Source: Aequorivita sp. (GTDB lineage Bacteria; Bacteroidota; Bacteroidia; Flavobacteriales; Flavobacteriaceae). Taken from it: DNA of 64,000 nucleotides. The stretch is from NCBI GenBank assembly GCA_024637015.1, contig JAGXGE010000026.1, forward strand, positions 124,001 to 188,000, given 5' to 3'. A model generated the notes under the pieces. That model worked only from the letters and a program-made list of their open reading frames with translations. It was not told where the DNA came from and ran no database searches. Position 1 is the first letter of the stretch, and every line of letters starts with the position of its first letter. This document shows, in pieces, positions 1 to 64,000 of the stretch. Both the position numbers and the translations under genes were made by a program.

Positions 1-1376
1 AATTGAAACTTATTGCTACTTGCAGGTAATGCTAATTGATCAGAAGCAGTTCCTGTGCCATCGGCCAAATCACCAAAACTTTCACGTTCTACAGGTTGTC
101 CCCATCTCTTTAAATCGAAGAAACGCTGAGATTCAAATGCGAATTCCAATCTTCTTTCTAAACGTATTGCATCACGCAAAGCTGTTCCGGTTTCACCACT
201 TGGAGGAGAAGTATATCTTTTGCTCCTTACGGCATCAAGAGCAGTTCTTGCTGGACCTTCTTGACCTAAGTTATAATGCGCTTCTGCCATGTTCAAATAC
301 GCTTCAGCAGATCTGAAAATTTTCATGTCTACTTGACCGTTTGATTGTCCTGGTCTACCAAAAAGCTTCTTTATTGCATTAAACTGCAGATTGTCAGAAT
401 TGTTTGCAGCTTGAAATGTGTATGCTTCTTTTCTAATATCATCGTTAGAATATAATTGGAATAATTCATACGAAACAACATATTCTGGAATAAGGTTAGT
501 AAGACCACCTTGGCTCCAAGCAACACCAATATTTAATCCTAAAATTGGTAATTGATTTGGGATATAGAAGGCTACACCATCGCGGCTTGTATCTTCCCAT
601 ACATCTACAACGTTTGCACGTGAAGCTACAGGAATAGATATGCCATTAGCTGTATTTATAGCATTTTGCCATTGTCCCATATATAAATATACACGAGATA
701 ATAATATTCTCACAGCGTCTTTACCCATTCTACCTTCATCGTTAGAGTCATTGATATCCGCCAAAGCATCTGTCAAATCCAGCACAATTTTATCATACAC
801 AGCCCCAACAGTTTCTCTTGCGGGTTCAATAAGTGGGTCTGGTTCAGTTACGTAGGCAATACCTAAACTTCCATTAGCATCACCAGACTGGGTCGGTATC
901 TTACCAAAAAACGTTACTAAATCAAAATTCGCCAATGCTCGTAGTGCTTTTGCCTCAGCCACAATGTTTGCTTTATTTTCACCTTCGTAGGTTTCACTTT
1001 TAGATAAAAGTATGTTAGCGCGATATATTAATTGATACGCGCGTTGATACAAACCTCCCATTGGTTCATCAGATGCTCCATATTGCCAGTTATGCAATGT
1101 CCTTCTACTACCACGTCCTCGTTGTGCAAAAGTTACATTGTCTGATAATACATCAGGTGCATCAAGCATTCCTCCACCATCGCTTCCGCCATAAAAGGGT
1201 CCGAAAGTTAAAGTTCTATATACCCCACGAATGGCATTCTCATAATCAGTAGCCGTTACGTAAGCATTTTCAGTACCAAATTCATCAAAGGGTACTTGAT
1301 CCAGTTCTTTATCACAGGAAGTAAAACCTCCTATGATTAGTGCTAAAACTGTTATTTTATAAAATATATTTTTCAT
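1..1376 (-). CDS. SusD/RagB-family outer-membrane lipoprotein (partial, runs off left edge)
   Basis: This is the surface glycan- or nutrient-binding lipoprotein that caps a SusC-type TonB-dependent channel. The reading frame is open from an ATG at 1374-1376 to the window edge. Its first residues form a lipoprotein signal peptide ending in GGFTSC (predicted acylated Cys21), followed by the SusD-like stretch DKELDQVPFDEFGTENAY. The left end reads LKRWGQPVERESFGDL, typical of the C-terminal half of SusD proteins. About 458 codons are visible, so most of the protein is present and only the 3' end is missing. It follows susC by 19 bases on the same strand, so the two are surely one operon. The substrate cannot be told from the sequence. 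Confidence 0.93.
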   Translation of the reverse strand, partial: MKNIFYKITVLALIIGGFTSCDKELDQVPFDEFGTENAYVTATDYENAIRGVYRTLTFGPFYGGSDGGGMLDAPDVLSDNVTFAQRGRGSRRTLHNWQYGASDEPMGGLYQRAYQLIYRANILLSKSETYEGENKANIVAEAKALRALANFDLVTFFGKIPTQSGDANGSLGIAYVTEPDPLIEPARETVGAVYDKIVLDLTDALADINDSNDEGRMGKDAVRILLSRVYLYMGQWQNAINTANGISIPVASRANVVDVWEDTSRDGVAFYIPNQLPILGLNIGVAWSQGGLTNLIPEYVVSYELFQLYSNDDIRKEAYTFQAANNSDNLQFNAIKKLFGRPGQSNGQVDMKIFRSAEAYLNMAEAHYNLGQEGPARTALDAVRSKRYTSPPSGETGTALRDAIRLERRLEFAFESQRFFDLKRWGQPVERESFGDLADGTGTASDQLALPASSNKFQ

Positions 1377-1395
1377 TTTACTTTTTTTTTTAGAA

Positions 1396-4300
1396 TTAGA
1401 AACTAACATCCAAACCTACTTGGAATGATTTAGTGTTTGGATAGCTATATAAAGTAGCTTCACCGGGAGCCACCGACTGTGCAAAAGAAATAGTTTCGCC
1501 AGATGAAAGACCTACTTCTGGATCACCCCAAAACTTAGTGAAGGTCAAAAGGTTTTGTCCTTGAGCATAAATTCTTAAAGAGCTTATTGGAGTTTTTTCC
1601 AAATACTTGTTTGGGAAACTATAAGATAATGTTACGTTACGCATACGAATATAGTCACCTTTTTCAAGCCATCTGTCAGAGTTTCCTGTAGCAGTTGCAT
1701 CCTCAGTGGCATATATTGGACTTGGCAATACACCAGTATCTCCAGGTTGTTGCCAATAATTGAATGCACCTACCGATTGATTGTCAGATATTGCCAATCC
1801 ATCAGACTCACGATCACTTCTCACATAGTTATTGATCCAGTTTCCAGCTTTGAAAACAAAATCTGTACGAAGACCGAAACCTTTATAGGTTATGTTTGAG
1901 AAAAATCCACCTTCTTTATCAGCAATAGTTGATTTACCTTGGAATACACGGTTGTCGTTTTCATCTGTAGGTAAGTCTGAAGCAAAATATGTGTTGCCAT
2001 CAGCACCATAGAATAAAGATCTTCCTGTACCAGGATCCACTCCAGCATAACGAATAAGGAAATGCTCGTTAATTTGACGTCCTTCGCTGTAACGAATATT
2101 AAATGTTTGATCCGTAGGAGAAATATCTTCCCCATCAGGCAATGAAACAATTTCAGTATCTAGGAAAATAATATTGCCACCCAATGTCCAAGTGAAATCT
2201 GGTGAGCGGAATATATCTGCCTTTAAGGAAATTTCAAGGCCTTTGTTTTGAATTTCACCTAGGTTACCAGCAATACCATTAATACCAATTGGTGAAATTA
2301 TACCAGCTTCATAAGCTGTTGGTATGTTGAAGAGTAAGTCTTTTGTATTTCTGATGAAATAATCAGAAACCAAGCTAACACGTTTGTTGAACATGTTAAG
2401 CTCCAAACCAACGTTATAAGTTTCAGTTGTTTCCCATTGTATTAAAGGGTTTGCTACACGGGCAGGAATAGTTGCAGAACCACCTGGGTAAGAATCAAAA
2501 CCAACAGTACCTTGAGATGCATAAGTTGGAATACCATTCCTATTACCAACAGTACCGTATGCAGCTCTAATTTTTAAGTCATTGATAGCATCAACAGAAA
2601 AGAAATCTTCTTTTGCAACGTTCCAACCAAGACTTCCGCTATAGAATGTTCCATACTGTACATCTTTACCGAAATTTGATGAACCGTCACGTCGAACAGA
2701 TCCTGAAAGAAGGTATTTTTCTTTATAGTCATAATCTGCAAAAACACCATATGATACAAGAGTTAATCTACTTCTATTTGTAAATCCATTAGTAAGCATT
2801 GAAGCGTTAGTCTGCGTGGTTAATAATGCAGATGGAAAACCAATACTTCTTACAAAGGCACGGTTAAATTCGTTCATGTTGTACTCATAAAGACCCAACA
2901 CATTTAAATTGTGGTTGTTCTTGTTAAGATTATAAACCAATCGGTTACTTACTGTAAAGTCCAATCTGTGTTGTTGATCGTCAAATTTATTTCCTGGATT
3001 GTTAGGGTCTCCAATAAGATTATCGAGAATACCTCCTGGTTTGGAATAGCTCTCTCTTCTTGTAGCACCCCAGTTAACAGCGACGTTAAAACCATAACTC
3101 CAGTTTTTGCTGAACGTAACTACAGCATCAATATTACCAAGTGTTTGGTTGTCAATATCTTCTGAAGGTTCTGATAATAAAGCTCCACGTATTGGAAAAC
3201 CAGTATGTGTTGGATTATAGATAGGATTTCCGTTATCATCAACTTGAACAGTTCCATCTTCATTAAGTAGGAATTCTGTTTCATACCCATTATAGTCAAG
3301 AAGACCACGGAAAGGGTTTTGAGTGTTGTTTCTATCTCTAGGCTCATCACTCATAGATCTTGAATAACCCACATTAACACCAACAGAAAGCCATTCTTTA
3401 GCATCAAAATTTACATTTAGACGTGTTCCTAATCTTTCAAAACCATCAATGTTATCAATAATACCCGTATTTCTGTCGTTAGACACAGAAAAGTAATAAT
3501 CTACTTTTTCAGCACCACCAGAGATAGCTACACTGTTGTTTTGAATAACACCATTTTTTAAAATAAGCTCACTCCAGTCTACCTCTCTGTCTAAAAGTTG
3601 TTGACGTTCTGGAGAACCAGGCGCCGTGGTAACCCCAGGTAAGCCTACAGCACCAGTTACACCCAATGCATAAAGCTCAGCCTCATATTGCATTTTTTGA
3701 GTCGCATTCATCATAGTGTAGTTTGGATCTATCCTTGAGGTAGTACCATATCTAGAACTAAAACGAATTACAGCATCTTTATTTCTGTTACCATTTTTTG
3801 TTGTAATAACAACAACACCGTTAGCACCACGAGATCCATAACGAGCTGTGGTAGCAGCATCTTTTAAAATGGTAATGTTTTCAATGTCTTCATTTGGAAT
3901 GTTTGCAAGATCCTGCTCTCTAATTGGAGCGCCATCCACAATATATAGTGGTGAGGATGCTCCTGCAGTTAAAGATCCTGTTCCACGAATACGAACAAAA
4001 GCTCCTTGACCTGGCTTACCGTTGGCCGCAGTTACCTGCACACCAGCCGCCTTACCTTGCAGCATATTGTCTATACTGGTGGTTGGTGCCATTTGGGAAA
4101 GCTCTGCAGCAGAAATTGAAACAACTGCCGAAGTCTGTACCGTTTGATTTCTTGTAGAATACCCAGTAACAACAACTTCTTCCAGAGCAGCAGCATCTGG
4201 TTGTAAAGAAACGTCAATCTTATTCTGAGATCCTACTTTTACTTCCTTGGCGCTGAAACCTACATAACTAAAAGCAATTGTTTGTCCCACATTTGCAGAG

Positions 4301-4488
4301 ACGGTATAATTTCCGTCAAAATCTGTCTGTGTTCCAGAACTTGTGCCTTTAATAATAACGTTTGCACCAGGCAATGGCAGACCTGTATCGTCCGTCACCG
4401 TACCTGTAATAGTTTTTTGCTGCGCGAAGGTAAGCTGCACAACTAACGCTAATATTAGCGTTAAAATTCCACTAAACTTTGTTCTCAT
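1396..4488 (-). CDS. SusC/RagA-family TonB-linked outer-membrane channel
   Basis: A 1030-residue TonB-dependent transporter that would import substrate handed over by the adjacent SusD lipoprotein, using energy from TonB/ExbBD. The signal peptide covers about residues 1-22 and ends LTFAQ. It is followed by a carboxypeptidase-regulatory-like domain (about 25-95, starting TITGTVTDDTGLPLPGAN), the TonB-box-like EEVVVTGYS near residue 105, a plug domain (about 115-230, with IRGTGSL and YGSRGANGVVVITTKNG), and a long beta-barrel ending in an aromatic residue (QVGLDVSF), as outer-membrane barrels do. Length fits the family. It is first in the susC-susD operon, and no sigma/anti-sigma pair or hybrid sensor is visible next to it, so its control is unknown. 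Confidence 0.95.
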   Translation of the reverse strand: MRTKFSGILTLILALVVQLTFAQQKTITGTVTDDTGLPLPGANVIIKGTSSGTQTDFDGNYTVSANVGQTIAFSYVGFSAKEVKVGSQNKIDVSLQPDAAALEEVVVTGYSTRNQTVQTSAVVSISAAELSQMAPTTSIDNMLQGKAAGVQVTAANGKPGQGAFVRIRGTGSLTAGASSPLYIVDGAPIREQDLANIPNEDIENITILKDAATTARYGSRGANGVVVITTKNGNRNKDAVIRFSSRYGTTSRIDPNYTMMNATQKMQYEAELYALGVTGAVGLPGVTTAPGSPERQQLLDREVDWSELILKNGVIQNNSVAISGGAEKVDYYFSVSNDRNTGIIDNIDGFERLGTRLNVNFDAKEWLSVGVNVGYSRSMSDEPRDRNNTQNPFRGLLDYNGYETEFLLNEDGTVQVDDNGNPIYNPTHTGFPIRGALLSEPSEDIDNQTLGNIDAVVTFSKNWSYGFNVAVNWGATRRESYSKPGGILDNLIGDPNNPGNKFDDQQHRLDFTVSNRLVYNLNKNNHNLNVLGLYEYNMNEFNRAFVRSIGFPSALLTTQTNASMLTNGFTNRSRLTLVSYGVFADYDYKEKYLLSGSVRRDGSSNFGKDVQYGTFYSGSLGWNVAKEDFFSVDAINDLKIRAAYGTVGNRNGIPTYASQGTVGFDSYPGGSATIPARVANPLIQWETTETYNVGLELNMFNKRVSLVSDYFIRNTKDLLFNIPTAYEAGIISPIGINGIAGNLGEIQNKGLEISLKADIFRSPDFTWTLGGNIIFLDTEIVSLPDGEDISPTDQTFNIRYSEGRQINEHFLIRYAGVDPGTGRSLFYGADGNTYFASDLPTDENDNRVFQGKSTIADKEGGFFSNITYKGFGLRTDFVFKAGNWINNYVRSDRESDGLAISDNQSVGAFNYWQQPGDTGVLPSPIYATEDATATGNSDRWLEKGDYIRMRNVTLSYSFPNKYLEKTPISSLRIYAQGQNLLTFTKFWGDPEVGLSSGETISFAQSVAPGEATLYSYPNTKSFQVGLDVSF

Positions 4489-4608
4489 TTTTATAAATTA
4501 TTTGAATTAGCCAACGGCAAAAATCATAATAAAAAGTTAATTACACAAGTATTTAATCCCAAAATTTAAGTTTTATTTAGCGATGAGGAGTGTTTTGAGA
4601 GATATGTG

Positions 4609-6306
4609 TTAAAATTTTGATGAAACACTGATGTGTATCTTAGTGTTTGAAAAGCTGAAGGGCTGATTTTCAGAATTACCATTCGCAACATTAAAACGTA
4701 ATAATCCTGCCTTTGTTTTTAGTCCAAGGCCCAGTCCAAAGCTATATAGCTTTTGTTTCAATGAAATAGTCTGGTTTTCGAAATATCCTACATCTATTAT
4801 GCTGTGAAGGTAAACCCCATCATTAAATTGGTATCTGTATTCGGTGTTTATTACAGAAAATAGTGATGCGTCTATACTATTCTCGTTAAAGCCGCGTATA
4901 CTGTTTATACCGCCAAATCGGAATAATTCATTTACAAGATAGGTGTCGCTGAAAAGAACACTGGTTGTATTCTGTACGAATATGGAATTTTTATAATTGA
5001 GGTTAAAAATGTTATTAAGGGTGGTTTCAAAAAATAATTGGTTTTCGGTATTGCTTTCTTTTTCACGGGAACCAATGCCTGTGTCAAATAATATTTCTGT
5101 TTTTATTGGAAAAAGCATTCTGTTTTGTAATTTTATATAGGTAGCACCCAAAATGAAAAATTTCGATTTAAAATCTTCAATGGGTGTCCCTGCAATTACT
5201 TTGTCAAGTAAATTGCTGGAATCATATCCTTTATAGCCAATATATGTTGTTGACTTTGGATTTATCTGGTATGTCGCCCGAAGTTCTTGCGCTGTAGTTA
5301 TAAAAGTACTGTCGCGCTTAAAAATTTTTAATTCGCCACTCAATCCAAATGGGGTCTTAAATAAATAGGGTAAAGTTGTTTTGGCTCTAAAGTTTACCTG
5401 TTCCTGTCCATCTGCTTTATAGTTAATTAAAAGTTGCTCTCCATAATTTAGGTTGTTGTTTAATTCTAAATTGAGATAACCATTTAATTCGAGCTTTTGG
5501 GTTTCCTCATTAGTTGCAAAACCCAATATTCCATCAAAAAGATTGTTGTTTTGTTTTTCCAAATAAAAATAAACTGTGGTGGAGTCTTTTCTGAAAAGCG
5601 CCTCAGGAGGTTTAATTGCATTTGCAAACCCCAAACTGTTGAGATTTTCGTTTTGTCCCACCAATTTTTTTTGATTGAAAACCTTTCCTTTTTTAATACC
5701 TGCATAATATTTTAAAAATGATCTGGGAAACTTTTCATATCCTTTTATAGCTATAGAGTCTATGGTTCGTATATTTCCGTTCTCAACAAATAGTATTGCG
5801 CTCAAGTTGTTTGCTTCGCCTTTTTCAAGTTCCTTAAGTTTTAACTTGGCGAAGGCATTTCCTTTTTGATTTCGAAGCGTGGTGAGCTTTCTTAGTGAAG
5901 TTGGAATTGTTTCAAAAGGGAGGATAAAATATTCGTCGGTAATTTCAGAAGAAACCCTTTGCAGTTCCTTTTTGCTAAAATCTCCTTCGGAATAAAAAAC
6001 CTTTATTTCGCTATATTTTTTTCCGAGGTAAAAGTCTACAACATAACTGCTGTCATTTTCTTTTTGAAGCTGAAGCAGCTCACTTTCAATAAAACCCATA
6101 CGCTGCAGTTTTAAATGTAATGTATCTGTCTCCTTTTTAAGGGTTGCAAAATCTTTAAAAGATTTTTCCATTAGTAAAGAATCTTTTATTCCTTGGGAGA
6201 TAGGTTTTTCAGCCTTTATGGAAAGCGCTATTTCCTGCGCATGTAATCCGAAGAAAACACAGGTATATATATTAAGGTATAGAAAAATGTATAGGATTTT
6301 TTTCAA
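4609..6306 (-). CDS. Omp85/BamA-TamA-like outer-membrane protein
   Basis: A 565-residue predicted outer-membrane protein of the Omp85 superfamily. A signal peptide (about 1-23, ending LHAQ) leads into a periplasmic part with POTRA-like segments, for example IRTIDSIAIKGYEKFPRSFL around residues 175-195. A C-terminal barrel follows and carries FGGINSIRGFNE around residues 460-473, matching the conserved RGF motif that contacts the barrel interior in Omp85 proteins. The barrel ends in KIHISVSSKF. It is shorter than BamA (usually about 800 residues or more), so it is probably an accessory Omp85 or TamA-type protein. It is divergent from rpsL, with the ribosomal promoter in the shared spacer. Its exact role is not known. 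Confidence 0.8.
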   Translation of the reverse strand: MKKILYIFLYLNIYTCVFFGLHAQEIALSIKAEKPISQGIKDSLLMEKSFKDFATLKKETDTLHLKLQRMGFIESELLQLQKENDSSYVVDFYLGKKYSEIKVFYSEGDFSKKELQRVSSEITDEYFILPFETIPTSLRKLTTLRNQKGNAFAKLKLKELEKGEANNLSAILFVENGNIRTIDSIAIKGYEKFPRSFLKYYAGIKKGKVFNQKKLVGQNENLNSLGFANAIKPPEALFRKDSTTVYFYLEKQNNNLFDGILGFATNEETQKLELNGYLNLELNNNLNYGEQLLINYKADGQEQVNFRAKTTLPYLFKTPFGLSGELKIFKRDSTFITTAQELRATYQINPKSTTYIGYKGYDSSNLLDKVIAGTPIEDFKSKFFILGATYIKLQNRMLFPIKTEILFDTGIGSREKESNTENQLFFETTLNNIFNLNYKNSIFVQNTTSVLFSDTYLVNELFRFGGINSIRGFNENSIDASLFSVINTEYRYQFNDGVYLHSIIDVGYFENQTISLKQKLYSFGLGLGLKTKAGLLRFNVANGNSENQPFSFSNTKIHISVSSKF

Positions 6307-6407
6307 AAAGAGCGAAAATTAGCTGTGTAAAACTAACGCTTCAAGTTGCCATTTCATATTCAAAATAAAAAAATAATGAAAGTATGCTGAAAATTACTTC
6401 AGTAAGG

Positions 6408-6438
6408 TTTGATTAGTGGAAAAATATTTCTACATTTG
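6408..6438 (+). promoter_or_regulatory. Promoter of the ribosomal supercluster (rpsL)
   Basis: TTTG at 6408-6411 and TACATTTG at 6431-6438 are 19 bases apart. They match the Bacteroidota sigma-A elements (-33 TTTG and -7 TAnnTTTG) exactly. Transcription would start near 6443-6446, about 50 bases ahead of the rpsL start codon. Confidence 0.78.
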
Positions 6439-6441
6439 CAT

Positions 6442-6457
6442 CCCCTAAAAATAGGGG
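6442..6457 (+). promoter_or_regulatory. Hairpin at the predicted 5' end of the rpsL transcript
   Basis: CCCCTA (6442-6447), loop AAAA, TAGGGG (6452-6457) form a perfect 6-bp stem at or just after the predicted transcription start. A stem at the very 5' end could protect the mRNA or take part in control. No terminator-like T run directly follows. Confidence 0.5.
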
Positions 6458-6493
6458 TGTTTTATTTTTAAACAGTAATAATACATATTTTAT

Positions 6494-6868
6494 ATGCCAA
6501 CAATTTCACAATTAGTACGTAAAGGAAGGACCAAAATAACCAAGAAGAGTAAATCGGTTGCTTTGGATTCGTGCCCACAACGTCGTGGTGTTTGTACGCG
6601 TGTATATACTACTACACCTAAGAAACCAAACTCTGCTATGCGAAAAGTAGCAAGGGTTAGGCTTACAAACGGTAAAGAAGTAAACGCATACATCCCAGGC
6701 GAAGGTCACAATCTCCAAGAGCACTCGATAGTATTGGTTAGAGGTGGAAGGGTAAAGGATTTACCAGGAGTTAGGTATCACATTGTTCGTGGAGCTTTAG
6801 ACACCGCAGGTGTTGCAGGCCGTACACAACGTAGATCTAAGTATGGTGCAAAACGCCCAAAGAAGTAA
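6494..6868 (+). CDS. rpsL: 30S ribosomal protein S12
   Basis: S12 sits at the decoding centre of the 30S subunit and tunes translational accuracy. The 124-residue protein has the normal family length and carries the near-invariant [10 protein letters not shown] (residues 42-51) and [13 protein letters not shown] (84-96). Lys43 and Lys88, the two positions where streptomycin-resistance changes usually arise, are both the wild-type lysine, so the ribosome is predicted streptomycin-sensitive as far as S12 goes. It is the first gene of the supercluster, with its promoter about 55 bases upstream and rpsG 74 bases downstream. Confidence 0.99.
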
Positions 6869-6942
6869 AAATGAAAACGGGTTAATAGTTATTGGTTGAT
6901 CAAACGATTAACAATTAGCATTTAGCCATTAACAAACAACAA

Positions 6943-7419
6943 ATGAGAAAAAGACAGGCCAAAAAAAGACCCCTTTTACCAGATCCAAGGTTTAACGACC
7001 AGTTGGTTACACGTTTTGTAAACAACATGATGTGGGATGGAAAAAAGAGTGTGGCTTTCAAAGTTTTCTATGATGCGATTGACATTGTAGATGAAAAGAA
7101 ACAAGACGAAGAAAAAACTGCGTTGGAGCTTTGGAAAGATGCACTTTCCAATATTATGCCTCACGTAGAGGTACGTAGTCGTAGAGTTGGCGGGGCAACC
7201 TTCCAGATTCCTATGCAAATACGTCCAGACCGTAAAATTGCAACTGCAATGAAATGGTTGATTAATTATTCTAGAAAAAGAAACGAGAAATCCATGGCCG
7301 CTAAACTTGCTGGTGAGATTCTTGCTGCTTCCAAAGAAGAAGGTGCTGCTGTTAAGAAGCGTATGGATACTCACAAAATGGCAGAAGCTAACAAAGCATT
7401 CTCACATTTCAGATTCTAA
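6943..7419 (+). CDS. rpsG: 30S ribosomal protein S7
   Basis: S7 nucleates assembly of the 30S head domain by binding the 3' domain of 16S rRNA and lies near the exit site. The protein has 158 residues, the usual length, and shows the family sequences [11 protein letters not shown] near the N terminus and [14 protein letters not shown] in the middle. The 74-base spacer from rpsL is AT-rich with GTTAAT/ATTAAC inverted repeats. fusA begins only 3 bases after the stop codon, so S7 and EF-G are translationally linked. Confidence 0.99.
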
Positions 7420-7422
7420 AAA

Positions 7423-9555
7423 ATGGCACAAAGAGATTTAAAATATACAAGAAATATCGGGATTGCAGCGCATATTGATGCCGGTAAGACCACAACTACA
7501 GAGCGTATCCTTTTTTATACAGGGGTAAGCCATAAAATTGGTGAAGTTCACGATGGAGCTGCAACCATGGACTGGATGGAGCAAGAGCAGGAGCGTGGTA
7601 TTACCATTACTTCCGCTGCTACCACTTGTACTTGGAAGTTCCCTATGGAGAACGCTTTGCCGCTTCCTGAAACTAAAGATTATCACTTTAACATTATTGA
7701 CACTCCCGGCCACGTTGATTTTACCGTAGAGGTAAATCGGTCGCTGCGTGTTCTTGATGGTTTGGTTTTTCTTTTCAGTGCAGTAGATGGTGTTGAACCA
7801 CAATCTGAAACAAACTGGAGGCTTGCAGATAATTATAAAGTACCTCGTATTGGTTTCGTTAACAAAATGGACCGTCAAGGTGCAAACTTTATGGAGGTTT
7901 GTCAGCAAGTAAAAGATATGTTGGGTTCCAATGCGGTGCCTATCGTATTGAATATTGGTGAGGAAGATAGCTTTAAAGGAATTGTTGATCTTGTAAAGAA
8001 CCGTGCTGTAATTTGGCACGAAGATTCTTTCGGAGCAACTTTCGATGTTGTTGAAATTCCTGAAGACCTGAAAGCTGAAGCAAAATTATTACGTGGTAAA
8101 CTTATTGAAGAAGTTGCTGCTTATGACGAAAGTTTGCTTGAAAAATATATGGAAGATGAAGATTCAATTACTGAAGATGAAGTGCACGCTGCGCTTCGTG
8201 CTGCGGTAATGGATATGTCTATCATTCCAATGATTTGTGGGTCATCTTTTAAAAATAAAGGTGTTCAGTTTCTTTTAGATGCTGTTTGCCGTTATTTACC
8301 CGCTCCAACAGATAAAGAAGGTATTATCGGGATAAATCCTGATACAGAAAAAGAAGAGCTTCGCAAACCTCACGTAGATGCACCTTTTGCTGCATTGGCT
8401 TTTAAGATTGCTACAGATCCTTTCGTAGGGCGTTTGGCATTCTTCCGTGTGTATTCTGGTCGTTTGGATGCAGGTTCTTATATTTTGAACAACCGATCAG
8501 GTAAAAAAGAACGTATTTCTCGTATCTACCAAATGCATTCCAATAAACAAAACGCTATCGATTTCATTGAGGCAGGAGATATTGGAGCGGCAGTTGGATT
8601 TAAAGATATTAAGACTGGAGATACTATGACTGATGAAAAACATCCAATCGTTTTAGAAAGTATGGATTTCCCCGATCCAGTAATTGGTATCGCGGTGGAG
8701 CCTAAAACAAAAGTGGATGTTGATAAATTGGGTATGGCTTTGTCAAAGCTTGCCGAAGAAGATCCAACATTTCAAGTTCGAACAGATGAGGCTTCAGGAC
8801 AGACTATTATTTCTGGAATGGGTGAGCTTCACTTAGATATTATCGTAGACCGTTTACGCCGTGAATTCAAAGTAGAGGTAAACCAAGGTCAGCCTCAGGT
8901 TGAATATAAAGAAGCTATCACTAAAGTTGCTGATCACAGAGAGGTTTACAAAAAACAATCTGGTGGTCGTGGTAAATTTGCTGATATCGTATTTACACTT
9001 GAACCAGCTGAAGAAGGAAAAATTGGTTTGGAATTCGTGAATGCTGTAAAAGGTGGAAACGTACCAAAAGAATTTATCCCTTCTGTTGAAAAAGGCTTTA
9101 AACAAGCGATGGTAAATGGTCCGCTTGCCGGATTTGAAGTTGACAGTATGAAGGTTACTTTAAAAGACGGATCTTTCCACCCTGTGGATTCAGATGCATT
9201 GTCTTTTGAGCTAGCTGCCAAAATTGGTTTCAAAGAAGTTGCTAAAAAAGCAGGCGCTGTAATCCTTGAGCCTATTATGAAACTTGAGGTGCTTACACCT
9301 GAAGAAAATATGGGTGATATTGTTGGTGACCTTAACCGTCGTCGTGGAACAATCAATAATATGAGCGACAGAGCTGGGGCAAAAGTAATAAAGGGTGAAG
9401 TGCCACTCTCTGAAATGTTCGGTTATGTAACCACATTAAGAACATTATCATCAGGTCGTGCAACTTCAACAATGGAATTTTCACATTATGCTGAAACACC
9501 TTCTAATATTTCAGAAAGTGTAATAGCAGCAGCAAGAGGAACCGCTAACGTATAA
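7423..9555 (+). CDS. fusA: Elongation factor G
   Basis: EF-G is the GTPase that drives translocation of tRNAs and mRNA after peptide-bond formation and, with RRF, splits ribosomes. The 710-residue protein has the normal five-domain length. GTPase motifs are visible: P-loop AHIDAGKT (residues 16-23), switch II DTPGH (93-97) and NKMD (147-150). The domain IV sequence [10 protein letters not shown] is also present. It follows the usual str order rpsL-rpsG-fusA, but no tuf gene comes after it; the cluster goes straight to rpsJ 11 bases later, which is the usual arrangement in Bacteroidota. Confidence 0.99.
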
Positions 9556-9566
9556 TAATATCAGCA

Positions 9567-9872
9567 ATGAGTCAAAAAATAAGAATAAAACTAAAATCTT
9601 ACGATCACAACTTAGTGGACAAATCTGCTGAAAAAATCGTAAAGACCGTAAAGAGTACTGGAGCTGTAGTTACAGGGCCAATTCCTTTGCCAACACACAA
9701 AAAAATCTTTACAGTTTTGCGTTCTCCACACGTGAACAAGAAAAGTAGAGAGCAATTCCAATTAAGTTCTTACAAAAGACTTTTGGATATCTACAGTTCT
9801 TCTTCAAAAACAATTGACGCTCTAATGAAATTGGAGTTGCCAAGTGGTGTAGAAGTGGAGATTAAGGTATAG
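9567..9872 (+). CDS. rpsJ: 30S ribosomal protein S10
   Basis: S10 (NusE) is a 30S head protein that also partners NusB in antitermination. The 101-residue sequence has the usual length and family stretches such as [20 protein letters not shown] and [16 protein letters not shown]. It starts 11 bases after fusA, linking the str and S10 groups. A 160-base spacer with three hairpins follows before rplC, so S10 may be produced at a different level from the genes downstream. Confidence 0.99.
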
Positions 9873-9883
9873 TGCAAATCTAG

Positions 9884-9906
9884 ATTCAGAATTCGTAATT
9901 CTGAAT
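9884..9906. repeat. Perfect AT-rich palindrome between rpsJ and rplC
   Basis: ATTCAGAATT (9884-9893), loop CGT, AATTCTGAAT (9897-9906) form a perfect 10-bp stem with a 3-base loop. It resembles the EcoRI-site-containing AT-rich intergenic palindromes common in flavobacterial genomes. It lies at the start of the rpsJ-rplC spacer. Confidence 0.6.
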
Positions 9907-9914
9907 TAATAAAA

Positions 9915-9990
9915 TGTCCTCAACGATGGTTGGGGAAAAACGGAAACAAAATAATATTCAGGGTTGAATTTATTTTGACCCTGTTTTTTT
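9915..9990 (+). promoter_or_regulatory. Candidate cis-regulatory leader/attenuator ahead of rplC
   Basis: The spacer holds a 7-bp hairpin (CCTCAAC 9918-9924 with GTTGGGG 9929-9935, one G-U pair) and then a terminator-shaped element: CAGGGT (9959-9964), 13-base loop, ACCCTG (9978-9983), followed by seven T. A terminator-like stem inside a ribosomal operon suggests attenuation or autoregulation by a downstream r-protein such as L3 or L4. The function is inferred from shape only. Confidence 0.5.
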
Positions 9991-10032
9991 GAATAGAAAT
10001 TTAAATAAGTAATAATAACTAAATAATTAAAT

Positions 10033-10644
10033 ATGTCTGGGTTAATTGGAAGAAAGATAGGGATGACCAGCATCTTTGACGAGAACGGAAAGAATATTCC
10101 GTGCACCGTTATTGAAGCAGGACCCTGTGTTGTCACCCAAGTCAGAACCATAGAGGTTGACGGGTACAATGCTCTTCAACTTGGTTTCGATGACAAGAAG
10201 ACTGTAACTAAAGCTGCCGAAGGGCACGCCAAAAAAGCAGGAACCGTTGCAAAACGCAAAGTCGCCGAATTCAAGGGATTTGAAGAAAATTACAAATTAG
10301 GTGACACAATTACTGTGGAGCATTTTATTGAAGGTGAATTCGTGGATATCGCGGGTACATCTAAAGGTAAAGGTTTCCAAGGGGTTGTAAAACGTCATGG
10401 TTTTGGCGGTGTTGGGCAAGCCACACACGGTCAGCACAACCGTTTACGTGCGCCAGGTTCTATTGGAGCTGCATCTTATCCTGCAAGAGTTTTCAAAGGA
10501 ATGAGAATGGCGGGCCAAATGGGGAACGAAAGAGTAAAAGTTGAAAATTTAAGAGTTTTGAAAGTAGTTCCTGAAAAGAATCTACTTGTGGTAAAAGGAG
10601 CTGTTCCTGGCCATAAAAACGCTTATGTAATGATCGAGAAATAA
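10033..10644 (+). CDS. rplC: 50S ribosomal protein L3
   Basis: L3 is an early-assembling 50S protein whose central extension reaches toward the peptidyl-transferase centre. The 203-residue protein has normal length. It shows the N-terminal [17 protein letters not shown] and the extension [20 protein letters not shown], which includes the conserved Gln used for methylation in many bacteria. It is the first gene after the 160-base spacer that carries the candidate attenuator, and its stop codon overlaps the rplD start by one base. Confidence 0.99.
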
Positions 10645-11273
10645 TGAAGGTAGCTGTATTAGACATAAACGGAAAAGACACAGGTCGGAAAGTTGAACTT
10701 TCTGCAGATGTGTTCGGAATAGAGCCTAACAATCACGCGGTTTATCTTGATGTGAAGCAATACCTTGCAAATAAAAGACAAGGTACTCACAAAGCAAAAG
10801 AACGTGCTGAAATTGCTGGTTCTACTAGAAAGATAAAGAAACAAAAAGGAACTGGTACTGCCCGTGCGGGTAGCATTAAGTCTGGTGTATTTAAAGGTGG
10901 TGGTAGAATGTTTGGACCACGTCCACGTAGCTACTCTTTTAAATTGAACAAGAACCTAAAGCGTTTGGCACGTAAATCTGCCCTATCGATGAAGGCGAAC
11001 GATAAAGCCATTTTTGTAATGGAAGACCTAAATTTTGATGCTCCAAAAACCAAGAATTTTACTGCGGTTTTGAACAGTTTAGGACTTAATGACAAAAAAT
11101 CTTTATTTGTGTTGGGAGACTTAAATAATAATGTATATTTGTCCTCTCGCAATTTGAAAGGTACTGAAGTTATAACTAACTCACAATTAAGTACTTATAA
11201 GATTATGAATGCAAACAGTGTTGTACTGTTTGAAGGTTCTTTGGAAGGAATTGAAACAAACTTAAGTAAATAG
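10644..11273 (+). CDS. rplD: 50S ribosomal protein L4
   Basis: L4 lines the peptide exit tunnel and is the autoregulator of the S10 operon in Escherichia coli. The 209-residue protein has the expected central tunnel loop [20 protein letters not shown] and the following [15 protein letters not shown]. The ATG shares one base with the rplC stop (TAATG), so translation is coupled. Whether L4 controls this operon is unknown. The hairpins ahead of rplC are the natural place to look for such a site. Confidence 0.99.
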
Positions 11274-11280
11274 AAACGAG

Positions 11281-11571
11281 ATGAACATCTTAATTAAACC
11301 TATAATTACGGAAAAAGCTACTAAAGATGCTGAGGACAAAAATGTTTTTGGCTTTGTAGTGAACCCAAAGGCGAATAAGGTAGAAATCAAGAAAGCGGTT
11401 GAGGCTGCTTACGGAGTTTCTGTTGAAAAAGTTCGCACAATGAATGTCCGCCCTGATAGGAAGACCCGTTATACAAAAACAGGTGTCCAGACTGGTAAAA
11501 CGAATGCTTACAAAAAAGCAATCGTACAGGTGGCGGAAGGTGATACAATAGATTTTTACAGTAACATCTAA
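11281..11571 (+). CDS. rplW: 50S ribosomal protein L23
   Basis: L23 sits at the tunnel exit and forms the docking site for trigger factor and SRP. The 96-residue protein begins MNILIKPIITEKATKDAE and has VNPKANKVEIKKAVEAAYGV, as in the family. The length is normal for Bacteroidota. It is seven bases downstream of rplD and 26 bases ahead of rplB, inside the S10-type group. Confidence 0.99.
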   Translation: MNILIKPIITEKATKDAEDKNVFGFVVNPKANKVEIKKAVEAAYGVSVEKVRTMNVRPDRKTRYTKTGVQTGKTNAYKKAIVQVAEGDTIDFYSNI

Positions 11572-11597
11572 GGTAACTTAGATTTAATTAGACACAA

Positions 11598-12422
11598 ATG
11601 TCAGTAAGAAAATTAAAACCAATCACCCCAGGTCAGCGTTTTAGAGTTGTAAATGGTTTCGACGCCATTACAACTGATAAGCCGGAGAAGTCTTTACTTG
11701 CTCCGAACAAACGATCTGGTGGTCGAAATAGTACAGGTAAAATGACAATGCGCTATATAGGCGGTGGTCATAAAAAGAAATATCGAATTATCGATTTTAA
11801 ACGTGACAAAGCGGGAATTCCTGCTACTGTTGCAAGTATTCAATACGATCCAAACCGTACTGCGTTTATCGCACTTTTAAACTATCAAGATGGTGAAAAG
11901 CGATATGTAATTGCACAGAACGGACTTCAAGTTGGGCAAAACATCCTTTCAGGTGAAGCAGTAGCTCCAGAGATTGGAAATGCAATGCAACTTTCAGCTA
12001 TTCCATTAGGTACTATTATTTCCTGCATCGAGCTTCGTCCCGGTCAAGGAGCCATTATGGCGCGTAGCGCTGGTGCTTTCGCACAGCTTATGGCTCGTGA
12101 TGGAAAATATGCTACCGTTAAACTTCCTTCAGGTGAAACTAGATTGATTTTGGCAAACTGTATGGCTACTATAGGTGCCGTTTCAAACAGTGACCACCAA
12201 TTATTAGTATCTGGTAAAGCTGGTAGAAGCAGATGGTTGGGTAGAAGACCACGTACAAGACCAGTAGTGATGAACCCTGTTGATCACCCAATGGGTGGTG
12301 GTGAAGGTAAGTCTTCTGGAGGTCACCCACGTTCTAGAAAAGGTATCCCTGCAAAAGGTTACAGAACCCGTACTAAAACGAAAGCGAGTAATAAATATAT
12401 CTTAGAACGAAGAAAGAAATAA
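11598..12422 (+). CDS. rplB: 50S ribosomal protein L2
   Basis: L2 is a primary 23S rRNA binder needed for subunit association and peptidyl transfer. The 274-residue protein has the RNA-binding [15 protein letters not shown] region and the conserved C-terminal [19 protein letters not shown], which holds the histidine implicated in activity. Length is normal. It is followed three bases later by rpsS. Confidence 0.99.
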
Positions 12423-12425
12423 GTT

Positions 12426-12704
12426 ATGGCAAGATCGTTAAAAAAAGGACCGTTCGTTCATTACAAACTAGACAAGAAAGTTCAGCAAAATGTTGATGAT
12501 AACAAGAAGACCGTAATCAAAACTTGGTCACGTGCTTCTATGATTACTCCAGATTTTGTTGGCCAAACCATCGCTGTACACAACGGGCGCCAATTTGTCC
12601 CTGTGTATGTAACAGAAAACATGGTTGGGCATAAACTAGGAGAATTTTCACCTACAAGATCATTCCGTGGTCACGCAGGTGCTAAAAACAAAGGTAAAAA
12701 ATAA
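12426..12704 (+). CDS. rpsS: 30S ribosomal protein S19
   Basis: S19 forms a head complex with S13 and contacts the A-site region. The 92-residue protein starts [18 protein letters not shown] and has the conserved [19 protein letters not shown] and [12 protein letters not shown]. Normal length and order (rplB-rpsS-rplV), with six bases to rplV. Confidence 0.99.
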
Positions 12705-12710
12705 TAGGCC

Positions 12711-13121
12711 ATGGGAGTTCGTAAAAGAGAAAGAGCAGAAGCAATCAAGGAAGCAAAGAAGACAATGTACTTTGCTAAGTTGAACAAATGCCCCACTTCA
12801 CCAAGAAAAATGCGTTTAATGGCAGACTTGGTTCGTGGTGAGAAAATAGACAAAGCACTTAACATTTTGAAGTTTAGTTCAAAGGAATCTTCACGCAAAT
12901 TGGAGAAACTACTTTTGTCTGCCATCAATAACTGGCAACAAAAGAACGAAGACGCTTCATTGGAAGATGCAGATCTTTTTGTTAAGGAAATCCGTGTGGA
13001 TGGTGGAACAATGTTGAAAAGACTTCGCCCAGCACCGCAAGGCCGCGCACACAGAATTAGAAAGCGCTCCAACCACGTAACACTGGTATTGGCAGCTAAC
13101 GATAACACACAAAGCAATTAA
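12711..13121 (+). CDS. rplV: 50S ribosomal protein L22
   Basis: L22 lines the exit tunnel through an extended hairpin and can carry macrolide-resistance changes there. The 136-residue protein has [20 protein letters not shown] and the tunnel loop region [20 protein letters not shown]. Length is slightly above the Escherichia coli protein owing to an N-terminal extension ([18 protein letters not shown]). The loop appears intact. It is five bases ahead of rpsC. Confidence 0.99.
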
Positions 13122-13125
13122 TTAA

Positions 13126-13854
13126 ATGGGACAGAAGACAAATCCAATCGGAAATCGCCTGGGTATCATTAGAGGTTGGGAATCCAACTGGTACGGAGGC
13201 AACGACTACGGCGATAAACTTGCCGAAGACGACAAGATCAGGAAATACATCCACGCTCGTTTAAGTAAAGCTAGTGTGAGTAGAGTAATTATTGAGCGTA
13301 CGCTTAAGCTTGTAACCGTTACTATAACCACTGCCCGTCCCGGTATCATTATCGGTAAAGGTGGTCAGGAAGTAGACAAGCTAAAAGAAGAGCTTAAAAA
13401 AATTACAGATAAAGAGGTGCAGATCAACATTCACGAGATCAAAAGACCTGAGCTTGATGCATTTTTGGTAGCTGCAAGTATTGCACGCCAAATTGAGAGC
13501 CGTATTTCATACCGTCGCGCAATAAAAATGGCTATTGCTGCAACAATGCGTATGAACGCTGAGGGTATTAAAGTTCAAATCTCTGGACGTTTGAATGGCG
13601 CTGAAATGGCACGTTCGGAATCTTACAAAGAAGGTCGTATCCCCTTATCAACTTTTAGAGCCGATATTGACTACGCTTTAGTTGAGGCACACACTACTTA
13701 TGGTAGATTGGGTGTTAAAGTATGGATTATGAAAGGCGAAGTATATGGAAAGAGAGAACTTTCCCCACTTGTTGGTTTATCAACTGGCAAAAAAGGTGGT
13801 GGTAAAGGAGCTCCAGCAGGACGCGGTGGCAACAAAGCACGTCGCAGAAAGTAA
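13126..13854 (+). CDS. rpsC: 30S ribosomal protein S3
   Basis: S3 lies at the mRNA entry site and contributes to mRNA unwinding. The 242-residue protein starts [18 protein letters not shown], has a KH-type RNA-binding segment [17 protein letters not shown] with the GxxG loop, and ends in a basic Gly/Arg/Lys-rich tail ([17 protein letters not shown]). The family order rplV-rpsC-rplP is kept. rplP starts 18 bases downstream. Confidence 0.99.
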
Positions 13855-13872
13855 TTTTTTAAATAGAAGAAA

Positions 13873-14292
13873 ATGTTACAACCTAAAAGAACAAAGTACC
13901 GTAAACAAATGAAAGGCCGTATGAAAGGCGATGCCGGTCGTGGCAATCAGCTAGCATACGGAACCTTCGGTATAAAATCGTTGGAATCAGAATTTCTTAC
14001 AGCAAGACAAATTGAAGCTGCTCGTATCGCCGCTACTCGTTTTATGAAGAGAGAAGGTTCTATCTGGATTATGATTTTTCCAGATAAGCCAATCACCAAA
14101 AAACCTCTTGAAGTACGTATGGGTAAAGGTAAAGGAGCTGTAGAATATTACGCTGCTGTAGTAAAACCAGGAAGAATGCTTTTCGAAGTATCTGGTGTTA
14201 CCCTTGAAACAGCAAAAGAAGCTTTACGCCTAGCGGCACAAAAGCTTCCCGTTAAAACTAAATTTGTAATGTCTCGGGATTTCCAAGCATAA
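13873..14292 (+). CDS. rplP: 50S ribosomal protein L16
   Basis: L16 helps position tRNA in the A site of the 50S subunit. The 139-residue protein has the expected start [19 protein letters not shown] and the conserved [18 protein letters not shown] and [18 protein letters not shown]. Normal length. It precedes rpmC by 11 bases. Confidence 0.99.
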
Positions 14293-14303
14293 TTTTTTGA
14301 ACG

Positions 14304-14495
14304 ATGAAACAATCAGAAATTAAAAAAGCATCAACGGCTGAGCTTCAGGAAGCATTCGCTGACTCTAGAAAAGCTTATTCAGACCTTAAAATGGCTCATA
14401 CCATTTCGCCGTTGGAGAATCCAATTCAACTAAGATCCCAAAGAAGGGTGATAGCAAGAATAGCGACGGAACTAACTAATAGAGAAGTGCAATAA
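14304..14495 (+). CDS. rpmC: 50S ribosomal protein L29
   Basis: L29 is a small helical-hairpin protein near the tunnel exit that contacts SRP and trigger factor with L23. The 63-residue protein has normal length, a Lys/Glu-rich first helix (MKQSEIKKASTAELQEAFAD) and the family-typical NPIQLRSQRRVIARIATELT. It lies between rplP and rpsQ as usual, with 15 bases to rpsQ. Confidence 0.98.
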   Translation: MKQSEIKKASTAELQEAFADSRKAYSDLKMAHTISPLENPIQLRSQRRVIARIATELTNREVQ

Positions 14496-14510
14496 TTGTA
14501 CAGCTGAAAG

Positions 14511-14774
14511 ATGGAAGAAATTAAAAGAAACTTAAGAAAAGAACGTATAGGTATAGTAACCAGCAACAAAATGGACAAATCCATTGTAGTTGCAGAGGTG
14601 AAAAAGGTTAAACATCCTATGTACGGAAAGTTCGTGTTGAAAACGAAAAAATACGTAGCACACGACGAGACAAACAACTGCAACGAAGGTGATACTGTAA
14701 AGATCATGGAAACAAGACCTTTGAGTAAAACCAAATGTTGGAGATTAGTAGAAATAATTGAAAGAGCGAAGTAA
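14511..14774 (+). CDS. rpsQ: 30S ribosomal protein S17
   Basis: S17 is a primary 16S rRNA binder of the 30S body with an OB fold. The 87-residue protein shows [20 protein letters not shown] and [18 protein letters not shown], as expected, and ends with the [18 protein letters not shown] segment. It is separated from rplN by two bases. Confidence 0.99.
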
Positions 14775-14776
14775 TT

Positions 14777-15145
14777 ATGTTACAACAAGAATCAAGACTC
14801 AAAGTCGCAGACAATACCGGTGCTAAGGAAGTACTTACTATCCGTGTATTGGGCGGTACTAAAAGAAGGTATGCTTCTATTGGTGATAAAATTGTAGTTT
14901 CTGTAAAAGAAGCCACGCCAAACGGAAGTATTAAAAAGGGAGCGGTTTCTACAGCAGTTGTAGTTCGTACTGTTAAGGAAATAAGAAGACCTGATGGTTC
15001 TTACATCCGTTTTGATGATAACGCTTGTGTACTTTTGAACGCCCAAGGCGAGATGAGGGGAACACGTGTTTTCGGGCCGGTAGCAAGAGAGCTTCGTGAC
15101 AAGCAATTTATGAAAATAGTATCATTGGCGCCAGAGGTGCTTTAA
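14777..15145 (+). CDS. rplN: 50S ribosomal protein L14
   Basis: L14 forms an intersubunit bridge with 16S rRNA and is the target of the silencing factor RsfS. The 122-residue protein begins [20 protein letters not shown] and holds [20 protein letters not shown] and [13 protein letters not shown], all conserved. Normal length. rplX follows after one base. Confidence 0.99.
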
Positions 15146-15146
15146 T

Positions 15147-15473
15147 ATGAAAACTAAGATGACAAAGCTTAAAATAAAATCAGGCGATACAGTAGTAGTT
15201 ACTTCCGGAGACCACAAAGGTTCAGAAGGTAAAGTGATGAAAATATTCCTTGACAAAAACAAAGCAATCGTAGAAGGAGTGAATATGGTCTCTAAACATG
15301 AGAAACCAAGCGCAAAAAACCCACAAGGTGGAATTGCAAAAAAAGAAGCTCCTATCCATATTTCAAACCTTTCATTGGTTGATCCAAAATCTGGAAAAGC
15401 AACACGTGTAGGTTATAAAACTGAGAATGGTAAAAAAGTACGGTTTTCAAAACAATCGAATCAAGCAATATAG
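15147..15473 (+). CDS. rplX: 50S ribosomal protein L24
   Basis: L24 is an assembly initiator of the 50S subunit with a KOW motif ([20 protein letters not shown]). The protein has 108 residues from the ATG at 15147. A second ATG at 15159 ([10 protein letters not shown]) is also plausible and would remove four residues. I kept the first because it is closest to the upstream stop codon. The C-terminal region [19 protein letters not shown] matches the family. Confidence 0.98.
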
Positions 15474-15475
15474 TT

Positions 15476-16027
15476 ATGGCATATTCACCAAGACTTAAAG
15501 AAGAGTACAAAAGCAGAGTGATCAATACACTTACTGACGAATTTGGTTACAAAAACGTCATGCAGGTACCAAAATTGGAGCGTATTGTTGTTTCCCGCGG
15601 AGTGGGTGCAGCAGTGGCTGACAAGAAACTTATTGACTATTCGGTTGATGAGTTTACAAAGATAACCGGGCAAAAAGCGATTTCAACAAACTCTAAAAAA
15701 GACGTTGCAAACTTCAAACTTCGTAAAGGCATGCCAATTGGTGTGAAAGTTACATTGCGTGGAGAGCGTATGTATGAATTTTTAGACAGGTTGGTTACTT
15801 CAGCTTTGCCAAGGGTACGTGACTTTACTGGAATTAAAGCAACTGGTTTTGACGGAAGAGGAAATTACTCTTTGGGAATTACCGAGCAAATTATCTTCCC
15901 GGAAATCGATATCGATAAAGTGAAGAAAATTGAAGGGATGAACATTACATTTATCACTTCGGCAAGTACCGATAAAGAAGCGAAATCATTATTACAAGAA
16001 TTGGGATTACCCTTTAAAAAGAACTAA
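15476..16027 (+). CDS. rplE: 50S ribosomal protein L5
   Basis: L5 binds 5S rRNA and contacts P-site tRNA and S13 across the subunit interface. The 183-residue protein has [27 protein letters not shown] at the end, and the conserved [19 protein letters not shown]. Normal length. It is two bases after rplX and three bases ahead of rpsN. Confidence 0.99.
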
Positions 16028-16030
16028 GAG

Positions 16031-16300
16031 ATGGCTAAAGAATCAATGAAAGCCCGCGAGGTTAAGAGACAAAAAACGGTATTGAAGTATGCAGCCAAGC
16101 GCAAAGCTTTGAAAGAAGCGGGTGACTGGGAAGGTTTGCAAAAATTACCAAAAAATGCCTCACCAGTTCGTTTGCACAACCGTTGCAAACTTACCGGAAG
16201 ACCAAGAGGGTATATGAGAACTTTTGGAATTTCACGTGTAATGTTTCGTGAAATGGCAAATTCAGGGTTAATTCCAGGAGTGCGTAAAGCATCTTGGTAA
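16031..16300 (+). CDS. rpsN: 30S ribosomal protein S14, zinc-independent form
   Basis: S14 is a late-assembling head protein. The 89-residue sequence contains no CxxC pairs (only one Cys, in [17 protein letters not shown]), so it is the long, zinc-independent type rather than the short four-cysteine type. The C-terminal [18 protein letters not shown] is characteristic. An 86-base spacer with no obvious signal separates it from rpsH. Confidence 0.99.
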
Positions 16301-16386
16301 GAGCAGGTTTTCTGTTCAAAAAGAAAAAGTATAAACTGGTTGTAGGTTTGGAATAATCCAAAAACCACTTCCGCAAATTGAAATAA

Positions 16387-16788
16387 ATGAATACAGATCC
16401 AATTTCAGATTATCTAACACGAGTTAGAAATGCTGCGAAAGCCGGACATCGCGTTGTAGAGATTCCAGCTTCAAATCTTAAAAAGGAGATTACAAAAATC
16501 CTTTTTGATCAAGGTTACATTTTAAGCTACAAATTTGATGACGAAAGTACCCCACAAGGTATCATCAAAATTGCTTTAAAATATGACAAGATTTCCAAAG
16601 AATCAGTGATCAAGAAAATTCAAAGAATTAGTAAACCAGGTTTACGTAAATACGCAAGTTCAACAGAACTTCCTCGTATTTTGAACGGTTTGGGTATTGC
16701 CATTATTTCTACTTCTTCAGGAGTAATGACAGGCAAACAAGCCAAAGCTCAGAATGTAGGTGGTGAAGTATTGTGTTACGTTTACTAA
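16387..16788 (+). CDS. rpsH: 30S ribosomal protein S8
   Basis: S8 binds helix 21 of 16S rRNA and is the spc-operon autoregulator in Escherichia coli. The 133-residue protein starts MNTDPISDYLTRVRNAAKAG and carries the conserved RISKPGLRKY and GLGIAIISTSSGVMTGKQA. The length is normal. Fifteen bases separate it from rplF. Confidence 0.99.
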   Translation: MNTDPISDYLTRVRNAAKAGHRVVEIPASNLKKEITKILFDQGYILSYKFDDESTPQGIIKIALKYDKISKESVIKKIQRISKPGLRKYASSTELPRILNGLGIAIISTSSGVMTGKQAKAQNVGGEVLCYVY

Positions 16789-16803
16789 AAAATAGACAAA
16801 GAA

Positions 16804-17346
16804 ATGTCAAGAATAGGTAAAAACCCGGTAGCAATCCCACAAGGAGTTACAGTTGATGTAAAAGACAACGTAATTACCGTAAAAGGAAAATTAGGCGAAT
16901 TAACTCAGGAATTTTCTGATGTAACCGTGAAAGTGGAAGATGGACAAGTTTTGGTTGAACGTCCTTCAGATTCAAAAGACCACACTGCAAAGCACGGTCT
17001 TTACAGATCTTTAATCAACAATATGATTGAAGGTGTAAGCAATGGATGGACCAAGCAGTTAGAATTGGTAGGTGTAGGTTATCGTGCCAGCAACCAAGGA
17101 CAGAAATTGGATTTGGCTTTAGGATATTCACACAATATTGTTTTGGACATCGCTCCAGAAGTAAAAGTTGAAACGGTATCTGATAAAGGTAAGAACCCAA
17201 TCGTAAAACTAACGTCACACGACAAGCAATTGGTAGGACAAGTAGCGGCTAAAATCCGTGCTTTCCGTAGACCAGAACCTTACAAAGGAAAAGGTATTAA
17301 ATTTGTAGGTGAACAATTAAGAAGAAAAGCAGGTAAATCTGCATAA
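16804..17346 (+). CDS. rplF: 50S ribosomal protein L6
   Basis: L6 lies at the base of the L7/L12 stalk close to the factor-binding site. The 180-residue protein has two repeated alpha/beta domains, begins [19 protein letters not shown] and ends in the conserved [20 protein letters not shown]. Normal length. rplR follows after 11 bases. Confidence 0.99.
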
Positions 17347-17357
17347 CAAATAGAGTT

Positions 17358-17714
17358 ATGGCATTATCAAAGTACGAAAGAAGAGAGCGCTTGCGCATGA
17401 GGATCAGAAAAACGGTTGAGGGGACCGAAAGTCGCCCACGTTTGGCTGTTTTCCGCAGCAACAAAGAAATATACGCTCAAATTATTGACGATGTAAATGG
17501 AAAGACCATTACCGCTGCATCTTCAAGAGATAAAGACATTGACGCTTCAAAAGTAAACAAAGTTGAAGCTGCAAAATTGGTAGGAAAAGCAATCGCTGAG
17601 AAAGCAGTAAAAGCAGGTGTAGAAGCCATCGCTTTTGACAGAGGCGGTTACCTATACCACGGAAGAGTAAAATCATTAGCTGAAGGTGCACGAGAAGGTG
17701 GCCTTAAATTCTAA
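17358..17714 (+). CDS. rplR: 50S ribosomal protein L18
   Basis: L18 binds 5S rRNA together with L5 and anchors the central protuberance. The 118-residue protein begins [20 protein letters not shown] and has [19 protein letters not shown] and [20 protein letters not shown]. The length is usual for the family. It precedes rpsE by eight bases. Confidence 0.99.
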
Positions 17715-17722
17715 GTCATATT

Positions 17723-18247
17723 ATGTATCAAGATTATAAAAACGTAGAATTAGTAAAACCAGGAGGTCTTGAATTGAAAGACCGTTTGGTAGGTGTACAA
17801 CGTGTAACCAAGGTGACCAAAGGTGGTCGTGCCTTTGGATTTTCAGCTATTGTAGTTGTTGGAGACGAAAAAGGAGTGGTAGGCCACGGACTTGGGAAAT
17901 CCAAGGATGTTGCCAGCGCAATAGCAAAAGCTATTGAAGATGCTAAGAAAAACTTAGTTCGCATTCCACTTAACAAAGTAACTCTTCCACACGAACAAAA
18001 AGGAAAATACGGCGGAGCCCGCGTTAATCTTCTTCCAGCTGCGCCTGGTACAGGAGTTATTGCTGGTGGTGCTGTACGTGCCGTACTTGAGGCAGTAGGA
18101 GTTCACGATGTATTGTCAAAATCACAAGGATCTTCCAACCCACATAACGTGGTGAAAGCAACTTTTGATGCCCTTTTGCAAATGCGAAGCGCACAAACTG
18201 TTGCTAACCAAAGAGGAATTTCACTTGAAAAAGTATTCAAAGGATAA
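17723..18247 (+). CDS. rpsE: 30S ribosomal protein S5
   Basis: S5 sits at the mRNA entry tunnel and affects decoding accuracy. The 174-residue protein has the dsRNA-binding-like N-terminal part [20 protein letters not shown] and the conserved [20 protein letters not shown]. The length is normal. It is 11 bases ahead of rpmD. Confidence 0.99.
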
Positions 18248-18258
18248 ATATCAGAACG

Positions 18259-18438
18259 ATGGCAAAAATTAAAGTAACAAAGGTAAAGAGCGTTATAAAG
18301 CGCCCAAAAAACCAAAAGAGAATCATGGAATCTTTGGGTCTTCACAAGATGAACCAAACGGTTGAACATGAAGATACGCCAAACATTCTTGGTATGATCA
18401 ATAAAGTTAATCACTTGGTTTCTGTTGAAACCAAATAA
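18259..18438 (+). CDS. rpmD: 50S ribosomal protein L30
   Basis: A small 50S surface protein of 59 residues, found by reading the spacer between rpsE and rplO directly. ATG at 18259-18261 opens MAKIKVTKVKSVIKRPKNQK and the frame ends with TAA at 18436-18438 after VNHLVSVETK. The KRPKNQKRIMESLGLHKMNQ segment is typical of L30. It sits in the canonical rpsE-rpmD-rplO order. Confidence 0.98.
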   Translation: MAKIKVTKVKSVIKRPKNQKRIMESLGLHKMNQTVEHEDTPNILGMINKVNHLVSVETK

Positions 18439-18452
18439 GGACACATTAAAAA

Positions 18453-18905
18453 ATGGATTTAAGTAACTTACAACCCGCCGCAGGATCGGCGAAAAACAAA
18501 GGCAAGCGAGTAGGTCGCGGACAAGGTTCCGGTAAAGGTGGTACTGCCACCCGCGGACATAAAGGTGCGAAATCACGTTCAGGTTATTCCAAGAAAATTG
18601 GATTTGAAGGTGGACAAATGCCCATACAACGTCGTGTTCCTAAGTTTGGATTTACAAACATCAACCGTAAAGAGTACAAGGGAATTAACATTGATACCCT
18701 TCAACAATTGGTTGATGACAAAAAAATAAATGATGCCGTTGACTTTGAAACCTTAGTAGGTTTGGGTCTTGCTGGAAAGAACGAAATGGTTAAGATTTTA
18801 GGAAGAGGCGAAATAAAAGCAAAATTAAAGGTATCTGCTCACAAGTTCACTGCCTCGGCAAAAGAAGCTATTGAAGCTGCCGGTGGCGAAGTAGTAACAT
18901 TGTAA
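18453..18905 (+). CDS. rplO: 50S ribosomal protein L15
   Basis: L15 is a late-assembly 50S protein. The 150-residue sequence begins MDLSNLQPAAGSAKNKGKRV and continues with the Gly/Lys-rich GRGQGSGKGGTATRGHKGAK. The globular C-terminal half ends EAIEAAGGEVVTL, as in the family. secY starts 12 bases after the stop codon, which is the normal spc arrangement. Confidence 0.99.
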   Translation: MDLSNLQPAAGSAKNKGKRVGRGQGSGKGGTATRGHKGAKSRSGYSKKIGFEGGQMPIQRRVPKFGFTNINRKEYKGINIDTLQQLVDDKKINDAVDFETLVGLGLAGKNEMVKILGRGEIKAKLKVSAHKFTASAKEAIEAAGGEVVTL

Positions 18906-18917
18906 CAAAAGCTAAGG

Positions 18918-20261
18918 ATGAAATTTATCGATACCTTAAAAAATGTTTGGAAAATAGAGGAACTGCGTAATCGCATTCTGCTTACTCTTGGAATGCTATT
19001 GGTATACCGTTTTGGTGCACAAGTAGTGCTTCCGGGAATTGATGCAGATATGTTGGCACAGTTCGCAGGTAAATTCAATGCCGGTGGTATTGGTGGATTG
19101 CTGAACGCATTTACAGGAGGGGCTTTTGCCAACGCTTCTGTTTTTGCATTGGGTATTATGCCCTACATTTCTGCTTCCATTGTTGTACAGTTGATGCAGA
19201 TTGCTGTGCCTTACCTTCAGAAATTACAGAAAGAAGGTGAAAGCGGCCGTAAGAAAATCAATCAGATTACCCGTTGGTTAACTATCGGTATCTGTTTAGT
19301 ACAGGCACCAAGTTACCTTGCAGGTCTTCCAGCGATGGGAGTTCCAGCTGAGGCTTTTGTAATGGGCCAAAGCTTAATGTTCTATGTTTCTTCAGTAATT
19401 ATACTTGTAACAGGAACAATATTTGCAATGTGGTTGGGTGAAAAAATAACCGACAAAGGAATTGGTAATGGTATTTCCATACTTATTATGGTAGGTATCA
19501 TTGCACGTTTGCCACAATCATTTGCACAAGAATTTGTTTCAAGAGTTATGGAATCAAACGGAGGTTTGATTATGATTCTTATTGAATTGGTTATCTGGTT
19601 TGTAATCATTCTATTGTCAATTATGTTGGTAATGGCAGTTCGAAAGATACCTGTACAGTATGCAAGAAGAACGGCAAGTGGTGGTTACGAAAAAAATATT
19701 TTCGGAGCACGACAGTTCATTCCATTGAAGTTGAATGCTTCTGGGGTTATGCCAATAATCTTTGCACAAGCAATTATGTTTGTGCCATCAGCAGTTGCGA
19801 GTCTTTCAGAGACCGATTTTGCTCAAGGAATTCAAGCTACATTCAGTGATATATTTGGATTGTGGTATAACTTGGTATTTGCAATATTGATTATCATATT
19901 TACCTATTTCTATACAGCTATTACTGTTCCAACAAACAAGATGGCGGACGATTTAAAGAGAAGCGGTGGTTTCATTCCAGGTATTAAACCAGGATCGCAA
20001 ACCGCTGAATATTTAGACCGAATAATGTCACAAATAACCCTTCCGGGATCTGTGTTTTTAGCACTAATCGCTATTGCACCAGCATTTGCGGTTAAGTTAT
20101 TAGGTATCCAGCAAGGTTGGGCATTATTCTACGGTGGTACATCACTTTTGATTATGGTTGGTGTGGCAATCGATACAATGCAACAAGTAAACTCGTATTT
20201 GTTGAACCGTCATTATGATGGTTTGATGAAAAGCGGCAAAAACAGAAAGGCAGTAGCATAA
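18918..20261 (+). CDS. secY: Preprotein translocase subunit SecY
   Basis: SecY is the membrane channel of the general secretion pathway. It would carry all the signal-peptide proteins of this window, including the T9SS substrates, across the inner membrane. The 447-residue protein has about ten hydrophobic segments and the family stretches [33 protein letters not shown], the cytoplasmic loop [11 protein letters not shown], and [19 protein letters not shown]. The adk and map genes that often follow secY in other phyla are absent; infA comes next after two bases. Confidence 0.99.
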
Positions 20262-20263
20262 TT

Positions 20264-20479
20264 ATGGCAAAACAAAGCGCAATAGAACAAGATGGAAGCA
20301 TAGTGGAAGCACTATCAAACGCGATGTTCCGTGTAGAATTGGAAAATGGTCATATTGTAACAGCACATATTTCGGGCAAGATGCGTATGCACTACATTAA
20401 ATTGTTGCCCGGTGATAAAGTGAAATTAGAAATGAGCCCTTATGATTTAAGTAAGGCAAGAATAACATACAGATATTAA
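20264..20479 (+). CDS. infA: Translation initiation factor IF-1
   Basis: IF-1 is an OB-fold protein that occupies the 30S A site during initiation. The 71-residue protein has the usual length and the conserved [40 protein letters not shown] and a [13 protein letters not shown] ending. It lies two bases after secY and 44 bases before rpmJ. Confidence 0.99.
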
Positions 20480-20523
20480 TACAACGGACCTCACGGTTCA
20501 TTGAACTATAAAAACAGAAACAG

Positions 20524-20640
20524 ATGAAAGTAAGAGCATCCGTAAAGAAAAGAAGTGCCGACTGCAAGATTGTTCGCAGAAAAGGCAGATTATATGTAAT
20601 TAACAAAAAGAACCCAAAGTTCAAACAAAGACAAGGATAA
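20524..20640 (+). CDS. rpmJ: 50S ribosomal protein L36, zinc-free form
   Basis: L36 is the smallest 50S protein, 38 residues here. It starts with ATG at 20524 and ends with TAA at 20638-20640, and was found by reading the infA-rpsM spacer. The sequence starts [20 protein letters not shown] and keeps only one cysteine (Cys14). The other zinc ligands of the classical form, the first Cys of CxxC, the third Cys and the His, are replaced (Ser/Ala, Asn, Phe), so it should not bind zinc. Confidence 0.98.
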
Positions 20641-20643
20641 GTT

Positions 20644-21018
20644 ATGGCAAGAATCGCAGGTGTAGATATCCCGAAGCACAAAAGGGGTGTAATCGCGTTA
20701 ACGTATATCTTCGGAATCGGTAAAAGCCGTGCCCAAGATATTCTGAAAAAAGCCGAGGTTAACGAAGACAAAAAAGTAAGTGAATGGAACGATGATGAAA
20801 TCGGTGCTATTCGTGACGCTGTATCGTCTTTCAAAATCGAAGGTGAATTACGTAGTGAAGTTCAATTAAGCATTAAACGCTTAATGGATATTGGTTGTTA
20901 CAGAGGTATTCGTCACAGATCGGGTCTTCCGTTAAGAGGACAACGTACTAAGAATAACTCTCGTACAAGAAAAGGAAAACGTAAAACTGTTGCTAACAAG
21001 AAAAAAGCAACTAAATAA
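20644..21018 (+). CDS. rpsM: 30S ribosomal protein S13
   Basis: S13 is the head protein that makes intersubunit bridges to L5 and contacts P-site tRNA with its tail. The 124-residue protein begins [20 protein letters not shown] and has the conserved [20 protein letters not shown] and a basic C-terminal tail. The length is normal. rpsK is 11 bases downstream. Confidence 0.99.
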
Positions 21019-21029
21019 AACCTAGAGTT

Positions 21030-21431
21030 ATGGCAAAGACAATCCAAAAGTCTACAAAGACAGTTAAAAAACGCAAGGTTAATGTTGAATCTGTTGGTGA
21101 AGCGCATATTACTGCTTCCTTCAACAACATTATTGTTTCGTTGACAAATAAGAACGGAGATGTTATCTCTTGGTCCTCAGCCGGTAAAATGGGCTTCCGT
21201 GGATCTAAGAAAAATACTCCTTATGCAGCTCAATTAGCATCAGAAGATTGTGCAAAAGTTGCGCACGATGCTGGTTTACGAAAAGTAAAAGTTTACGTAA
21301 AAGGGCCAGGAAACGGCAGAGAATCTGCAATACGTTCCATCCACAATGCAGGAATTGAAGTAACAGAAATTATTGATGTTACCCCAATGCCGCACAACGG
21401 ATGCCGTCCTCCAAAAAGAAGAAGAGTTTAA
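21030..21431 (+). CDS. rpsK: 30S ribosomal protein S11
   Basis: S11 lies on the 30S platform near the anti-Shine-Dalgarno region. The 133-residue protein has [36 protein letters not shown], and the conserved ending [11 protein letters not shown]. The N-terminal basic extension is typical of Bacteroidota. A 90-base spacer with a long hairpin separates it from rpsD. Confidence 0.99.
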
Positions 21432-21450
21432 TTAATAATAAATATCAATC

Positions 21451-21505
21451 TGAAGGAATAAAGAACTAAAGGATTAACGTAAGACCTTAATTTAGTTTTC
21501 CTTCA
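21451..21505 (+). promoter_or_regulatory. Long hairpin between rpsK and rpsD
   Basis: TGAAGGAA (21451-21458) pairs with TTCCTTCA (21498-21505). Inside it AACTAAA (21464-21470) pairs with TTTAGTT (21491-21497), with a further AGG/CCT clamp. The structure ends 16 bases ahead of the rpsD start codon and has no T run, so it is not a simple terminator. It could be an S4-binding autoregulatory site, an RNase processing site or a dispersed repeat. The role is inferred. Confidence 0.5.
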
Positions 21506-21521
21506 TAACCTTAAATTAGAA

Positions 21522-22127
21522 ATGGCAAGATATACTGGTCCAAAAACTAAAATCGCCCGTAAGTTCGGGGAAGCAATCTTCGGAGACGACAAGTCTTTCG
21601 AAAAAAGAAACTACCCTCCTGGGCAACACGGTAACGCACGTCGTCGTGGTAAAAAATCTGAATATGCTATCCAGTTAATGGAGAAGCAAAAAGCAAAATA
21701 TACCTATGGTATTTTGGAGCGTCAGTTCAGAAATATGTTTAAAAAAGCAACTGCTGCACCTGGAATTACGGGTCAGGTATTGCTTCAATTGTGTGAGTCT
21801 CGTCTAGATAACGTTGTGTACCGTATGGGAATTTCCCCAAGTCGCTCTGGTGCTAGACAATTGGTTTCTCACCGTCATATCACCGTTAATGGTGAAAAAG
21901 TAAACATTCCATCATACCAGTTAAAGCCTGGAGATGTAGTGGGCGTTAGAGAGAAATCAAAATCTCTTAGCGCAATCAACGATTCGTTGGCAAATGCAAG
22001 TCATGTTTATGAGTGGATCACTTGGAACGGTGAGAAGAAGGAAGGAACTTTTGTTTCTATCCCTGAGCGTATCCAAATCCCAGAAAACATCAACGAGCAA
22101 TTTATCGTCGAATTATATTCTAAATAA
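21522..22127 (+). CDS. rpsD: 30S ribosomal protein S4
   Basis: S4 nucleates 30S assembly and represses the alpha operon in several bacteria. The 201-residue protein has the start [20 protein letters not shown], the S4 RNA-binding domain stretch [20 protein letters not shown] (around residues 108-128) and a C terminus [10 protein letters not shown]. It has no zinc cysteines in the N-terminal part. The upstream hairpin lies where a feedback site could be. rpoA starts 21 bases later. Confidence 0.99.
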
Positions 22128-22148
22128 TAAAAACACAGAAAGTCAATT

Positions 22149-23141
22149 ATGGCAGTATTTAGTTTTCAGAAGCCTGATAAAGTTATAATGGTAAACTCTA
22201 CCGATTTCGAAGGGAAATTTGAATTTCGTCCCTTGGAACCAGGTTACGGACTTACCGTTGGTAACGCATTAAGACGTGTACTACTTTCCTCATTGGAAGG
22301 ATTCGCCATTACTTCGGTTCGCATCGAAGGCGTGGATCACGAATTTTCAACCATTGCTGGAGTCGTGGAAGATGTTACCGAAATTATTTTGAACCTTAAG
22401 CAGGTTCGTTTCAAAAGACAGATTGACGAGATAGATAACGAGACCGTTACTATTTCAGTTTCTGGAAACGAGCAGTTGAAGGCAGGTGATTTCCAAAAAT
22501 TCATTTCAGGATTCCAAGTATTGAACCCAGAATTGGTTCTTTGCAATATGGACCCGAAAGTGAACCTTAATTTCGAAATCACTATCGAAAAAGGTCGCGG
22601 TTATGTTCCTGCTGAAGAGAACAAAAAAGCGAACGCTCCTTTGGGAACCATCTTTACAGATTCTATCTACACTCCAATTAAAAACGTGAAGTACAGCATT
22701 GAAAACTTCCGTGTAGAACAAAAAACAGATTACGAAAAATTAGTTTTCGAAATCGTTACAGACGGATCTATTCACCCAAAAGATGCTTTGACCGAAGCTG
22801 CAAAAACATTGATCCACCACTTTATGTTGTTCAGCGATGAGCGCATCACTTTGGAGGCTGATGAGATTGCACAAACTGAAACCTATGATGAAGAATCCCT
22901 TCACATGCGTCAGTTGCTTAAAACAAAATTGGTAGATATGGACCTTTCGGTTCGTGCGCTAAACTGTTTGAAAGCTGCAGAAGTTGATACTTTGGGAGAT
23001 CTTGTTTCTTTCAATAAAAATGACTTGATGAAGTTCCGCAACTTCGGTAAAAAATCTCTTACAGAGCTTGAAGAGCTTGTAAACGTGAAAGGCCTAAACT
23101 TCGGGATGGATCTTGCAAAATATAAATTAGATAAAGACTAG
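22149..23141 (+). CDS. rpoA: RNA polymerase alpha subunit
   Basis: Alpha dimerises to start RNA polymerase assembly and contacts promoter UP elements and activators through its C-terminal domain. The 330-residue protein has the dimerisation domain with [20 protein letters not shown] (residues about 34-53) and a C-terminal domain containing [19 protein letters not shown] and [13 protein letters not shown]. Full length. A 141-base spacer before rplQ holds two palindromic elements. Confidence 0.99.
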
Positions 23142-23145
23142 TGAT

Positions 23146-23250
23146 TAACGATTTCAGATTTATGATTTCAGATTGCTGAAGTTTTAAATTTGAAATCAAC
23201 AATCGTAAATAAATTTAACCCATCATAATTTGCTCCCAGCCTAAGGCTGG
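23146..23250. repeat. Palindromic intergenic elements between rpoA and rplQ
   Basis: The spacer has an AT-rich part with two copies of GATTTCAGATT (around 23150-23178) and an imperfect inverted counterpart (AATTTGAAATC ... AATCGT near 23188-23207). A compact perfect hairpin, CCAGCC-taa-GGCTGG, follows at 23236-23250, about 33 bases ahead of rplQ. These look like dispersed flavobacterial repeats, but a role in rplQ expression is possible. Confidence 0.5.
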
Positions 23251-23282
23251 TCCAGTAGCAAGATGATGAAAACAAAAATGTC

Positions 23283-23786
23283 ATGAGACACGGAAAAAAA
23301 ATAAATCACTTAGGAAGAAAAACCGCCCACAGACATTCAATGTTGGCAAACATGGCTTGTTCACTTGTTGAACACAAACGTATCAACACTACAGTAGCGA
23401 AAGCGAAAGCGTTGAAAAAATTTGTTGAGCCATTGGTAACTAAGTCTAAGGAAGACACCACGCACAACCGTCGTTTGGTTTTTGCTAAAATGCGTCAAAA
23501 AGAAGCAGTTGCAGAACTTTTCAGGACTGTTGCTCCAAAAGTTGGTGATCGTCCGGGAGGTTACACCCGAATCATTAAGTTGGGTAACCGTCTAGGTGAT
23601 AATGCTGATATGGCAATGATAGAGCTTGTTGATTTCAACGAAATTTATAACGCTGGTAAAGCTACCAAAAAGAAGACTACACGTAGAAGTCGTCGTGGAA
23701 GCGGTACCGGAACTGAAGCTGCTGCACCAGCTGCAAAAGCCGCTCCAACAAAAGCTGAAAAGGAAACGAAGAAAGAAGAAGAATAA
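23283..23786 (+). CDS. rplQ: 50S ribosomal protein L17
   Basis: L17 lies near the tunnel exit. The first ~120 residues match the family ([60 protein letters not shown]). The protein has 167 residues, about 40 more than Escherichia coli L17. The extra part is an Ala/Lys/Glu-rich low-complexity tail ([17 protein letters not shown]), common in Bacteroidota. It is the last gene of the supercluster, with a strong terminator 25 bases downstream. Confidence 0.98.
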
Positions 23787-23810
23787 ATGAATTTAAATTC
23801 ATTAAATAAC

Positions 23811-23846
23811 AAAGGGATAAGCGTTTTCGTTTATCCCTTTTTTTTA
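23811..23846 (+). terminator. Rho-independent terminator of the ribosomal supercluster
   Basis: AAAGGGATAAGCG (23811-23823), loop TTTT, CGTTTATCCCTTT (23828-23840) form a 13-bp stem with one G-U pair, followed by further T residues. Confidence 0.9.
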
Positions 23847-23849
23847 TAC

Positions 23850-23857
23850 TATTTTTG
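23850..23857 (+). promoter_or_regulatory. Candidate -7 element of the carA promoter
   Basis: TATTTTTG matches the Bacteroidota -7 consensus TAnnTTTG exactly. It lies just after the rplQ terminator and 72 bases ahead of the carA start codon. No good TTTG -33 box is seen at the right distance (that position falls inside the terminator stem), so support is partial. Confidence 0.45.
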
Positions 23858-23884
23858 CAAAGATTTTTGAGAAACCTAAAATTA

Positions 23885-23907
23885 TCACCCTGAGCTTGTC
23901 AAAGGGT
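23885..23907 (+). repeat. REP-like repeat (copy 1) upstream of carA
   Basis: TCACCCTGAGCTTGTCAAAGGG matches the widespread 'CCCTGAGC..GTC.AAGGG' dispersed palindrome. A second copy in inverse orientation lies at 59339-59365 in this window. CCCT and AGGG arms form a stem. Confidence 0.7.
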
Positions 23908-23929
23908 TGAAACTTTAAACCTTCAATAA

Positions 23930-25046
23930 ATGAAATACCAAACACGAAAAAAAGCACTTATTTTACTCGCAGACGGAACCATTTTCTACGGAAAAGCGGT
24001 TGGAAACAAAGAGGGTTCGGCCTTCGGTGAAGTTTGTTTCAACACTGGAATGACCGGTTACCAAGAAATTTTTACTGACCCATCATACTTCGGACAGATT
24101 ATGGTTGCCACAAATGCCCACATTGGGAATTATGGAACTAACAAAGATGAAGTAGAATCAGAGGGAATCAAAATAGCAGGTTTGGTTGTGCGTAATTTCA
24201 GCTACCACTATTCCCGTCCTGCTGCAGATGATTCTTTGGAAGAATTCTTAAACAGAAACAACTTACTCGCCATCAGCGATGTTGATACACGAGCCTTGGT
24301 AAGCTACATTCGCGACAATGGCGCGATGAACGCAGTAATTTCTACTGAAGTTGATAATATTGAAGGATTGAAAAAACAGTTGGCACTAGTGCCGGACATG
24401 GACGGTTTGGAACTTGCCTCAAAAGTTTCTACTACAGCCCCTTATTTCTTTGGAAACGAAAATGCCAAATATAAAATTTCAGCATTGGATTTGGGAATAA
24501 AGAAAAACATCCTCCGAAATCTTGACAAAAGAGATTGCTACATAAAAGTGTTTCCATACAACGCCACTTTTTCAGAAATGCAAGAATTTAACCCAGATGG
24601 CTATTTTATTTCAAACGGTCCTGGCGACCCTGAACCACTTCATGATGCAATAGAAGTTGTAAAAACAATTTTGGATAAAGAATTGCCAATGTTTGGCATT
24701 TGTTTAGGGCATCAAGTTTTGGCTTTAGCAAACGGTATTTCAACCTATAAAATGCACAACGGCCACCGAGGCATAAACCATCCCGTTATGAATCTGTTAA
24801 GCGGTAAAGGTGAAATCACTTCACAAAACCACGGTTTCGCAATAAATAGGGAAGAAGCGGAAGCCAATCCCAATATCGAGATAACCCACGAGCATCTTAA
24901 CGATCATACTGCTGCTGGAATACGTCTGAAAAACAAACCTGCTTTTTCGGTTCAGTACCATCCCGAAGCAAGTCCAGGGCCGCACGATGCTTCGTATCTT
25001 TTTGATGAATTCATCGAGAGTATTGAAAAGCATAAATTACAAACAC

Positions 25047-25054
<8 letters not shown>
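23930..25054 (+). CDS. carA: Carbamoyl-phosphate synthase small subunit
   Basis: CarA is the glutaminase subunit that feeds ammonia to CarB for carbamoyl phosphate, used in pyrimidine and arginine synthesis. The 374-residue protein has the small-subunit N-terminal domain (ALILLADGTIFYGKAVGNKE, CFNTGMTGYQEIFTDPSY) and a class I glutamine amidotransferase domain with the Cys nucleophile in MFGICLGHQ and the His/Glu pair in VQYHPEASPGP. carB is not in the window. The stop codon overlaps the start of the next gene by eight bases, so the two are translationally coupled. Confidence 0.98.
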
Positions 25055-28449
<3,395 letters not shown>

Positions 28450-28468
28450 TTTTAAGTCACTAATTTGA

Positions 28469-28496
28469 AAACCCTACCGTAGGTAGGGTTTTTTTA
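28469..28496 (+). terminator. Rho-independent terminator after eno
   Basis: AAACCCTACC (28469-28478), loop GTA, GGTAGGGTTT (28482-28491) form a perfect 10-bp stem followed by a T run. Confidence 0.92.
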
Positions 28497-28628
28497 TTTT
28501 TGAAAAATCCGCTGTATAACCCATTATTTAAGGATTTTTTAACCTAAGTTAATGGAAGAATGTTAAAAAAATTGCCTTAGATTTTGTAATTTAGCATTAC
28601 TGAATAAATTAAAAACACGCAATATTTT

Positions 28629-29915
28629 ATGGCAAAGATAGCAACCCTCGAGATAGATGGTAAAAAATACGAGTTTCCCATTGTGGAAGGAACTGAAAAT
28701 GAATTAGGGATAGATATAAAGAGCCTTCGTGGTGACACCGGTGGTGTTGTTACACTGGATCCAGGGTATAAAAATACGGGTGCTTGTGAAAGTGCAATTA
28801 CTTTTTTGGATGGCGAAAAAGGAATTTTACGTTATCGTGGATACGCTATTGAAGAGCTTGCCGAAAAAGCACATTTCTTGGAGGTTTGCTATCTGCTTAT
28901 TTTTGGGGAATTGCCCACTGAAATACAACTTAGTAAGTTTCATACGGATATAAAAGCACAATCGCATGTTGATGAAGATGTAAAGCGGATTTTGGACGGT
29001 TTTCCAAAAGCTGCACATCCAATGGGAGTTTTATCTTCTTTAACATCTGCATTAGTGGCATTTAACCCTTCTTCAGTGAACGTTGACAGTGAAGAAGATA
29101 TGTACAAAGCCATTGTGAAAATTCTTGGAAAATTCCCAGTCTTGACTGCTTGGACATACAGAAAACGTATGGGTCTTCCGTTAGATTACGGCGGAGATTC
29201 CTTAGGTTATGTGGATAATTTCTTGAAAATGATGTTCAAAAAACCTAGCGGTGAATACTCAACCAATGAAACCGTATTGGAAGCTTTGGATAAATTATTA
29301 ATTCTTCATGCGGATCACGAACAGAACTGTTCTACTTCAACAGTGCGTATTGTAGGTTCATCTCATGCTGGTCTTTTTGTTTCTATTTCAGCAGGAATCG
29401 CAGCGCTTTGGGGGCCGCTTCACGGTGGAGCAAATCAGGCTGTTATTGAAATGCTTGAAGCAATTAAAGAAGATGGTGGTGACACTAAAAAATTTATGGC
29501 AAAGGCGAAGGACAAAGACGATCCGTTCCGTTTGATGGGTTTTGGACACAGAGTTTATAAAAACTTTGACCCACGTGCAAAAATCATTAAAAAAGCTGCG
29601 GATGATGTTTTAGAGAATTTGGGAATTGAAGATGAAATTTTAGACATTGCAAAGGCACTTGAAAAAGAAGCTTTGGAAGATCCATATTTTGTGGACAGAA
29701 AATTATATCCAAATGTAGATTTTTATTCAGGAATCATTTATCGGGCTTTAGGTATTCCGGTTGAAATGTTTACCCCAATGTTCGCACTAGGTCGTTTGCC
29801 GGGTTGGATTGCGCAGTGGAGAGAGATGCGCTTGAATAAAGAACCAATAGGGCGTCCCCGTCAAATCTATATTGGCGAAACCCACAGGGAATTTTTGCCA
29901 GTGGAAAAAAGATAA
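28629..29915 (+). CDS. gltA: Citrate synthase
   Basis: Citrate synthase condenses acetyl-CoA and oxaloacetate as the entry to the TCA cycle. The 428-residue protein is of the hexameric, Gram-negative type II length. It has the conserved GPLHGGANQAV with catalytic His, FGHRVYKNFDPRAKI with the second His and Arg, and the Asp-containing NVDFYSGIIYRALG. An independent unit: a terminator precedes it (after eno) and another follows it. Confidence 0.98.
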   Translation: MAKIATLEIDGKKYEFPIVEGTENELGIDIKSLRGDTGGVVTLDPGYKNTGACESAITFLDGEKGILRYRGYAIEELAEKAHFLEVCYLLIFGELPTEIQLSKFHTDIKAQSHVDEDVKRILDGFPKAAHPMGVLSSLTSALVAFNPSSVNVDSEEDMYKAIVKILGKFPVLTAWTYRKRMGLPLDYGGDSLGYVDNFLKMMFKKPSGEYSTNETVLEALDKLLILHADHEQNCSTSTVRIVGSSHAGLFVSISAGIAALWGPLHGGANQAVIEMLEAIKEDGGDTKKFMAKAKDKDDPFRLMGFGHRVYKNFDPRAKIIKKAADDVLENLGIEDEILDIAKALEKEALEDPYFVDRKLYPNVDFYSGIIYRALGIPVEMFTPMFALGRLPGWIAQWREMRLNKEPIGRPRQIYIGETHREFLPVEKR

Positions 29916-29937
29916 AAACTAATTTTTAATATATTTG

Positions 29938-29967
29938 AAAGCACTTCTGTATCGAGGTGCTTTTTTT
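29938..29967 (+). terminator. Rho-independent terminator after gltA
   Basis: AAAGCACTTC (29938-29947), loop TGTATC, GAGGTGCTTT (29954-29963) and a continuing T run. The stem is 10 bp with one G-U pair. It ends only about 12 bases ahead of the next start codon. Confidence 0.85.
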
Positions 29968-29978
29968 ATATTTGCTAT

Positions 29979-30893
29979 ATGATCAATTTAAATATCAACG
30001 ACGAGATTTCAAGATTGCGTGCCGTAGTGCTGGGGCGCGCAGATAGCAATGGCCCAATTCCAAAACTTGAAAATGCCTATGATCCAAAATCTGCCGAGCA
30101 CATTAAGGCAGGCACTTACCCCAAAGATGAAGATATGGTATTGGAAATGGAAGCCGTAGCAGCTGTTTTCAAAAAATATGATGTTAAGGTTTATAGACCC
30201 CATTCCATAAAGGATTATAACCAAATCTTTTCTCGGGATATCGCTTTTGTTATTGATGATAAATTTATAATTGCAAATATTCTCGAAGACCGTTCTATGG
30301 AAATTGAGGCTATTGAACATGTTATCAATCAAATTGACCCTTCAAAGATTATAGAATTTCCTGAAAATGCACATATTGAGGGTGGCGATGTTATGCCCTG
30401 GGGCGATTATATTTTTGTTGGGGCTTATTATGGTGACGATTATTCAAGTTTTATTACTGCACGAACAAACATGAATGCTGTGAAGCATCTTCAGAAATTG
30501 TTTCCGCATAAAAAAGTGAAATCCTTCAATCTTAAAAAAAGCAATACTGTTGCCGATGAAAATGCCCTGCACTTAGATTGCTGTTTTCAGCCTTTGGGTA
30601 AGGGAAAAGTAATAATCCACAAAGAAGGGTTTTTGATTGAGGAAGAGTATGAATGGCTCATTAATTTCTTCGGAATAGAAAATTGTTTTCATATCACAAA
30701 GCAGGAAATGTATAATATGAACAGTAATATTTTCTCCATTTCGCCAGACGTTGTCATTTCAGAAAAAAACTTCACAAGATTGAATGCCTGGCTCCGTAAA
30801 CAAGGTTTTACCGTAGAAGAAGTGCCTTATGCTGAAATTTCCAAACAGGAAGGGTTGCTTCGTTGTACTACGATGCCCTTAATTAGAGATTAA
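29979..30893 (+). CDS. DDAH/amidinotransferase-superfamily guanidine-modifying hydrolase
   Basis: A 304-residue enzyme of the pentein fold related to dimethylarginine dimethylaminohydrolases. These hydrolyse modified or free arginine-type guanidines through a covalent Cys intermediate. The likely catalytic residues are Glu134 and Asp137 in HIEGGDVMPWG, His198 in ALHLDCCFQPLG, and Cys296 in GLLRCTTMPL, eight residues from the C terminus. Full length. The true substrate (methylarginine, arginine, citrulline or another) cannot be told. The last ~143 bases, which encode the catalytic Cys, recur twice downstream (44345-44506 and 48880-49032) at the borders of the accessory region. Confidence 0.85.
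   Translation: MINLNINDEISRLRAVVLGRADSNGPIPKLENAYDPKSAEHIKAGTYPKDEDMVLEMEAVAAVFKKYDVKVYRPHSIKDYNQIFSRDIAFVIDDKFIIANILEDRSMEIEAIEHVINQIDPSKIIEFPENAHIEGGDVMPWGDYIFVGAYYGDDYSSFITARTNMNAVKHLQKLFPHKKVKSFNLKKSNTVADENALHLDCCFQPLGKGKVIIHKEGFLIEEEYEWLINFFGIENCFHITKQEMYNMNSNIFSISPDVVISEKNFTRLNAWLRKQGFTVEEVPYAEISKQEGLLRCTTMPLIRD
30741..30893 (+). repeat. Hydrolase gene tail, copy A (inside the intact gene)
   Basis: Codons for about residues 255-304 of the DDAH-like gene. This is the reference copy of a direct repeat that recurs without gaps at 44345-44506 and 48880-49032. Strong identity covers roughly the last 90 to 143 bases. Confidence 0.9.
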
Positions 30894-30975
30894 AATATTT
30901 TTTTTATTTAAAATACTTTCTGCAGAAAACAAAAATTTAGTTGTGCTTCTATTATTTCTGAATATAATACAATCA

Positions 30976-31323
30976 GAAAACTAGTATAAAATTACAGCTC
31001 ATTATCAGATCTTTAAAAACCAACTCACTTTCTCCTGTTTTAGGGTTGTAAACTGTGAGTTTTGCTAGTGTAAATCCAAATAATAAGCGCCCATTTTTGA
31101 GTGTTATTATGGGGCTTTGTTCTGTAATATTAATTCGGTTTGCAAATTCAGGTAGTAATGTTGTATGTCCATCTCGCAGCCTTATTTTAACTAATGATTC
31201 GTTAACGGTGTATGCATATTCCTTATTTAAATCCATAGTAAAAAAACGGGCTCCATCTAAGGGTACCGTGGTTTCACTATAATCACTCCATAATTCAAGT
31301 TCCCTTTCCGCAGAACTATTTTC
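30976..31323 (-). pseudogene. Fragment of an unrecognised protein
   Basis: A minus-strand frame runs from a stop codon at 31324-31326 down to about 30973 and encodes about 115 residues (ELWSDYSETTVPLDGARFF ... KLTVYNPKTGESELVFKDL). The only ATG (31236) falls in the middle of the sequence, and the residues ahead of it still look protein-like. This suggests the C-terminal part of a truncated gene rather than a complete small protein. YNPKTGESELVF resembles a propeller or regucalcin-like blade, but I do not recognise the family. Confidence 0.4.
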
Positions 31324-31607
31324 TCAGAATTCACCGTTCGTATATAATCAATATTTCCCAAATAGACTAGGTAGCGGGCACACATGTTGTTATTTCAAAA
31401 AAAGCAATCCCGATGAGCAAAGCGATGCGCACGTAACTTCTTAAGCGATTGCAAATCATATAATTACCCTTCGATAAACAAATTTCTCTCTTCGGACACT
31501 AATTAAGTGCGTTCGTCCTAAAGCGTTTTCAATTTTCTTTGACTATCAGTTATTTAGATGCTCCCCCCAACTTTTATTTCAAATAACCATTTAAATCATT
31601 CAAAATT

Positions 31608-31721
31608 TTGAAAAGTGTACTCTTTTTTGGATTTGCAATATTCCTTTCAATGTCCACTTGCCAAAAACAAGAAAAGTGGTATACCCAACAATCGCCAGAA
31701 ATTGAAACTTATAACCAGTAA
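31608..31721 (+). pseudogene. Truncated lipoprotein N-terminus
   Basis: A 37-codon frame from TTG at 31608 to TAA at 31719-31721 reads as a lipoprotein signal (KSVLFFGFAIFLSMSTCQKQ) followed by EKWYTQQSPEIETYNQ. The YTQxSPEIET stretch recalls the mature N terminus of small SnoaL/NTF2-like flavobacterial lipoproteins. The rest of the protein is missing, so I read this as a 5' remnant of a decayed gene. The family assignment is tentative. Confidence 0.4.
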
Positions 31722-31942
31722 ATAATCCCTACACAATGAAGCAAAAAATTGTTACTGAACTTGGGCTTTTGGATATAGAAAAAATCATCTCAGACTTGGA
31801 AGTATAGCAATTAAGAACAGAATGTACTTCAAAAAACATGGATAGTGATGTCCAATTTTGATAAAGAATTAGAAAACCATACAAATTATATTCAAGCTGA
31901 ATTAAAGAAAAAAATTAACTAACCAGTTTAAATTTTGCAATT

Positions 31943-32428
31943 ATGAAATCGAAAATCACACCAATCGTTTCTTCCCTATCTATTTTAATCTTCTTTCTAG
32001 GTGCAGCCGTTCTGGCGCAATCTCCAATGCAGGTAGCTCCAAAAATGCAGCAAGTAAAAGCAATACCTGCCCAAGAGGAAATGGAAGTGCCAGCAACTGA
32101 AAATGTACCAAAAGCTAACGTTTCAAAAACAGTTGATAAAACTTCAGAAATGCAAGTTGCTCCTATGGCAGATCTTACAGATCCAAAACAAGCCGCTATT
32201 GAAAAAAAGCGTTTACAAGCACAGCTTAAAAAATTGGAAGCTCAAGAAGCACAAAGTGCAGCAGCTAGAAAAGAGCGTGATAAGATAACTGTTCTGGTAA
32301 AGAAAAGATTAGAGCGCTCAAACAGTAAAAAGCAAATCCAATCTAATACAAAAGGAGCTTTGCAAAAAAGTAATGCAGCACAAGAAGCTTCAGGGAAAGC
32401 TGAATCCAAAGACAAGAATGGTCAATAG
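31943..32428 (+). CDS. Small secreted Gln/Lys/Ala-rich protein of unknown function
   Basis: A 161-residue protein I do not recognise. The N terminus (MKSKITPIVSSLSILIFFLG..AAVLAQ) is a signal peptide. The mature part has two copies of a short motif, SPMQVAPKM and SEMQVAPMA (about residues 27-35 and 68-76), then a charged Lys/Glu/Gln-rich segment (about 85-140) likely to be a coiled coil, and a polar tail. No T9SS domain and no lipobox are seen, so it is predicted periplasmic or exported. It stands 55 bases upstream of the giant S8 gene in the same orientation, so it may be a partner or assembly factor of that protein. Confidence 0.7.
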   Translation: MKSKITPIVSSLSILIFFLGAAVLAQSPMQVAPKMQQVKAIPAQEEMEVPATENVPKANVSKTVDKTSEMQVAPMADLTDPKQAAIEKKRLQAQLKKLEAQEAQSAAARKERDKITVLVKKRLERSNSKKQIQSNTKGALQKSNAAQEASGKAESKDKNGQ

Positions 32429-32483
32429 ATACTTGATCAGCTAAAAATACATATACACTTCACTAACTAATCAAATTAACGTT

Positions 32484-35400
32484 ATGAAAAACCTCACCTT
32501 TTTATTTATATTCACCTTTTTCTGTAATGTAGTCTCGGCACAACAAAAACATTCGGTTGAATTTCAAGGAATAACAATCGAAATGCCAGAAAATATAAAG
32601 GGCTTCCAATGGGCTAATCTTCCCAAATCTGCACAACTAGCGAATGGTTATGTAGGTTGGATTCAGTTTTATGAAATTCCGCAACAAAACGTTCAAGATC
32701 GTTTCAAAAATCGAAATTTTGACCTTTTAGAGTATATAGGAAACAAAACCTATTTGTTTTATACCACAGGTTCAAATGGCGTACAATTTCTGCGAAATAA
32801 CGGGGTGCGTTCGATAATTCCAGTACAGGGAAACACGAAACTTTCAGAGAATTTACGCAACGGGAATATTGAGCCCTATGCCATACAAGGCGATAAGCTC
32901 TTGGTAACCTTAGAACACAATACCTTAGTAAGTACAAACTTTGTAATAAGTGATTTGGCTGAAAAGCAAATTTCTGTCGCTCAACAATACAAAGCCACTA
33001 ATATTATAGATTTAATAATCCCTAACAACTGTTTGGATGCACTTGCAGAATTACCGTACGTGAAGTGGGTGGAACTTATTGTAGCCCCATCTGTACCAGA
33101 CGATACAAGAGGTAGAAATCTTCACCGCGCTAGTGGTTTGGACACACAAACCTCTGCAGGTAGAAACTATACAGGCGATGGCATAGGAGTTATGGTTCGC
33201 GACGATGGTATTGTAGGCCCTCATATTGATTTTCAAGGTAGAATTGACAATAGTAACGCAACAGGTACCGGGCAAACACACGGTGATGGTGTAGGAGGGA
33301 TTATGGCAGGCGCTGGAAATTTAAACCCTTCTATTAGAGGTATGGCTGCAGGATCTGACGTTTTTGTGGTGAATTATCAACCCAATTTCTTGGACACAGC
33401 AACCACCACTCTTATTAATGATGGGAGTGTTCAAATTACCAACTCTTCCTATAGTAACGGATGTAACGCCGGCTATACAACCATTACCCGAACGGTAGAT
33501 ACGCAAACACACGATATTACTTCCTTGCTACACGTCTTTTCTGCTGGTAACTCGAACAATAATGAATGTGGATACGGAGCCGGAAACCAATGGGGAAATA
33601 TAACAGGCGGACATAAACAAGGAAAAAATGTCATTACAACGGCCAATGTGTTTTTTGATGGTACGCTTGTAAATTCAAGCAGTAGAGGGCCTGCGCACGA
33701 CGGTAGAATAAAGCCAGATATTACTGCAAATGGACAAAACCAACTTTCAACAAGCGAAAACAATGGCTACCTTACTTTTGGAGGAACCTCGGGTGCTGCT
33801 CCAGGAATTGCAGGAGTTTCTGCTCAGTTATACGAAGTATATGGAGACGCCAACGGAGGTACTTTCCCGCCTTCTGGCCTTGTGAAAGCAACATTGCTAA
33901 ATACTGCAAACGACTACGGAAATGTGGGCCCAGACTACAAGTTTGGTTGGGGTATTGTAAATGGTTTACGCGCTGCCAAACTTCTGGAAGACAACCGCTA
34001 TTTAACAAGTTCTATCTCTCAAGGAACTACAAACACGCATAGTATTTCTGTGCCTTCTGGTACTACGCAAGTACGATTTATGGTGTACTGGACAGATGAG
34101 CCTGCTACAAGTGGTGCCACTACAGCATTGGTAAACGATTTAGACCTTGTAGTCACAGCCCCTTCCTCTACACCGTATGAGCCATGGATCTTGGATCCAA
34201 CACCTAATCCTATAAACTTGGACGCACCAGCAACCAACGGTCCAGATCACCTTAATAATGTAGAACAAGTTCTAATTAATAATCCTGCTGCTGGAACTTA
34301 TAATCTAGATGTTTCTGGATTTAGTGTGCCCATGGGGCCACAAGAATATTTTGTAGTATACGAAATGATTGAAGAGGAGTTAACCCTTACATATCCAAAT
34401 GGTGGCGAAAAATTTGTACCGGGTACTGTAGAAACTATTCATTGGGATGCCATAAATACTACAGATAGCTTTACAATAGAATATTCTATAGATAATGGAG
34501 GTTCTTGGACTCCAACCACTACAGTTCCAAATACAACAACCAATATAGACTGGACAGTACCTTCACAAATTACAGGGGATGCATTAATTAGAATTACAAG
34601 TGGAAGTTTTCAGGATGTAAGTGATGTAAAATTTTCGATCGCTACTCAGCCAACCGGTTTACAATATACTATCGTATGTCCGCAAAGTGCAAATTTTTCT
34701 TGGAATGCTGTTGCTAACGCAGAATTATATGACGTCTATTTATTAGGTGCTGAAACAATGGAAGTAGCAGGCACTACTTCGAACACTTTTATAAGTGTGC
34801 CTATTGTAAATGGCGAAGAACCACTATGGGCTGCTATAGTTGCAAAAAACGCTACTCAAGGTTGGGAAAGCAGAAGGACAATAGCTATTAATAACACAGG
34901 ATTTCTTAACTGTAGTCTTTCAGATGATATTGGGATTGAAATACTAAATACTCCATCGGATTTTGAATTGGAATGTTCTGGGGGGTCAGAGGTGACTATT
35001 TCGGTACGACTTCAAAGTTTTGGATCACAACCTCAAAGTAACTTTACCTATTCATATCAGTTAGATGATGGAGCTATCATACAAGAAACATATACAGGAA
35101 CGCTTGCAAGTGGTCAAAATGTTACGATTGATTTTGGGACTCCGCTAACATTTCTTGCAAATGGAAATTACACCCTAAATACCGCAGTAAATTTAGCTGG
35201 AGATGAAAACCCATTCAATGATACAGACACATTAGATTTCTTTATGACTTTAGAGCCTACGGCCTTAGATTTTGAAGAAACTTTTGAAACCAACGGTTTC
35301 CCTCCAAGTGGATGGACACTTAATAACCCAGATAATTCCACAACTTGGCAACAACGTGATAATGTAGTTGGAAGTGATGGAACTACAACTACAACCGCCT

Positions 35401-38400
35401 TTATGGATGGTGCGAATTATTCTGCAAGTGGACAATTAGATACCTTCACATTAGAGTATATTGATTTACAAGGAGCGACAGGAACCTCACTAAGTTTTGA
35501 TTTGGCGAAAGCACAATGGTCAACAGCTTACAATGATAGACTCGAAGTTGAAATTTCTATCGATTGTGGTGCAACCTTTACGAATATCTATAGTAAAGAT
35601 GGTCTAACGCTAGCCACGGTACCCTACATTAACGCTGCTTGGACACCAAGTTCTTCTTCAGATTGGAGAACTGAGAATTTGAGCCTAGCAGCATATGAAG
35701 GACAAATTGTCCAAATTCGGTTTATTAATGTGAATGACTATAGTAATAATACGTTTATAGATAATATAAAAGTAGATGGCATTGTTATCAATCAAGAACC
35801 TACAAGAGTATCACTAGCTGGTGGGGAACTTTTAATTGAAGATATAGTAGATAAAGACGATACACTTACTATTACTTATGGAGGAGGCATATATACCATA
35901 ACCGATACGAATGGAGGCTTTATAAATACTATGGTTCCAGGAAGTATGGGGGACGGCACAGCTACTGTGACAATACCAGAAGCCGGTGTAACCAGTATTT
36001 TGGTAAACACCATAGGTGGTGATGACTTACTTACAGTAGATTATTCCGGTGGAAACTTTGCTGTTCCAATTGCCTATAATGGCGGAACACATACAAACGT
36101 ACCAGGGGATTTAATGATGCTATCTGGAGGACCTACATTCACTGGAGTGACTCATACTTTTGTGAATGCTAACGACGGTAGTGTAGCTGTGGCTGGAAAC
36201 GGCTTACTTACCTATACAGGTTTAGAGCCTATTGTAGATAACTTAAGTGCTACAGATAGAGTATTTAACTTTACAGGCGGCGCCGAGACCATTACATTAG
36301 ATAATGGGGGTACCTTAGTCAATCAAATAGACTCAACGCTAGGGGAGAGTGTCGATTTTAACAACCCAAGTGGCTCTTTAACCATTAATACAGAAGTTGG
36401 GGTAGGTACAGGAGCAGATATTTTAAATATTGAAGGGCTGGATGCAAACTTTGATGCAGATTTAACAGTAAATAGCGGTAATGATGACAACGTAAATTTC
36501 CTATTGAATCCAACAGCTATAGCTTCAGGAGATATTGCTGTAACTACAGGAATTCTGAACATTAGCCAAGACATTGCCACCACAGGAAATATAAACCTAA
36601 CTTCAGAAAGAAATACAACTATAAATAACAACGCAACACTATCTATTACAGATGGAGCTATTACTATGCTAGCTGGAACCACTCCAGTTGTTGGAGATGT
36701 TTATAAGGGAATTTTACTAGAAAACGGAAACCTTAGTGCTACCTCAGGAGCTATTACACTTACAGGTACAGGCAGTAATGATGGTGTAAGTAGCAGAACC
36801 CAAGGTGTTTTTGTTACAGGAGCTTCTTTACTAGAAACAACTACAGGAGAGATTACAATTACAGGAACAGGGGCATCCTCTGGATTAGATAGAATGTCTG
36901 GTATTCGAATAAACGATAATGCAGCCAATGCAGCTATATTACGATCTGTAGATGGAACTATTACTTTAAATGGGACAGGAGGAAATGGAACAAGTGACTT
37001 TAATGTAGGAGTAGTTATTGACGGTTTAAACCCTATACAATTAACAGGGAATGGATCTCTAGATGTTACTGGGCAAGGAGGTGCGGGAGCTCAAGCTAAT
37101 TATGGTATTGGTATACAAACGGCAACTGTATCAGTGGCAGATGGTACCATTACCCTAAATGGAACTTCGGGTAACGGCAGCAGTAATTTTCAAGCAGGAG
37201 TATCCATTGGTTTTGATGCTTCTTTGCAAATTTCTGGACCTGGAGCAATGAACATTACTGGTTCAGGAGGAAATGGTGTAGATGCCGGTTATGGCGTCTA
37301 TGTTTTTAACAATGCAAGTTTATCAGTTTCAAGTGGAGCTATCAATTTAATTGGAACTGCAGCCAATGGAACAGGTAATTTTAATTCAGGAGTAAACATA
37401 AGTACGGGAGCTACTATAGAGGCCACAGGAAATGGTGCTATTACTATAACAGGTACAGGAGCTGCTGGAGTACAAAATAATCGAGGAGTTCTTTTAGGAG
37501 AAACATCCATTACAACTGCAGGAGGAGGCACTTCCATTACTGGACAAGGAGGAACGGGTGATTTAGGTGTCACTGGGATTATAATTTTTGATAGTACAAC
37601 AATTGCAGATACAGCTGATGGTGCTATTGTGCTTAATGGCACTGCGGGCGTAGGTATTCAGCAAAATTCGGGGGTATTATCTCTTGGAACCATACAGTCT
37701 TTTGATGGACCTATCTCCATTACAGGGGTTGGGAATGGAACCGCTAATAATAACCAAGGTGTTGCTTTAAGAGATACAGCTTTAATTGAAAATTTAGGTG
37801 AAGGTTCAATTTTAATAGATGGCCAAGCTGGAAATGGAAATGACCTATTCAATATTGGTGTTTTAAGTTCAGGAACTGTAAGATCTATAGATGGTGGTAT
37901 AACAATTATAGGCCAAGGAAATGGAACCAATAATGAAAATCACGGTATTAACATTTTTGAAAATGGTCTAGTTGAAAGCACTGGGGATGGCGCTATATCT
38001 TTTACAGGTACAGGCGCAAATGGTTTTAGAGAGAATATTGGTATTCTACTTGATGGAGTAGCACCACGGGTTTTGTCATACAATGGTGCTGTTACATTTA
38101 ATGGTGTTGGAGGTAATGCTACTGATAATTTTAATTCAGGGGTTGCCCTCGAAGAAGGAGCAACTATTGCTTCCTCAGGAACTGGAGCCATCACCTTAAA
38201 TGGTACAGGTGTAAACGGCTTTAGTGGAAACAACGGTGTTGTCATAGAAGGAACAACTACTTCGGTTGCCTCAAATGGTGGTGGTATTTCAATGACTGGT
38301 ACTGGTGGTACTGGTGGTGGTAATCTTAATGTTGGGATACGAGTAGATGGAGCTACTATACTAGATCTAAGTAGTACAGGCAGTATATCTATAGATGGAA

Positions 38401-41400
38401 CAGGAGGTTCCAGTAGTGATGTATCAGTTGGAGTGTTCTTTAGAGCAGACGCTTCTATTATAACCAATGGTGGTGGAATAGCTATGATTGGGCAAGGAGG
38501 ATCTGGCCCTGGTGATTTTAATGCTGGAATTATGACTCAAGAAACAGTAACAATTACTGATACTGCAATGGGTGATATTTCACTTAATGGAACAGGAGGC
38601 TCAGGAGTCAATACTGCTGGAGGTATATTTTTATATAACACCGCTGTAACCTCTGTAGATGGATCTCTTTCTGCAATTGGTATGGGAGGAACGGGAACTG
38701 AAGATTATGCTAATGGAATCTATATGCAAGATTCAGCATTAGATACTGGTTCGGGTAACATAACGCTAGACGGTACAGGTGGTGCTGGTGATGCTTTAAA
38801 TTCAGGAATACTTTCATTTACGTCCTCTTTTAATACTACCGATGGTGCTATTCAAATGACTGGAGAAGCGACCGACGTTACAGGTGATTTCAACCAAGGA
38901 ATTGGACTTGTTGATAATTTAATTGAGGCTACAAACGGTGCTATTAGTTTAGTAGGTACTTCTGGTGACGCCGCCAATCCTGGGATAGAAATTGCTTCTA
39001 CAAATAGTCCAATTACTGCAGGCTCTACGATTACAGTAACTACCAATGTTGGTGTTTTAAATACACCAGAAGGAATACCAGCGACGGCAGTATTTGAAGC
39101 TGCCACTACTAGTATTAATGGAACAATTGCACCTGGGCCATCTGTGGCATATGCTGTAACAAATACTATTGGACAAACGACTATAACTGGTGATTTTGAC
39201 TTAACTGCGGGTTCTTTGGAAGTAGAAATAGAAAATCTTACAATTGCAGGAATAGATTTTGACCAAATAGTAGTTAATGGTTTAGTAGATATTACGGGTG
39301 CTACTTTAACGCTGGTTGATAATTTTGCTGGCGTAGGAACTCCATCTGATGTTATAATCCTTATTGACAATGATGGAGTAGATGCGGTTACAGGAACCTT
39401 TACGGGGCTTCCAGAGGGTGCGTCAATTAATTTTAATGAAGAAACCTGGTTTATATACTATGCAGAAGGAGATGGAAACGATGTGGCACTTCGTTTTAGA
39501 CCCATCAACATACTAGTAGATGCAGGTGGAAACCTCGTTTTTACAGATATAGTAGGAGAAGACGATGAACTAACCATTATAAAAGAAGGAACTAATTATC
39601 GTATAAGCGACCCTAATAAACCAGTAATTGCTGGAGAAGGCGCTATACAAGATGGCGATGAAGTAGTAGTTCCTATCGCTTCGGTTACTGGAGACATTAA
39701 TATCAATACATTAAATGGAGATGATAGTTTAAACGTGGACCTTGATGGAGGAGATTTTGAAGATACAATCAACTATAATGGTGGAAATCAAAACACCAGC
39801 CCAGGAGATAGTATGCTATTGTCGTCCGCTGGAATGTATACAAATGTTACGCACAATTTTATAAATGAAAGTGACGGATTCGTAGATGTAACAGGAAATA
39901 ATACAATTAATTATACAGGGCTAGAACCTATACTTGATAACTTAAATGCAGCCGACAGGGTATTTAATTTTACCGGAGGTGCAGAAACCATCACAGTAAA
40001 TGCTGGTGGGACACTGGATAACCAAATAGACTCCACCTTAGGGGAGAGTGTAGATTTTAACAATCCAACAACCTCCTTAACCATTAATACAGAAGTTGGT
40101 GGGGGTTCAGGAGCAGATACTGTAAATATGGAAGGCATTGCGCTAGGCTTTGATGCAGACTTAACAATTAATGGCGGTGCAGATGATGTGGTAAATTTCC
40201 AAACCAACCCAACGGCTATTGGTACAGGAAATTTAACTGCTACTGGATTAGGTATTTTTGTTTTCCAAAATATAACCACAAGTGGTCTTGGAGCTATCGA
40301 TTTTACAGCAAATAGAAATATATACGTACAGCCTTTAGCTACAGTTTCTTCACAAGATGGAGCTATCACATTTATAGCCAATAGCTCTGGTGCTTTGTCA
40401 GCAACACAGGATTTTGATGCTATCTTAATTAATGGTGAAGTGAATACCTCAGGAACCGGATCGATTGACTTTACAGGGAATGGAGGCAGTACAGGAGCAA
40501 CAGAATTTAATATAGGAATTGCCGTGGAGGGCGCCAATGCTAAAGTTGAAACAACGGGAACAGGCGCCATTACGATGACAGGAACGGGAGGTTCTGGTAG
40601 TAGCAACAATTCAGGTGTTATGGTAAGCTTTGGAGGTCTTATAGCAGCCAATGGTAGCGCAATTGATATTACCGGGAATGGTGGAAGTGATGGATTTGGC
40701 ATACATAATATTGGTGTAAGATTGCGTGTTAATGGTACTATTTCAAATACTGGAGCTGGAACTATTTCATTAAATGGAACTGGTGCAGATAATGGAAACA
40801 GCAATTATGGAGTTCAGGCTTTGGGAGGATCTATTGTTTCTGCAGTAAACGGGGAAATTACGCTGAATGGAACTGGAGGAAATGGTGCACATGCCAATCA
40901 AGGATTACGCATTGAAGGTGCTGGGACGAAAATTACAACCATTGATGGCGGAATAACCCTAAACGGAACAGGAGGAAACGCTACAGGCAATAACAACGAA
41001 GGCGTAACCATTATATTAGATGCGCTAATTGAAGCCACAGGCTCGGGCGCAATAAACATAACAGGAAATGCAGTAAGTGGATTAAATTTAAACAAAGGTG
41101 TTGTCTTTTTTAATGCAGATATGAGTTCTGCAGGAGGAGGCATCACTATTAATGGAACCGGTGGAGGAACCAACAATAATAATTTAGGTATTAGTATTGA
41201 AGGTGGATCTGTTATAGAAGATACTCTTGATGGAAACATATCATTAACAGGTTCGGGAGCAGCAGGTGTTGATTTTAATATTGGAGTTGATATCACTGGA
41301 GGAAGTTTTATTCGAATAAACGATGGAGATATAAGCATTATGGCTACTGGTGGTAATGGAACTGGAAATAACAACTTAGGTCTTAGAAATAGTGGTGGCT

Positions 41401-44234
41401 CAATTATCGAAGCTACAGGAATGGGCTCAATTAACCTTGTAGGTGAAGGAGGGAATGGTACAGACTATAATGATGGTGTTCGCATTGAAAATTCTTCATC
41501 AGTTACTGCAACGACAGGTGGTATAAACATTCAAGGAATTGGTGCTACTGGAAGTGTTGGCGAAGCAAACATGGGAGTCAATATAGCATCTAATAGTAGC
41601 ATTATTGCGAGTTCCACAAATAATATTAGTATAGAAGGTACAGGTGGTTCGGGTACGCAATTTAACCGCGGAATTGTATTTTCTTTCAATTCAATTACGT
41701 CAAGTGGTGGTAATATTGATATCATAGCAACAGGTGGAACAGGAACAGGAAATTTTCAAGTAGGACTAACTGCTTTTCCAGGAACCTCCATTAATACCAA
41801 TGGTGCTGGTACAATCGGTATTTTAGGAACTGGAGGAGTAGGCCCAACGACCTTGGATACTGGGATAGAATTAATTGGAACGACGCAGATAACTTCAGAA
41901 AACGGTGCTATTACAATCGATGGTGTCGCAGTAGATGGCTCAATAGGAAATAGAATTGAAGCGACTATTACAGCAACAGGTACGGGAAATGTTTTCTTAA
42001 ACGGAACAACTACAAGTGCCACTCAGGCTGCAATCAATATTTTAAATGATAACACAACAATTACTGCCGGAGGAAACATAACCGCAACAGCCAATATAGG
42101 GAAACTAAATACCCCAGCCGAAATACCTGGGCATGCAATATTTGAAGCTACAAATACTATAATTAATGGCATTCTTGCACCCGGGCAATCTCCAGGTCAA
42201 TTAACGGTAAATGGAAACTTTACAATGAGTTCCGGAGATACCGCGGAAATTGAAATAAACGCGATCACAACTCCAGGAACAGATTACGACCAAATTAAAG
42301 TTACCGGAACCGTAGATATTAGTGGTGCAACGTTATCATTAATAGATAATATTCCTGGCGTACTTGTCGAAGGAGCCGAAATCATTATCATTGCCAATGA
42401 TGGTGTCGATGCGGTGGTAGGAACCTTCGACGGATTAACAACGACCACACCAATACCTTTTAACGAGCAGTTTGTATTCGTACACTATGATGGCGGCGAT
42501 GGAAATGATGTGTCACTCGTGGTAGATTCTATGCCAACAGCTATTTGCCAGGATTATACAGTTCAGGTAGATGCTTCAGGAAATGTAACTATTTTGCCGT
42601 CTGATATAGACAATGGCTCTTTTGACCCGGATGGACCTGTTACCCTATCGGTAAGTCCAGACACCTTTGATTGTAGCGCAGCGGGCATTCCGCAAATTGT
42701 TACCTTAACCGTGACAGATAACACCGGAAATACAGATACCTGTGAAGCTACGGTAACCATAGAAAAGCGTCCTACAACGCTAACATATAGCGGAGATCTT
42801 GTAGAACAGTATTCCGATCAAGTAGACCTATCGGCCACCTTGGTGGATGTAGATGGAATCTCTTTAGAAGGCAAAACGGTATCCTTTACTATTGGAACGC
42901 AATCCATAACTGCACTCACCGATATAAATGGTCTCGCCGAAGCCACCTTGATCTTAACACAAGACCCTAACATAACTTATACGGTAGCAACTGAATTTAT
43001 AGAAGATGATTGTTACTTAGGTAGTACAGTTTCAGTTGATTTCGACATAACCCAGGAAGATGCGATTGTAGCATATACAGGACAAACATTACAAGCAACC
43101 CCTAGTGAAAACGAATCTGAAGCGCTTGTCGTTCTAAGTGCCAACATACAGGACATCACGGTAACCGATTTTGCAAACGATCCTTTTGAAGGGGATATTC
43201 GCAAGGCAATGGTGATGTTTGTGAAAAGACTAGACAATGGTGGTATCGAGGATATTTCAGGTTGGCTCCCTGTTGAAAACCTTATCGATCCAAACGATCC
43301 TACAACGGGAACCGTTAGTTATGATTGGATGGTTGACCTACAAAACCAAGATTCCGAAAGCTTTACCGTAGGAATACTCGTGGGGTCTTTGGACGACAAT
43401 GGGTATTATCTCAGGGATGATTCCGATGATTATACGGTAGTTACGGTATACAAGCCAGTGGGTGACTTTATCACGGGCGGTGGAAATATTATTCCAGATA
43501 ATTCAGCTGGACAATATGCTTCTACAGATGGATTGAAAACCAATTTCGGGTTCAACGTTAAATTCAATGCTGGTGGTCGTAGACTAAAAGGACATATGAA
43601 CGTGATTTTTAGAATACTTGAAGTAGACGGGGTTCATACCTATCAAATAAAAGGAAACGCCATACAATCCTTAGGGGTGGATGTAGGAGATCCTGCTAAT
43701 AAAATAGCAGAGTTTATTACCAAGGCGAACCTTAAGGACATCACCGACCCTAATAACCCTATAAGTTTAGGGGGTAACCTATTGCTCAAGGCAGACATGA
43801 CAGATAAAGGTGAACCTGGGGATGCTGACTCCATCGGTCTTACCCTTACAACATCCAATGGAGAATTACTATACTCTAGTGATTGGACTGGAATTGAAAC
43901 CCAGGAGATGGTTCTTGCTGCTGGAAATATAGTTGTACATAGTGGCTTTAGCTCTAAAGGGTTATTATACACCGATGATATGGCGCTAACCTTAGCTGGA
44001 ATTAGTTTGTATCCAAACCCTGCCAAAGAGCAGGTAACAATTGGTAATTCAAATAATCTGGAGCTTGATGAAGCCGCCATTTACGATCAAAATGGTAGAT
44101 TAATATACCGCATAGATCTACGAGGAATGGGCGTAACCAAGACAGTGAGCTTACAAGAAATGGCTGCCGCTACTTACGTGGTGATCATTAAAGGTAAAGA
44201 TGGAGAGATTACCAAACGATTATTGAAAGAATAG
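32484..44234 (+). CDS. Giant T9SS-exported S8 (subtilisin-like) protein with duplicated beta-helix passenger
   Basis: A 3916-residue secreted protein. Order of parts: signal peptide (1-19, ending VVSA); S8 serine-protease domain with triad Asp240 (VMVRDDGIVG), His266 (THGDGVGG) and Ser436 (GGTSGAAPG); beta-sandwich segments (about 634-915), one starting LTYPNGGEKFVPGTVETIHW; a jelly-roll/cleaved-adhesin-like domain (about 926-1097, FEETFETNGFPPSGWTLNN); passenger module 1 (about 1106-2338) and its paralogue module 2 (about 2339-3348), each rich in 31-33 residue repeats of the type GxITLNGTGGxG...NxGVxI; an HYR/Ig-like pair (about 3352-3515); a conserved module shared with the downstream M36 protease; and a type A T9SS domain (about 3838-3916, ISLYPNPAKEQVTI). 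All three catalytic residues are present, so it may be an active surface protease, possibly an adhesin-protease. The reading frame is unbroken over 11.7 kb. Confidence 0.9.
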   Translation: MKNLTFLFIFTFFCNVVSAQQKHSVEFQGITIEMPENIKGFQWANLPKSAQLANGYVGWIQFYEIPQQNVQDRFKNRNFDLLEYIGNKTYLFYTTGSNGVQFLRNNGVRSIIPVQGNTKLSENLRNGNIEPYAIQGDKLLVTLEHNTLVSTNFVISDLAEKQISVAQQYKATNIIDLIIPNNCLDALAELPYVKWVELIVAPSVPDDTRGRNLHRASGLDTQTSAGRNYTGDGIGVMVRDDGIVGPHIDFQGRIDNSNATGTGQTHGDGVGGIMAGAGNLNPSIRGMAAGSDVFVVNYQPNFLDTATTTLINDGSVQITNSSYSNGCNAGYTTITRTVDTQTHDITSLLHVFSAGNSNNNECGYGAGNQWGNITGGHKQGKNVITTANVFFDGTLVNSSSRGPAHDGRIKPDITANGQNQLSTSENNGYLTFGGTSGAAPGIAGVSAQLYEVYGDANGGTFPPSGLVKATLLNTANDYGNVGPDYKFGWGIVNGLRAAKLLEDNRYLTSSISQGTTNTHSISVPSGTTQVRFMVYWTDEPATSGATTALVNDLDLVVTAPSSTPYEPWILDPTPNPINLDAPATNGPDHLNNVEQVLINNPAAGTYNLDVSGFSVPMGPQEYFVVYEMIEEELTLTYPNGGEKFVPGTVETIHWDAINTTDSFTIEYSIDNGGSWTPTTTVPNTTTNIDWTVPSQITGDALIRITSGSFQDVSDVKFSIATQPTGLQYTIVCPQSANFSWNAVANAELYDVYLLGAETMEVAGTTSNTFISVPIVNGEEPLWAAIVAKNATQGWESRRTIAINNTGFLNCSLSDDIGIEILNTPSDFELECSGGSEVTISVRLQSFGSQPQSNFTYSYQLDDGAIIQETYTGTLASGQNVTIDFGTPLTFLANGNYTLNTAVNLAGDENPFNDTDTLDFFMTLEPTALDFEETFETNGFPPSGWTLNNPDNSTTWQQRDNVVGSDGTTTTTAFMDGANYSASGQLDTFTLEYIDLQGATGTSLSFDLAKAQWSTAYNDRLEVEISIDCGATFTNIYSKDGLTLATVPYINAAWTPSSSSDWRTENLSLAAYEGQIVQIRFINVNDYSNNTFIDNIKVDGIVINQEPTRVSLAGGELLIEDIVDKDDTLTITYGGGIYTITDTNGGFINTMVPGSMGDGTATVTIPEAGVTSILVNTIGGDDLLTVDYSGGNFAVPIAYNGGTHTNVPGDLMMLSGGPTFTGVTHTFVNANDGSVAVAGNGLLTYTGLEPIVDNLSATDRVFNFTGGAETITLDNGGTLVNQIDSTLGESVDFNNPSGSLTINTEVGVGTGADILNIEGLDANFDADLTVNSGNDDNVNFLLNPTAIASGDIAVTTGILNISQDIATTGNINLTSERNTTINNNATLSITDGAITMLAGTTPVVGDVYKGILLENGNLSATSGAITLTGTGSNDGVSSRTQGVFVTGASLLETTTGEITITGTGASSGLDRMSGIRINDNAANAAILRSVDGTITLNGTGGNGTSDFNVGVVIDGLNPIQLTGNGSLDVTGQGGAGAQANYGIGIQTATVSVADGTITLNGTSGNGSSNFQAGVSIGFDASLQISGPGAMNITGSGGNGVDAGYGVYVFNNASLSVSSGAINLIGTAANGTGNFNSGVNISTGATIEATGNGAITITGTGAAGVQNNRGVLLGETSITTAGGGTSITGQGGTGDLGVTGIIIFDSTTIADTADGAIVLNGTAGVGIQQNSGVLSLGTIQSFDGPISITGVGNGTANNNQGVALRDTALIENLGEGSILIDGQAGNGNDLFNIGVLSSGTVRSIDGGITIIGQGNGTNNENHGINIFENGLVESTGDGAISFTGTGANGFRENIGILLDGVAPRVLSYNGAVTFNGVGGNATDNFNSGVALEEGATIASSGTGAITLNGTGVNGFSGNNGVVIEGTTTSVASNGGGISMTGTGGTGGGNLNVGIRVDGATILDLSSTGSISIDGTGGSSSDVSVGVFFRADASIITNGGGIAMIGQGGSGPGDFNAGIMTQETVTITDTAMGDISLNGTGGSGVNTAGGIFLYNTAVTSVDGSLSAIGMGGTGTEDYANGIYMQDSALDTGSGNITLDGTGGAGDALNSGILSFTSSFNTTDGAIQMTGEATDVTGDFNQGIGLVDNLIEATNGAISLVGTSGDAANPGIEIASTNSPITAGSTITVTTNVGVLNTPEGIPATAVFEAATTSINGTIAPGPSVAYAVTNTIGQTTITGDFDLTAGSLEVEIENLTIAGIDFDQIVVNGLVDITGATLTLVDNFAGVGTPSDVIILIDNDGVDAVTGTFTGLPEGASINFNEETWFIYYAEGDGNDVALRFRPINILVDAGGNLVFTDIVGEDDELTIIKEGTNYRISDPNKPVIAGEGAIQDGDEVVVPIASVTGDININTLNGDDSLNVDLDGGDFEDTINYNGGNQNTSPGDSMLLSSAGMYTNVTHNFINESDGFVDVTGNNTINYTGLEPILDNLNAADRVFNFTGGAETITVNAGGTLDNQIDSTLGESVDFNNPTTSLTINTEVGGGSGADTVNMEGIALGFDADLTINGGADDVVNFQTNPTAIGTGNLTATGLGIFVFQNITTSGLGAIDFTANRNIYVQPLATVSSQDGAITFIANSSGALSATQDFDAILINGEVNTSGTGSIDFTGNGGSTGATEFNIGIAVEGANAKVETTGTGAITMTGTGGSGSSNNSGVMVSFGGLIAANGSAIDITGNGGSDGFGIHNIGVRLRVNGTISNTGAGTISLNGTGADNGNSNYGVQALGGSIVSAVNGEITLNGTGGNGAHANQGLRIEGAGTKITTIDGGITLNGTGGNATGNNNEGVTIILDALIEATGSGAINITGNAVSGLNLNKGVVFFNADMSSAGGGITINGTGGGTNNNNLGISIEGGSVIEDTLDGNISLTGSGAAGVDFNIGVDITGGSFIRINDGDISIMATGGNGTGNNNLGLRNSGGSIIEATGMGSINLVGEGGNGTDYNDGVRIENSSSVTATTGGINIQGIGATGSVGEANMGVNIASNSSIIASSTNNISIEGTGGSGTQFNRGIVFSFNSITSSGGNIDIIATGGTGTGNFQVGLTAFPGTSINTNGAGTIGILGTGGVGPTTLDTGIELIGTTQITSENGAITIDGVAVDGSIGNRIEATITATGTGNVFLNGTTTSATQAAINILNDNTTITAGGNITATANIGKLNTPAEIPGHAIFEATNTIINGILAPGQSPGQLTVNGNFTMSSGDTAEIEINAITTPGTDYDQIKVTGTVDISGATLSLIDNIPGVLVEGAEIIIIANDGVDAVVGTFDGLTTTTPIPFNEQFVFVHYDGGDGNDVSLVVDSMPTAICQDYTVQVDASGNVTILPSDIDNGSFDPDGPVTLSVSPDTFDCSAAGIPQIVTLTVTDNTGNTDTCEATVTIEKRPTTLTYSGDLVEQYSDQVDLSATLVDVDGISLEGKTVSFTIGTQSITALTDINGLAEATLILTQDPNITYTVATEFIEDDCYLGSTVSVDFDITQEDAIVAYTGQTLQATPSENESEALVVLSANIQDITVTDFANDPFEGDIRKAMVMFVKRLDNGGIEDISGWLPVENLIDPNDPTTGTVSYDWMVDLQNQDSESFTVGILVGSLDDNGYYLRDDSDDYTVVTVYKPVGDFITGGGNIIPDNSAGQYASTDGLKTNFGFNVKFNAGGRRLKGHMNVIFRILEVDGVHTYQIKGNAIQSLGVDVGDPANKIAEFITKANLKDITDPNNPISLGGNLLLKADMTDKGEPGDADSIGLTLTTSNGELLYSSDWTGIETQEMVLAAGNIVVHSGFSSKGLLYTDDMALTLAGISLYPNPAKEQVTIGNSNNLELDEAAIYDQNGRLIYRIDLRGMGVTKTVSLQEMAAATYVVIIKGKDGEITKRLLKE
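35799..39498 (+). repeat. Passenger module 1 of the giant S8 protein
   Basis: Encodes residues about 1106-2338. It consists of a lead-in (TRVSLAGGELLIEDIVDKDD ... VFNFTGGAETITLDNGGTL), the short-repeat array, and an exit segment (FEAATTSINGTIAPGPS ... ITGATLTLVDNF ... VDAVTGTFTGLP). The same order recurs in module 2 at 39499-42528, so the two arose by an internal tandem duplication. Confidence 0.85.
36747..39015 (+). repeat. Short-repeat array 1 (about 24 units of 31-33 residues)
   Basis: About 24 diverged units, for example GTITLNGTGGNGTSDFNVGV, GAINLIGTAANGTGNFNSGV and GDISLNGTGGSGVNTAGGIF. The pattern is a short strand ending in Gly-Thr-Gly-Gly, a polar turn with Asn-x-Gly-Val, a second strand and a Ser/Thr-rich third strand. 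This spacing suits coils of a right-handed parallel beta-helix. Confidence 0.85.
39499..42528 (+). repeat. Passenger module 2 of the giant S8 protein
   Basis: Encodes residues about 2339-3348. Lead-in (INILVDAGGNLVFTDIVGED ... VFNFTGGAETITVNAGGTL), array and exit segment (FEATNTIINGILAPGQS ... DISGATLSLIDNI ... VDAVVGTFDGL) follow the same order as module 1. Some stretches are nearly identical in protein (STLGESVDFNNP), but most are clearly diverged, so the duplication is not recent. Confidence 0.85.
40458..42045 (+). repeat. Short-repeat array 2 (about 16-17 units of 31-33 residues)
   Basis: Units such as GEITLNGTGGNGAHANQGLR, GGITLNGTGGNATGNNNEGV and GNISLTGSGAAGVDFNIGVD follow the same pattern as array 1. 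There are fewer units, so the arrays have gained or lost coils since the module duplication. Confidence 0.85.
42541..44234 (+). repeat. Shared C-terminal module, copy 1 (in the giant S8 gene)
   Basis: This part (residues about 3353-3916) is paralogous to 47108-48763 in the M36 gene. Shared landmarks are TVEKRxTTxTYxGD, SATLVDVDxIxLxG, GDFITGGG, LKTNFGFNVKFN, VDGVHTYQIKGNAIQSLGVD and the T9SS domain ISLYPNPAKEQVTI. DNA identity is high in the last 300 bases. Confidence 0.9.
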
Positions 44235-44264
44235 ATTTAAATAATTATTAATTATTAGAAATAG

Positions 44265-44297
44265 ATAGCCCGAGGAACTTCCTCGGGCTATTTTTTA
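44265..44297 (+). terminator. Rho-independent terminator after the giant S8 gene
   Basis: A 12-bp stem (ATAGCCCGAGGA at 44265-44276 with TCCTCGGGCTAT at 44280-44291) and a T run. Nearly the same stem follows the M36 gene at 48791-48816. Confidence 0.9.
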
Positions 44298-44344
44298 TTT
44301 GATTTTCAGATTATTTCTTGAACCAAACCTCTAGACTTTGAATA

Positions 44345-44506
44345 TCGCCTTTCAATATCTTTTCAGGAATAAACTTCAAATGATTAATTACTTGGTTACC
44401 CGAACAAGGTTTTACGGTAGAAGAAGTGCCTTATGCTGAAATTTCCAAACAGGAAGGATTATTGCGTTGTACTACCATGCCTTTGGTTCGTGACCCAATG
44501 AGCTAA
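44345..44506 (+). pseudogene. Hydrolase gene tail, copy B
   Basis: A gapless match to the 3' end of the DDAH-like gene (30741-30893), extended by three codons before its own TAA (44504-44506). The last 35 codons read QGFTVEEVPYAEISKQEGLL, then RCTTMPLVRDPMS. They keep the catalytic Cys and differ from the intact gene almost only at silent sites. The first ~60 bases are poorly conserved and hold an in-frame TGA at about 44378. There is no gene body upstream, so this is an orphan 3' end. Confidence 0.88.
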
Positions 44507-45205
44507 GTTTTTCTTACCATCTATTAAAATAATCTCATTTTATAATAATTTGTCTAGGATTGACTACTTAAAACTGTGGCTTTTGGGAAAAACTTTTTTA
44601 GAGCTAAAAAAATTATTAAATAGTGTGACTAGTTTCTATCACATTCTTGCTTAAAAACAGATAACGCAACCAATAGCTTCTAAGTGTAATGGGCGTGATC
44701 AAAACTGTGAGTATACAAGAACTGCCAGTTACTAATTTTTTAATAAAAATTCCTTTCAGTAGAAATTTAGGAAGGGTTTTATCTTTTTCTAAATATTTAT
44801 AAATTCTTGAATTTTTGTACGAATAAAATACATTTTTTTTTAAATTACGTATACTACGTTTGTTTATTTTGAAATAAAGTATTATCTTTCAGCTAGTTAA
44901 ATATTAAAAAGCAATGATAGGGTTGCTTGTTTAAGTATTTTGTTTCCATCAGGAAAATAACAGGATTATCCCTAGTTTTTTATATTTAACAGCCTTTTAA
45001 GATTAAAGAAACCTGTCAGAAAATTATATTTTTTATTCTCCTCTTCTAGTGATTCAATATAATTTTGGGTTTTAATTTTTAGACTATTTATCTCCTCAGC
45101 TTTTAAAGCAAATTGTGCAATTCAGCACTGATTAAATAATTATAAAACACACATTATATAAAACTGCCCCCATAACGTTTATTGTCTAACCAAAATTTTT
45201 AAATT
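44507..45205. other. AT-rich non-coding spacer before the M36 gene
   Basis: About 700 bases without a convincing reading frame on either strand. An exact -7 consensus, TACGTTTG, lies at 44855-44862 but lacks a clear -33 box and is about 340 bases from the M36 start codon. No inverted repeat with a T run and no recognisable gene remnant were seen beyond hydrolase tail copy B at its left edge. Confidence 0.55.
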
Positions 45206-48200
45206 ATGAAACAGTTTACAATTCTCTTGATGTTGTTTTGTATGCCAGTTATTCAGCTTTCTGCACAGAACAAAAACCCAGAAAAAGAAAATCAACAGAA
45301 AACGGAAGAGCAGTCTTCTATTTCTCTTGAAAATCTTATTATGCAAAAAAGTAATACTTATGTGATTACTAAAGAACATGTTAGCAGCATTAGTGGCATT
45401 CGTCATGTTTATTTGAGACAAGCCATTGATGGATTGGAAGTTTGTGGAACCGAATCCAGTGTGCATTTTGACAAAACCGGAAAAGTGTTAACCGAACACA
45501 ATAAGTTTTTGGCAGATATACAGGCCACTCTTAAAAATAGTTCACAGAGTTTAAGTGCTCGTGCCGCTATTATTTCGGTAGCAAACCAAATGGGATACAA
45601 AATTTCTAATCTTCAGGAAATAAAAAGTATCGGAGGTATAAACAAAGCTGCAGTTTTCAATAAAGCAGATATATCTTTGGAAAATATACCCGCCAAATTG
45701 ATGTATTATTATAAAGAAGGCATTGGCACCCAATTGGTGTGGGAGCTTTCCATAGCTGAGAAAAATTCTTCGGATTGGTGGAATTTTCGAGTAGATGCAT
45801 CCACTGGCCAAATTATTGACAAAGATAATTGGACAAGTGAGTGTGTAATTGAACACAATCATGATAATGAAGTAATAGGTTTGAATTACAATTCAAATCT
45901 TTTTGATATTCCTAATTATAATAAACCTGCTACAAATTCTGTAATTCTTAATGAAGTAGATGGTATTGGAACCTATAATGTGTACCCCATGCCAATTGAA
46001 TCTCCATATTTTGGATCCAGATCATTAGTTGTAGGCCCAGAGAATGCCATTGCCTCTCCTTTTGGGTGGCATGATACAGATGGTGTGATAGGTGCAGAGT
46101 TCACAAACACTAGAGGTAATAATGTTAGCGCTTGGGACGATGAAGATGCAAATGATTTACCTGATGGTGCATATACTGTTAGTCCAGGAGGAGATTTAGT
46201 TTTTGATTTCCCATTAAATACTACTTATTCCGCTGGCGATCAATCTACGGATGCCGCAACTACTAATTTGTTTTATTGGAACAACATTATTCATGATGTT
46301 ATGTATCAATACGGTTTCGATGAGGCAGCGGGTAATTTTCAAGAAAATAACTATGGTAATGGAGGCTTAGGTGGAGATTCTGTAAATGCATTAGCGCAAA
46401 GTGGATTGGGTACTTGTAATGCTAATTTTGGAACACCAGCAGATGGGAGTAATCCTAGAATGCGAATGTACGTATGTAATACAGAGGATGGTGATTTAGA
46501 TAATTGGGTCATAATCCATGAATATGGGCACGGAATTCATAGTAGATTAGCTACTACAAGTGGAGCAGAGCGAATGAATGAAGGTTGGGGAGACTATTAT
46601 GGTTTAATGCTCACTATGCAATCCTCAGATGTTGGTACAACGGGTAGAGGATTTGGAAGTTTTGCTTTTCAATTTGTTTTTCCTGGTACAGGTGGCGCTA
46701 GAACACAGCCCTACAGTACGGATTTTTCAATTAACAATTATACTTATGATAGTATAAAATCCGAAGTTGCTCCCCATGGAGTTGGGTCGGTTTGGGCCAT
46801 GATGCTTTGGGAAATGACATGGGAGCTTATTGAAATTCATGGTTTTGACACCGATTTTTATAATGGTACAGGAGGTAATAATATCTCACTAGCTTTAGTT
46901 ACAGAAGGCCTAAAATTACAAGTTCCCGACGCAGGGTTTGTGGATGGTCGAGACGCAATTTTGTTAGCAGACCAAGTTATGTATGGTGGAGCCAATCAAT
47001 GTGCAATTTGGGCAGCATTTGCAAGAAGAGGTTTAGGGGTAAGCGCAGATCAAGGCTCCTCAGCAAGCAAAACTGACGGCACCGAAGCTTTTGATGTTCC
47101 AAATCCACCCGTGGCTGTTTGTGTAGCTCCTTTTGCAATTATGGTCGATTCCAACGGAGATGCAGTTATTACTGGTGCCGATATTGATGGAGGAAGTATT
47201 GCTCCTTGTGGAATTGATACCATTATAGCGAGCCCAAATTCATTTACCTGTGCAGATGTGGGTGATCATGTAGTAACTTTGACCGTTACCGATATATTTG
47301 GATTTGAGAGTACCTGTACCACGGCTGTTACCGTTGAAAAGCGGTCAACAACCGTTACTTATACAGGCGATATAGAGGGGCAATGTACTGACCCAATAGA
47401 TCTCTCTGCGACCTTGGTTGATGTAGATAATATTCCATTATCTGGTAGAACTATCACTTTTACTCTTGGAACCCAATCTACAACAGCAAACACAGACGGA
47501 AGTGGCGTAGCTTCAACAACAATGATATTAGATCAAGAACTAGGAAATTATACGGTAAAAGCTGAATTTATGGAAGAAGCCTGTTACCTGGGAAGTTTTG
47601 ATGAACCTGCTTTTGAAATCCTAGGTGAAGATGCTATTGTTGAATATACCGGACATACAGTACAAGCAACACCCGATGAGAATACTTCTGAAACTACTGT
47701 AGTCCTAACTGCAAATATTCAAGAAGTGTTCGATGACTATCCTGGAGATATTAAGGATGCGCTGGTTAAATTTGTGAATAGAGATGATGGCACGGACATA
47801 TCCGGATGGATTCCTGTGACCGATCTTTTAGATCCAAGTGATCCAACACTAGGAACGGTTAGCTATGATTGGTTGGTTGATATTGGAAATTCGTCATCAG
47901 ACTCCTTCACAGTAGGGATAATTGTTGGAGGATGTTACACCCGTAATAGTTCCGAAGACGATACTATAGTAACTGTATATATTCCAGTAGGCGACTTTAT
48001 AACCGGAGGTGGTTTTATAAACCCAGATAACTCTGCGGGAACTTATGCTTCTACCCCTGGTTTGAAAACCAATTTTGGATTTAATGTAAAATTCAATAAT
48101 AGTGGCCGTAAACTGAAAGGTCATATGAATATCATCTTCCGAATTCAACAAGTAGACGGTGTTCATACCTATCAAATAAAAGGGAATGCAATTCAATCTC

Positions 48201-48763
48201 TTGGCGTGGATATTGAAGACCCAAACAATATGTTGGCAGAATTTGCAACTAAAGCTAATTTAACGGATATCACTGATCCATTAAATCCAATAGGCCTTGG
48301 TGGGAATCTTAGATTAACGGTTGATATGACAGATAGAGGTGAGCCAGGAATAGACGATTCCATTGGTATAAATCTAACTACTGCCAACGGTATATTATTA
48401 TATTCAAGTAATTGGTCTGGGATTGCTACTGAAGAAATGGTTCTTTCTGGAGGAAATCTTGTTGTACATAGTGGTTTTAGCTCTAAAGGGTTATTATACA
48501 CCGATGATATGGAGCTAAATTTAGCTGGAATTAGTTTGTATCCAAACCCTGCCAAAGAACAGGTGACCATCGAAAATTCACAGAACTTAGAGCTTGAAGA
48601 AGCCGCCATTTACGATTTAACGGGTAGATTATTACACTGTATAGATCTGCGAGGAATGGGCGTAACCAAGACAGTGAACTTACAGGAACTGGCTGCCGCT
48701 ACTTACGTGGTGATCATTAAAGGTAAAGATGGACAGATAATCAAGCAACTGTTGAAGGAATAG
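45206..48763 (+). CDS. T9SS-exported M36 (fungalysin-type) metallopeptidase
   Basis: A 1185-residue secreted zinc peptidase. Parts: signal peptide (about 1-21, ending LSAQ); an FTP/PepSY-type propeptide (about 45-210, with IRHVYLRQAIDGLEVCGTES) expected to keep the enzyme inactive until cleaved; the M36 catalytic domain with the zinc-binding HEYGH (438-442) and third ligand Glu459 in ERMNEGWGDYYG; then the Ig-like, conserved and T9SS sorting modules (about 635-1185) shared with the giant S8 protein. Usual M36 proteins of this phylum are shorter, so the long C-terminal module is an addition. The active-site residues are intact. It stands alone, with a long AT-rich spacer upstream and a terminator downstream. 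Confidence 0.92.
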   Translation: MKQFTILLMLFCMPVIQLSAQNKNPEKENQQKTEEQSSISLENLIMQKSNTYVITKEHVSSISGIRHVYLRQAIDGLEVCGTESSVHFDKTGKVLTEHNKFLADIQATLKNSSQSLSARAAIISVANQMGYKISNLQEIKSIGGINKAAVFNKADISLENIPAKLMYYYKEGIGTQLVWELSIAEKNSSDWWNFRVDASTGQIIDKDNWTSECVIEHNHDNEVIGLNYNSNLFDIPNYNKPATNSVILNEVDGIGTYNVYPMPIESPYFGSRSLVVGPENAIASPFGWHDTDGVIGAEFTNTRGNNVSAWDDEDANDLPDGAYTVSPGGDLVFDFPLNTTYSAGDQSTDAATTNLFYWNNIIHDVMYQYGFDEAAGNFQENNYGNGGLGGDSVNALAQSGLGTCNANFGTPADGSNPRMRMYVCNTEDGDLDNWVIIHEYGHGIHSRLATTSGAERMNEGWGDYYGLMLTMQSSDVGTTGRGFGSFAFQFVFPGTGGARTQPYSTDFSINNYTYDSIKSEVAPHGVGSVWAMMLWEMTWELIEIHGFDTDFYNGTGGNNISLALVTEGLKLQVPDAGFVDGRDAILLADQVMYGGANQCAIWAAFARRGLGVSADQGSSASKTDGTEAFDVPNPPVAVCVAPFAIMVDSNGDAVITGADIDGGSIAPCGIDTIIASPNSFTCADVGDHVVTLTVTDIFGFESTCTTAVTVEKRSTTVTYTGDIEGQCTDPIDLSATLVDVDNIPLSGRTITFTLGTQSTTANTDGSGVASTTMILDQELGNYTVKAEFMEEACYLGSFDEPAFEILGEDAIVEYTGHTVQATPDENTSETTVVLTANIQEVFDDYPGDIKDALVKFVNRDDGTDISGWIPVTDLLDPSDPTLGTVSYDWLVDIGNSSSDSFTVGIIVGGCYTRNSSEDDTIVTVYIPVGDFITGGGFINPDNSAGTYASTPGLKTNFGFNVKFNNSGRKLKGHMNIIFRIQQVDGVHTYQIKGNAIQSLGVDIEDPNNMLAEFATKANLTDITDPLNPIGLGGNLRLTVDMTDRGEPGIDDSIGINLTTANGILLYSSNWSGIATEEMVLSGGNLVVHSGFSSKGLLYTDDMELNLAGISLYPNPAKEQVTIENSQNLELEEAAIYDLTGRLLHCIDLRGMGVTKTVNLQELAAATYVVIIKGKDGQIIKQLLKE
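47108..48763 (+). repeat. Shared C-terminal module, copy 2 (in the M36 gene)
   Basis: Residues about 635-1185 of the M36 protein, aligned end to end with 42541-44234 in the giant S8 gene. The similarity continues past the stop codon through the terminator and spacer into the hydrolase tail. Confidence 0.9.
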
Positions 48764-48786
48764 TTCTTCATAATTATTGATTGTTA

Positions 48787-48820
48787 AAAAAAAGCCCGAG
48801 GAATTTCCTCGGGCTTTTTT
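48787..48820 (+). terminator. Rho-independent terminator after the M36 gene
   Basis: AAAGCCCGAGGAA (48791-48803) pairs with TTCCTCGGGCTTT (about 48804-48816) around a minimal loop, with a T run after and an A run before, so it could also work in reverse. It is the paralogue of the terminator at 44265-44297. Confidence 0.9.
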
Positions 48821-48879
48821 ATGTGCTTTTCAAACTATTTATTGAAACAAACCTTTAAACTTCGGTTATTGGTTTTATT

Positions 48880-49032
48880 TCTCCTTTCATTGTCATTTCA
48901 GAAAAAAACTTTATAAGATTGAATACTTGGCTTCGCGAACAGGATTTTACGGTAGAAGAGGTGCAATACGCCGAAATTTCCAAACAGGAAGGCTTGCTTC
49001 GTAGTACTACCATGCCTTTGGTTAGGGATTAG
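48880..49032 (+). pseudogene. Hydrolase gene tail, copy C
   Basis: A gapless match to 30741-30893. The frame is open for 48 codons from about 48889 to TAG at 49030-49032 (IVISEKNFIRLNTWLREQDF ... LLRSTTMPLVRD), with about 40 of 48 residues identical to the intact protein. The catalytic Cys codon has become Ser (AGT). Like copy B it has no gene body upstream; the sequence ahead of it is the M36 terminator spacer. Confidence 0.88.
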
Positions 49033-49209
49033 TATAAAATTTTTAGTTTAAACAACCAGCTTTTCGAATTATTGGGAGTGTGCAATCTGTAAGGAATTGT
49101 AACTAATTGTTATTCCTATTAAATAAAGGTTCAATGGGTTATTTAACAAAAAAATCGTCTCTACTTTCACAAAAAATTAGTAAACTTGGCGTATCAAAAT
49201 TTTAACACT
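49033..49209. other. Spacer with likely DPP IV promoter
   Basis: About 180 AT-rich bases between hydrolase tail copy C and the DPP IV gene. TACTTTC at about 49162-49168 resembles a -7 element (TAnnTTTG) with TTTA about 19 bases upstream. It would place transcription start near 49175. The match is imperfect. Confidence 0.35.
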
Positions 49210-51399
49210 TTGAAAAAAATAATCTCCTTATCTTTTTTATTGCTGTTCCTCACAGCTTTTTCACCCTTTACTGCACAACAAAAGAACATTACCGTAGAAG
49301 ATATTTGGAAACCTGGATCCAGTGTTTTTAGAACTGAAAGACTTGAAGTGCTTCGTTCTCTAAATAACGGAAAAGAATATTCAGTTTTAAACTATGATAG
49401 ACAGAATAAGGCATCTACGATAGATGTTTACGATTATAAAAGTGGCGAAAAAGCAAGAACACTTTTAAATAGTAATGATTTAAAGGGAATTGATTTCATT
49501 ATTTCATATGAATTCAACAAAGTTGAATCCAAAATCCTTTTTTCAACCGAACTGCAACAAATATACCGCCGTTCCTCACTGGGAACTTATTACGTTTACG
49601 ATATAAAAACGAAGGATTTCAGCCTCGTTTCAACCAATAAAATACAAGAGCCAACTTTCAGCAATGACGGTAGCAAGATTGCCTATGGTTTTGAAAATAA
49701 CCTTTACATTAAAGATTTAAATTCAGGAGAAACTAAGCAAATAACCACTGATGGGAAAAAGAATAGTATCATTAACGGTATCACAGATTGGGTTTATGAA
49801 GAGGAATTCGCTTTTGTCCGTGCTTTTGAATGGAGCGTAAATGGAGATAAACTTGCTTATATAAAATTTGACGAAACAGAAGTTTCTGAATTCACTATGG
49901 ACATTTATGGCAATAATTTGTACCCATATGCAGATACTTTTAAATATCCTAAAGCAGGTGAGGCCAACTCAAAAGTTTCGTTGCAGTTTTATGACCTTGA
50001 CAGCGGAAAAACTTCTTCTGTAGACCTTTCAAAATACAATAGCTATTACATTCCTAGATTGCTTTGGACCGAAGACAATAATTTGTTGAGCGTGCAGCTT
50101 GCCAATCGCCACCAAAACGTCATTGACTTGGTTTTTGTGGATGCTTCAAAAAATTCTTCAAAATTAATTTTACAGGAAAAAGACGATGCATACGTAGATG
50201 TAACCGACAATCTAACTTTTTTAAATAACAACAGTTTTTTCTGGACCAGTGAAAAGGATGGCTGGAACCATATTTATCAATATGATAAAGATGGGAAGCT
50301 GATGAGCCAAGTAACGAAAGGTCCTTGGGAAGTAACTGCTTATTACGGTTTTGATCAAAGCACAGGGCGCGTCTACTACCAAAGTGCAGAAAACGGAAGC
50401 ATAAACCGCGATGTATATTCCATTCTTCCTTCTGGAAAAAATAAAGTACGATTGACCCAAGAAACAGGAACCAACGATGCTGATTTCAGTGCTGATTACA
50501 CCTATTTCATCAACACTTTTTCTGATACAAGCACACCTTATGTTTTCACTCTTCGGGAAGCAAAAACAGGAAAATTGCTTCGCGAAATAAAAAACAACAA
50601 CGATTTAAAGAACCGCTTAGCTTCGTATAAAATTTCACCCAAAGTGTTTTCTACCATTAATATTAATGGCGAAGATTTAAATATGTATATGATAAAGCCT
50701 TTGGATTTTGATGAAACAAAGCAGTATCCATTGTTTCTATATCAATATTCGGGTCCGGGTTCACAGAATGTTTCTAACAGTTGGATGGGGACCAATGACT
50801 ATTGGCACGAAATGCTAGTTAACGGACAGGACATTATCATAGTTTGTGTGGATGGTCGTGGAACAGGTTTTAAGGGGAGAGATTTCAAAAAAATGACCCA
50901 GAAAGAGCTGGGTAAATATGAAGTTCAGGATCAGATAGCCGTTGCAAAAAAACTAAGTGAGTTGCCATATATAGACGCTTCCCGTACTGGAATTTGGGGA
51001 TGGAGCTATGGTGGGTTTATGTCTTCAAACTGTCTTTTCCAGGCTCCCGATACATTTGAAATGGCTATTTCCGTTGCGCCAGTTACTAGCTGGAGGTTTT
51101 ATGACAGCATTTATACCGAACGCTATATGGAGATACCACAGGAAAATCCTTCGGGTTATGATAATAATTCGCCACTTTCTCACGTGGATAAGCTTAAAGG
51201 AAAGTTCTTATTGGTTCACGGAAGCGCTGATGATAACGTTCATGTACAAAACAGTATGCGTTTAATTGAAGCTTTGGTTCAAGCCAACAAACAATTTGAC
51301 TGGCGTATTTATCCGGACAAAAACCATGGTATTTACGGCGGCAATACACGCTTACATCTTTACACTTTAATGACCGATTTCATCAAAAATAATTTATAA
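49210..51399 (+). CDS. Dipeptidyl peptidase IV (S9B family)
   Basis: A serine exopeptidase that removes X-Pro (and X-Ala) dipeptides from peptide N termini, predicted periplasmic or outer-surface. No ATG is available. TTG at 49210 gives a clean signal peptide (KKIISLSFLLLFLTAFSPFT, cleaved near AQQ), so I chose it over TTG at 49186, which adds eight residues. An eight-bladed propeller forms the first two thirds, with the substrate-binding double Glu in VYEEEFAFVRAFEWS. The alpha/beta-hydrolase domain has the nucleophile in WGWSYGGFMSSN, Asp in HGSADDNVH and His in DKNHGIYGG. About 729 residues, as usual. Two POT peptide transporters follow. Confidence 0.95.
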   Translation: MKKIISLSFLLLFLTAFSPFTAQQKNITVEDIWKPGSSVFRTERLEVLRSLNNGKEYSVLNYDRQNKASTIDVYDYKSGEKARTLLNSNDLKGIDFIISYEFNKVESKILFSTELQQIYRRSSLGTYYVYDIKTKDFSLVSTNKIQEPTFSNDGSKIAYGFENNLYIKDLNSGETKQITTDGKKNSIINGITDWVYEEEFAFVRAFEWSVNGDKLAYIKFDETEVSEFTMDIYGNNLYPYADTFKYPKAGEANSKVSLQFYDLDSGKTSSVDLSKYNSYYIPRLLWTEDNNLLSVQLANRHQNVIDLVFVDASKNSSKLILQEKDDAYVDVTDNLTFLNNNSFFWTSEKDGWNHIYQYDKDGKLMSQVTKGPWEVTAYYGFDQSTGRVYYQSAENGSINRDVYSILPSGKNKVRLTQETGTNDADFSADYTYFINTFSDTSTPYVFTLREAKTGKLLREIKNNNDLKNRLASYKISPKVFSTININGEDLNMYMIKPLDFDETKQYPLFLYQYSGPGSQNVSNSWMGTNDYWHEMLVNGQDIIIVCVDGRGTGFKGRDFKKMTQKELGKYEVQDQIAVAKKLSELPYIDASRTGIWGWSYGGFMSSNCLFQAPDTFEMAISVAPVTSWRFYDSIYTERYMEIPQENPSGYDNNSPLSHVDKLKGKFLLVHGSADDNVHVQNSMRLIEALVQANKQFDWRIYPDKNHGIYGGNTRLHLYTLMTDFIKNNL

Positions 51400-51428
51400 A
51401 AATCAACACTAACTAATAATCATATTTT

Positions 51429-52997
51429 ATGTCAACAGCAATTAAACAAGCCTATCAAAAGGAACTATTTGGTCAACCAGTAGGTCTCTATATTTTATTT
51501 TTAACTGAAATGTGGGAGCGTTTTTCCTATTACGGGATGAGGGCATTACTCGTATTGTATATGACAGCTTCAGTACTTGGAGAAGATGATAGAGGTATTG
51601 GTCTTGGTTGGACAGATAAAGAAGCATTGGCGCTTTATGGATGGTACACAATGTTGGTATATGTTATGTCAATACCTGGTGGAATGATTGCGGATAAACT
51701 ACTTGGACAGAAAAAAGCTGTATTAATTGGCGCTATAATTCTATGTATAGGTCATGGAGTGTTAGTTCTCACAGATACTTGGGCATTTTATACGGGACTT
51801 GGATTAGTTATTATGGGTGTTGGTTTATTGAAACCAAATATATCTACTATGGTTGGAGGACTATATAAAGAGGGAGATATAAGAAGGGATAAGGGTTTTA
51901 GTATTTTTTATATTGGTATTAATACAGGAGCAATGTTGGCAACACTTATAATTGGAGGGGTTGTAGCTAAATGGGGTTGGCATGCAGGATTTGGACTAGC
52001 AGGAGTTGTAATGTTATTGGGGTTGATTAATTATATCTATGGTCAAAAATATCTCACACAAGTGGGTAACTATATTTCAACCAAAGGCGATGTAAATGAA
52101 ATATCATATAGCCAATTATATTCAAAGCTGTTTATTTCTTCAAAGCAATTAATTATTGCTGTACTGTTAATATTGATTTCAATATATGGATGGTATGAAT
52201 TGGGATGGGCATATGGATTATTATTTATTTTTTTATCGGCTATAACTGCCTTGTTAATGATGATTTATAAAGAATTGGATTCTCAAATTTTCAAAGACAG
52301 ATTTTTGGTGCTATTGTTGTCATTTATAATGGTAATTGTATTCTGGGGTGCGTTTGAGCAAGCTGGCGGGCTAATGAATTTATATACCGATACTAAGACC
52401 AATAGAGTTTTATTAGGCTGGGAAATACCTACAGTTATGTTTCAAAGTTTAAATGCAGGTTTTATAATATTATTTGCTACTGTTGTTGCATCTTTTTGGG
52501 CAAAAAGAAAACTAAAAAGTAAAGAAGCATCTTCTCTTTTCAAAATGGCAATTGGTATTATAATTATGGGATTTGGTTTTTTGTTCATGGTATTTGCTGC
52601 TATGGAATATGAAAACTCAGGTACTTCCAGCATGATATGGTTAGTTTTGGCATATTTTTTCCATACTATTGGGGAGCTTTGTCTTTCGCCAGTTGCTCTA
52701 TCTTTTATTACCAAATTATCACCAATAAAATATGCTTCCTTAATGATGGGTGTATATTTTGCCGCAACTGGCCTTGGTAGCAAAGTGGCTGGTATTGTTG
52801 GTGAATCAGCATCAGATTTTGGTGAGTACGCTGTATTTTTGGGAATATTTATTTTTACATTAATAATTGGGGCGTTATTTATCTTGATATTAAAACCATT
52901 AAAAAGACTCACTCACGGCGCCGAAGACAACGAACGCGAAATGATGGAGCAAGAACCCTACGAACTTGCTGATCCAGATATCAACAAACCTCATTAA
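51429..52997 (+). CDS. POT-family proton-coupled peptide transporter, copy 1
   Basis: An inner-membrane symporter (MFS, POT/PTR family) for di- and tripeptides. The 522-residue protein has about 12 to 14 hydrophobic segments and the POT motif ExxERFxYY as EMWERFSYYG near residues 29-38, plus FYIGINTGAM (PTR2-like) and GELCLSPVALSF. It begins 29 bases after DPP IV. The body is AT-rich in its codons, while the last ~90 bases (HGAEDNEREMMEQEPYELAD) look richer in G and C, like the neighbours. Substrate range is not known. Confidence 0.94.
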   Translation: MSTAIKQAYQKELFGQPVGLYILFLTEMWERFSYYGMRALLVLYMTASVLGEDDRGIGLGWTDKEALALYGWYTMLVYVMSIPGGMIADKLLGQKKAVLIGAIILCIGHGVLVLTDTWAFYTGLGLVIMGVGLLKPNISTMVGGLYKEGDIRRDKGFSIFYIGINTGAMLATLIIGGVVAKWGWHAGFGLAGVVMLLGLINYIYGQKYLTQVGNYISTKGDVNEISYSQLYSKLFISSKQLIIAVLLILISIYGWYELGWAYGLLFIFLSAITALLMMIYKELDSQIFKDRFLVLLLSFIMVIVFWGAFEQAGGLMNLYTDTKTNRVLLGWEIPTVMFQSLNAGFIILFATVVASFWAKRKLKSKEASSLFKMAIGIIIMGFGFLFMVFAAMEYENSGTSSMIWLVLAYFFHTIGELCLSPVALSFITKLSPIKYASLMMGVYFAATGLGSKVAGIVGESASDFGEYAVFLGIFIFTLIIGALFILILKPLKRLTHGAEDNEREMMEQEPYELADPDINKPH

Positions 52998-53031
52998 TCA
53001 TTCAGAAACAATCTAACCAAAATACAGACTG

Positions 53032-54822
53032 ATGAATACCGATATAGAAAATCTATTTAAGGACAAAGTTTTAGGTCATCCCGCAGGACTTTTTATACTT
53101 TTCTTTACCGAAATGTGGGAGCGTTTTTCCTTCTACGGAATGAGAATACTTTTAGTGCTGTTTTTAACTGCACCACTACTCAGTGATAATCCCGGATGGG
53201 CCTGGCCACGGGAACACGCATTGGCACTTATTGGTACTTATGCTTCGCTACTGTATTTAACCCCAATCATTGGTGGTTGGATAGCTGATAAAATAACAGG
53301 ATATAGAATGGCAGTAGTCATCGGTTGTGTCATAATGACTTTAGGGCATGCTTCTATGGCTATGGAAACGACAGCTTCATTTTATTTGGGGCTTGCTCTT
53401 TTGGTTATAGGTACAGGTTTCTTTAAACCGAATATTACTTCCATCATCTCTGAAATGTACAAAGGCAAAGAGTCCAAAAAAGACGGCGCTTACACCATTT
53501 TCTATATGGGTGTAAATGCAGGGGCATTCTTCGGAATGATGCTTTGTGGTTATTTGGCCGAAAATTATGGTTGGGCTTGGGGCTTTGGTCTTGCTGGTAT
53601 TTTTATGTTTTTGGGAATGCTTCAATTTTTATTGGCAAATAAAATTTTCGGTAGCATTGGGGCCAGACCTTCCAAAGTATACCAAGTAGAAATACCCCAA
53701 AATATAAATGAGGAAAGACCTGAATTGCGAAGTGATGAAATAGATGAAGCGCCTATCAAGTTGAACCCCTTTACGATGTTTGATTATATTTTAATTGTAT
53801 TATCATCTGTGGGAGGCTTGTTATACCTATTTAACGATCCCTTAGAAAAAATTTACGAAATATCCTTAGTGCCTTTTGAAATTGGGGGAATGAGCGGAAC
53901 AAATATCGTAGTTCTTGCAGCCTTGGCCATGTTCCTAATTTTGCTGGTTACCCGTATAGCACGTTATTTACCGATTGTACGGGATAGACTTATTGCAGTT
54001 TCCATATTTGGTCTTTTTACGGTTTTCTTTTTTGCATTTTTTGAGCAATCATTGGGCTCTATGACTCTTTTTGCTCAGGATTATACCAATAGAAATCTAA
54101 CCGGCGATTCGGCAGTTATTTTTAAGATAGTGGATGCACTTTTAACCACAGTTCCTTTAATTATTATTTCTTGGGTAATTTATTTGTTGGTTAAGAAAAC
54201 ACATCATAGAATAGCTTTATCTAACGTAGCACTTGTGATTGCTTTTGTGGGTATCTGGGGATTGGTGATTTTTCGTTTGATAGATAAATTCACACAAACA
54301 GAATTGGAAGTGGATGCCACTTGGTTTGGAATCCTGAATTCATTTTTTATAATTACACTGGCACCATTTTTTTCAAAATGGTGGGAGAGCAAATACAACC
54401 CCAGTGCGGCTGTAAAATATGGGCTTGGGCTAATTCTATTAGGATTGGGGTTTGCCATTCTTTCTTATGGCGCTTCAGACATTCCTTCTGGGGCAATGAC
54501 CGCTTCCGTAAGCATGGTCTTTTTGATTTTGGCATATTTACTCCACACTATGGGCGAATTGTGCCTTTCACCTTTGGGACTTTCCTATTTGAGCAAATTG
54601 GTGCCAGCGCGTATGATTGGGTTTATGTTTGGGGTTTGGTATCTTGCCATAGCTGTTGGTCAAAAAGCAGCAAACACAATGGGTGGTATGATTGATAAAA
54701 TTTCAGCAGAATATTCACTCGGAACATTCTTTTTGATTTTTACTTTAATACCCATTGGTGTTGGTATCATCTCGATGATACTTAACCCAGTCTTAAAAAA
54801 ATTAATGCACGGCATCCGTTAA
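53032..54822 (+). CDS. POT-family proton-coupled peptide transporter, copy 2
   Basis: A second POT transporter of 596 residues, 34 bases downstream of the first and paralogous to it. It has the POT motif as EMWERFSFYG (the last Tyr-Tyr pair is Phe-Tyr), YMGVNAGAFFGMMLCGYLAE and GELCLSPLGLSYLSKL. It is longer because of a hydrophilic insertion (about residues 215-245, PQNINEERPELRSDEIDEAP) between halves and extra hydrophobic segments there. It probably imports a different set of small peptides. A terminator follows. Confidence 0.94.
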   Translation: MNTDIENLFKDKVLGHPAGLFILFFTEMWERFSFYGMRILLVLFLTAPLLSDNPGWAWPREHALALIGTYASLLYLTPIIGGWIADKITGYRMAVVIGCVIMTLGHASMAMETTASFYLGLALLVIGTGFFKPNITSIISEMYKGKESKKDGAYTIFYMGVNAGAFFGMMLCGYLAENYGWAWGFGLAGIFMFLGMLQFLLANKIFGSIGARPSKVYQVEIPQNINEERPELRSDEIDEAPIKLNPFTMFDYILIVLSSVGGLLYLFNDPLEKIYEISLVPFEIGGMSGTNIVVLAALAMFLILLVTRIARYLPIVRDRLIAVSIFGLFTVFFFAFFEQSLGSMTLFAQDYTNRNLTGDSAVIFKIVDALLTTVPLIIISWVIYLLVKKTHHRIALSNVALVIAFVGIWGLVIFRLIDKFTQTELEVDATWFGILNSFFIITLAPFFSKWWESKYNPSAAVKYGLGLILLGLGFAILSYGASDIPSGAMTASVSMVFLILAYLLHTMGELCLSPLGLSYLSKLVPARMIGFMFGVWYLAIAVGQKAANTMGGMIDKISAEYSLGTFFLIFTLIPIGVGIISMILNPVLKKLMHGIR

Positions 54823-54841
54823 TACACAATACTTTATATAA

Positions 54842-54873
54842 AAAAAGCGTTCCCTTTTGTGGAACGCTTTTTG
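54842..54873 (+). terminator. Rho-independent terminator after the POT genes
   Basis: AAAGCGTTCC (54844-54853), 7-base loop, GGAACGCTTT (54861-54870) with flanking A and T runs. Confidence 0.92.
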
Positions 54874-54905
54874 TTTCAAATTTTGGACTTTTAAAAACCA
54901 TTTCG

Positions 54906-55439
54906 ATGAAAAATATTTTACTGCTTGTTTTACTCTTAACTATTGGTACCGTTAATTCCCAAGAAATTAATTGGATGACTATGAATGAAGCCATAGCTGC
55001 GCAAAAGAAAAATCCCAAAAAGATTTTTATGGATGTTTACACCACTTGGTGTGGCCCTTGCAAGATGCTCGATAAAAACACGTTTAGCGACAAAGAAGTG
55101 ATTGAATATGTAAACAAAAATTACTATGCAGTTAAGTTTAATGCTGAAGGGACAGAAGAGGTAAATTATCAAGATTTTGTTTATACCAATCCCAATTATG
55201 ATCCAGCTAGAAAAGGAAGAAATTCACAACATTTGTTTGCACATGCATTAAAAGTGAACGCCTATCCAAGTGTTGTTTTCTTTAAAGAAAACGGAGATCT
55301 TATTCAAGCCGTTCCTGGATACAGAACTCCACCACAGCTTGAAATTTTCCTAAAAATGATACATACAGATGATTATTTGGAAATAACCACAGCCGAAGCT
55401 TGGGAAGAGTATCAGAAAAATTTTAAACCTACATTTTAG
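54906..55439 (+). CDS. Secreted thioredoxin-fold protein (WCGPC)
   Basis: A 177-residue exported thioredoxin-like protein. It has a signal peptide (MKNILLLVLLLTIGTVNS, about 1-18), a thioredoxin domain with the redox motif TTWCGPCKMLDKN (about residues 45-57) and the cis-proline region VNAYPSVVFFKENGDLIQAV. Between them is a longer loop (NYQDFVYTNPNYDPARKG) seen in DUF255/thioredoxin_7-type proteins. It may reduce or isomerise disulfides of exported proteins, but the partner is unknown. It starts after the POT terminator and is convergent with the comEC-like gene. Confidence 0.9.
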   Translation: MKNILLLVLLLTIGTVNSQEINWMTMNEAIAAQKKNPKKIFMDVYTTWCGPCKMLDKNTFSDKEVIEYVNKNYYAVKFNAEGTEEVNYQDFVYTNPNYDPARKGRNSQHLFAHALKVNAYPSVVFFKENGDLIQAVPGYRTPPQLEIFLKMIHTDDYLEITTAEAWEEYQKNFKPTF

Positions 55440-55466
55440 GATAGTATTTTCGGTTTCATATTCGAG

Positions 55467-57491
55467 CTATTCTATTGAGAAAGCTCCTTGTTTTGCAGTA
55501 TGGCAGAACGGGAGCTTTTTTAATTTGCAGGTTTTCTCCCATCGTTTTATATATGTAAAGTAGTTGCTTCCATCGGCAACAATCTGTTCCGGTTTTAAGC
55601 TGTCAATTATTCGGTTGAGGTTCACTTTTGGGCTATTGGTGAGTAAAAGGGTGTGAATATTTTTTTGTTTTGGAAAAGTGCCCAAGCTATCCAAAATCAA
55701 AATGTTTCTATTTTTATATTGAAATATTGATGGAAGTTTTTCTTGTGAATAGTTAGTAATATTAATGGCTGCCCTGAAAGATTTTATAGGATACTCCTCA
55801 GAAATGTATTTAGTTGAATCATTGTTATAAACAATAAAATCTTTCCCGTTTTTATAACCTAGCAGCGTCTGTTTACTTTTTTGAAAAACTACCAATTGGT
55901 TCTCTGATGTCTTGAATTCGTCATAAATATAAATGGCTATTAATACGGAAATGGATAAAAGGGAAACAACTAAGCCGCGATAATTTATTTTCTTAAGAAA
56001 AAGCGCCAAAGAAATTATTAAAAGATAGGCTCCCATTACTTTTAAAGCTGAAAAGTGAATGTTTTTGAATAGAAATTCATCTTGCACCGCGACCCAATGA
56101 ATGAATCCGTTAAGCCCTTCAATCAAGAAATTATAACTTTCGGCTAGCCAATCTGGCAAACTATCTAAACTTGCTAAAAGAACGATTAATAGTCCACCAC
56201 ACATCAAAACAGTTAAAAAAGGGAGCACCACGATATTGGTTAACAAAAACATTCCCGGAAATTGATGAAAATAATACAGGCTTAAAGGCAAAACGCCAAT
56301 TTGCGCACAAATGGTTACTGATACCATAGCCCAAATTTTGCGTACAATTCGATATTTTGAATAGCCTGCTTTATAGAAAAGTGGTTGTAGCCAAACAATA
56401 AAAAACACTGCCAAATAGCTCAACTGAAAACCAACCTGAAATAGCCAAAGCGGATTGATAATTAGAAGCGCCAAAAACGACAGAAACAAAGTATTTATGG
56501 AGTTGGTATCTCGATTGAAAATTTTTGCTAGTGCAAAAAAACTAAACATAGTTACTGCCCGCGTAACCGAAGGCGACAAACCTGAGAGAATCGCAAAACC
56601 CCAAAGCAAAAGCACAATTATAAGGGCGTGAAAATATATTCCAAGTTTCCAACGAGTTAATGGTTTCAAAAGAAGCGCTATTATAATGTACAAAATACCG
56701 ACGTGAAGTCCCGAAACTGCCAAAATATGAACGGCGCCCGCAGCGGCATATTCCCTGTACAGATTTTTGTCAATGTCTTTCTTTTCACCCAAAACGAGGG
56801 CTTGTATAATGGCGCGTTCGTCAGTTTTCAGTTTTGTGTTTTGAAGTTTTTCTAAAATTCCCGTGCGGAAGTTTTGGGCAATTCCCAAAATGGTTTTTGA
56901 GCCTTTGGCAGTTTTTAAAATCTTCTTTTCTGAAATTCGCAACTGGCCATAAACTCCAAGTGATTTCATATATGCTGAATAATCAAATTGGTGGTGGTTC
57001 AGCGGTTTTGGAATTTTGGAAATAAGCGCGTGAACCAACAATATTTCATCGGGATAAAACGATTCCTTTAAGGAATCCTTGGAAACATTCAATAATATTT
57101 TTCCCTTTGTAGCTATGCCATTTATGGCGTTCAAGTTGGCAAAATATTTATAATTGTATTTATCGGGTTTAAGTGTTTGGGTTATTTTAATTTGAAGAAT
57201 TTCGGCAGTCCCATTTGAGAGTACATGTGAATAATGATTGGGCTGAAACTGTGGTAGCCGTATTTGATAACTGAAATATCCAATGGCGAAAAAGCAGAGG
57301 AGAGTGGCTATTCCGAAGTAAACAGTTTGGATGATTTGTTTTCTTGCCCAAATCCATAAAATTGCAACGCTGAGAAAAAGCGCTAAAACATACTTTAAGA
57401 AAAAAGTGGAGATAGGGAAGAAGTGCGCAGCGAGAATTCCCAATACAACGAATATCGAAAACTTTACAACGGCGAAGTTTATGAATTTCAT
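55467..57491 (-). CDS. ComEC/Rec2-family DNA-uptake channel protein
   Basis: A 674-residue inner-membrane protein of the ComEC family, which passes single-stranded DNA into the cytoplasm during natural transformation. The N-terminal part has hydrophobic segments and an OB-like region, and the competence core is plain: YAAAGAVHILAVSGLHVGIL around residues 245-265 and SPSVTRAVTMF. The C-terminal ~130 residues correspond in position to the metallo-beta-lactamase-like nuclease domain but lack the HxHxDH metal motif, ending in PEQIVADGSNYFTYIKRW. This is the usual short form in Bacteroidota. It is the last gene of a minus-strand cluster. Confidence 0.92.
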   Translation of the reverse strand: MKFINFAVVKFSIFVVLGILAAHFFPISTFFLKYVLALFLSVAILWIWARKQIIQTVYFGIATLLCFFAIGYFSYQIRLPQFQPNHYSHVLSNGTAEILQIKITQTLKPDKYNYKYFANLNAINGIATKGKILLNVSKDSLKESFYPDEILLVHALISKIPKPLNHHQFDYSAYMKSLGVYGQLRISEKKILKTAKGSKTILGIAQNFRTGILEKLQNTKLKTDERAIIQALVLGEKKDIDKNLYREYAAAGAVHILAVSGLHVGILYIIIALLLKPLTRWKLGIYFHALIIVLLLWGFAILSGLSPSVTRAVTMFSFFALAKIFNRDTNSINTLFLSFLALLIINPLWLFQVGFQLSYLAVFFIVWLQPLFYKAGYSKYRIVRKIWAMVSVTICAQIGVLPLSLYYFHQFPGMFLLTNIVVLPFLTVLMCGGLLIVLLASLDSLPDWLAESYNFLIEGLNGFIHWVAVQDEFLFKNIHFSALKVMGAYLLIISLALFLKKINYRGLVVSLLSISVLIAIYIYDEFKTSENQLVVFQKSKQTLLGYKNGKDFIVYNNDSTKYISEEYPIKSFRAAINITNYSQEKLPSIFQYKNRNILILDSLGTFPKQKNIHTLLLTNSPKVNLNRIIDSLKPEQIVADGSNYFTYIKRWEKTCKLKKLPFCHTAKQGAFSIE

Positions 57492-57570
57492 ACCCCAAGA
57501 TTTTAAGTTTAGACTTAAAACTTTCTGGGGAGAATAACCTAAAAATAGTAAATGTTACTTAAATCTGCAA

Positions 57571-58161
57571 CTAAATAACCCTTCGAACTTCAACAAAGGC
57601 GTTCTTCCAGTATTCTTCATCAAGCGATGAAATAATAACGCCAGCGTGCGTGGTAGAGTGTATAAACTTTACTTCGCCGCGTTTTGCTTCCACTACCAAA
57701 CCCACGTGGGTTATAGTATTTTTGCGACTCGTTTTGAAAAAGACCAAATCGCCCTCCTCAATATCTTTAAAGGAAATAAGAATTCCTTTGGTGGCCATGT
57801 CCCTTGATATACGGGGCAATGTAATGTTTTCTTTCTGAAAAGCTGTGTAAACTAATCCTGAGCAATCCATTCCGGCGTCTGTAGTACCGCCAAATTTATA
57901 ACGCGTTCCCTGAAAGGTTTTAGCGTAATCAATTATTTCTTTCTTAATCGCTTTCGGGCTTTCCTCTTTGTGTGTGCCTTCAGATTCTTCTTCATTTTCC
58001 CGATCGGTAATCTTGTTATTTTTATGTGGATTCACCTTCCGTACCGTTTTCGTTTCATTTTTACCAATAATGGCTTCCGGAACTCTGCCCGTATTCTTCG
58101 TGCTTCCACAGGAAATAAAAAATAATGCAAAAAAAGAAAGAAGTATTAGTTTTCTCATCAA
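57571..58161 (-). CDS. NlpC/P60 (C40) cell-wall peptidase lipoprotein
   Basis: A 196-residue lipoprotein with a lipobox (FALFFISCGS, predicted acylated Cys18) and a C40 papain-like domain that cuts peptidoglycan stem peptides. The catalytic Cys is in DAGMDCSGLVYTAF and the His in NTITHVGLVVE, with HSTTHAGV following. A charged linker (KNNKITDRENEEESEGTHKE) joins the two parts. It lies between comEC and lpxB on the same strand, an order often seen in flavobacteria. A second ATG one codon downstream is equally possible as start. Confidence 0.93.
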   Translation of the reverse strand: MMRKLILLSFFALFFISCGSTKNTGRVPEAIIGKNETKTVRKVNPHKNNKITDRENEEESEGTHKEESPKAIKKEIIDYAKTFQGTRYKFGGTTDAGMDCSGLVYTAFQKENITLPRISRDMATKGILISFKDIEEGDLVFFKTSRKNTITHVGLVVEAKRGEVKFIHSTTHAGVIISSLDEEYWKNAFVEVRRVI

Positions 58162-58202
58162 TAAGGAATAGCAGATTAATGCTTAAATGTATAAAATATT
58201 AT

Positions 58203-59321
58203 TTACTTCACCTTTATCGCGGAATATATTAGTTTGGCGGTGTTTTCACTTGCTCCACGACCTCCTAAGTCTTTTTCCAAATCGTAATAATCCAAAAACA
58301 TGGTGGCTCTTTTGTAGGGGTCCAATATTTTAGTAAGTTCTTCCTTTAAACGTTTTGTGTTGAAATCTGTTTGTATAAGCTCAGTAACTACATCTTTATT
58401 AAGAATTAGATTCACTAAAGAAATATAATCCAGTTTAATAACGCGCTTTGCAATTTCATAACTAATCCGACTACCCTTGTAACAGACTACTTGTGGAACC
58501 TTAAATAGCGCAGTTTCCAAAGTGGCGGTACCCGAAGTAACCAATGCAGCTTCCGAAATACTTAAAAGATCGTAAGTTTTGTTAGTCACAAAATGCACAT
58601 TTTTTGTACTGAGAAAGGATTCATAAAATGATTTTTCCTGGCTTGGTGCGCCAGCAATTACAAATTGGTATTCCTTAAAATCCTTTGCTACTGAAATCAT
58701 TATCTCCAACATTTTTTTGATTTCCTGCTTTCGACTTCCTGGAAGCAGTGCTACAATTGGGCGTTCATCCAATCCGTTTTCTTTTTTGAACGTTTCAGGG
58801 TGAACTTGTGTTCTGTTGTATATAGCGTCAATCAGGGGATGGCCTACAAAGTGAACAGGGAAGTTGTGTTTTTCTTCGTAAAATTCCTTTTCAAATGGGA
58901 GGATAACATACATCTCGTCCACATCTCGCTTAATATCTTTAATACGACCTTCCTTCCATGCCCAAATTTGCGGTGAAATGTAATAATGTGTTTTATAGCC
59001 TTTCTTCCGTGCCCATTTCATAATTTGAAAATTGAAGCCTGGATAGTCTATAAAAATGATAACATCGGGATTGAAAACTTCGATATCCTTTTTGCAGTGT
59101 TTTATGTTTTTGAGAATGGTGCCAAGATTCATAATCACTTCGGCGAAACCCATAAACGCCAATTCGCGATAGTGCTTTACCTCAGTCCCGCCAACGGCTT
59201 TCATCAAATCGCCGCCCCAAAAACGGAAGTCTGCTTTGGGATCTTCCTTTTTTATAGCTTTCATTAGATTGGCTCCGTGCAAATCTCCGGAGGCTTCGCC
59301 TGCTATGAGGTAGTATTTCAT
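58203..59321 (-). CDS. lpxB: Lipid-A-disaccharide synthase
   Basis: LpxB joins UDP-2,3-diacylglucosamine and lipid X to form the lipid A disaccharide at the inner membrane. The 372-residue glycosyltransferase (GT19) has the N-terminal MKYYLIAGEASGDLHGANLM, IDYPGFNFQIMKWARKKG, YYISPQIWAWKEGRIKDIK and the catalytic-site stretch ALLPGSRKQEIKKMLEIM. The TSGTATLETALFKVPQVVCY segment is also typical. Full length. Confidence 0.97.
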   Translation of the reverse strand: MKYYLIAGEASGDLHGANLMKAIKKEDPKADFRFWGGDLMKAVGGTEVKHYRELAFMGFAEVIMNLGTILKNIKHCKKDIEVFNPDVIIFIDYPGFNFQIMKWARKKGYKTHYYISPQIWAWKEGRIKDIKRDVDEMYVILPFEKEFYEEKHNFPVHFVGHPLIDAIYNRTQVHPETFKKENGLDERPIVALLPGSRKQEIKKMLEIMISVAKDFKEYQFVIAGAPSQEKSFYESFLSTKNVHFVTNKTYDLLSISEAALVTSGTATLETALFKVPQVVCYKGSRISYEIAKRVIKLDYISLVNLILNKDVVTELIQTDFNTKRLKEELTKILDPYKRATMFLDYYDLEKDLGGRGASENTAKLIYSAIKVK

Positions 59322-59338
59322 TAATTGGATTTAATTAA

Positions 59339-59365
59339 ACCCTTCGACTGCGCTCAGGGTGACAT
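59339..59365 (-). repeat. REP-like repeat (copy 2) between ddl and lpxB
   Basis: ACCCTTCGACTGCGCTCAGGGTGACA is the reverse complement of the pattern found at 23885-23907 (TCACCCTGAGC...GTC.AAGGG). ACCCT and AGGGT arms can form a stem. Confidence 0.72.
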
Positions 59366-59398
59366 TCTAACTTGTCTTTTCTCTTTGTTCTTTTTTCT

Positions 59399-60382
59399 TT
59401 ATTCTGTTTTTAAAACATTCTGAATCAATATATCAAAAAATTCCGTCAGTGTTATTCCTGTTTCCCTTACTTGTTTTGGAATAATACTTTCTGATGAAAG
59501 ACCCGGATTGGTGTTTATTTCCAGGAAATAGGGTTTTCCGTTTTCAATTATAAATTCACTGCGGGTGATGCCTTTCATATCTAGCAATTTGTAGATACGG
59601 ACGGCTTCTTTTTTCACCATTTCCGTTTCTTCCCCGGAAATTCTTGCAGGGGTTATTTCCTGTGATTTTCCAAGATACTTTGCTTCGTAATCGAAGAATT
59701 CATTCTCTGAAACAATTTCAGTCACCGGGAGCGCTATAATTTCTTCACCTTTATTATAAACTCCCACTGAAACTTCAATGCCAACCAAAGCGGTTTCGAT
59801 AATTATTTCGGAATCTTCGGTAAATGCTTTTTCAATGGCCGGCATAATTTCCGCCATTTCATTCACTTTACTAATTCCAAAACTGGAGCCAGAGCGATTG
59901 GGTTTTACAAAACAGGGCAGGCCGGTTTTCTTTATAATTTCTTCCAGATTAATCTCGATGCCTTTGTTCACATAATACGAATTTGCAGCGCGAACGCCAA
60001 AGTTTTTCAAAACTGAAAGACAATCGCGCTTATTAAAGCTTAATGCTGCTTGATAATAATCTGTGCTAGTGTGTGGAATGCCTAACAGTTTCCAATAAGC
60101 CTGTAGGTAGCCGTCTTCTCCAGGAGTTCCGTGAATGGTATTGAAAATAGCATCGGGATGAATGATTTCAGTGCCGTTATTAAAGCTGAAATCAGCTTTA
60201 TTTATCGGATGTTTTGTGCCATTTTCGGCTACAAAATGCCAGCCTTCTTCCAGAATATGGACTGGATACACTTCATATTTGTTTTTGTCGAGTGCTTTAC
60301 AAACCACATCGCCGCTTTTAAGCGAAATTACAAATTCGTTGGAATAGCCGCCCATAGCAACGGCAATACGTTTTTTACCCAT
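59399..60382 (-). CDS. ddl: D-alanine--D-alanine ligase
   Basis: Ddl makes the D-Ala-D-Ala dipeptide used for the peptidoglycan stem. The 327-residue ATP-grasp enzyme has NTIHGTPGEDGYLQAYWKLL, PCFVKPNRSGSSFGISKV (ATP-binding) and the metal-binding ending GKPYFLEINTNPGLSSES. Full length. It is divergently arranged with the PASTA-domain gene, sharing a 110-base spacer. Confidence 0.97.
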   Translation of the reverse strand: MGKKRIAVAMGGYSNEFVISLKSGDVVCKALDKNKYEVYPVHILEEGWHFVAENGTKHPINKADFSFNNGTEIIHPDAIFNTIHGTPGEDGYLQAYWKLLGIPHTSTDYYQAALSFNKRDCLSVLKNFGVRAANSYYVNKGIEINLEEIIKKTGLPCFVKPNRSGSSFGISKVNEMAEIMPAIEKAFTEDSEIIIETALVGIEVSVGVYNKGEEIIALPVTEIVSENEFFDYEAKYLGKSQEITPARISGEETEMVKKEAVRIYKLLDMKGITRSEFIIENGKPYFLEINTNPGLSSESIIPKQVRETGITLTEFFDILIQNVLKTE

Positions 60383-60492
60383 AACAAATGATTAAAACCT
60401 GCGTTAAATATCTGGTGAAACAAAAATATCACTTATCCATAGAAAGATACTAACTTTGGGTTTTATATTTTTGTGCATTAACAAAGAAACCT

Positions 60493-61125
60493 ATGACTTT
60501 TTTCCAGTTCGTGTTTTCAAAGGCATTTTTAAAGCAATTGCTCTTGGCAATTGTTGCATTGATAGTTTTGGCATTTTTGATTTTATGGTGGCTACGCATC
60601 AGTACCAATCATAATGAAAGGATAGAAGTGCCTAACCTCGCCAAAATGTCTTTGGACAAAGTAGAGGAGAAGTTGGATGAAATGGATCTTCGCTATGAAA
60701 TCTTGGATTCTGCCAATTATAATCCGGACTTCCCAAAATATTCTGTAATAGAACAGATCCCGAAGCCAGGAAAATTCGTAAAGGAAGATCGAAAACTTTA
60801 TTTAACGCTGAATCCTTCGGGCTTTCGGAAAATTGAAGTACCCGATGTTTTGGGCCGCACACGCCGCCAAGCTGAACCCACGCTTTTGGCTATGGGTTTT
60901 AAAATTGGAAAAATAAGCTACCGGCCACATATTAGCGATAACGTTTTGGAACTTCGCTACAAAGGCGAAAACCTAGATCCCGGCACACCGCTGCAGATAA
61001 CTTCGGTGATAGATTTGATAGTAGGAGATGAGTCCTTGAATAGAATTCAATCTGAAGAAAATCCATCCGAAGAAAACGCAGATGCGCCAATTAATAATGA
61101 AGAAAAGAACGATGGCGAATTTTAA
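60493..61125 (+). CDS. Membrane-anchored PASTA-domain protein
   Basis: A 210-residue protein with one N-terminal membrane helix (about 12-36, LKQLLLAIVALIVLAFLILW). Two PASTA-like domains follow: RIEVPNLAKMSLDKVEEKLD ... QIPKPGKFV (about 42-115) and IEVPDVLGRTRRQAEPTLLA ... GTPLQITS (about 118-180), then an acidic tail. PASTA domains bind peptidoglycan fragments or beta-lactams in kinases and penicillin-binding proteins. Here there is no kinase or transpeptidase domain. The neighbourhood of ddl fits an envelope role. It overlaps the RluA-type gene by 14 bases. Confidence 0.9.
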   Translation: MTFFQFVFSKAFLKQLLLAIVALIVLAFLILWWLRISTNHNERIEVPNLAKMSLDKVEEKLDEMDLRYEILDSANYNPDFPKYSVIEQIPKPGKFVKEDRKLYLTLNPSGFRKIEVPDVLGRTRRQAEPTLLAMGFKIGKISYRPHISDNVLELRYKGENLDPGTPLQITSVIDLIVGDESLNRIQSEENPSEENADAPINNEEKNDGEF

Positions 61126-62158
61126 CGAAGAAGAAATTGACGATACAGACGGTAGTGATGATCTTTATGAACATTACCGTTTTAAGGCAGACAAAGGTCA
61201 GGGCGCACTCAGAGTAGATAAGTACCTGATGAACCTGATTGAAAAAGCCACGCGAAACAAAATACAAAAAGCTGCAGTAGCTGGAAATATTCACGTAAAC
61301 GGCGTTCCCGTAAAATCAAACTACAAAGTAAAGGGCAATGATGTGGTGACGGTACTTTTTGAGCATCCGCCCTATGAGTTTTTGTTGGTACCCGAAAATA
61401 TTCCAATTGATATTGTTTATGAAGACGATGCCGTACTTATAGTGAACAAACAACCAGGGATGGTTGTGCATCCTGGGCATGGCAATTACAGCGGAACTCT
61501 TATAAACGCGTTAACTTATCACTTTGATAACCTTCCAAACAATAGTAGTAATCGCCCGGGACTCGTCCATAGAATAGACAAAGACACCAGCGGACTTTTG
61601 GTGGTTGCAAAAACGGAAGAAGCGATGACGCATCTGGCCAAACAGTTTTTTGATAAAAGTACCGAGCGCGAATATGTAGCACTGGTTTGGGGAAATGTGG
61701 AAGAAGAGGAAGGAACCGTTGAAGGTAACATAGGACGTCATCCCAAAAACCGTTTGCAGAACACAGTTTACGAAAACGACGAGGAAGAAAAAGGGAAGCC
61801 TGCAGTTACACATTATAAAGTTTTGGAAAGGCTGGGATATGTTACTTTGGTTTCCTGCAGGTTGGAAACAGGCCGTACCCACCAAATTCGGGTACATATG
61901 AAATATATAGGCCACACACTTTTCAACGACGAGCGTTACGGTGGCGAAAAAATACTGAAGGGAACAACCTTCACCAAATATAAGCAGTTTGTGGAAAACT
62001 GCTTTAAAGTGCTACCAAGGCAAGCTTTACACGCCCGTACTTTAGGTTTTGTGCATCCGGTTACAAATGAATTTATGCGTTTTGAATGTCCCATTCCCGA
62101 GGATATGGAGGCTTGTTTGGAGAAGTGGCGGAATTATTCACAACATGTGATTGAATAG
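61112..62158 (+). CDS. RluA-family 23S rRNA pseudouridine synthase
   Basis: A 348-residue synthase with an N-terminal S4 RNA-binding domain (LRVDKYLMNLIEKATRNKIQ) and a catalytic domain holding the active Asp in LVHRIDKDTSGLLVVAKT, plus the family stretch CRLETGRTHQIRVHMKYIGH. By domain layout it most resembles RluD, which modifies helix 69 of 23S rRNA. I chose ATG 61112 (MANFNEEEIDD) over the in-frame ATG at 61082, which would overlap the PASTA gene much further. Translation is coupled to the PASTA gene by a 14-base overlap. Confidence 0.94.
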   Translation: MANFNEEEIDDTDGSDDLYEHYRFKADKGQGALRVDKYLMNLIEKATRNKIQKAAVAGNIHVNGVPVKSNYKVKGNDVVTVLFEHPPYEFLLVPENIPIDIVYEDDAVLIVNKQPGMVVHPGHGNYSGTLINALTYHFDNLPNNSSNRPGLVHRIDKDTSGLLVVAKTEEAMTHLAKQFFDKSTEREYVALVWGNVEEEEGTVEGNIGRHPKNRLQNTVYENDEEEKGKPAVTHYKVLERLGYVTLVSCRLETGRTHQIRVHMKYIGHTLFNDERYGGEKILKGTTFTKYKQFVENCFKVLPRQALHARTLGFVHPVTNEFMRFECPIPEDMEACLEKWRNYSQHVIE

Positions 62159-62160
62159 AT

Positions 62161-62206
62161 GGTTGCCTGGCCTAAGGGAGGCAGGCCCGCGCTTGACCAG
62201 ACAACC
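62161..62206. terminator. Palindrome between convergent genes, likely bidirectional terminator
   Basis: GGTTGCCTGG (62161-62170) pairs with CCAGACAACC (62197-62206) apart from one mismatch, and an inner GCCTGGCC/GGAGGCAGGCC pair extends the structure. It lies between the stop codons of two convergent genes. The GC-rich composition also suits a dispersed intergenic repeat. Confidence 0.55.
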
Positions 62207-62219
62207 AAAACTATTTATT

Positions 62220-63977
62220 TTAATTCTTCATCCACTTAGCAGTGAAGGTTTTATTTCCGTCAGAAATGTTTACGAAATACAGACCGCTGTTTAAATGTTT
62301 TAGATTGTAGCTGTTTGTAGCTTCCAGATTTGCTTCCTCAGAAAAAACAATTTTACCGTCAATACTAAAGATTTTCACTTTTGCATTTTGCATAGCTTCC
62401 GGGATTTTAAATGACAATATTCCTTCCGAAGGATTTGGGAATATGCTTAATACAGAACTAGTGTTAAAGTCTGTAACTCCTATAATCTCTTCTATTTCAA
62501 CAAAACCATCACGCGTATTGTCGCCTTTGTAGCCGTTTCGTTTAATTCGCTCTGGGTTGTAAGGTACATTCAAATTATAAACATTCACAAATGTGGAATC
62601 AACTCCGCCGCCAAAAGTTAGGGTATAGCTATTGGCGGTTAAGTCTAGAAGTCCATCGTTGTCCACATCACCCAAAACGGCTCCATTTAAAAAGGTGAAG
62701 CCACGTGGTCGTAATGGAAAACCTGCTATTTCGCCACTTCCGTCAAGATTATATGCGTGTATAAAGCCATCTCCTGCGGCATCGGTCATTACACTTGGAA
62801 AAATTATATCTAAAATTTCATCGTTATTAACATCTGCAATGGAGATAACGCCTTCAGTGCCGCCGTATTTTTCTATGGGGAAGTTGGGGAGGTTGTTTCC
62901 GGCTTCATCGAGGCCATAAACAACTGGAAGTTCAACTCCGGGCGTTCCGCTGGTATTTCGGTCTGACATAAAGATTTCGAAAGTGCCGTCATTATCCACA
63001 TCCCAAACCGTGGAGGGTGAATAGGTCCATTCACTGGTTGCAATGGGCCATCCCGGTCTGTAGTTGCCATCGTGCTCCATAACGTAAAAACCAGGGTTAT
63101 TGCCGTGGTTGCTTCCTATAATTTCTAAATCGCTATCGTTATCAAGATCTGCGAGCATCGGGGATTGGTAGGAGTAACTTACGTTAGGATCAAAAACCGG
63201 AAAACCTGGAAATACTTGCCCTTGGTTGTCAAAAATATACATCCCTGCTGAAGAGGCTGCTATAACCACATCTAGGCTGCCGTCATTGTCCATATCTGCA
63301 ATTGAGGGTGTAAAAGCTGGGGTAGCTGCTACTTCCACAGGCCAGTTGGCGTTGATGGGGGTACCGTCCATTTTAACGGCGTGAACAAAGCCTTGTGCGC
63401 TTCCAACCCGTTCACCTGTTATAATATCTAAAGTGCCATCGCCGTCTAGGTCTGCTACTGCGGGGGCATTAATCATCCAGTGATTATCAAAATTTAATGG
63501 CCAGCCTGCAAAATCGTTACCAAGATTATCCATTAAGTATACGCGGCCAGCGTTGGGCACACCTCCTGTATTTAGGACTATTTCGAGCGTGCCATCTCCA
63601 TCTAGATCTACAACCGTTGGCGGCAGTAATATTGTGCCGCTTACGGGTTTCTCCCAAAGAACCGAACCATCACCTTTAAGGGCGTAGAGGGTGTTCCAAA
63701 TTCCGTAGAGTATTTCATCCACTCCGTCATTATCTATATCAGCTAAGGTTGTGCCTCGGCTGTTTTTGAAGTTGGGATGTGCAGGTTCGCCGTAACGCCA
63801 TAGCATATCGAAGACTTGCGTTTGTTTTTGGGTGTAATAATTTTCTGGAAGAATGCTGTTTTCTACTGAAATTGTTCCGTCTTCGTTAAGACTTGCTTTT
63901 TTGCCTTGTTCTTGGGCGGTAGCAATTGAAACTACTCCAAGGAGTATGGCAGATAGGAGGGTAATTGTTTTTTTCAT
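62220..63977 (-). CDS. T9SS-exported FG-GAP/VCBS beta-propeller protein
   Basis: A 585-residue predicted surface or secreted protein. It has a signal peptide (about 1-21, ending SIATAQ), then about eight FG-GAP/VCBS repeats with Ca-binding loops of the type DxDxDGxxE/D (DIDNDGVDEILYG, DLDGDGTLEIVLN, DLDGDGTLDIITG, DMDNDGSLDVVIA, DLDNDSDLEIIGS, DVDNDGTFEIFMS, DVNNDEILDIIFP, DVDNDGLLDLTAN), forming an integrin-like propeller. It ends in a type A T9SS domain (SIFPNPSEGILSFKI ... LNSGLYFVNI). The ligand is unknown. It converges with the RluA-type gene. Confidence 0.93.
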   Translation of the reverse strand: MKKTITLLSAILLGVVSIATAQEQGKKASLNEDGTISVENSILPENYYTQKQTQVFDMLWRYGEPAHPNFKNSRGTTLADIDNDGVDEILYGIWNTLYALKGDGSVLWEKPVSGTILLPPTVVDLDGDGTLEIVLNTGGVPNAGRVYLMDNLGNDFAGWPLNFDNHWMINAPAVADLDGDGTLDIITGERVGSAQGFVHAVKMDGTPINANWPVEVAATPAFTPSIADMDNDGSLDVVIAASSAGMYIFDNQGQVFPGFPVFDPNVSYSYQSPMLADLDNDSDLEIIGSNHGNNPGFYVMEHDGNYRPGWPIATSEWTYSPSTVWDVDNDGTFEIFMSDRNTSGTPGVELPVVYGLDEAGNNLPNFPIEKYGGTEGVISIADVNNDEILDIIFPSVMTDAAGDGFIHAYNLDGSGEIAGFPLRPRGFTFLNGAVLGDVDNDGLLDLTANSYTLTFGGGVDSTFVNVYNLNVPYNPERIKRNGYKGDNTRDGFVEIEEIIGVTDFNTSSVLSIFPNPSEGILSFKIPEAMQNAKVKIFSIDGKIVFSEEANLEATNSYNLKHLNSGLYFVNISDGNKTFTAKWMKN

Positions 63978-64000
63978 AGGTATGTTTTTATTGAAAGTTT

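Follow-up and report, generated by a model that had tools for sequence, protein, structure and literature searches.

Insertion of a two-protease region between the DDAH and DPP IV genes of an Aequorivita genome, and the repeated enzyme-gene tail at its borders

Introduction

In the Aequorivita genome considered here, the 3' end of a DDAH-family gene occurs three times, and two of the copies follow genes of secreted proteases. How did the tail of a metabolic gene come to stand there? Direct repeats of a gene end suggest an integrated element, and the original prediction, made from the letters alone, held that DNA had been inserted at this place and that the tail might anchor an integrase-free or trans-mobilised cassette system. 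We examined the locus in the window (the whole stretch of 64,000 nucleotides that was analysed), in the rest of the genome, in 27 other Aequorivita species and in wider sets of genomes, with regard to where the tails lie, how far the repeated DNA extends and what else the insert holds.

Results

An insert between conserved genes

The intact gene of the DDAH/arginine-deiminase family (PF02274, 304 aa) lies at 29979..30893, on the + strand like every feature below unless stated otherwise, and terminates in tail copy A. Its conserved left neighbour, a citrate synthase gene (28629..29915), is found directly 5' of it in 26 of the 27 relatives, G002 being the exception, while the right neighbour DPP IV (49186..51399, assigned by Pfam) is conserved in all 27, as is the gene order from DDAH to DPP IV. 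What lies between these two genes varies: 16 relatives have a short spacer (<=455 bp) and hence an empty site, and the remaining 11 have longer spacers of 0.97-10.3 kb, with a 266-aa gene in 5 and an mgtE-like gene in 6, the latter accompanied by an efflux cluster in one relative. Such differing contents between the same conserved flanks are one mark of a recombination hotspot. In the present genome the native DDAH-DPP IV spacer is retained at 49033..49185, and its alignment with 15 short-spacer relatives, judged by eye, covers its length in 13 and is partial in G026 and G008.

The protease array is absent from all 27 relatives, and the 18-kb insert is restricted to one of the 28 Aequorivita species compared. 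These observations support the claim that DNA was inserted between DDAH and DPP IV here: relatives have DDAH and then DPP IV, copy C adjoins the native side, and the empty site that had been foretold is present in 16 of 27. Full-length enzyme genes in relatives at the places of the extra copies, or the lack of any empty site, had been named as what would speak against insertion; empty sites exist, and the tail is single in each of the 27 relatives, including the 11 with longer spacers. In the wider family the tail is present in 334 of the 397 genomes searched, with three copies here and two each in G123 and G373.

The three tail copies

Copy A (30741..30893, 153 bp) is the 3' end of the intact gene, copy B lies at 44345..44497 and copy C at 48880..49032. 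Ungapped identities over 153 bp are 125 for A-C, 119 for A-B and 121 for B-C. A search of the entire genome with a 201-bp query gave exactly three matches, all in one orientation, with E values of 3.4e-101, 8.9e-40 and 1.5e-32, which excludes chance. Three gapless copies in the same orientation had been predicted at these places, correctly except that copy B ends at 44497 and not at 44506. When a DNA profile of DDAH from 28 genomes was run over 30894-49200, C matched profile positions 757-914 and B 776-911, and no trace of a gene body was detected, the one match besides the tails being insignificant (E 1.7). It thus holds that the two extra copies have no gene body, and also that each lies just beyond a protease gene and its terminator, for both start about 50-60 bp 3' of the latter. 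The native spacer stands directly 3' of C and other DNA 3' of A and of B; the junction of C with the native spacer shows that the gene originally ended where C now lies.

Copy B is a mosaic, its 5' part decayed and its 3' part intact-looking. Compared with the 27 relatives, 9 of its first 19 codons give a residue or stop unseen in them (one of the nine being a stop) versus 0 of the following 31 (p 3.7e-5), and in a leave-one-out control the relatives themselves reach at most 3/19 and 2/31. Read from its codons, copy B is shown to be an old non-coding tail joined to one that long stayed coding-like, which lends support to the proposed recombination within the tail. It might be supposed from the 31 clean codons that the extra tails were retained for a function, as antisense RNA, transcription boundary or short peptide. 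This is very improbable given the decayed first codons of B, the loss from C of a cysteine found in 27/27 relatives, and the fact that no RNA family reached threshold in 28000-52000; the additional tails probably have no function and are carried as passengers.

As for copy A, its nearest relative by identity is G004, and that of the gene body is G027. Between G004 and G027, informative sites divide 16:4 in the tail but 40:70 in the gene body (p 0.0038 by permutation, for this pair of relatives), and the G004-like signal starts at the repeat border. However, tail and body also have different nearest relatives in 17 of the 27 other species, and other pairs show stronger breaks elsewhere. Chimerism of the tail as proof of a donor was dropped for the former reason, and the origin of tail A from a donor is kept as suggestive. 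In a tree built from the tails, the closest sequence to C by path is that of G012, not that of G027, and the data do not reject a grouping of A and C (p-AU 0.44). Breaks also occur in DDAH itself. At the borders themselves we see tail homology at A and an abrupt start of homology at C.

A shared unit larger than the tail

The two protease genes encode P1, a 3916-aa subtilase (S8; 32484..44234), and P2, a 1185-aa M36 fungalysin (45206..48763), both with a T9SS sorting domain (CTD) and both followed by a terminator that is visible in the sequence as an inverted repeat with a T run (44265..44297 and 48788..48820, respectively). Their peptidase domains belong to unrelated families and their C-terminal regions are homologous. 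The homology between B and C does not stop at the tail but reaches well 5' of it, into the protease genes, its recent part running about 440 bp upstream of the tail. At identical residues (Met and Trp excluded), P1 and P2 agree in codon at 109 of 250 positions upstream of 43880 and at 75 of 91 downstream of that point (Fisher 7e-11, the split having been picked after the B-C homology had been seen); the best change point falls at 43905-43911, with 0 of 2000 permutations as good, and between the stop and a point ~50 bp into the tail, 124 of 155 positions are identical. The repeated unit, called U here, consists of CTD, stop, terminator, linker and tail, with copy 1 at 43908..44497 (left edge from the change point) and copy 2 at 48437..49032 (left edge from alignment to copy 1). 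These comparisons show that, at the level of their sequences, both copies of U have a common origin much younger than the remaining protease homology, and that the tail forms the right-hand border of a unit of ~600 bp and is not an independent site.

Tandem duplications are common, and it could be argued that a DDAH-protease block was duplicated in tandem and the extra enzyme bodies then deleted, with which the homologous C-terminal regions would agree. We consider this unlikely in view of the unrelated peptidase families of P1 and P2, the lack of any body remnant in the insert by the gene profile and the single tail in every relative.

Mobile-element machinery and other DNA of the insert

An element integrated in a gene 3' end leaves an intact gene whose end is directly repeated at both borders, and this is what the present locus shows. 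Two successive site-specific integrations, by elements carrying a replacement DDAH 3' end and with the integrase lost or acting in trans, would account for these repeats, for the intact gene and for an original end that lies beyond the insert, and the mosaic of B would be expected if the second crossover fell within the tail. Yet no integrase is found among the ORFs of the insert, and a PF00589 search of the genome gave 9 tyrosine-recombinase matches, none on the present contig, so that the predicted lack of a visible integrase is borne out. The tail has a single match among phages (40% identity, E 4e-3) and matches in 20 plasmid records, all below 60% identity; among the 15 plasmid matches listed, 14 carry an annotation as arginine deiminase or a member of that family and one is without a feature. 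The full DDAH gene product has no relative in the viral contigs. Moreover, DNA 3' of A and DNA 3' of B share weak matches only and no further homology, the recent B-C homology runs far past the tail into coding sequence, and the same site in the 11 relatives with longer spacers holds no tail copy. Site-specific integration is therefore improbable. The claim that the tail anchors a cassette system likewise finds no support, being opposed by the size of U and its start inside the protease genes, by the 11 longer spacers without an extra tail, by protease relatives elsewhere without a nearby DDAH tail, and by the want of close phage, plasmid or viral-contig matches.

No tRNA was found in the 64-kb window. 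A competence gene of ComEC type (PF03772; role predicted from Pfam) lies at 55467-57491.

Other DNA was also found inside the insert. An inverted piece from the interior of a two-component regulator/histidine kinase gene (31009..31296, - strand) matches C28 of the same genome at 74%. It is followed at 31306..31948 by a 90% copy of the genome's own contig C2:1524-2173, which comprises the terminal 158 bp of a gene for a LytTR response regulator, the intergenic DNA and the opening bases of the gene that follows; this second orphan gene tail is unrelated to that of DDAH. The copied C2 segment forms the upstream DNA of a 161-aa ORF (31943..32428) with no family match above threshold. At 44679..44737 there is a remnant of another CTD coding sequence, with 73% identity to the P1 CTD (46 bp at 78%, E 1e-4).

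Origin of the protease module and the sorting domain

The core of the P2 CTD agrees at 51-53 of 77 residues with Aequorivita genes (C28 of the same genome, G001 and G004), at 34/77 with L198, a Flavobacteriaceae MAG, and at 14/75 with L184, a Saprospiraceae MAG. The pre-CTD module was found among 79 genomes, at E <= 1e-10, in the present genome and G032 only, the remaining genomes matching only from residue 291 of 420 onward; G032 differs too in the CTD. In the 25 loci found with P2 in named genomes, the module is in L184, L185, L186 (= G032) and L198, and in none of the Aequorivita loci among them. The protease bodies would then carry a module shared with other genera, joined to a sorting domain of Aequorivita type. 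Screening L064-L208 and L209 onward for a donor in which a protease adjoins a DDAH tail yielded only DDAH genes and the genome's own copies; the predicted orphan tails behind secreted-protease genes of other genomes were thus not found in the loci screened.

The locus might be regarded as a dock, where foreign protease genes give up the sorting signal they came with and take on that of the locus together with its terminator and gene tail, and the array grows at the shared 3' unit; every newcomer protease would then become T9SS cargo of the present host. In L198, however, the module is already fused to a CTD of the same class, so the fusion need not have occurred in the present host. This fusion and the presence of the module in Saprospiraceae and Flavobacteriaceae MAGs make such a dock less likely, and we regard it as quite unlikely.

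Discussion

The 18-kb two-protease region probably entered the DDAH-DPP IV spacer, a variable locus, by integrase-free, homology-assisted recombination that would have relied on short homologies and ordinary cell functions, with no dedicated integrase. In a first event, a protease gene with an Aequorivita-type CTD and its terminator may have been joined illegitimately just 5' of a DDAH tail, and at the other end homologous recombination in the tail would have left the enzyme gene whole, the event being of a one-sided, homology-facilitated illegitimate type. A second event, or gene conversion, may have placed a copy of this unit at the other protease gene, an exchange falling within the tail. 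The chromosomal fragments in the insert, among them the second orphan tail, are a point for integrase-free entry, as are the lack of tyrosine-recombinase matches on the contig and of a tRNA in the window, and the predicted competence gene. Against it, a simple duplication of one unit predicts homology downstream of A and B, which is not found beyond weak matches, and no donor with a protease beside a DDAH tail appeared in the loci screened.

In this locus one can read how Bacteroidota may extend their secreted enzyme set without mobile elements, combining a body and module common to other genera, a sorting domain of the genus type and a 3' unit passed from gene to gene. It also cautions that direct repeats of a gene end alone do not prove site-specific integration. 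A literature search found no paper on the present locus or on a shared T9SS sorting domain with terminator, an absence that is not proof.

With regard to known systems, phage 21 and e14 integrate into icd such that the incoming copy replaces the 3' end of the gene and the old end comes to lie at the far border. The present locus resembles this in the replaced 3' end and the position of the old one, and differs in having no integrase and a repeated unit that exceeds the tail. Homology-facilitated illegitimate recombination is reportedly the subject of papers on Acinetobacter and pneumococcus. In the part of one account drawn on here, incoming DNA joins one end by homology and the other illegitimately, without an integrase (PMC3240628); the present locus may share these features, which here would be deduced from sequence, in two rounds and with a shared 3' unit. 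According to excerpts of two further papers, gene parts orphaned by successive additions stand in strings in the T6SS immunity-gene arrays of Vibrio cholerae (PMC5361080), and orphan gene parts also result from rhs C-terminal displacement (PMC2935791). Orphan parts strung out by serial additions are the likeness. In the systems of those excerpts a constant upstream anchor bears a variable 3' part, whereas the present locus has variable bodies and a constant 3' unit, with the tail of a metabolic neighbour gene taken along and T9SS proteases as cargo. Finally, hotspots of HGT that lack mobile-element genes and lie between core genes undergoing recombination are described in the consulted part of another study (PMC5635113); variable contents between two conserved genes and the lack of an integrase are common to both, but double exchange at both flanks, as set out in that part, would not alone leave the duplicated gene ends seen in the present locus.

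Three copies of the DDAH tail and their setting

The original prediction held that the 3' end of the DDAH-family gene (PF02274; 29979-30893) occurs three times in one orientation, and a whole-genome search with 201 bp indeed hit three sites and no others (E = 3.4e-101, 8.9e-40 and 1.5e-32): tail A in the gene itself (30741-30893), tail B (44345-44497) and tail C (48880-49032). Over 153 bases the copies align gap-free, with 125 identities between A and C, 119 between A and B and 121 between B and C. The extra tails were also held to be without a gene body, and a profile from 28 genomes found the two tails in 30894-49200, with no significant match to the body of the gene. The tail is present in 334 of the 397 family genomes searched, with three copies in our genome and two each in G123 and G373; it occurs once in each of 27 other genomes.

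All 27 relatives fetched have DDAH followed by DPP IV, and in 26 of them citrate synthase lies directly 5' of DDAH (exception G002) and POT-family genes lie downstream (the contig of G007 stops before that point). The empty site looked for in relatives is observed and not inferred, the DDAH-DPP IV spacer being at most 455 bp in 16 of the 27. Across the genus (L064-L088, L092, L093) this spacer varies: besides the short form, it is about 0.97 kb in five relatives, all with a 266-aa gene, 1.7-1.9 kb in five, all with an mgtE-like gene, and 10.3 kb in one, with an mgtE-like gene and an efflux cluster named by eye; Pfam was run on one example each of the 266-aa gene and mgtE. An alignment of copy C and the DNA 3' of it, judged by eye, took in 15 of the 16 relatives with a short spacer, and the spacer after C matches at full length in 13 and partially in G026 and G008; DNA following A and B does not match this spacer, also by eye. 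Copy C is thus the original end of the DDAH gene, and the 18 kb from A to C are an insertion.

Besides two proteases with a T9SS sorting domain (CTD), namely P1 (3916-aa S8 subtilase, 32484-44234) and P2 (1185-aa M36 fungalysin, 45206-48763), the insert carries chromosomal fragments. One is an inverted piece from inside a two-component regulator/histidine kinase gene (31009-31296; 74% to contig C28 of the same genome). Downstream of it lies a 90% copy (31306-31948) of C2:1524-2173, also of the same genome. This copy opens with the final 158 bp of a LytTR response-regulator gene, which makes a second orphan gene tail, and continues through the intergenic region into the beginning of the following gene; it now lies 5' of a 161-aa ORF. 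A CTD remnant lies 3' of tail B.

A repeated unit at the protease 3' ends

The homology between the surroundings of B and C starts inside P1 and P2, not at the tail, and covers the CTD, stop, terminator, linker and tail. At identical residues P1 and P2 use the same codon in 109 of 250 cases upstream and in 75 of 91 within the CTD. The best change point falls at 43905-43911 (reached by 0 of 2000 permutations). Between the stop and a point ~50 bp into the tail, 124 of 155 bases are the same. The recent common part of B and C is therefore a ~600-bp unit (43908-44497 and 48437-49032) with the DDAH tail as its right edge. A similar post-stop stretch was seen by eye behind 7 of 35 T9SS gene ends (L171, L103, L113, L115, L121, L130 and P2), between stop and terminator, in genes with different CTD types.

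The segment just before the CTD, here called the module, was matched among 79 genomes at E <= 1e-10 in our genome and G032 only; the remaining genomes match the 420-aa query from about residue 291 on. Among 25 named loci it is found in L184 (70%) and L185 (67%) of one Saprospiraceae MAG, L198 of a Flavobacteriaceae MAG (66%) and L186 (57%; G032, another genus); no Aequorivita locus matches it. The P2 CTD core shares 51-53 of 77 positions with three Aequorivita genes, 34 of 77 with L198 and 14 of 75 with L184; in 30-column blocks P2 agrees with a C28 protein of its own genome at 22/29, 16/30 and 10/13, and with G032 at 8/29, 4/28 and 2/13. In these comparisons similarity changes sides at the CTD. 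In L198 (3621-4913) the CTD that comes after this module belongs to the same class, so fusion at that point also exists outside the genus.

P2's M36 peptidase reaches 74% identity with G032 and no more than 72% within the genus; in its own genome the closest match, itself aside, is 54%. An M36 gene of the sister species (G027:C13:60433-61041) is broken up, with one stop and in two pieces. For the S8 peptidase of P1, identity to another genus is 72%, but a foreign origin is less clear here because its own paralogue on C15 is nearly as close (71%). P1 also contains a large internal duplication (36147-42362), with 300-bp stretches 73% alike 3.7 kb apart and further pairs 3.0 kb apart, and in this region many short repeats, often spaced by ~96 bp or multiples.

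History of the tails

Codons with a residue or stop unseen in 27 relatives make up 9 of the first 19 and 0 of the next 31 in tail B (p = 3.7e-5), 3 of 19 and 3 of 31 in tail C and none in tail A; when each relative is set against the remaining 26, the counts are at most 3 and 2. Tail B is thus a mosaic that arose by exchange inside the tail: its decayed first part comes from an old, non-coding tail, its clean second part from one that stayed coding-like until later. At tail positions 6, 7 and 9 (from 0) B and C have bases in common that are absent from every relative.

Our genome sits beside G027 in the trees of citrate synthase, the DDAH body and DPP IV (SH-aLRT 98, 95 and 99), and the POT2 tree groups it with G025, G027 and G012 (97), with G004 nearest by path. 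By identity tail C is nearest to G027 (130/153) and tail A to G004 (139/153), and informative sites favour G004 and G027 at 40:70 in the body, 16:4 in tail A and 6:12 in tail C. An imported tail A would fit this, but import is weakened by four points: tail and body have different nearest relatives in 17 of the 27 relatives, the DDAH gene shows stronger breaks elsewhere, the tail tree puts C nearest to G012 by path, and A grouped with C is not rejected there (p-AU 0.44).

Possible mechanism and comparison with known systems

As predicted, no integrase is visible among the ORFs of the insert, and a PF00589 search of the genome gave nine matches, none on this contig. Two equal-score tyrosine recombinase matches lie on another contig in opposite orientation, 5 kb apart (G000:C1:21941-22459 and 27224-27742). 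No tRNA was found in the window, phages and plasmids searched with the tail gave distant matches only, and viral contigs searched with the DDAH gene gave no relative. A ComEC-type competence gene (PF03772; 55467-57491) lies near the locus.

The anatomy fits stepwise, homology-assisted recombination, of which we infer the following steps: one junction would have been homologous, within the tail, and the other illegitimate, upstream of it; afterwards the 3' unit may have been copied to the second protease, with exchange in the tail. Comparable series of insertions that leave orphan gene parts have been described in T6SS immunity arrays (PMC5361080), for which homology-facilitated illegitimate recombination was proposed, and in rhs (PMC2935791); hotspots without mobile elements are likewise described (PMC5635113). 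Compared with the T6SS immunity arrays and rhs, the constant part here is on the 3' side and includes the tail of a bystander gene.
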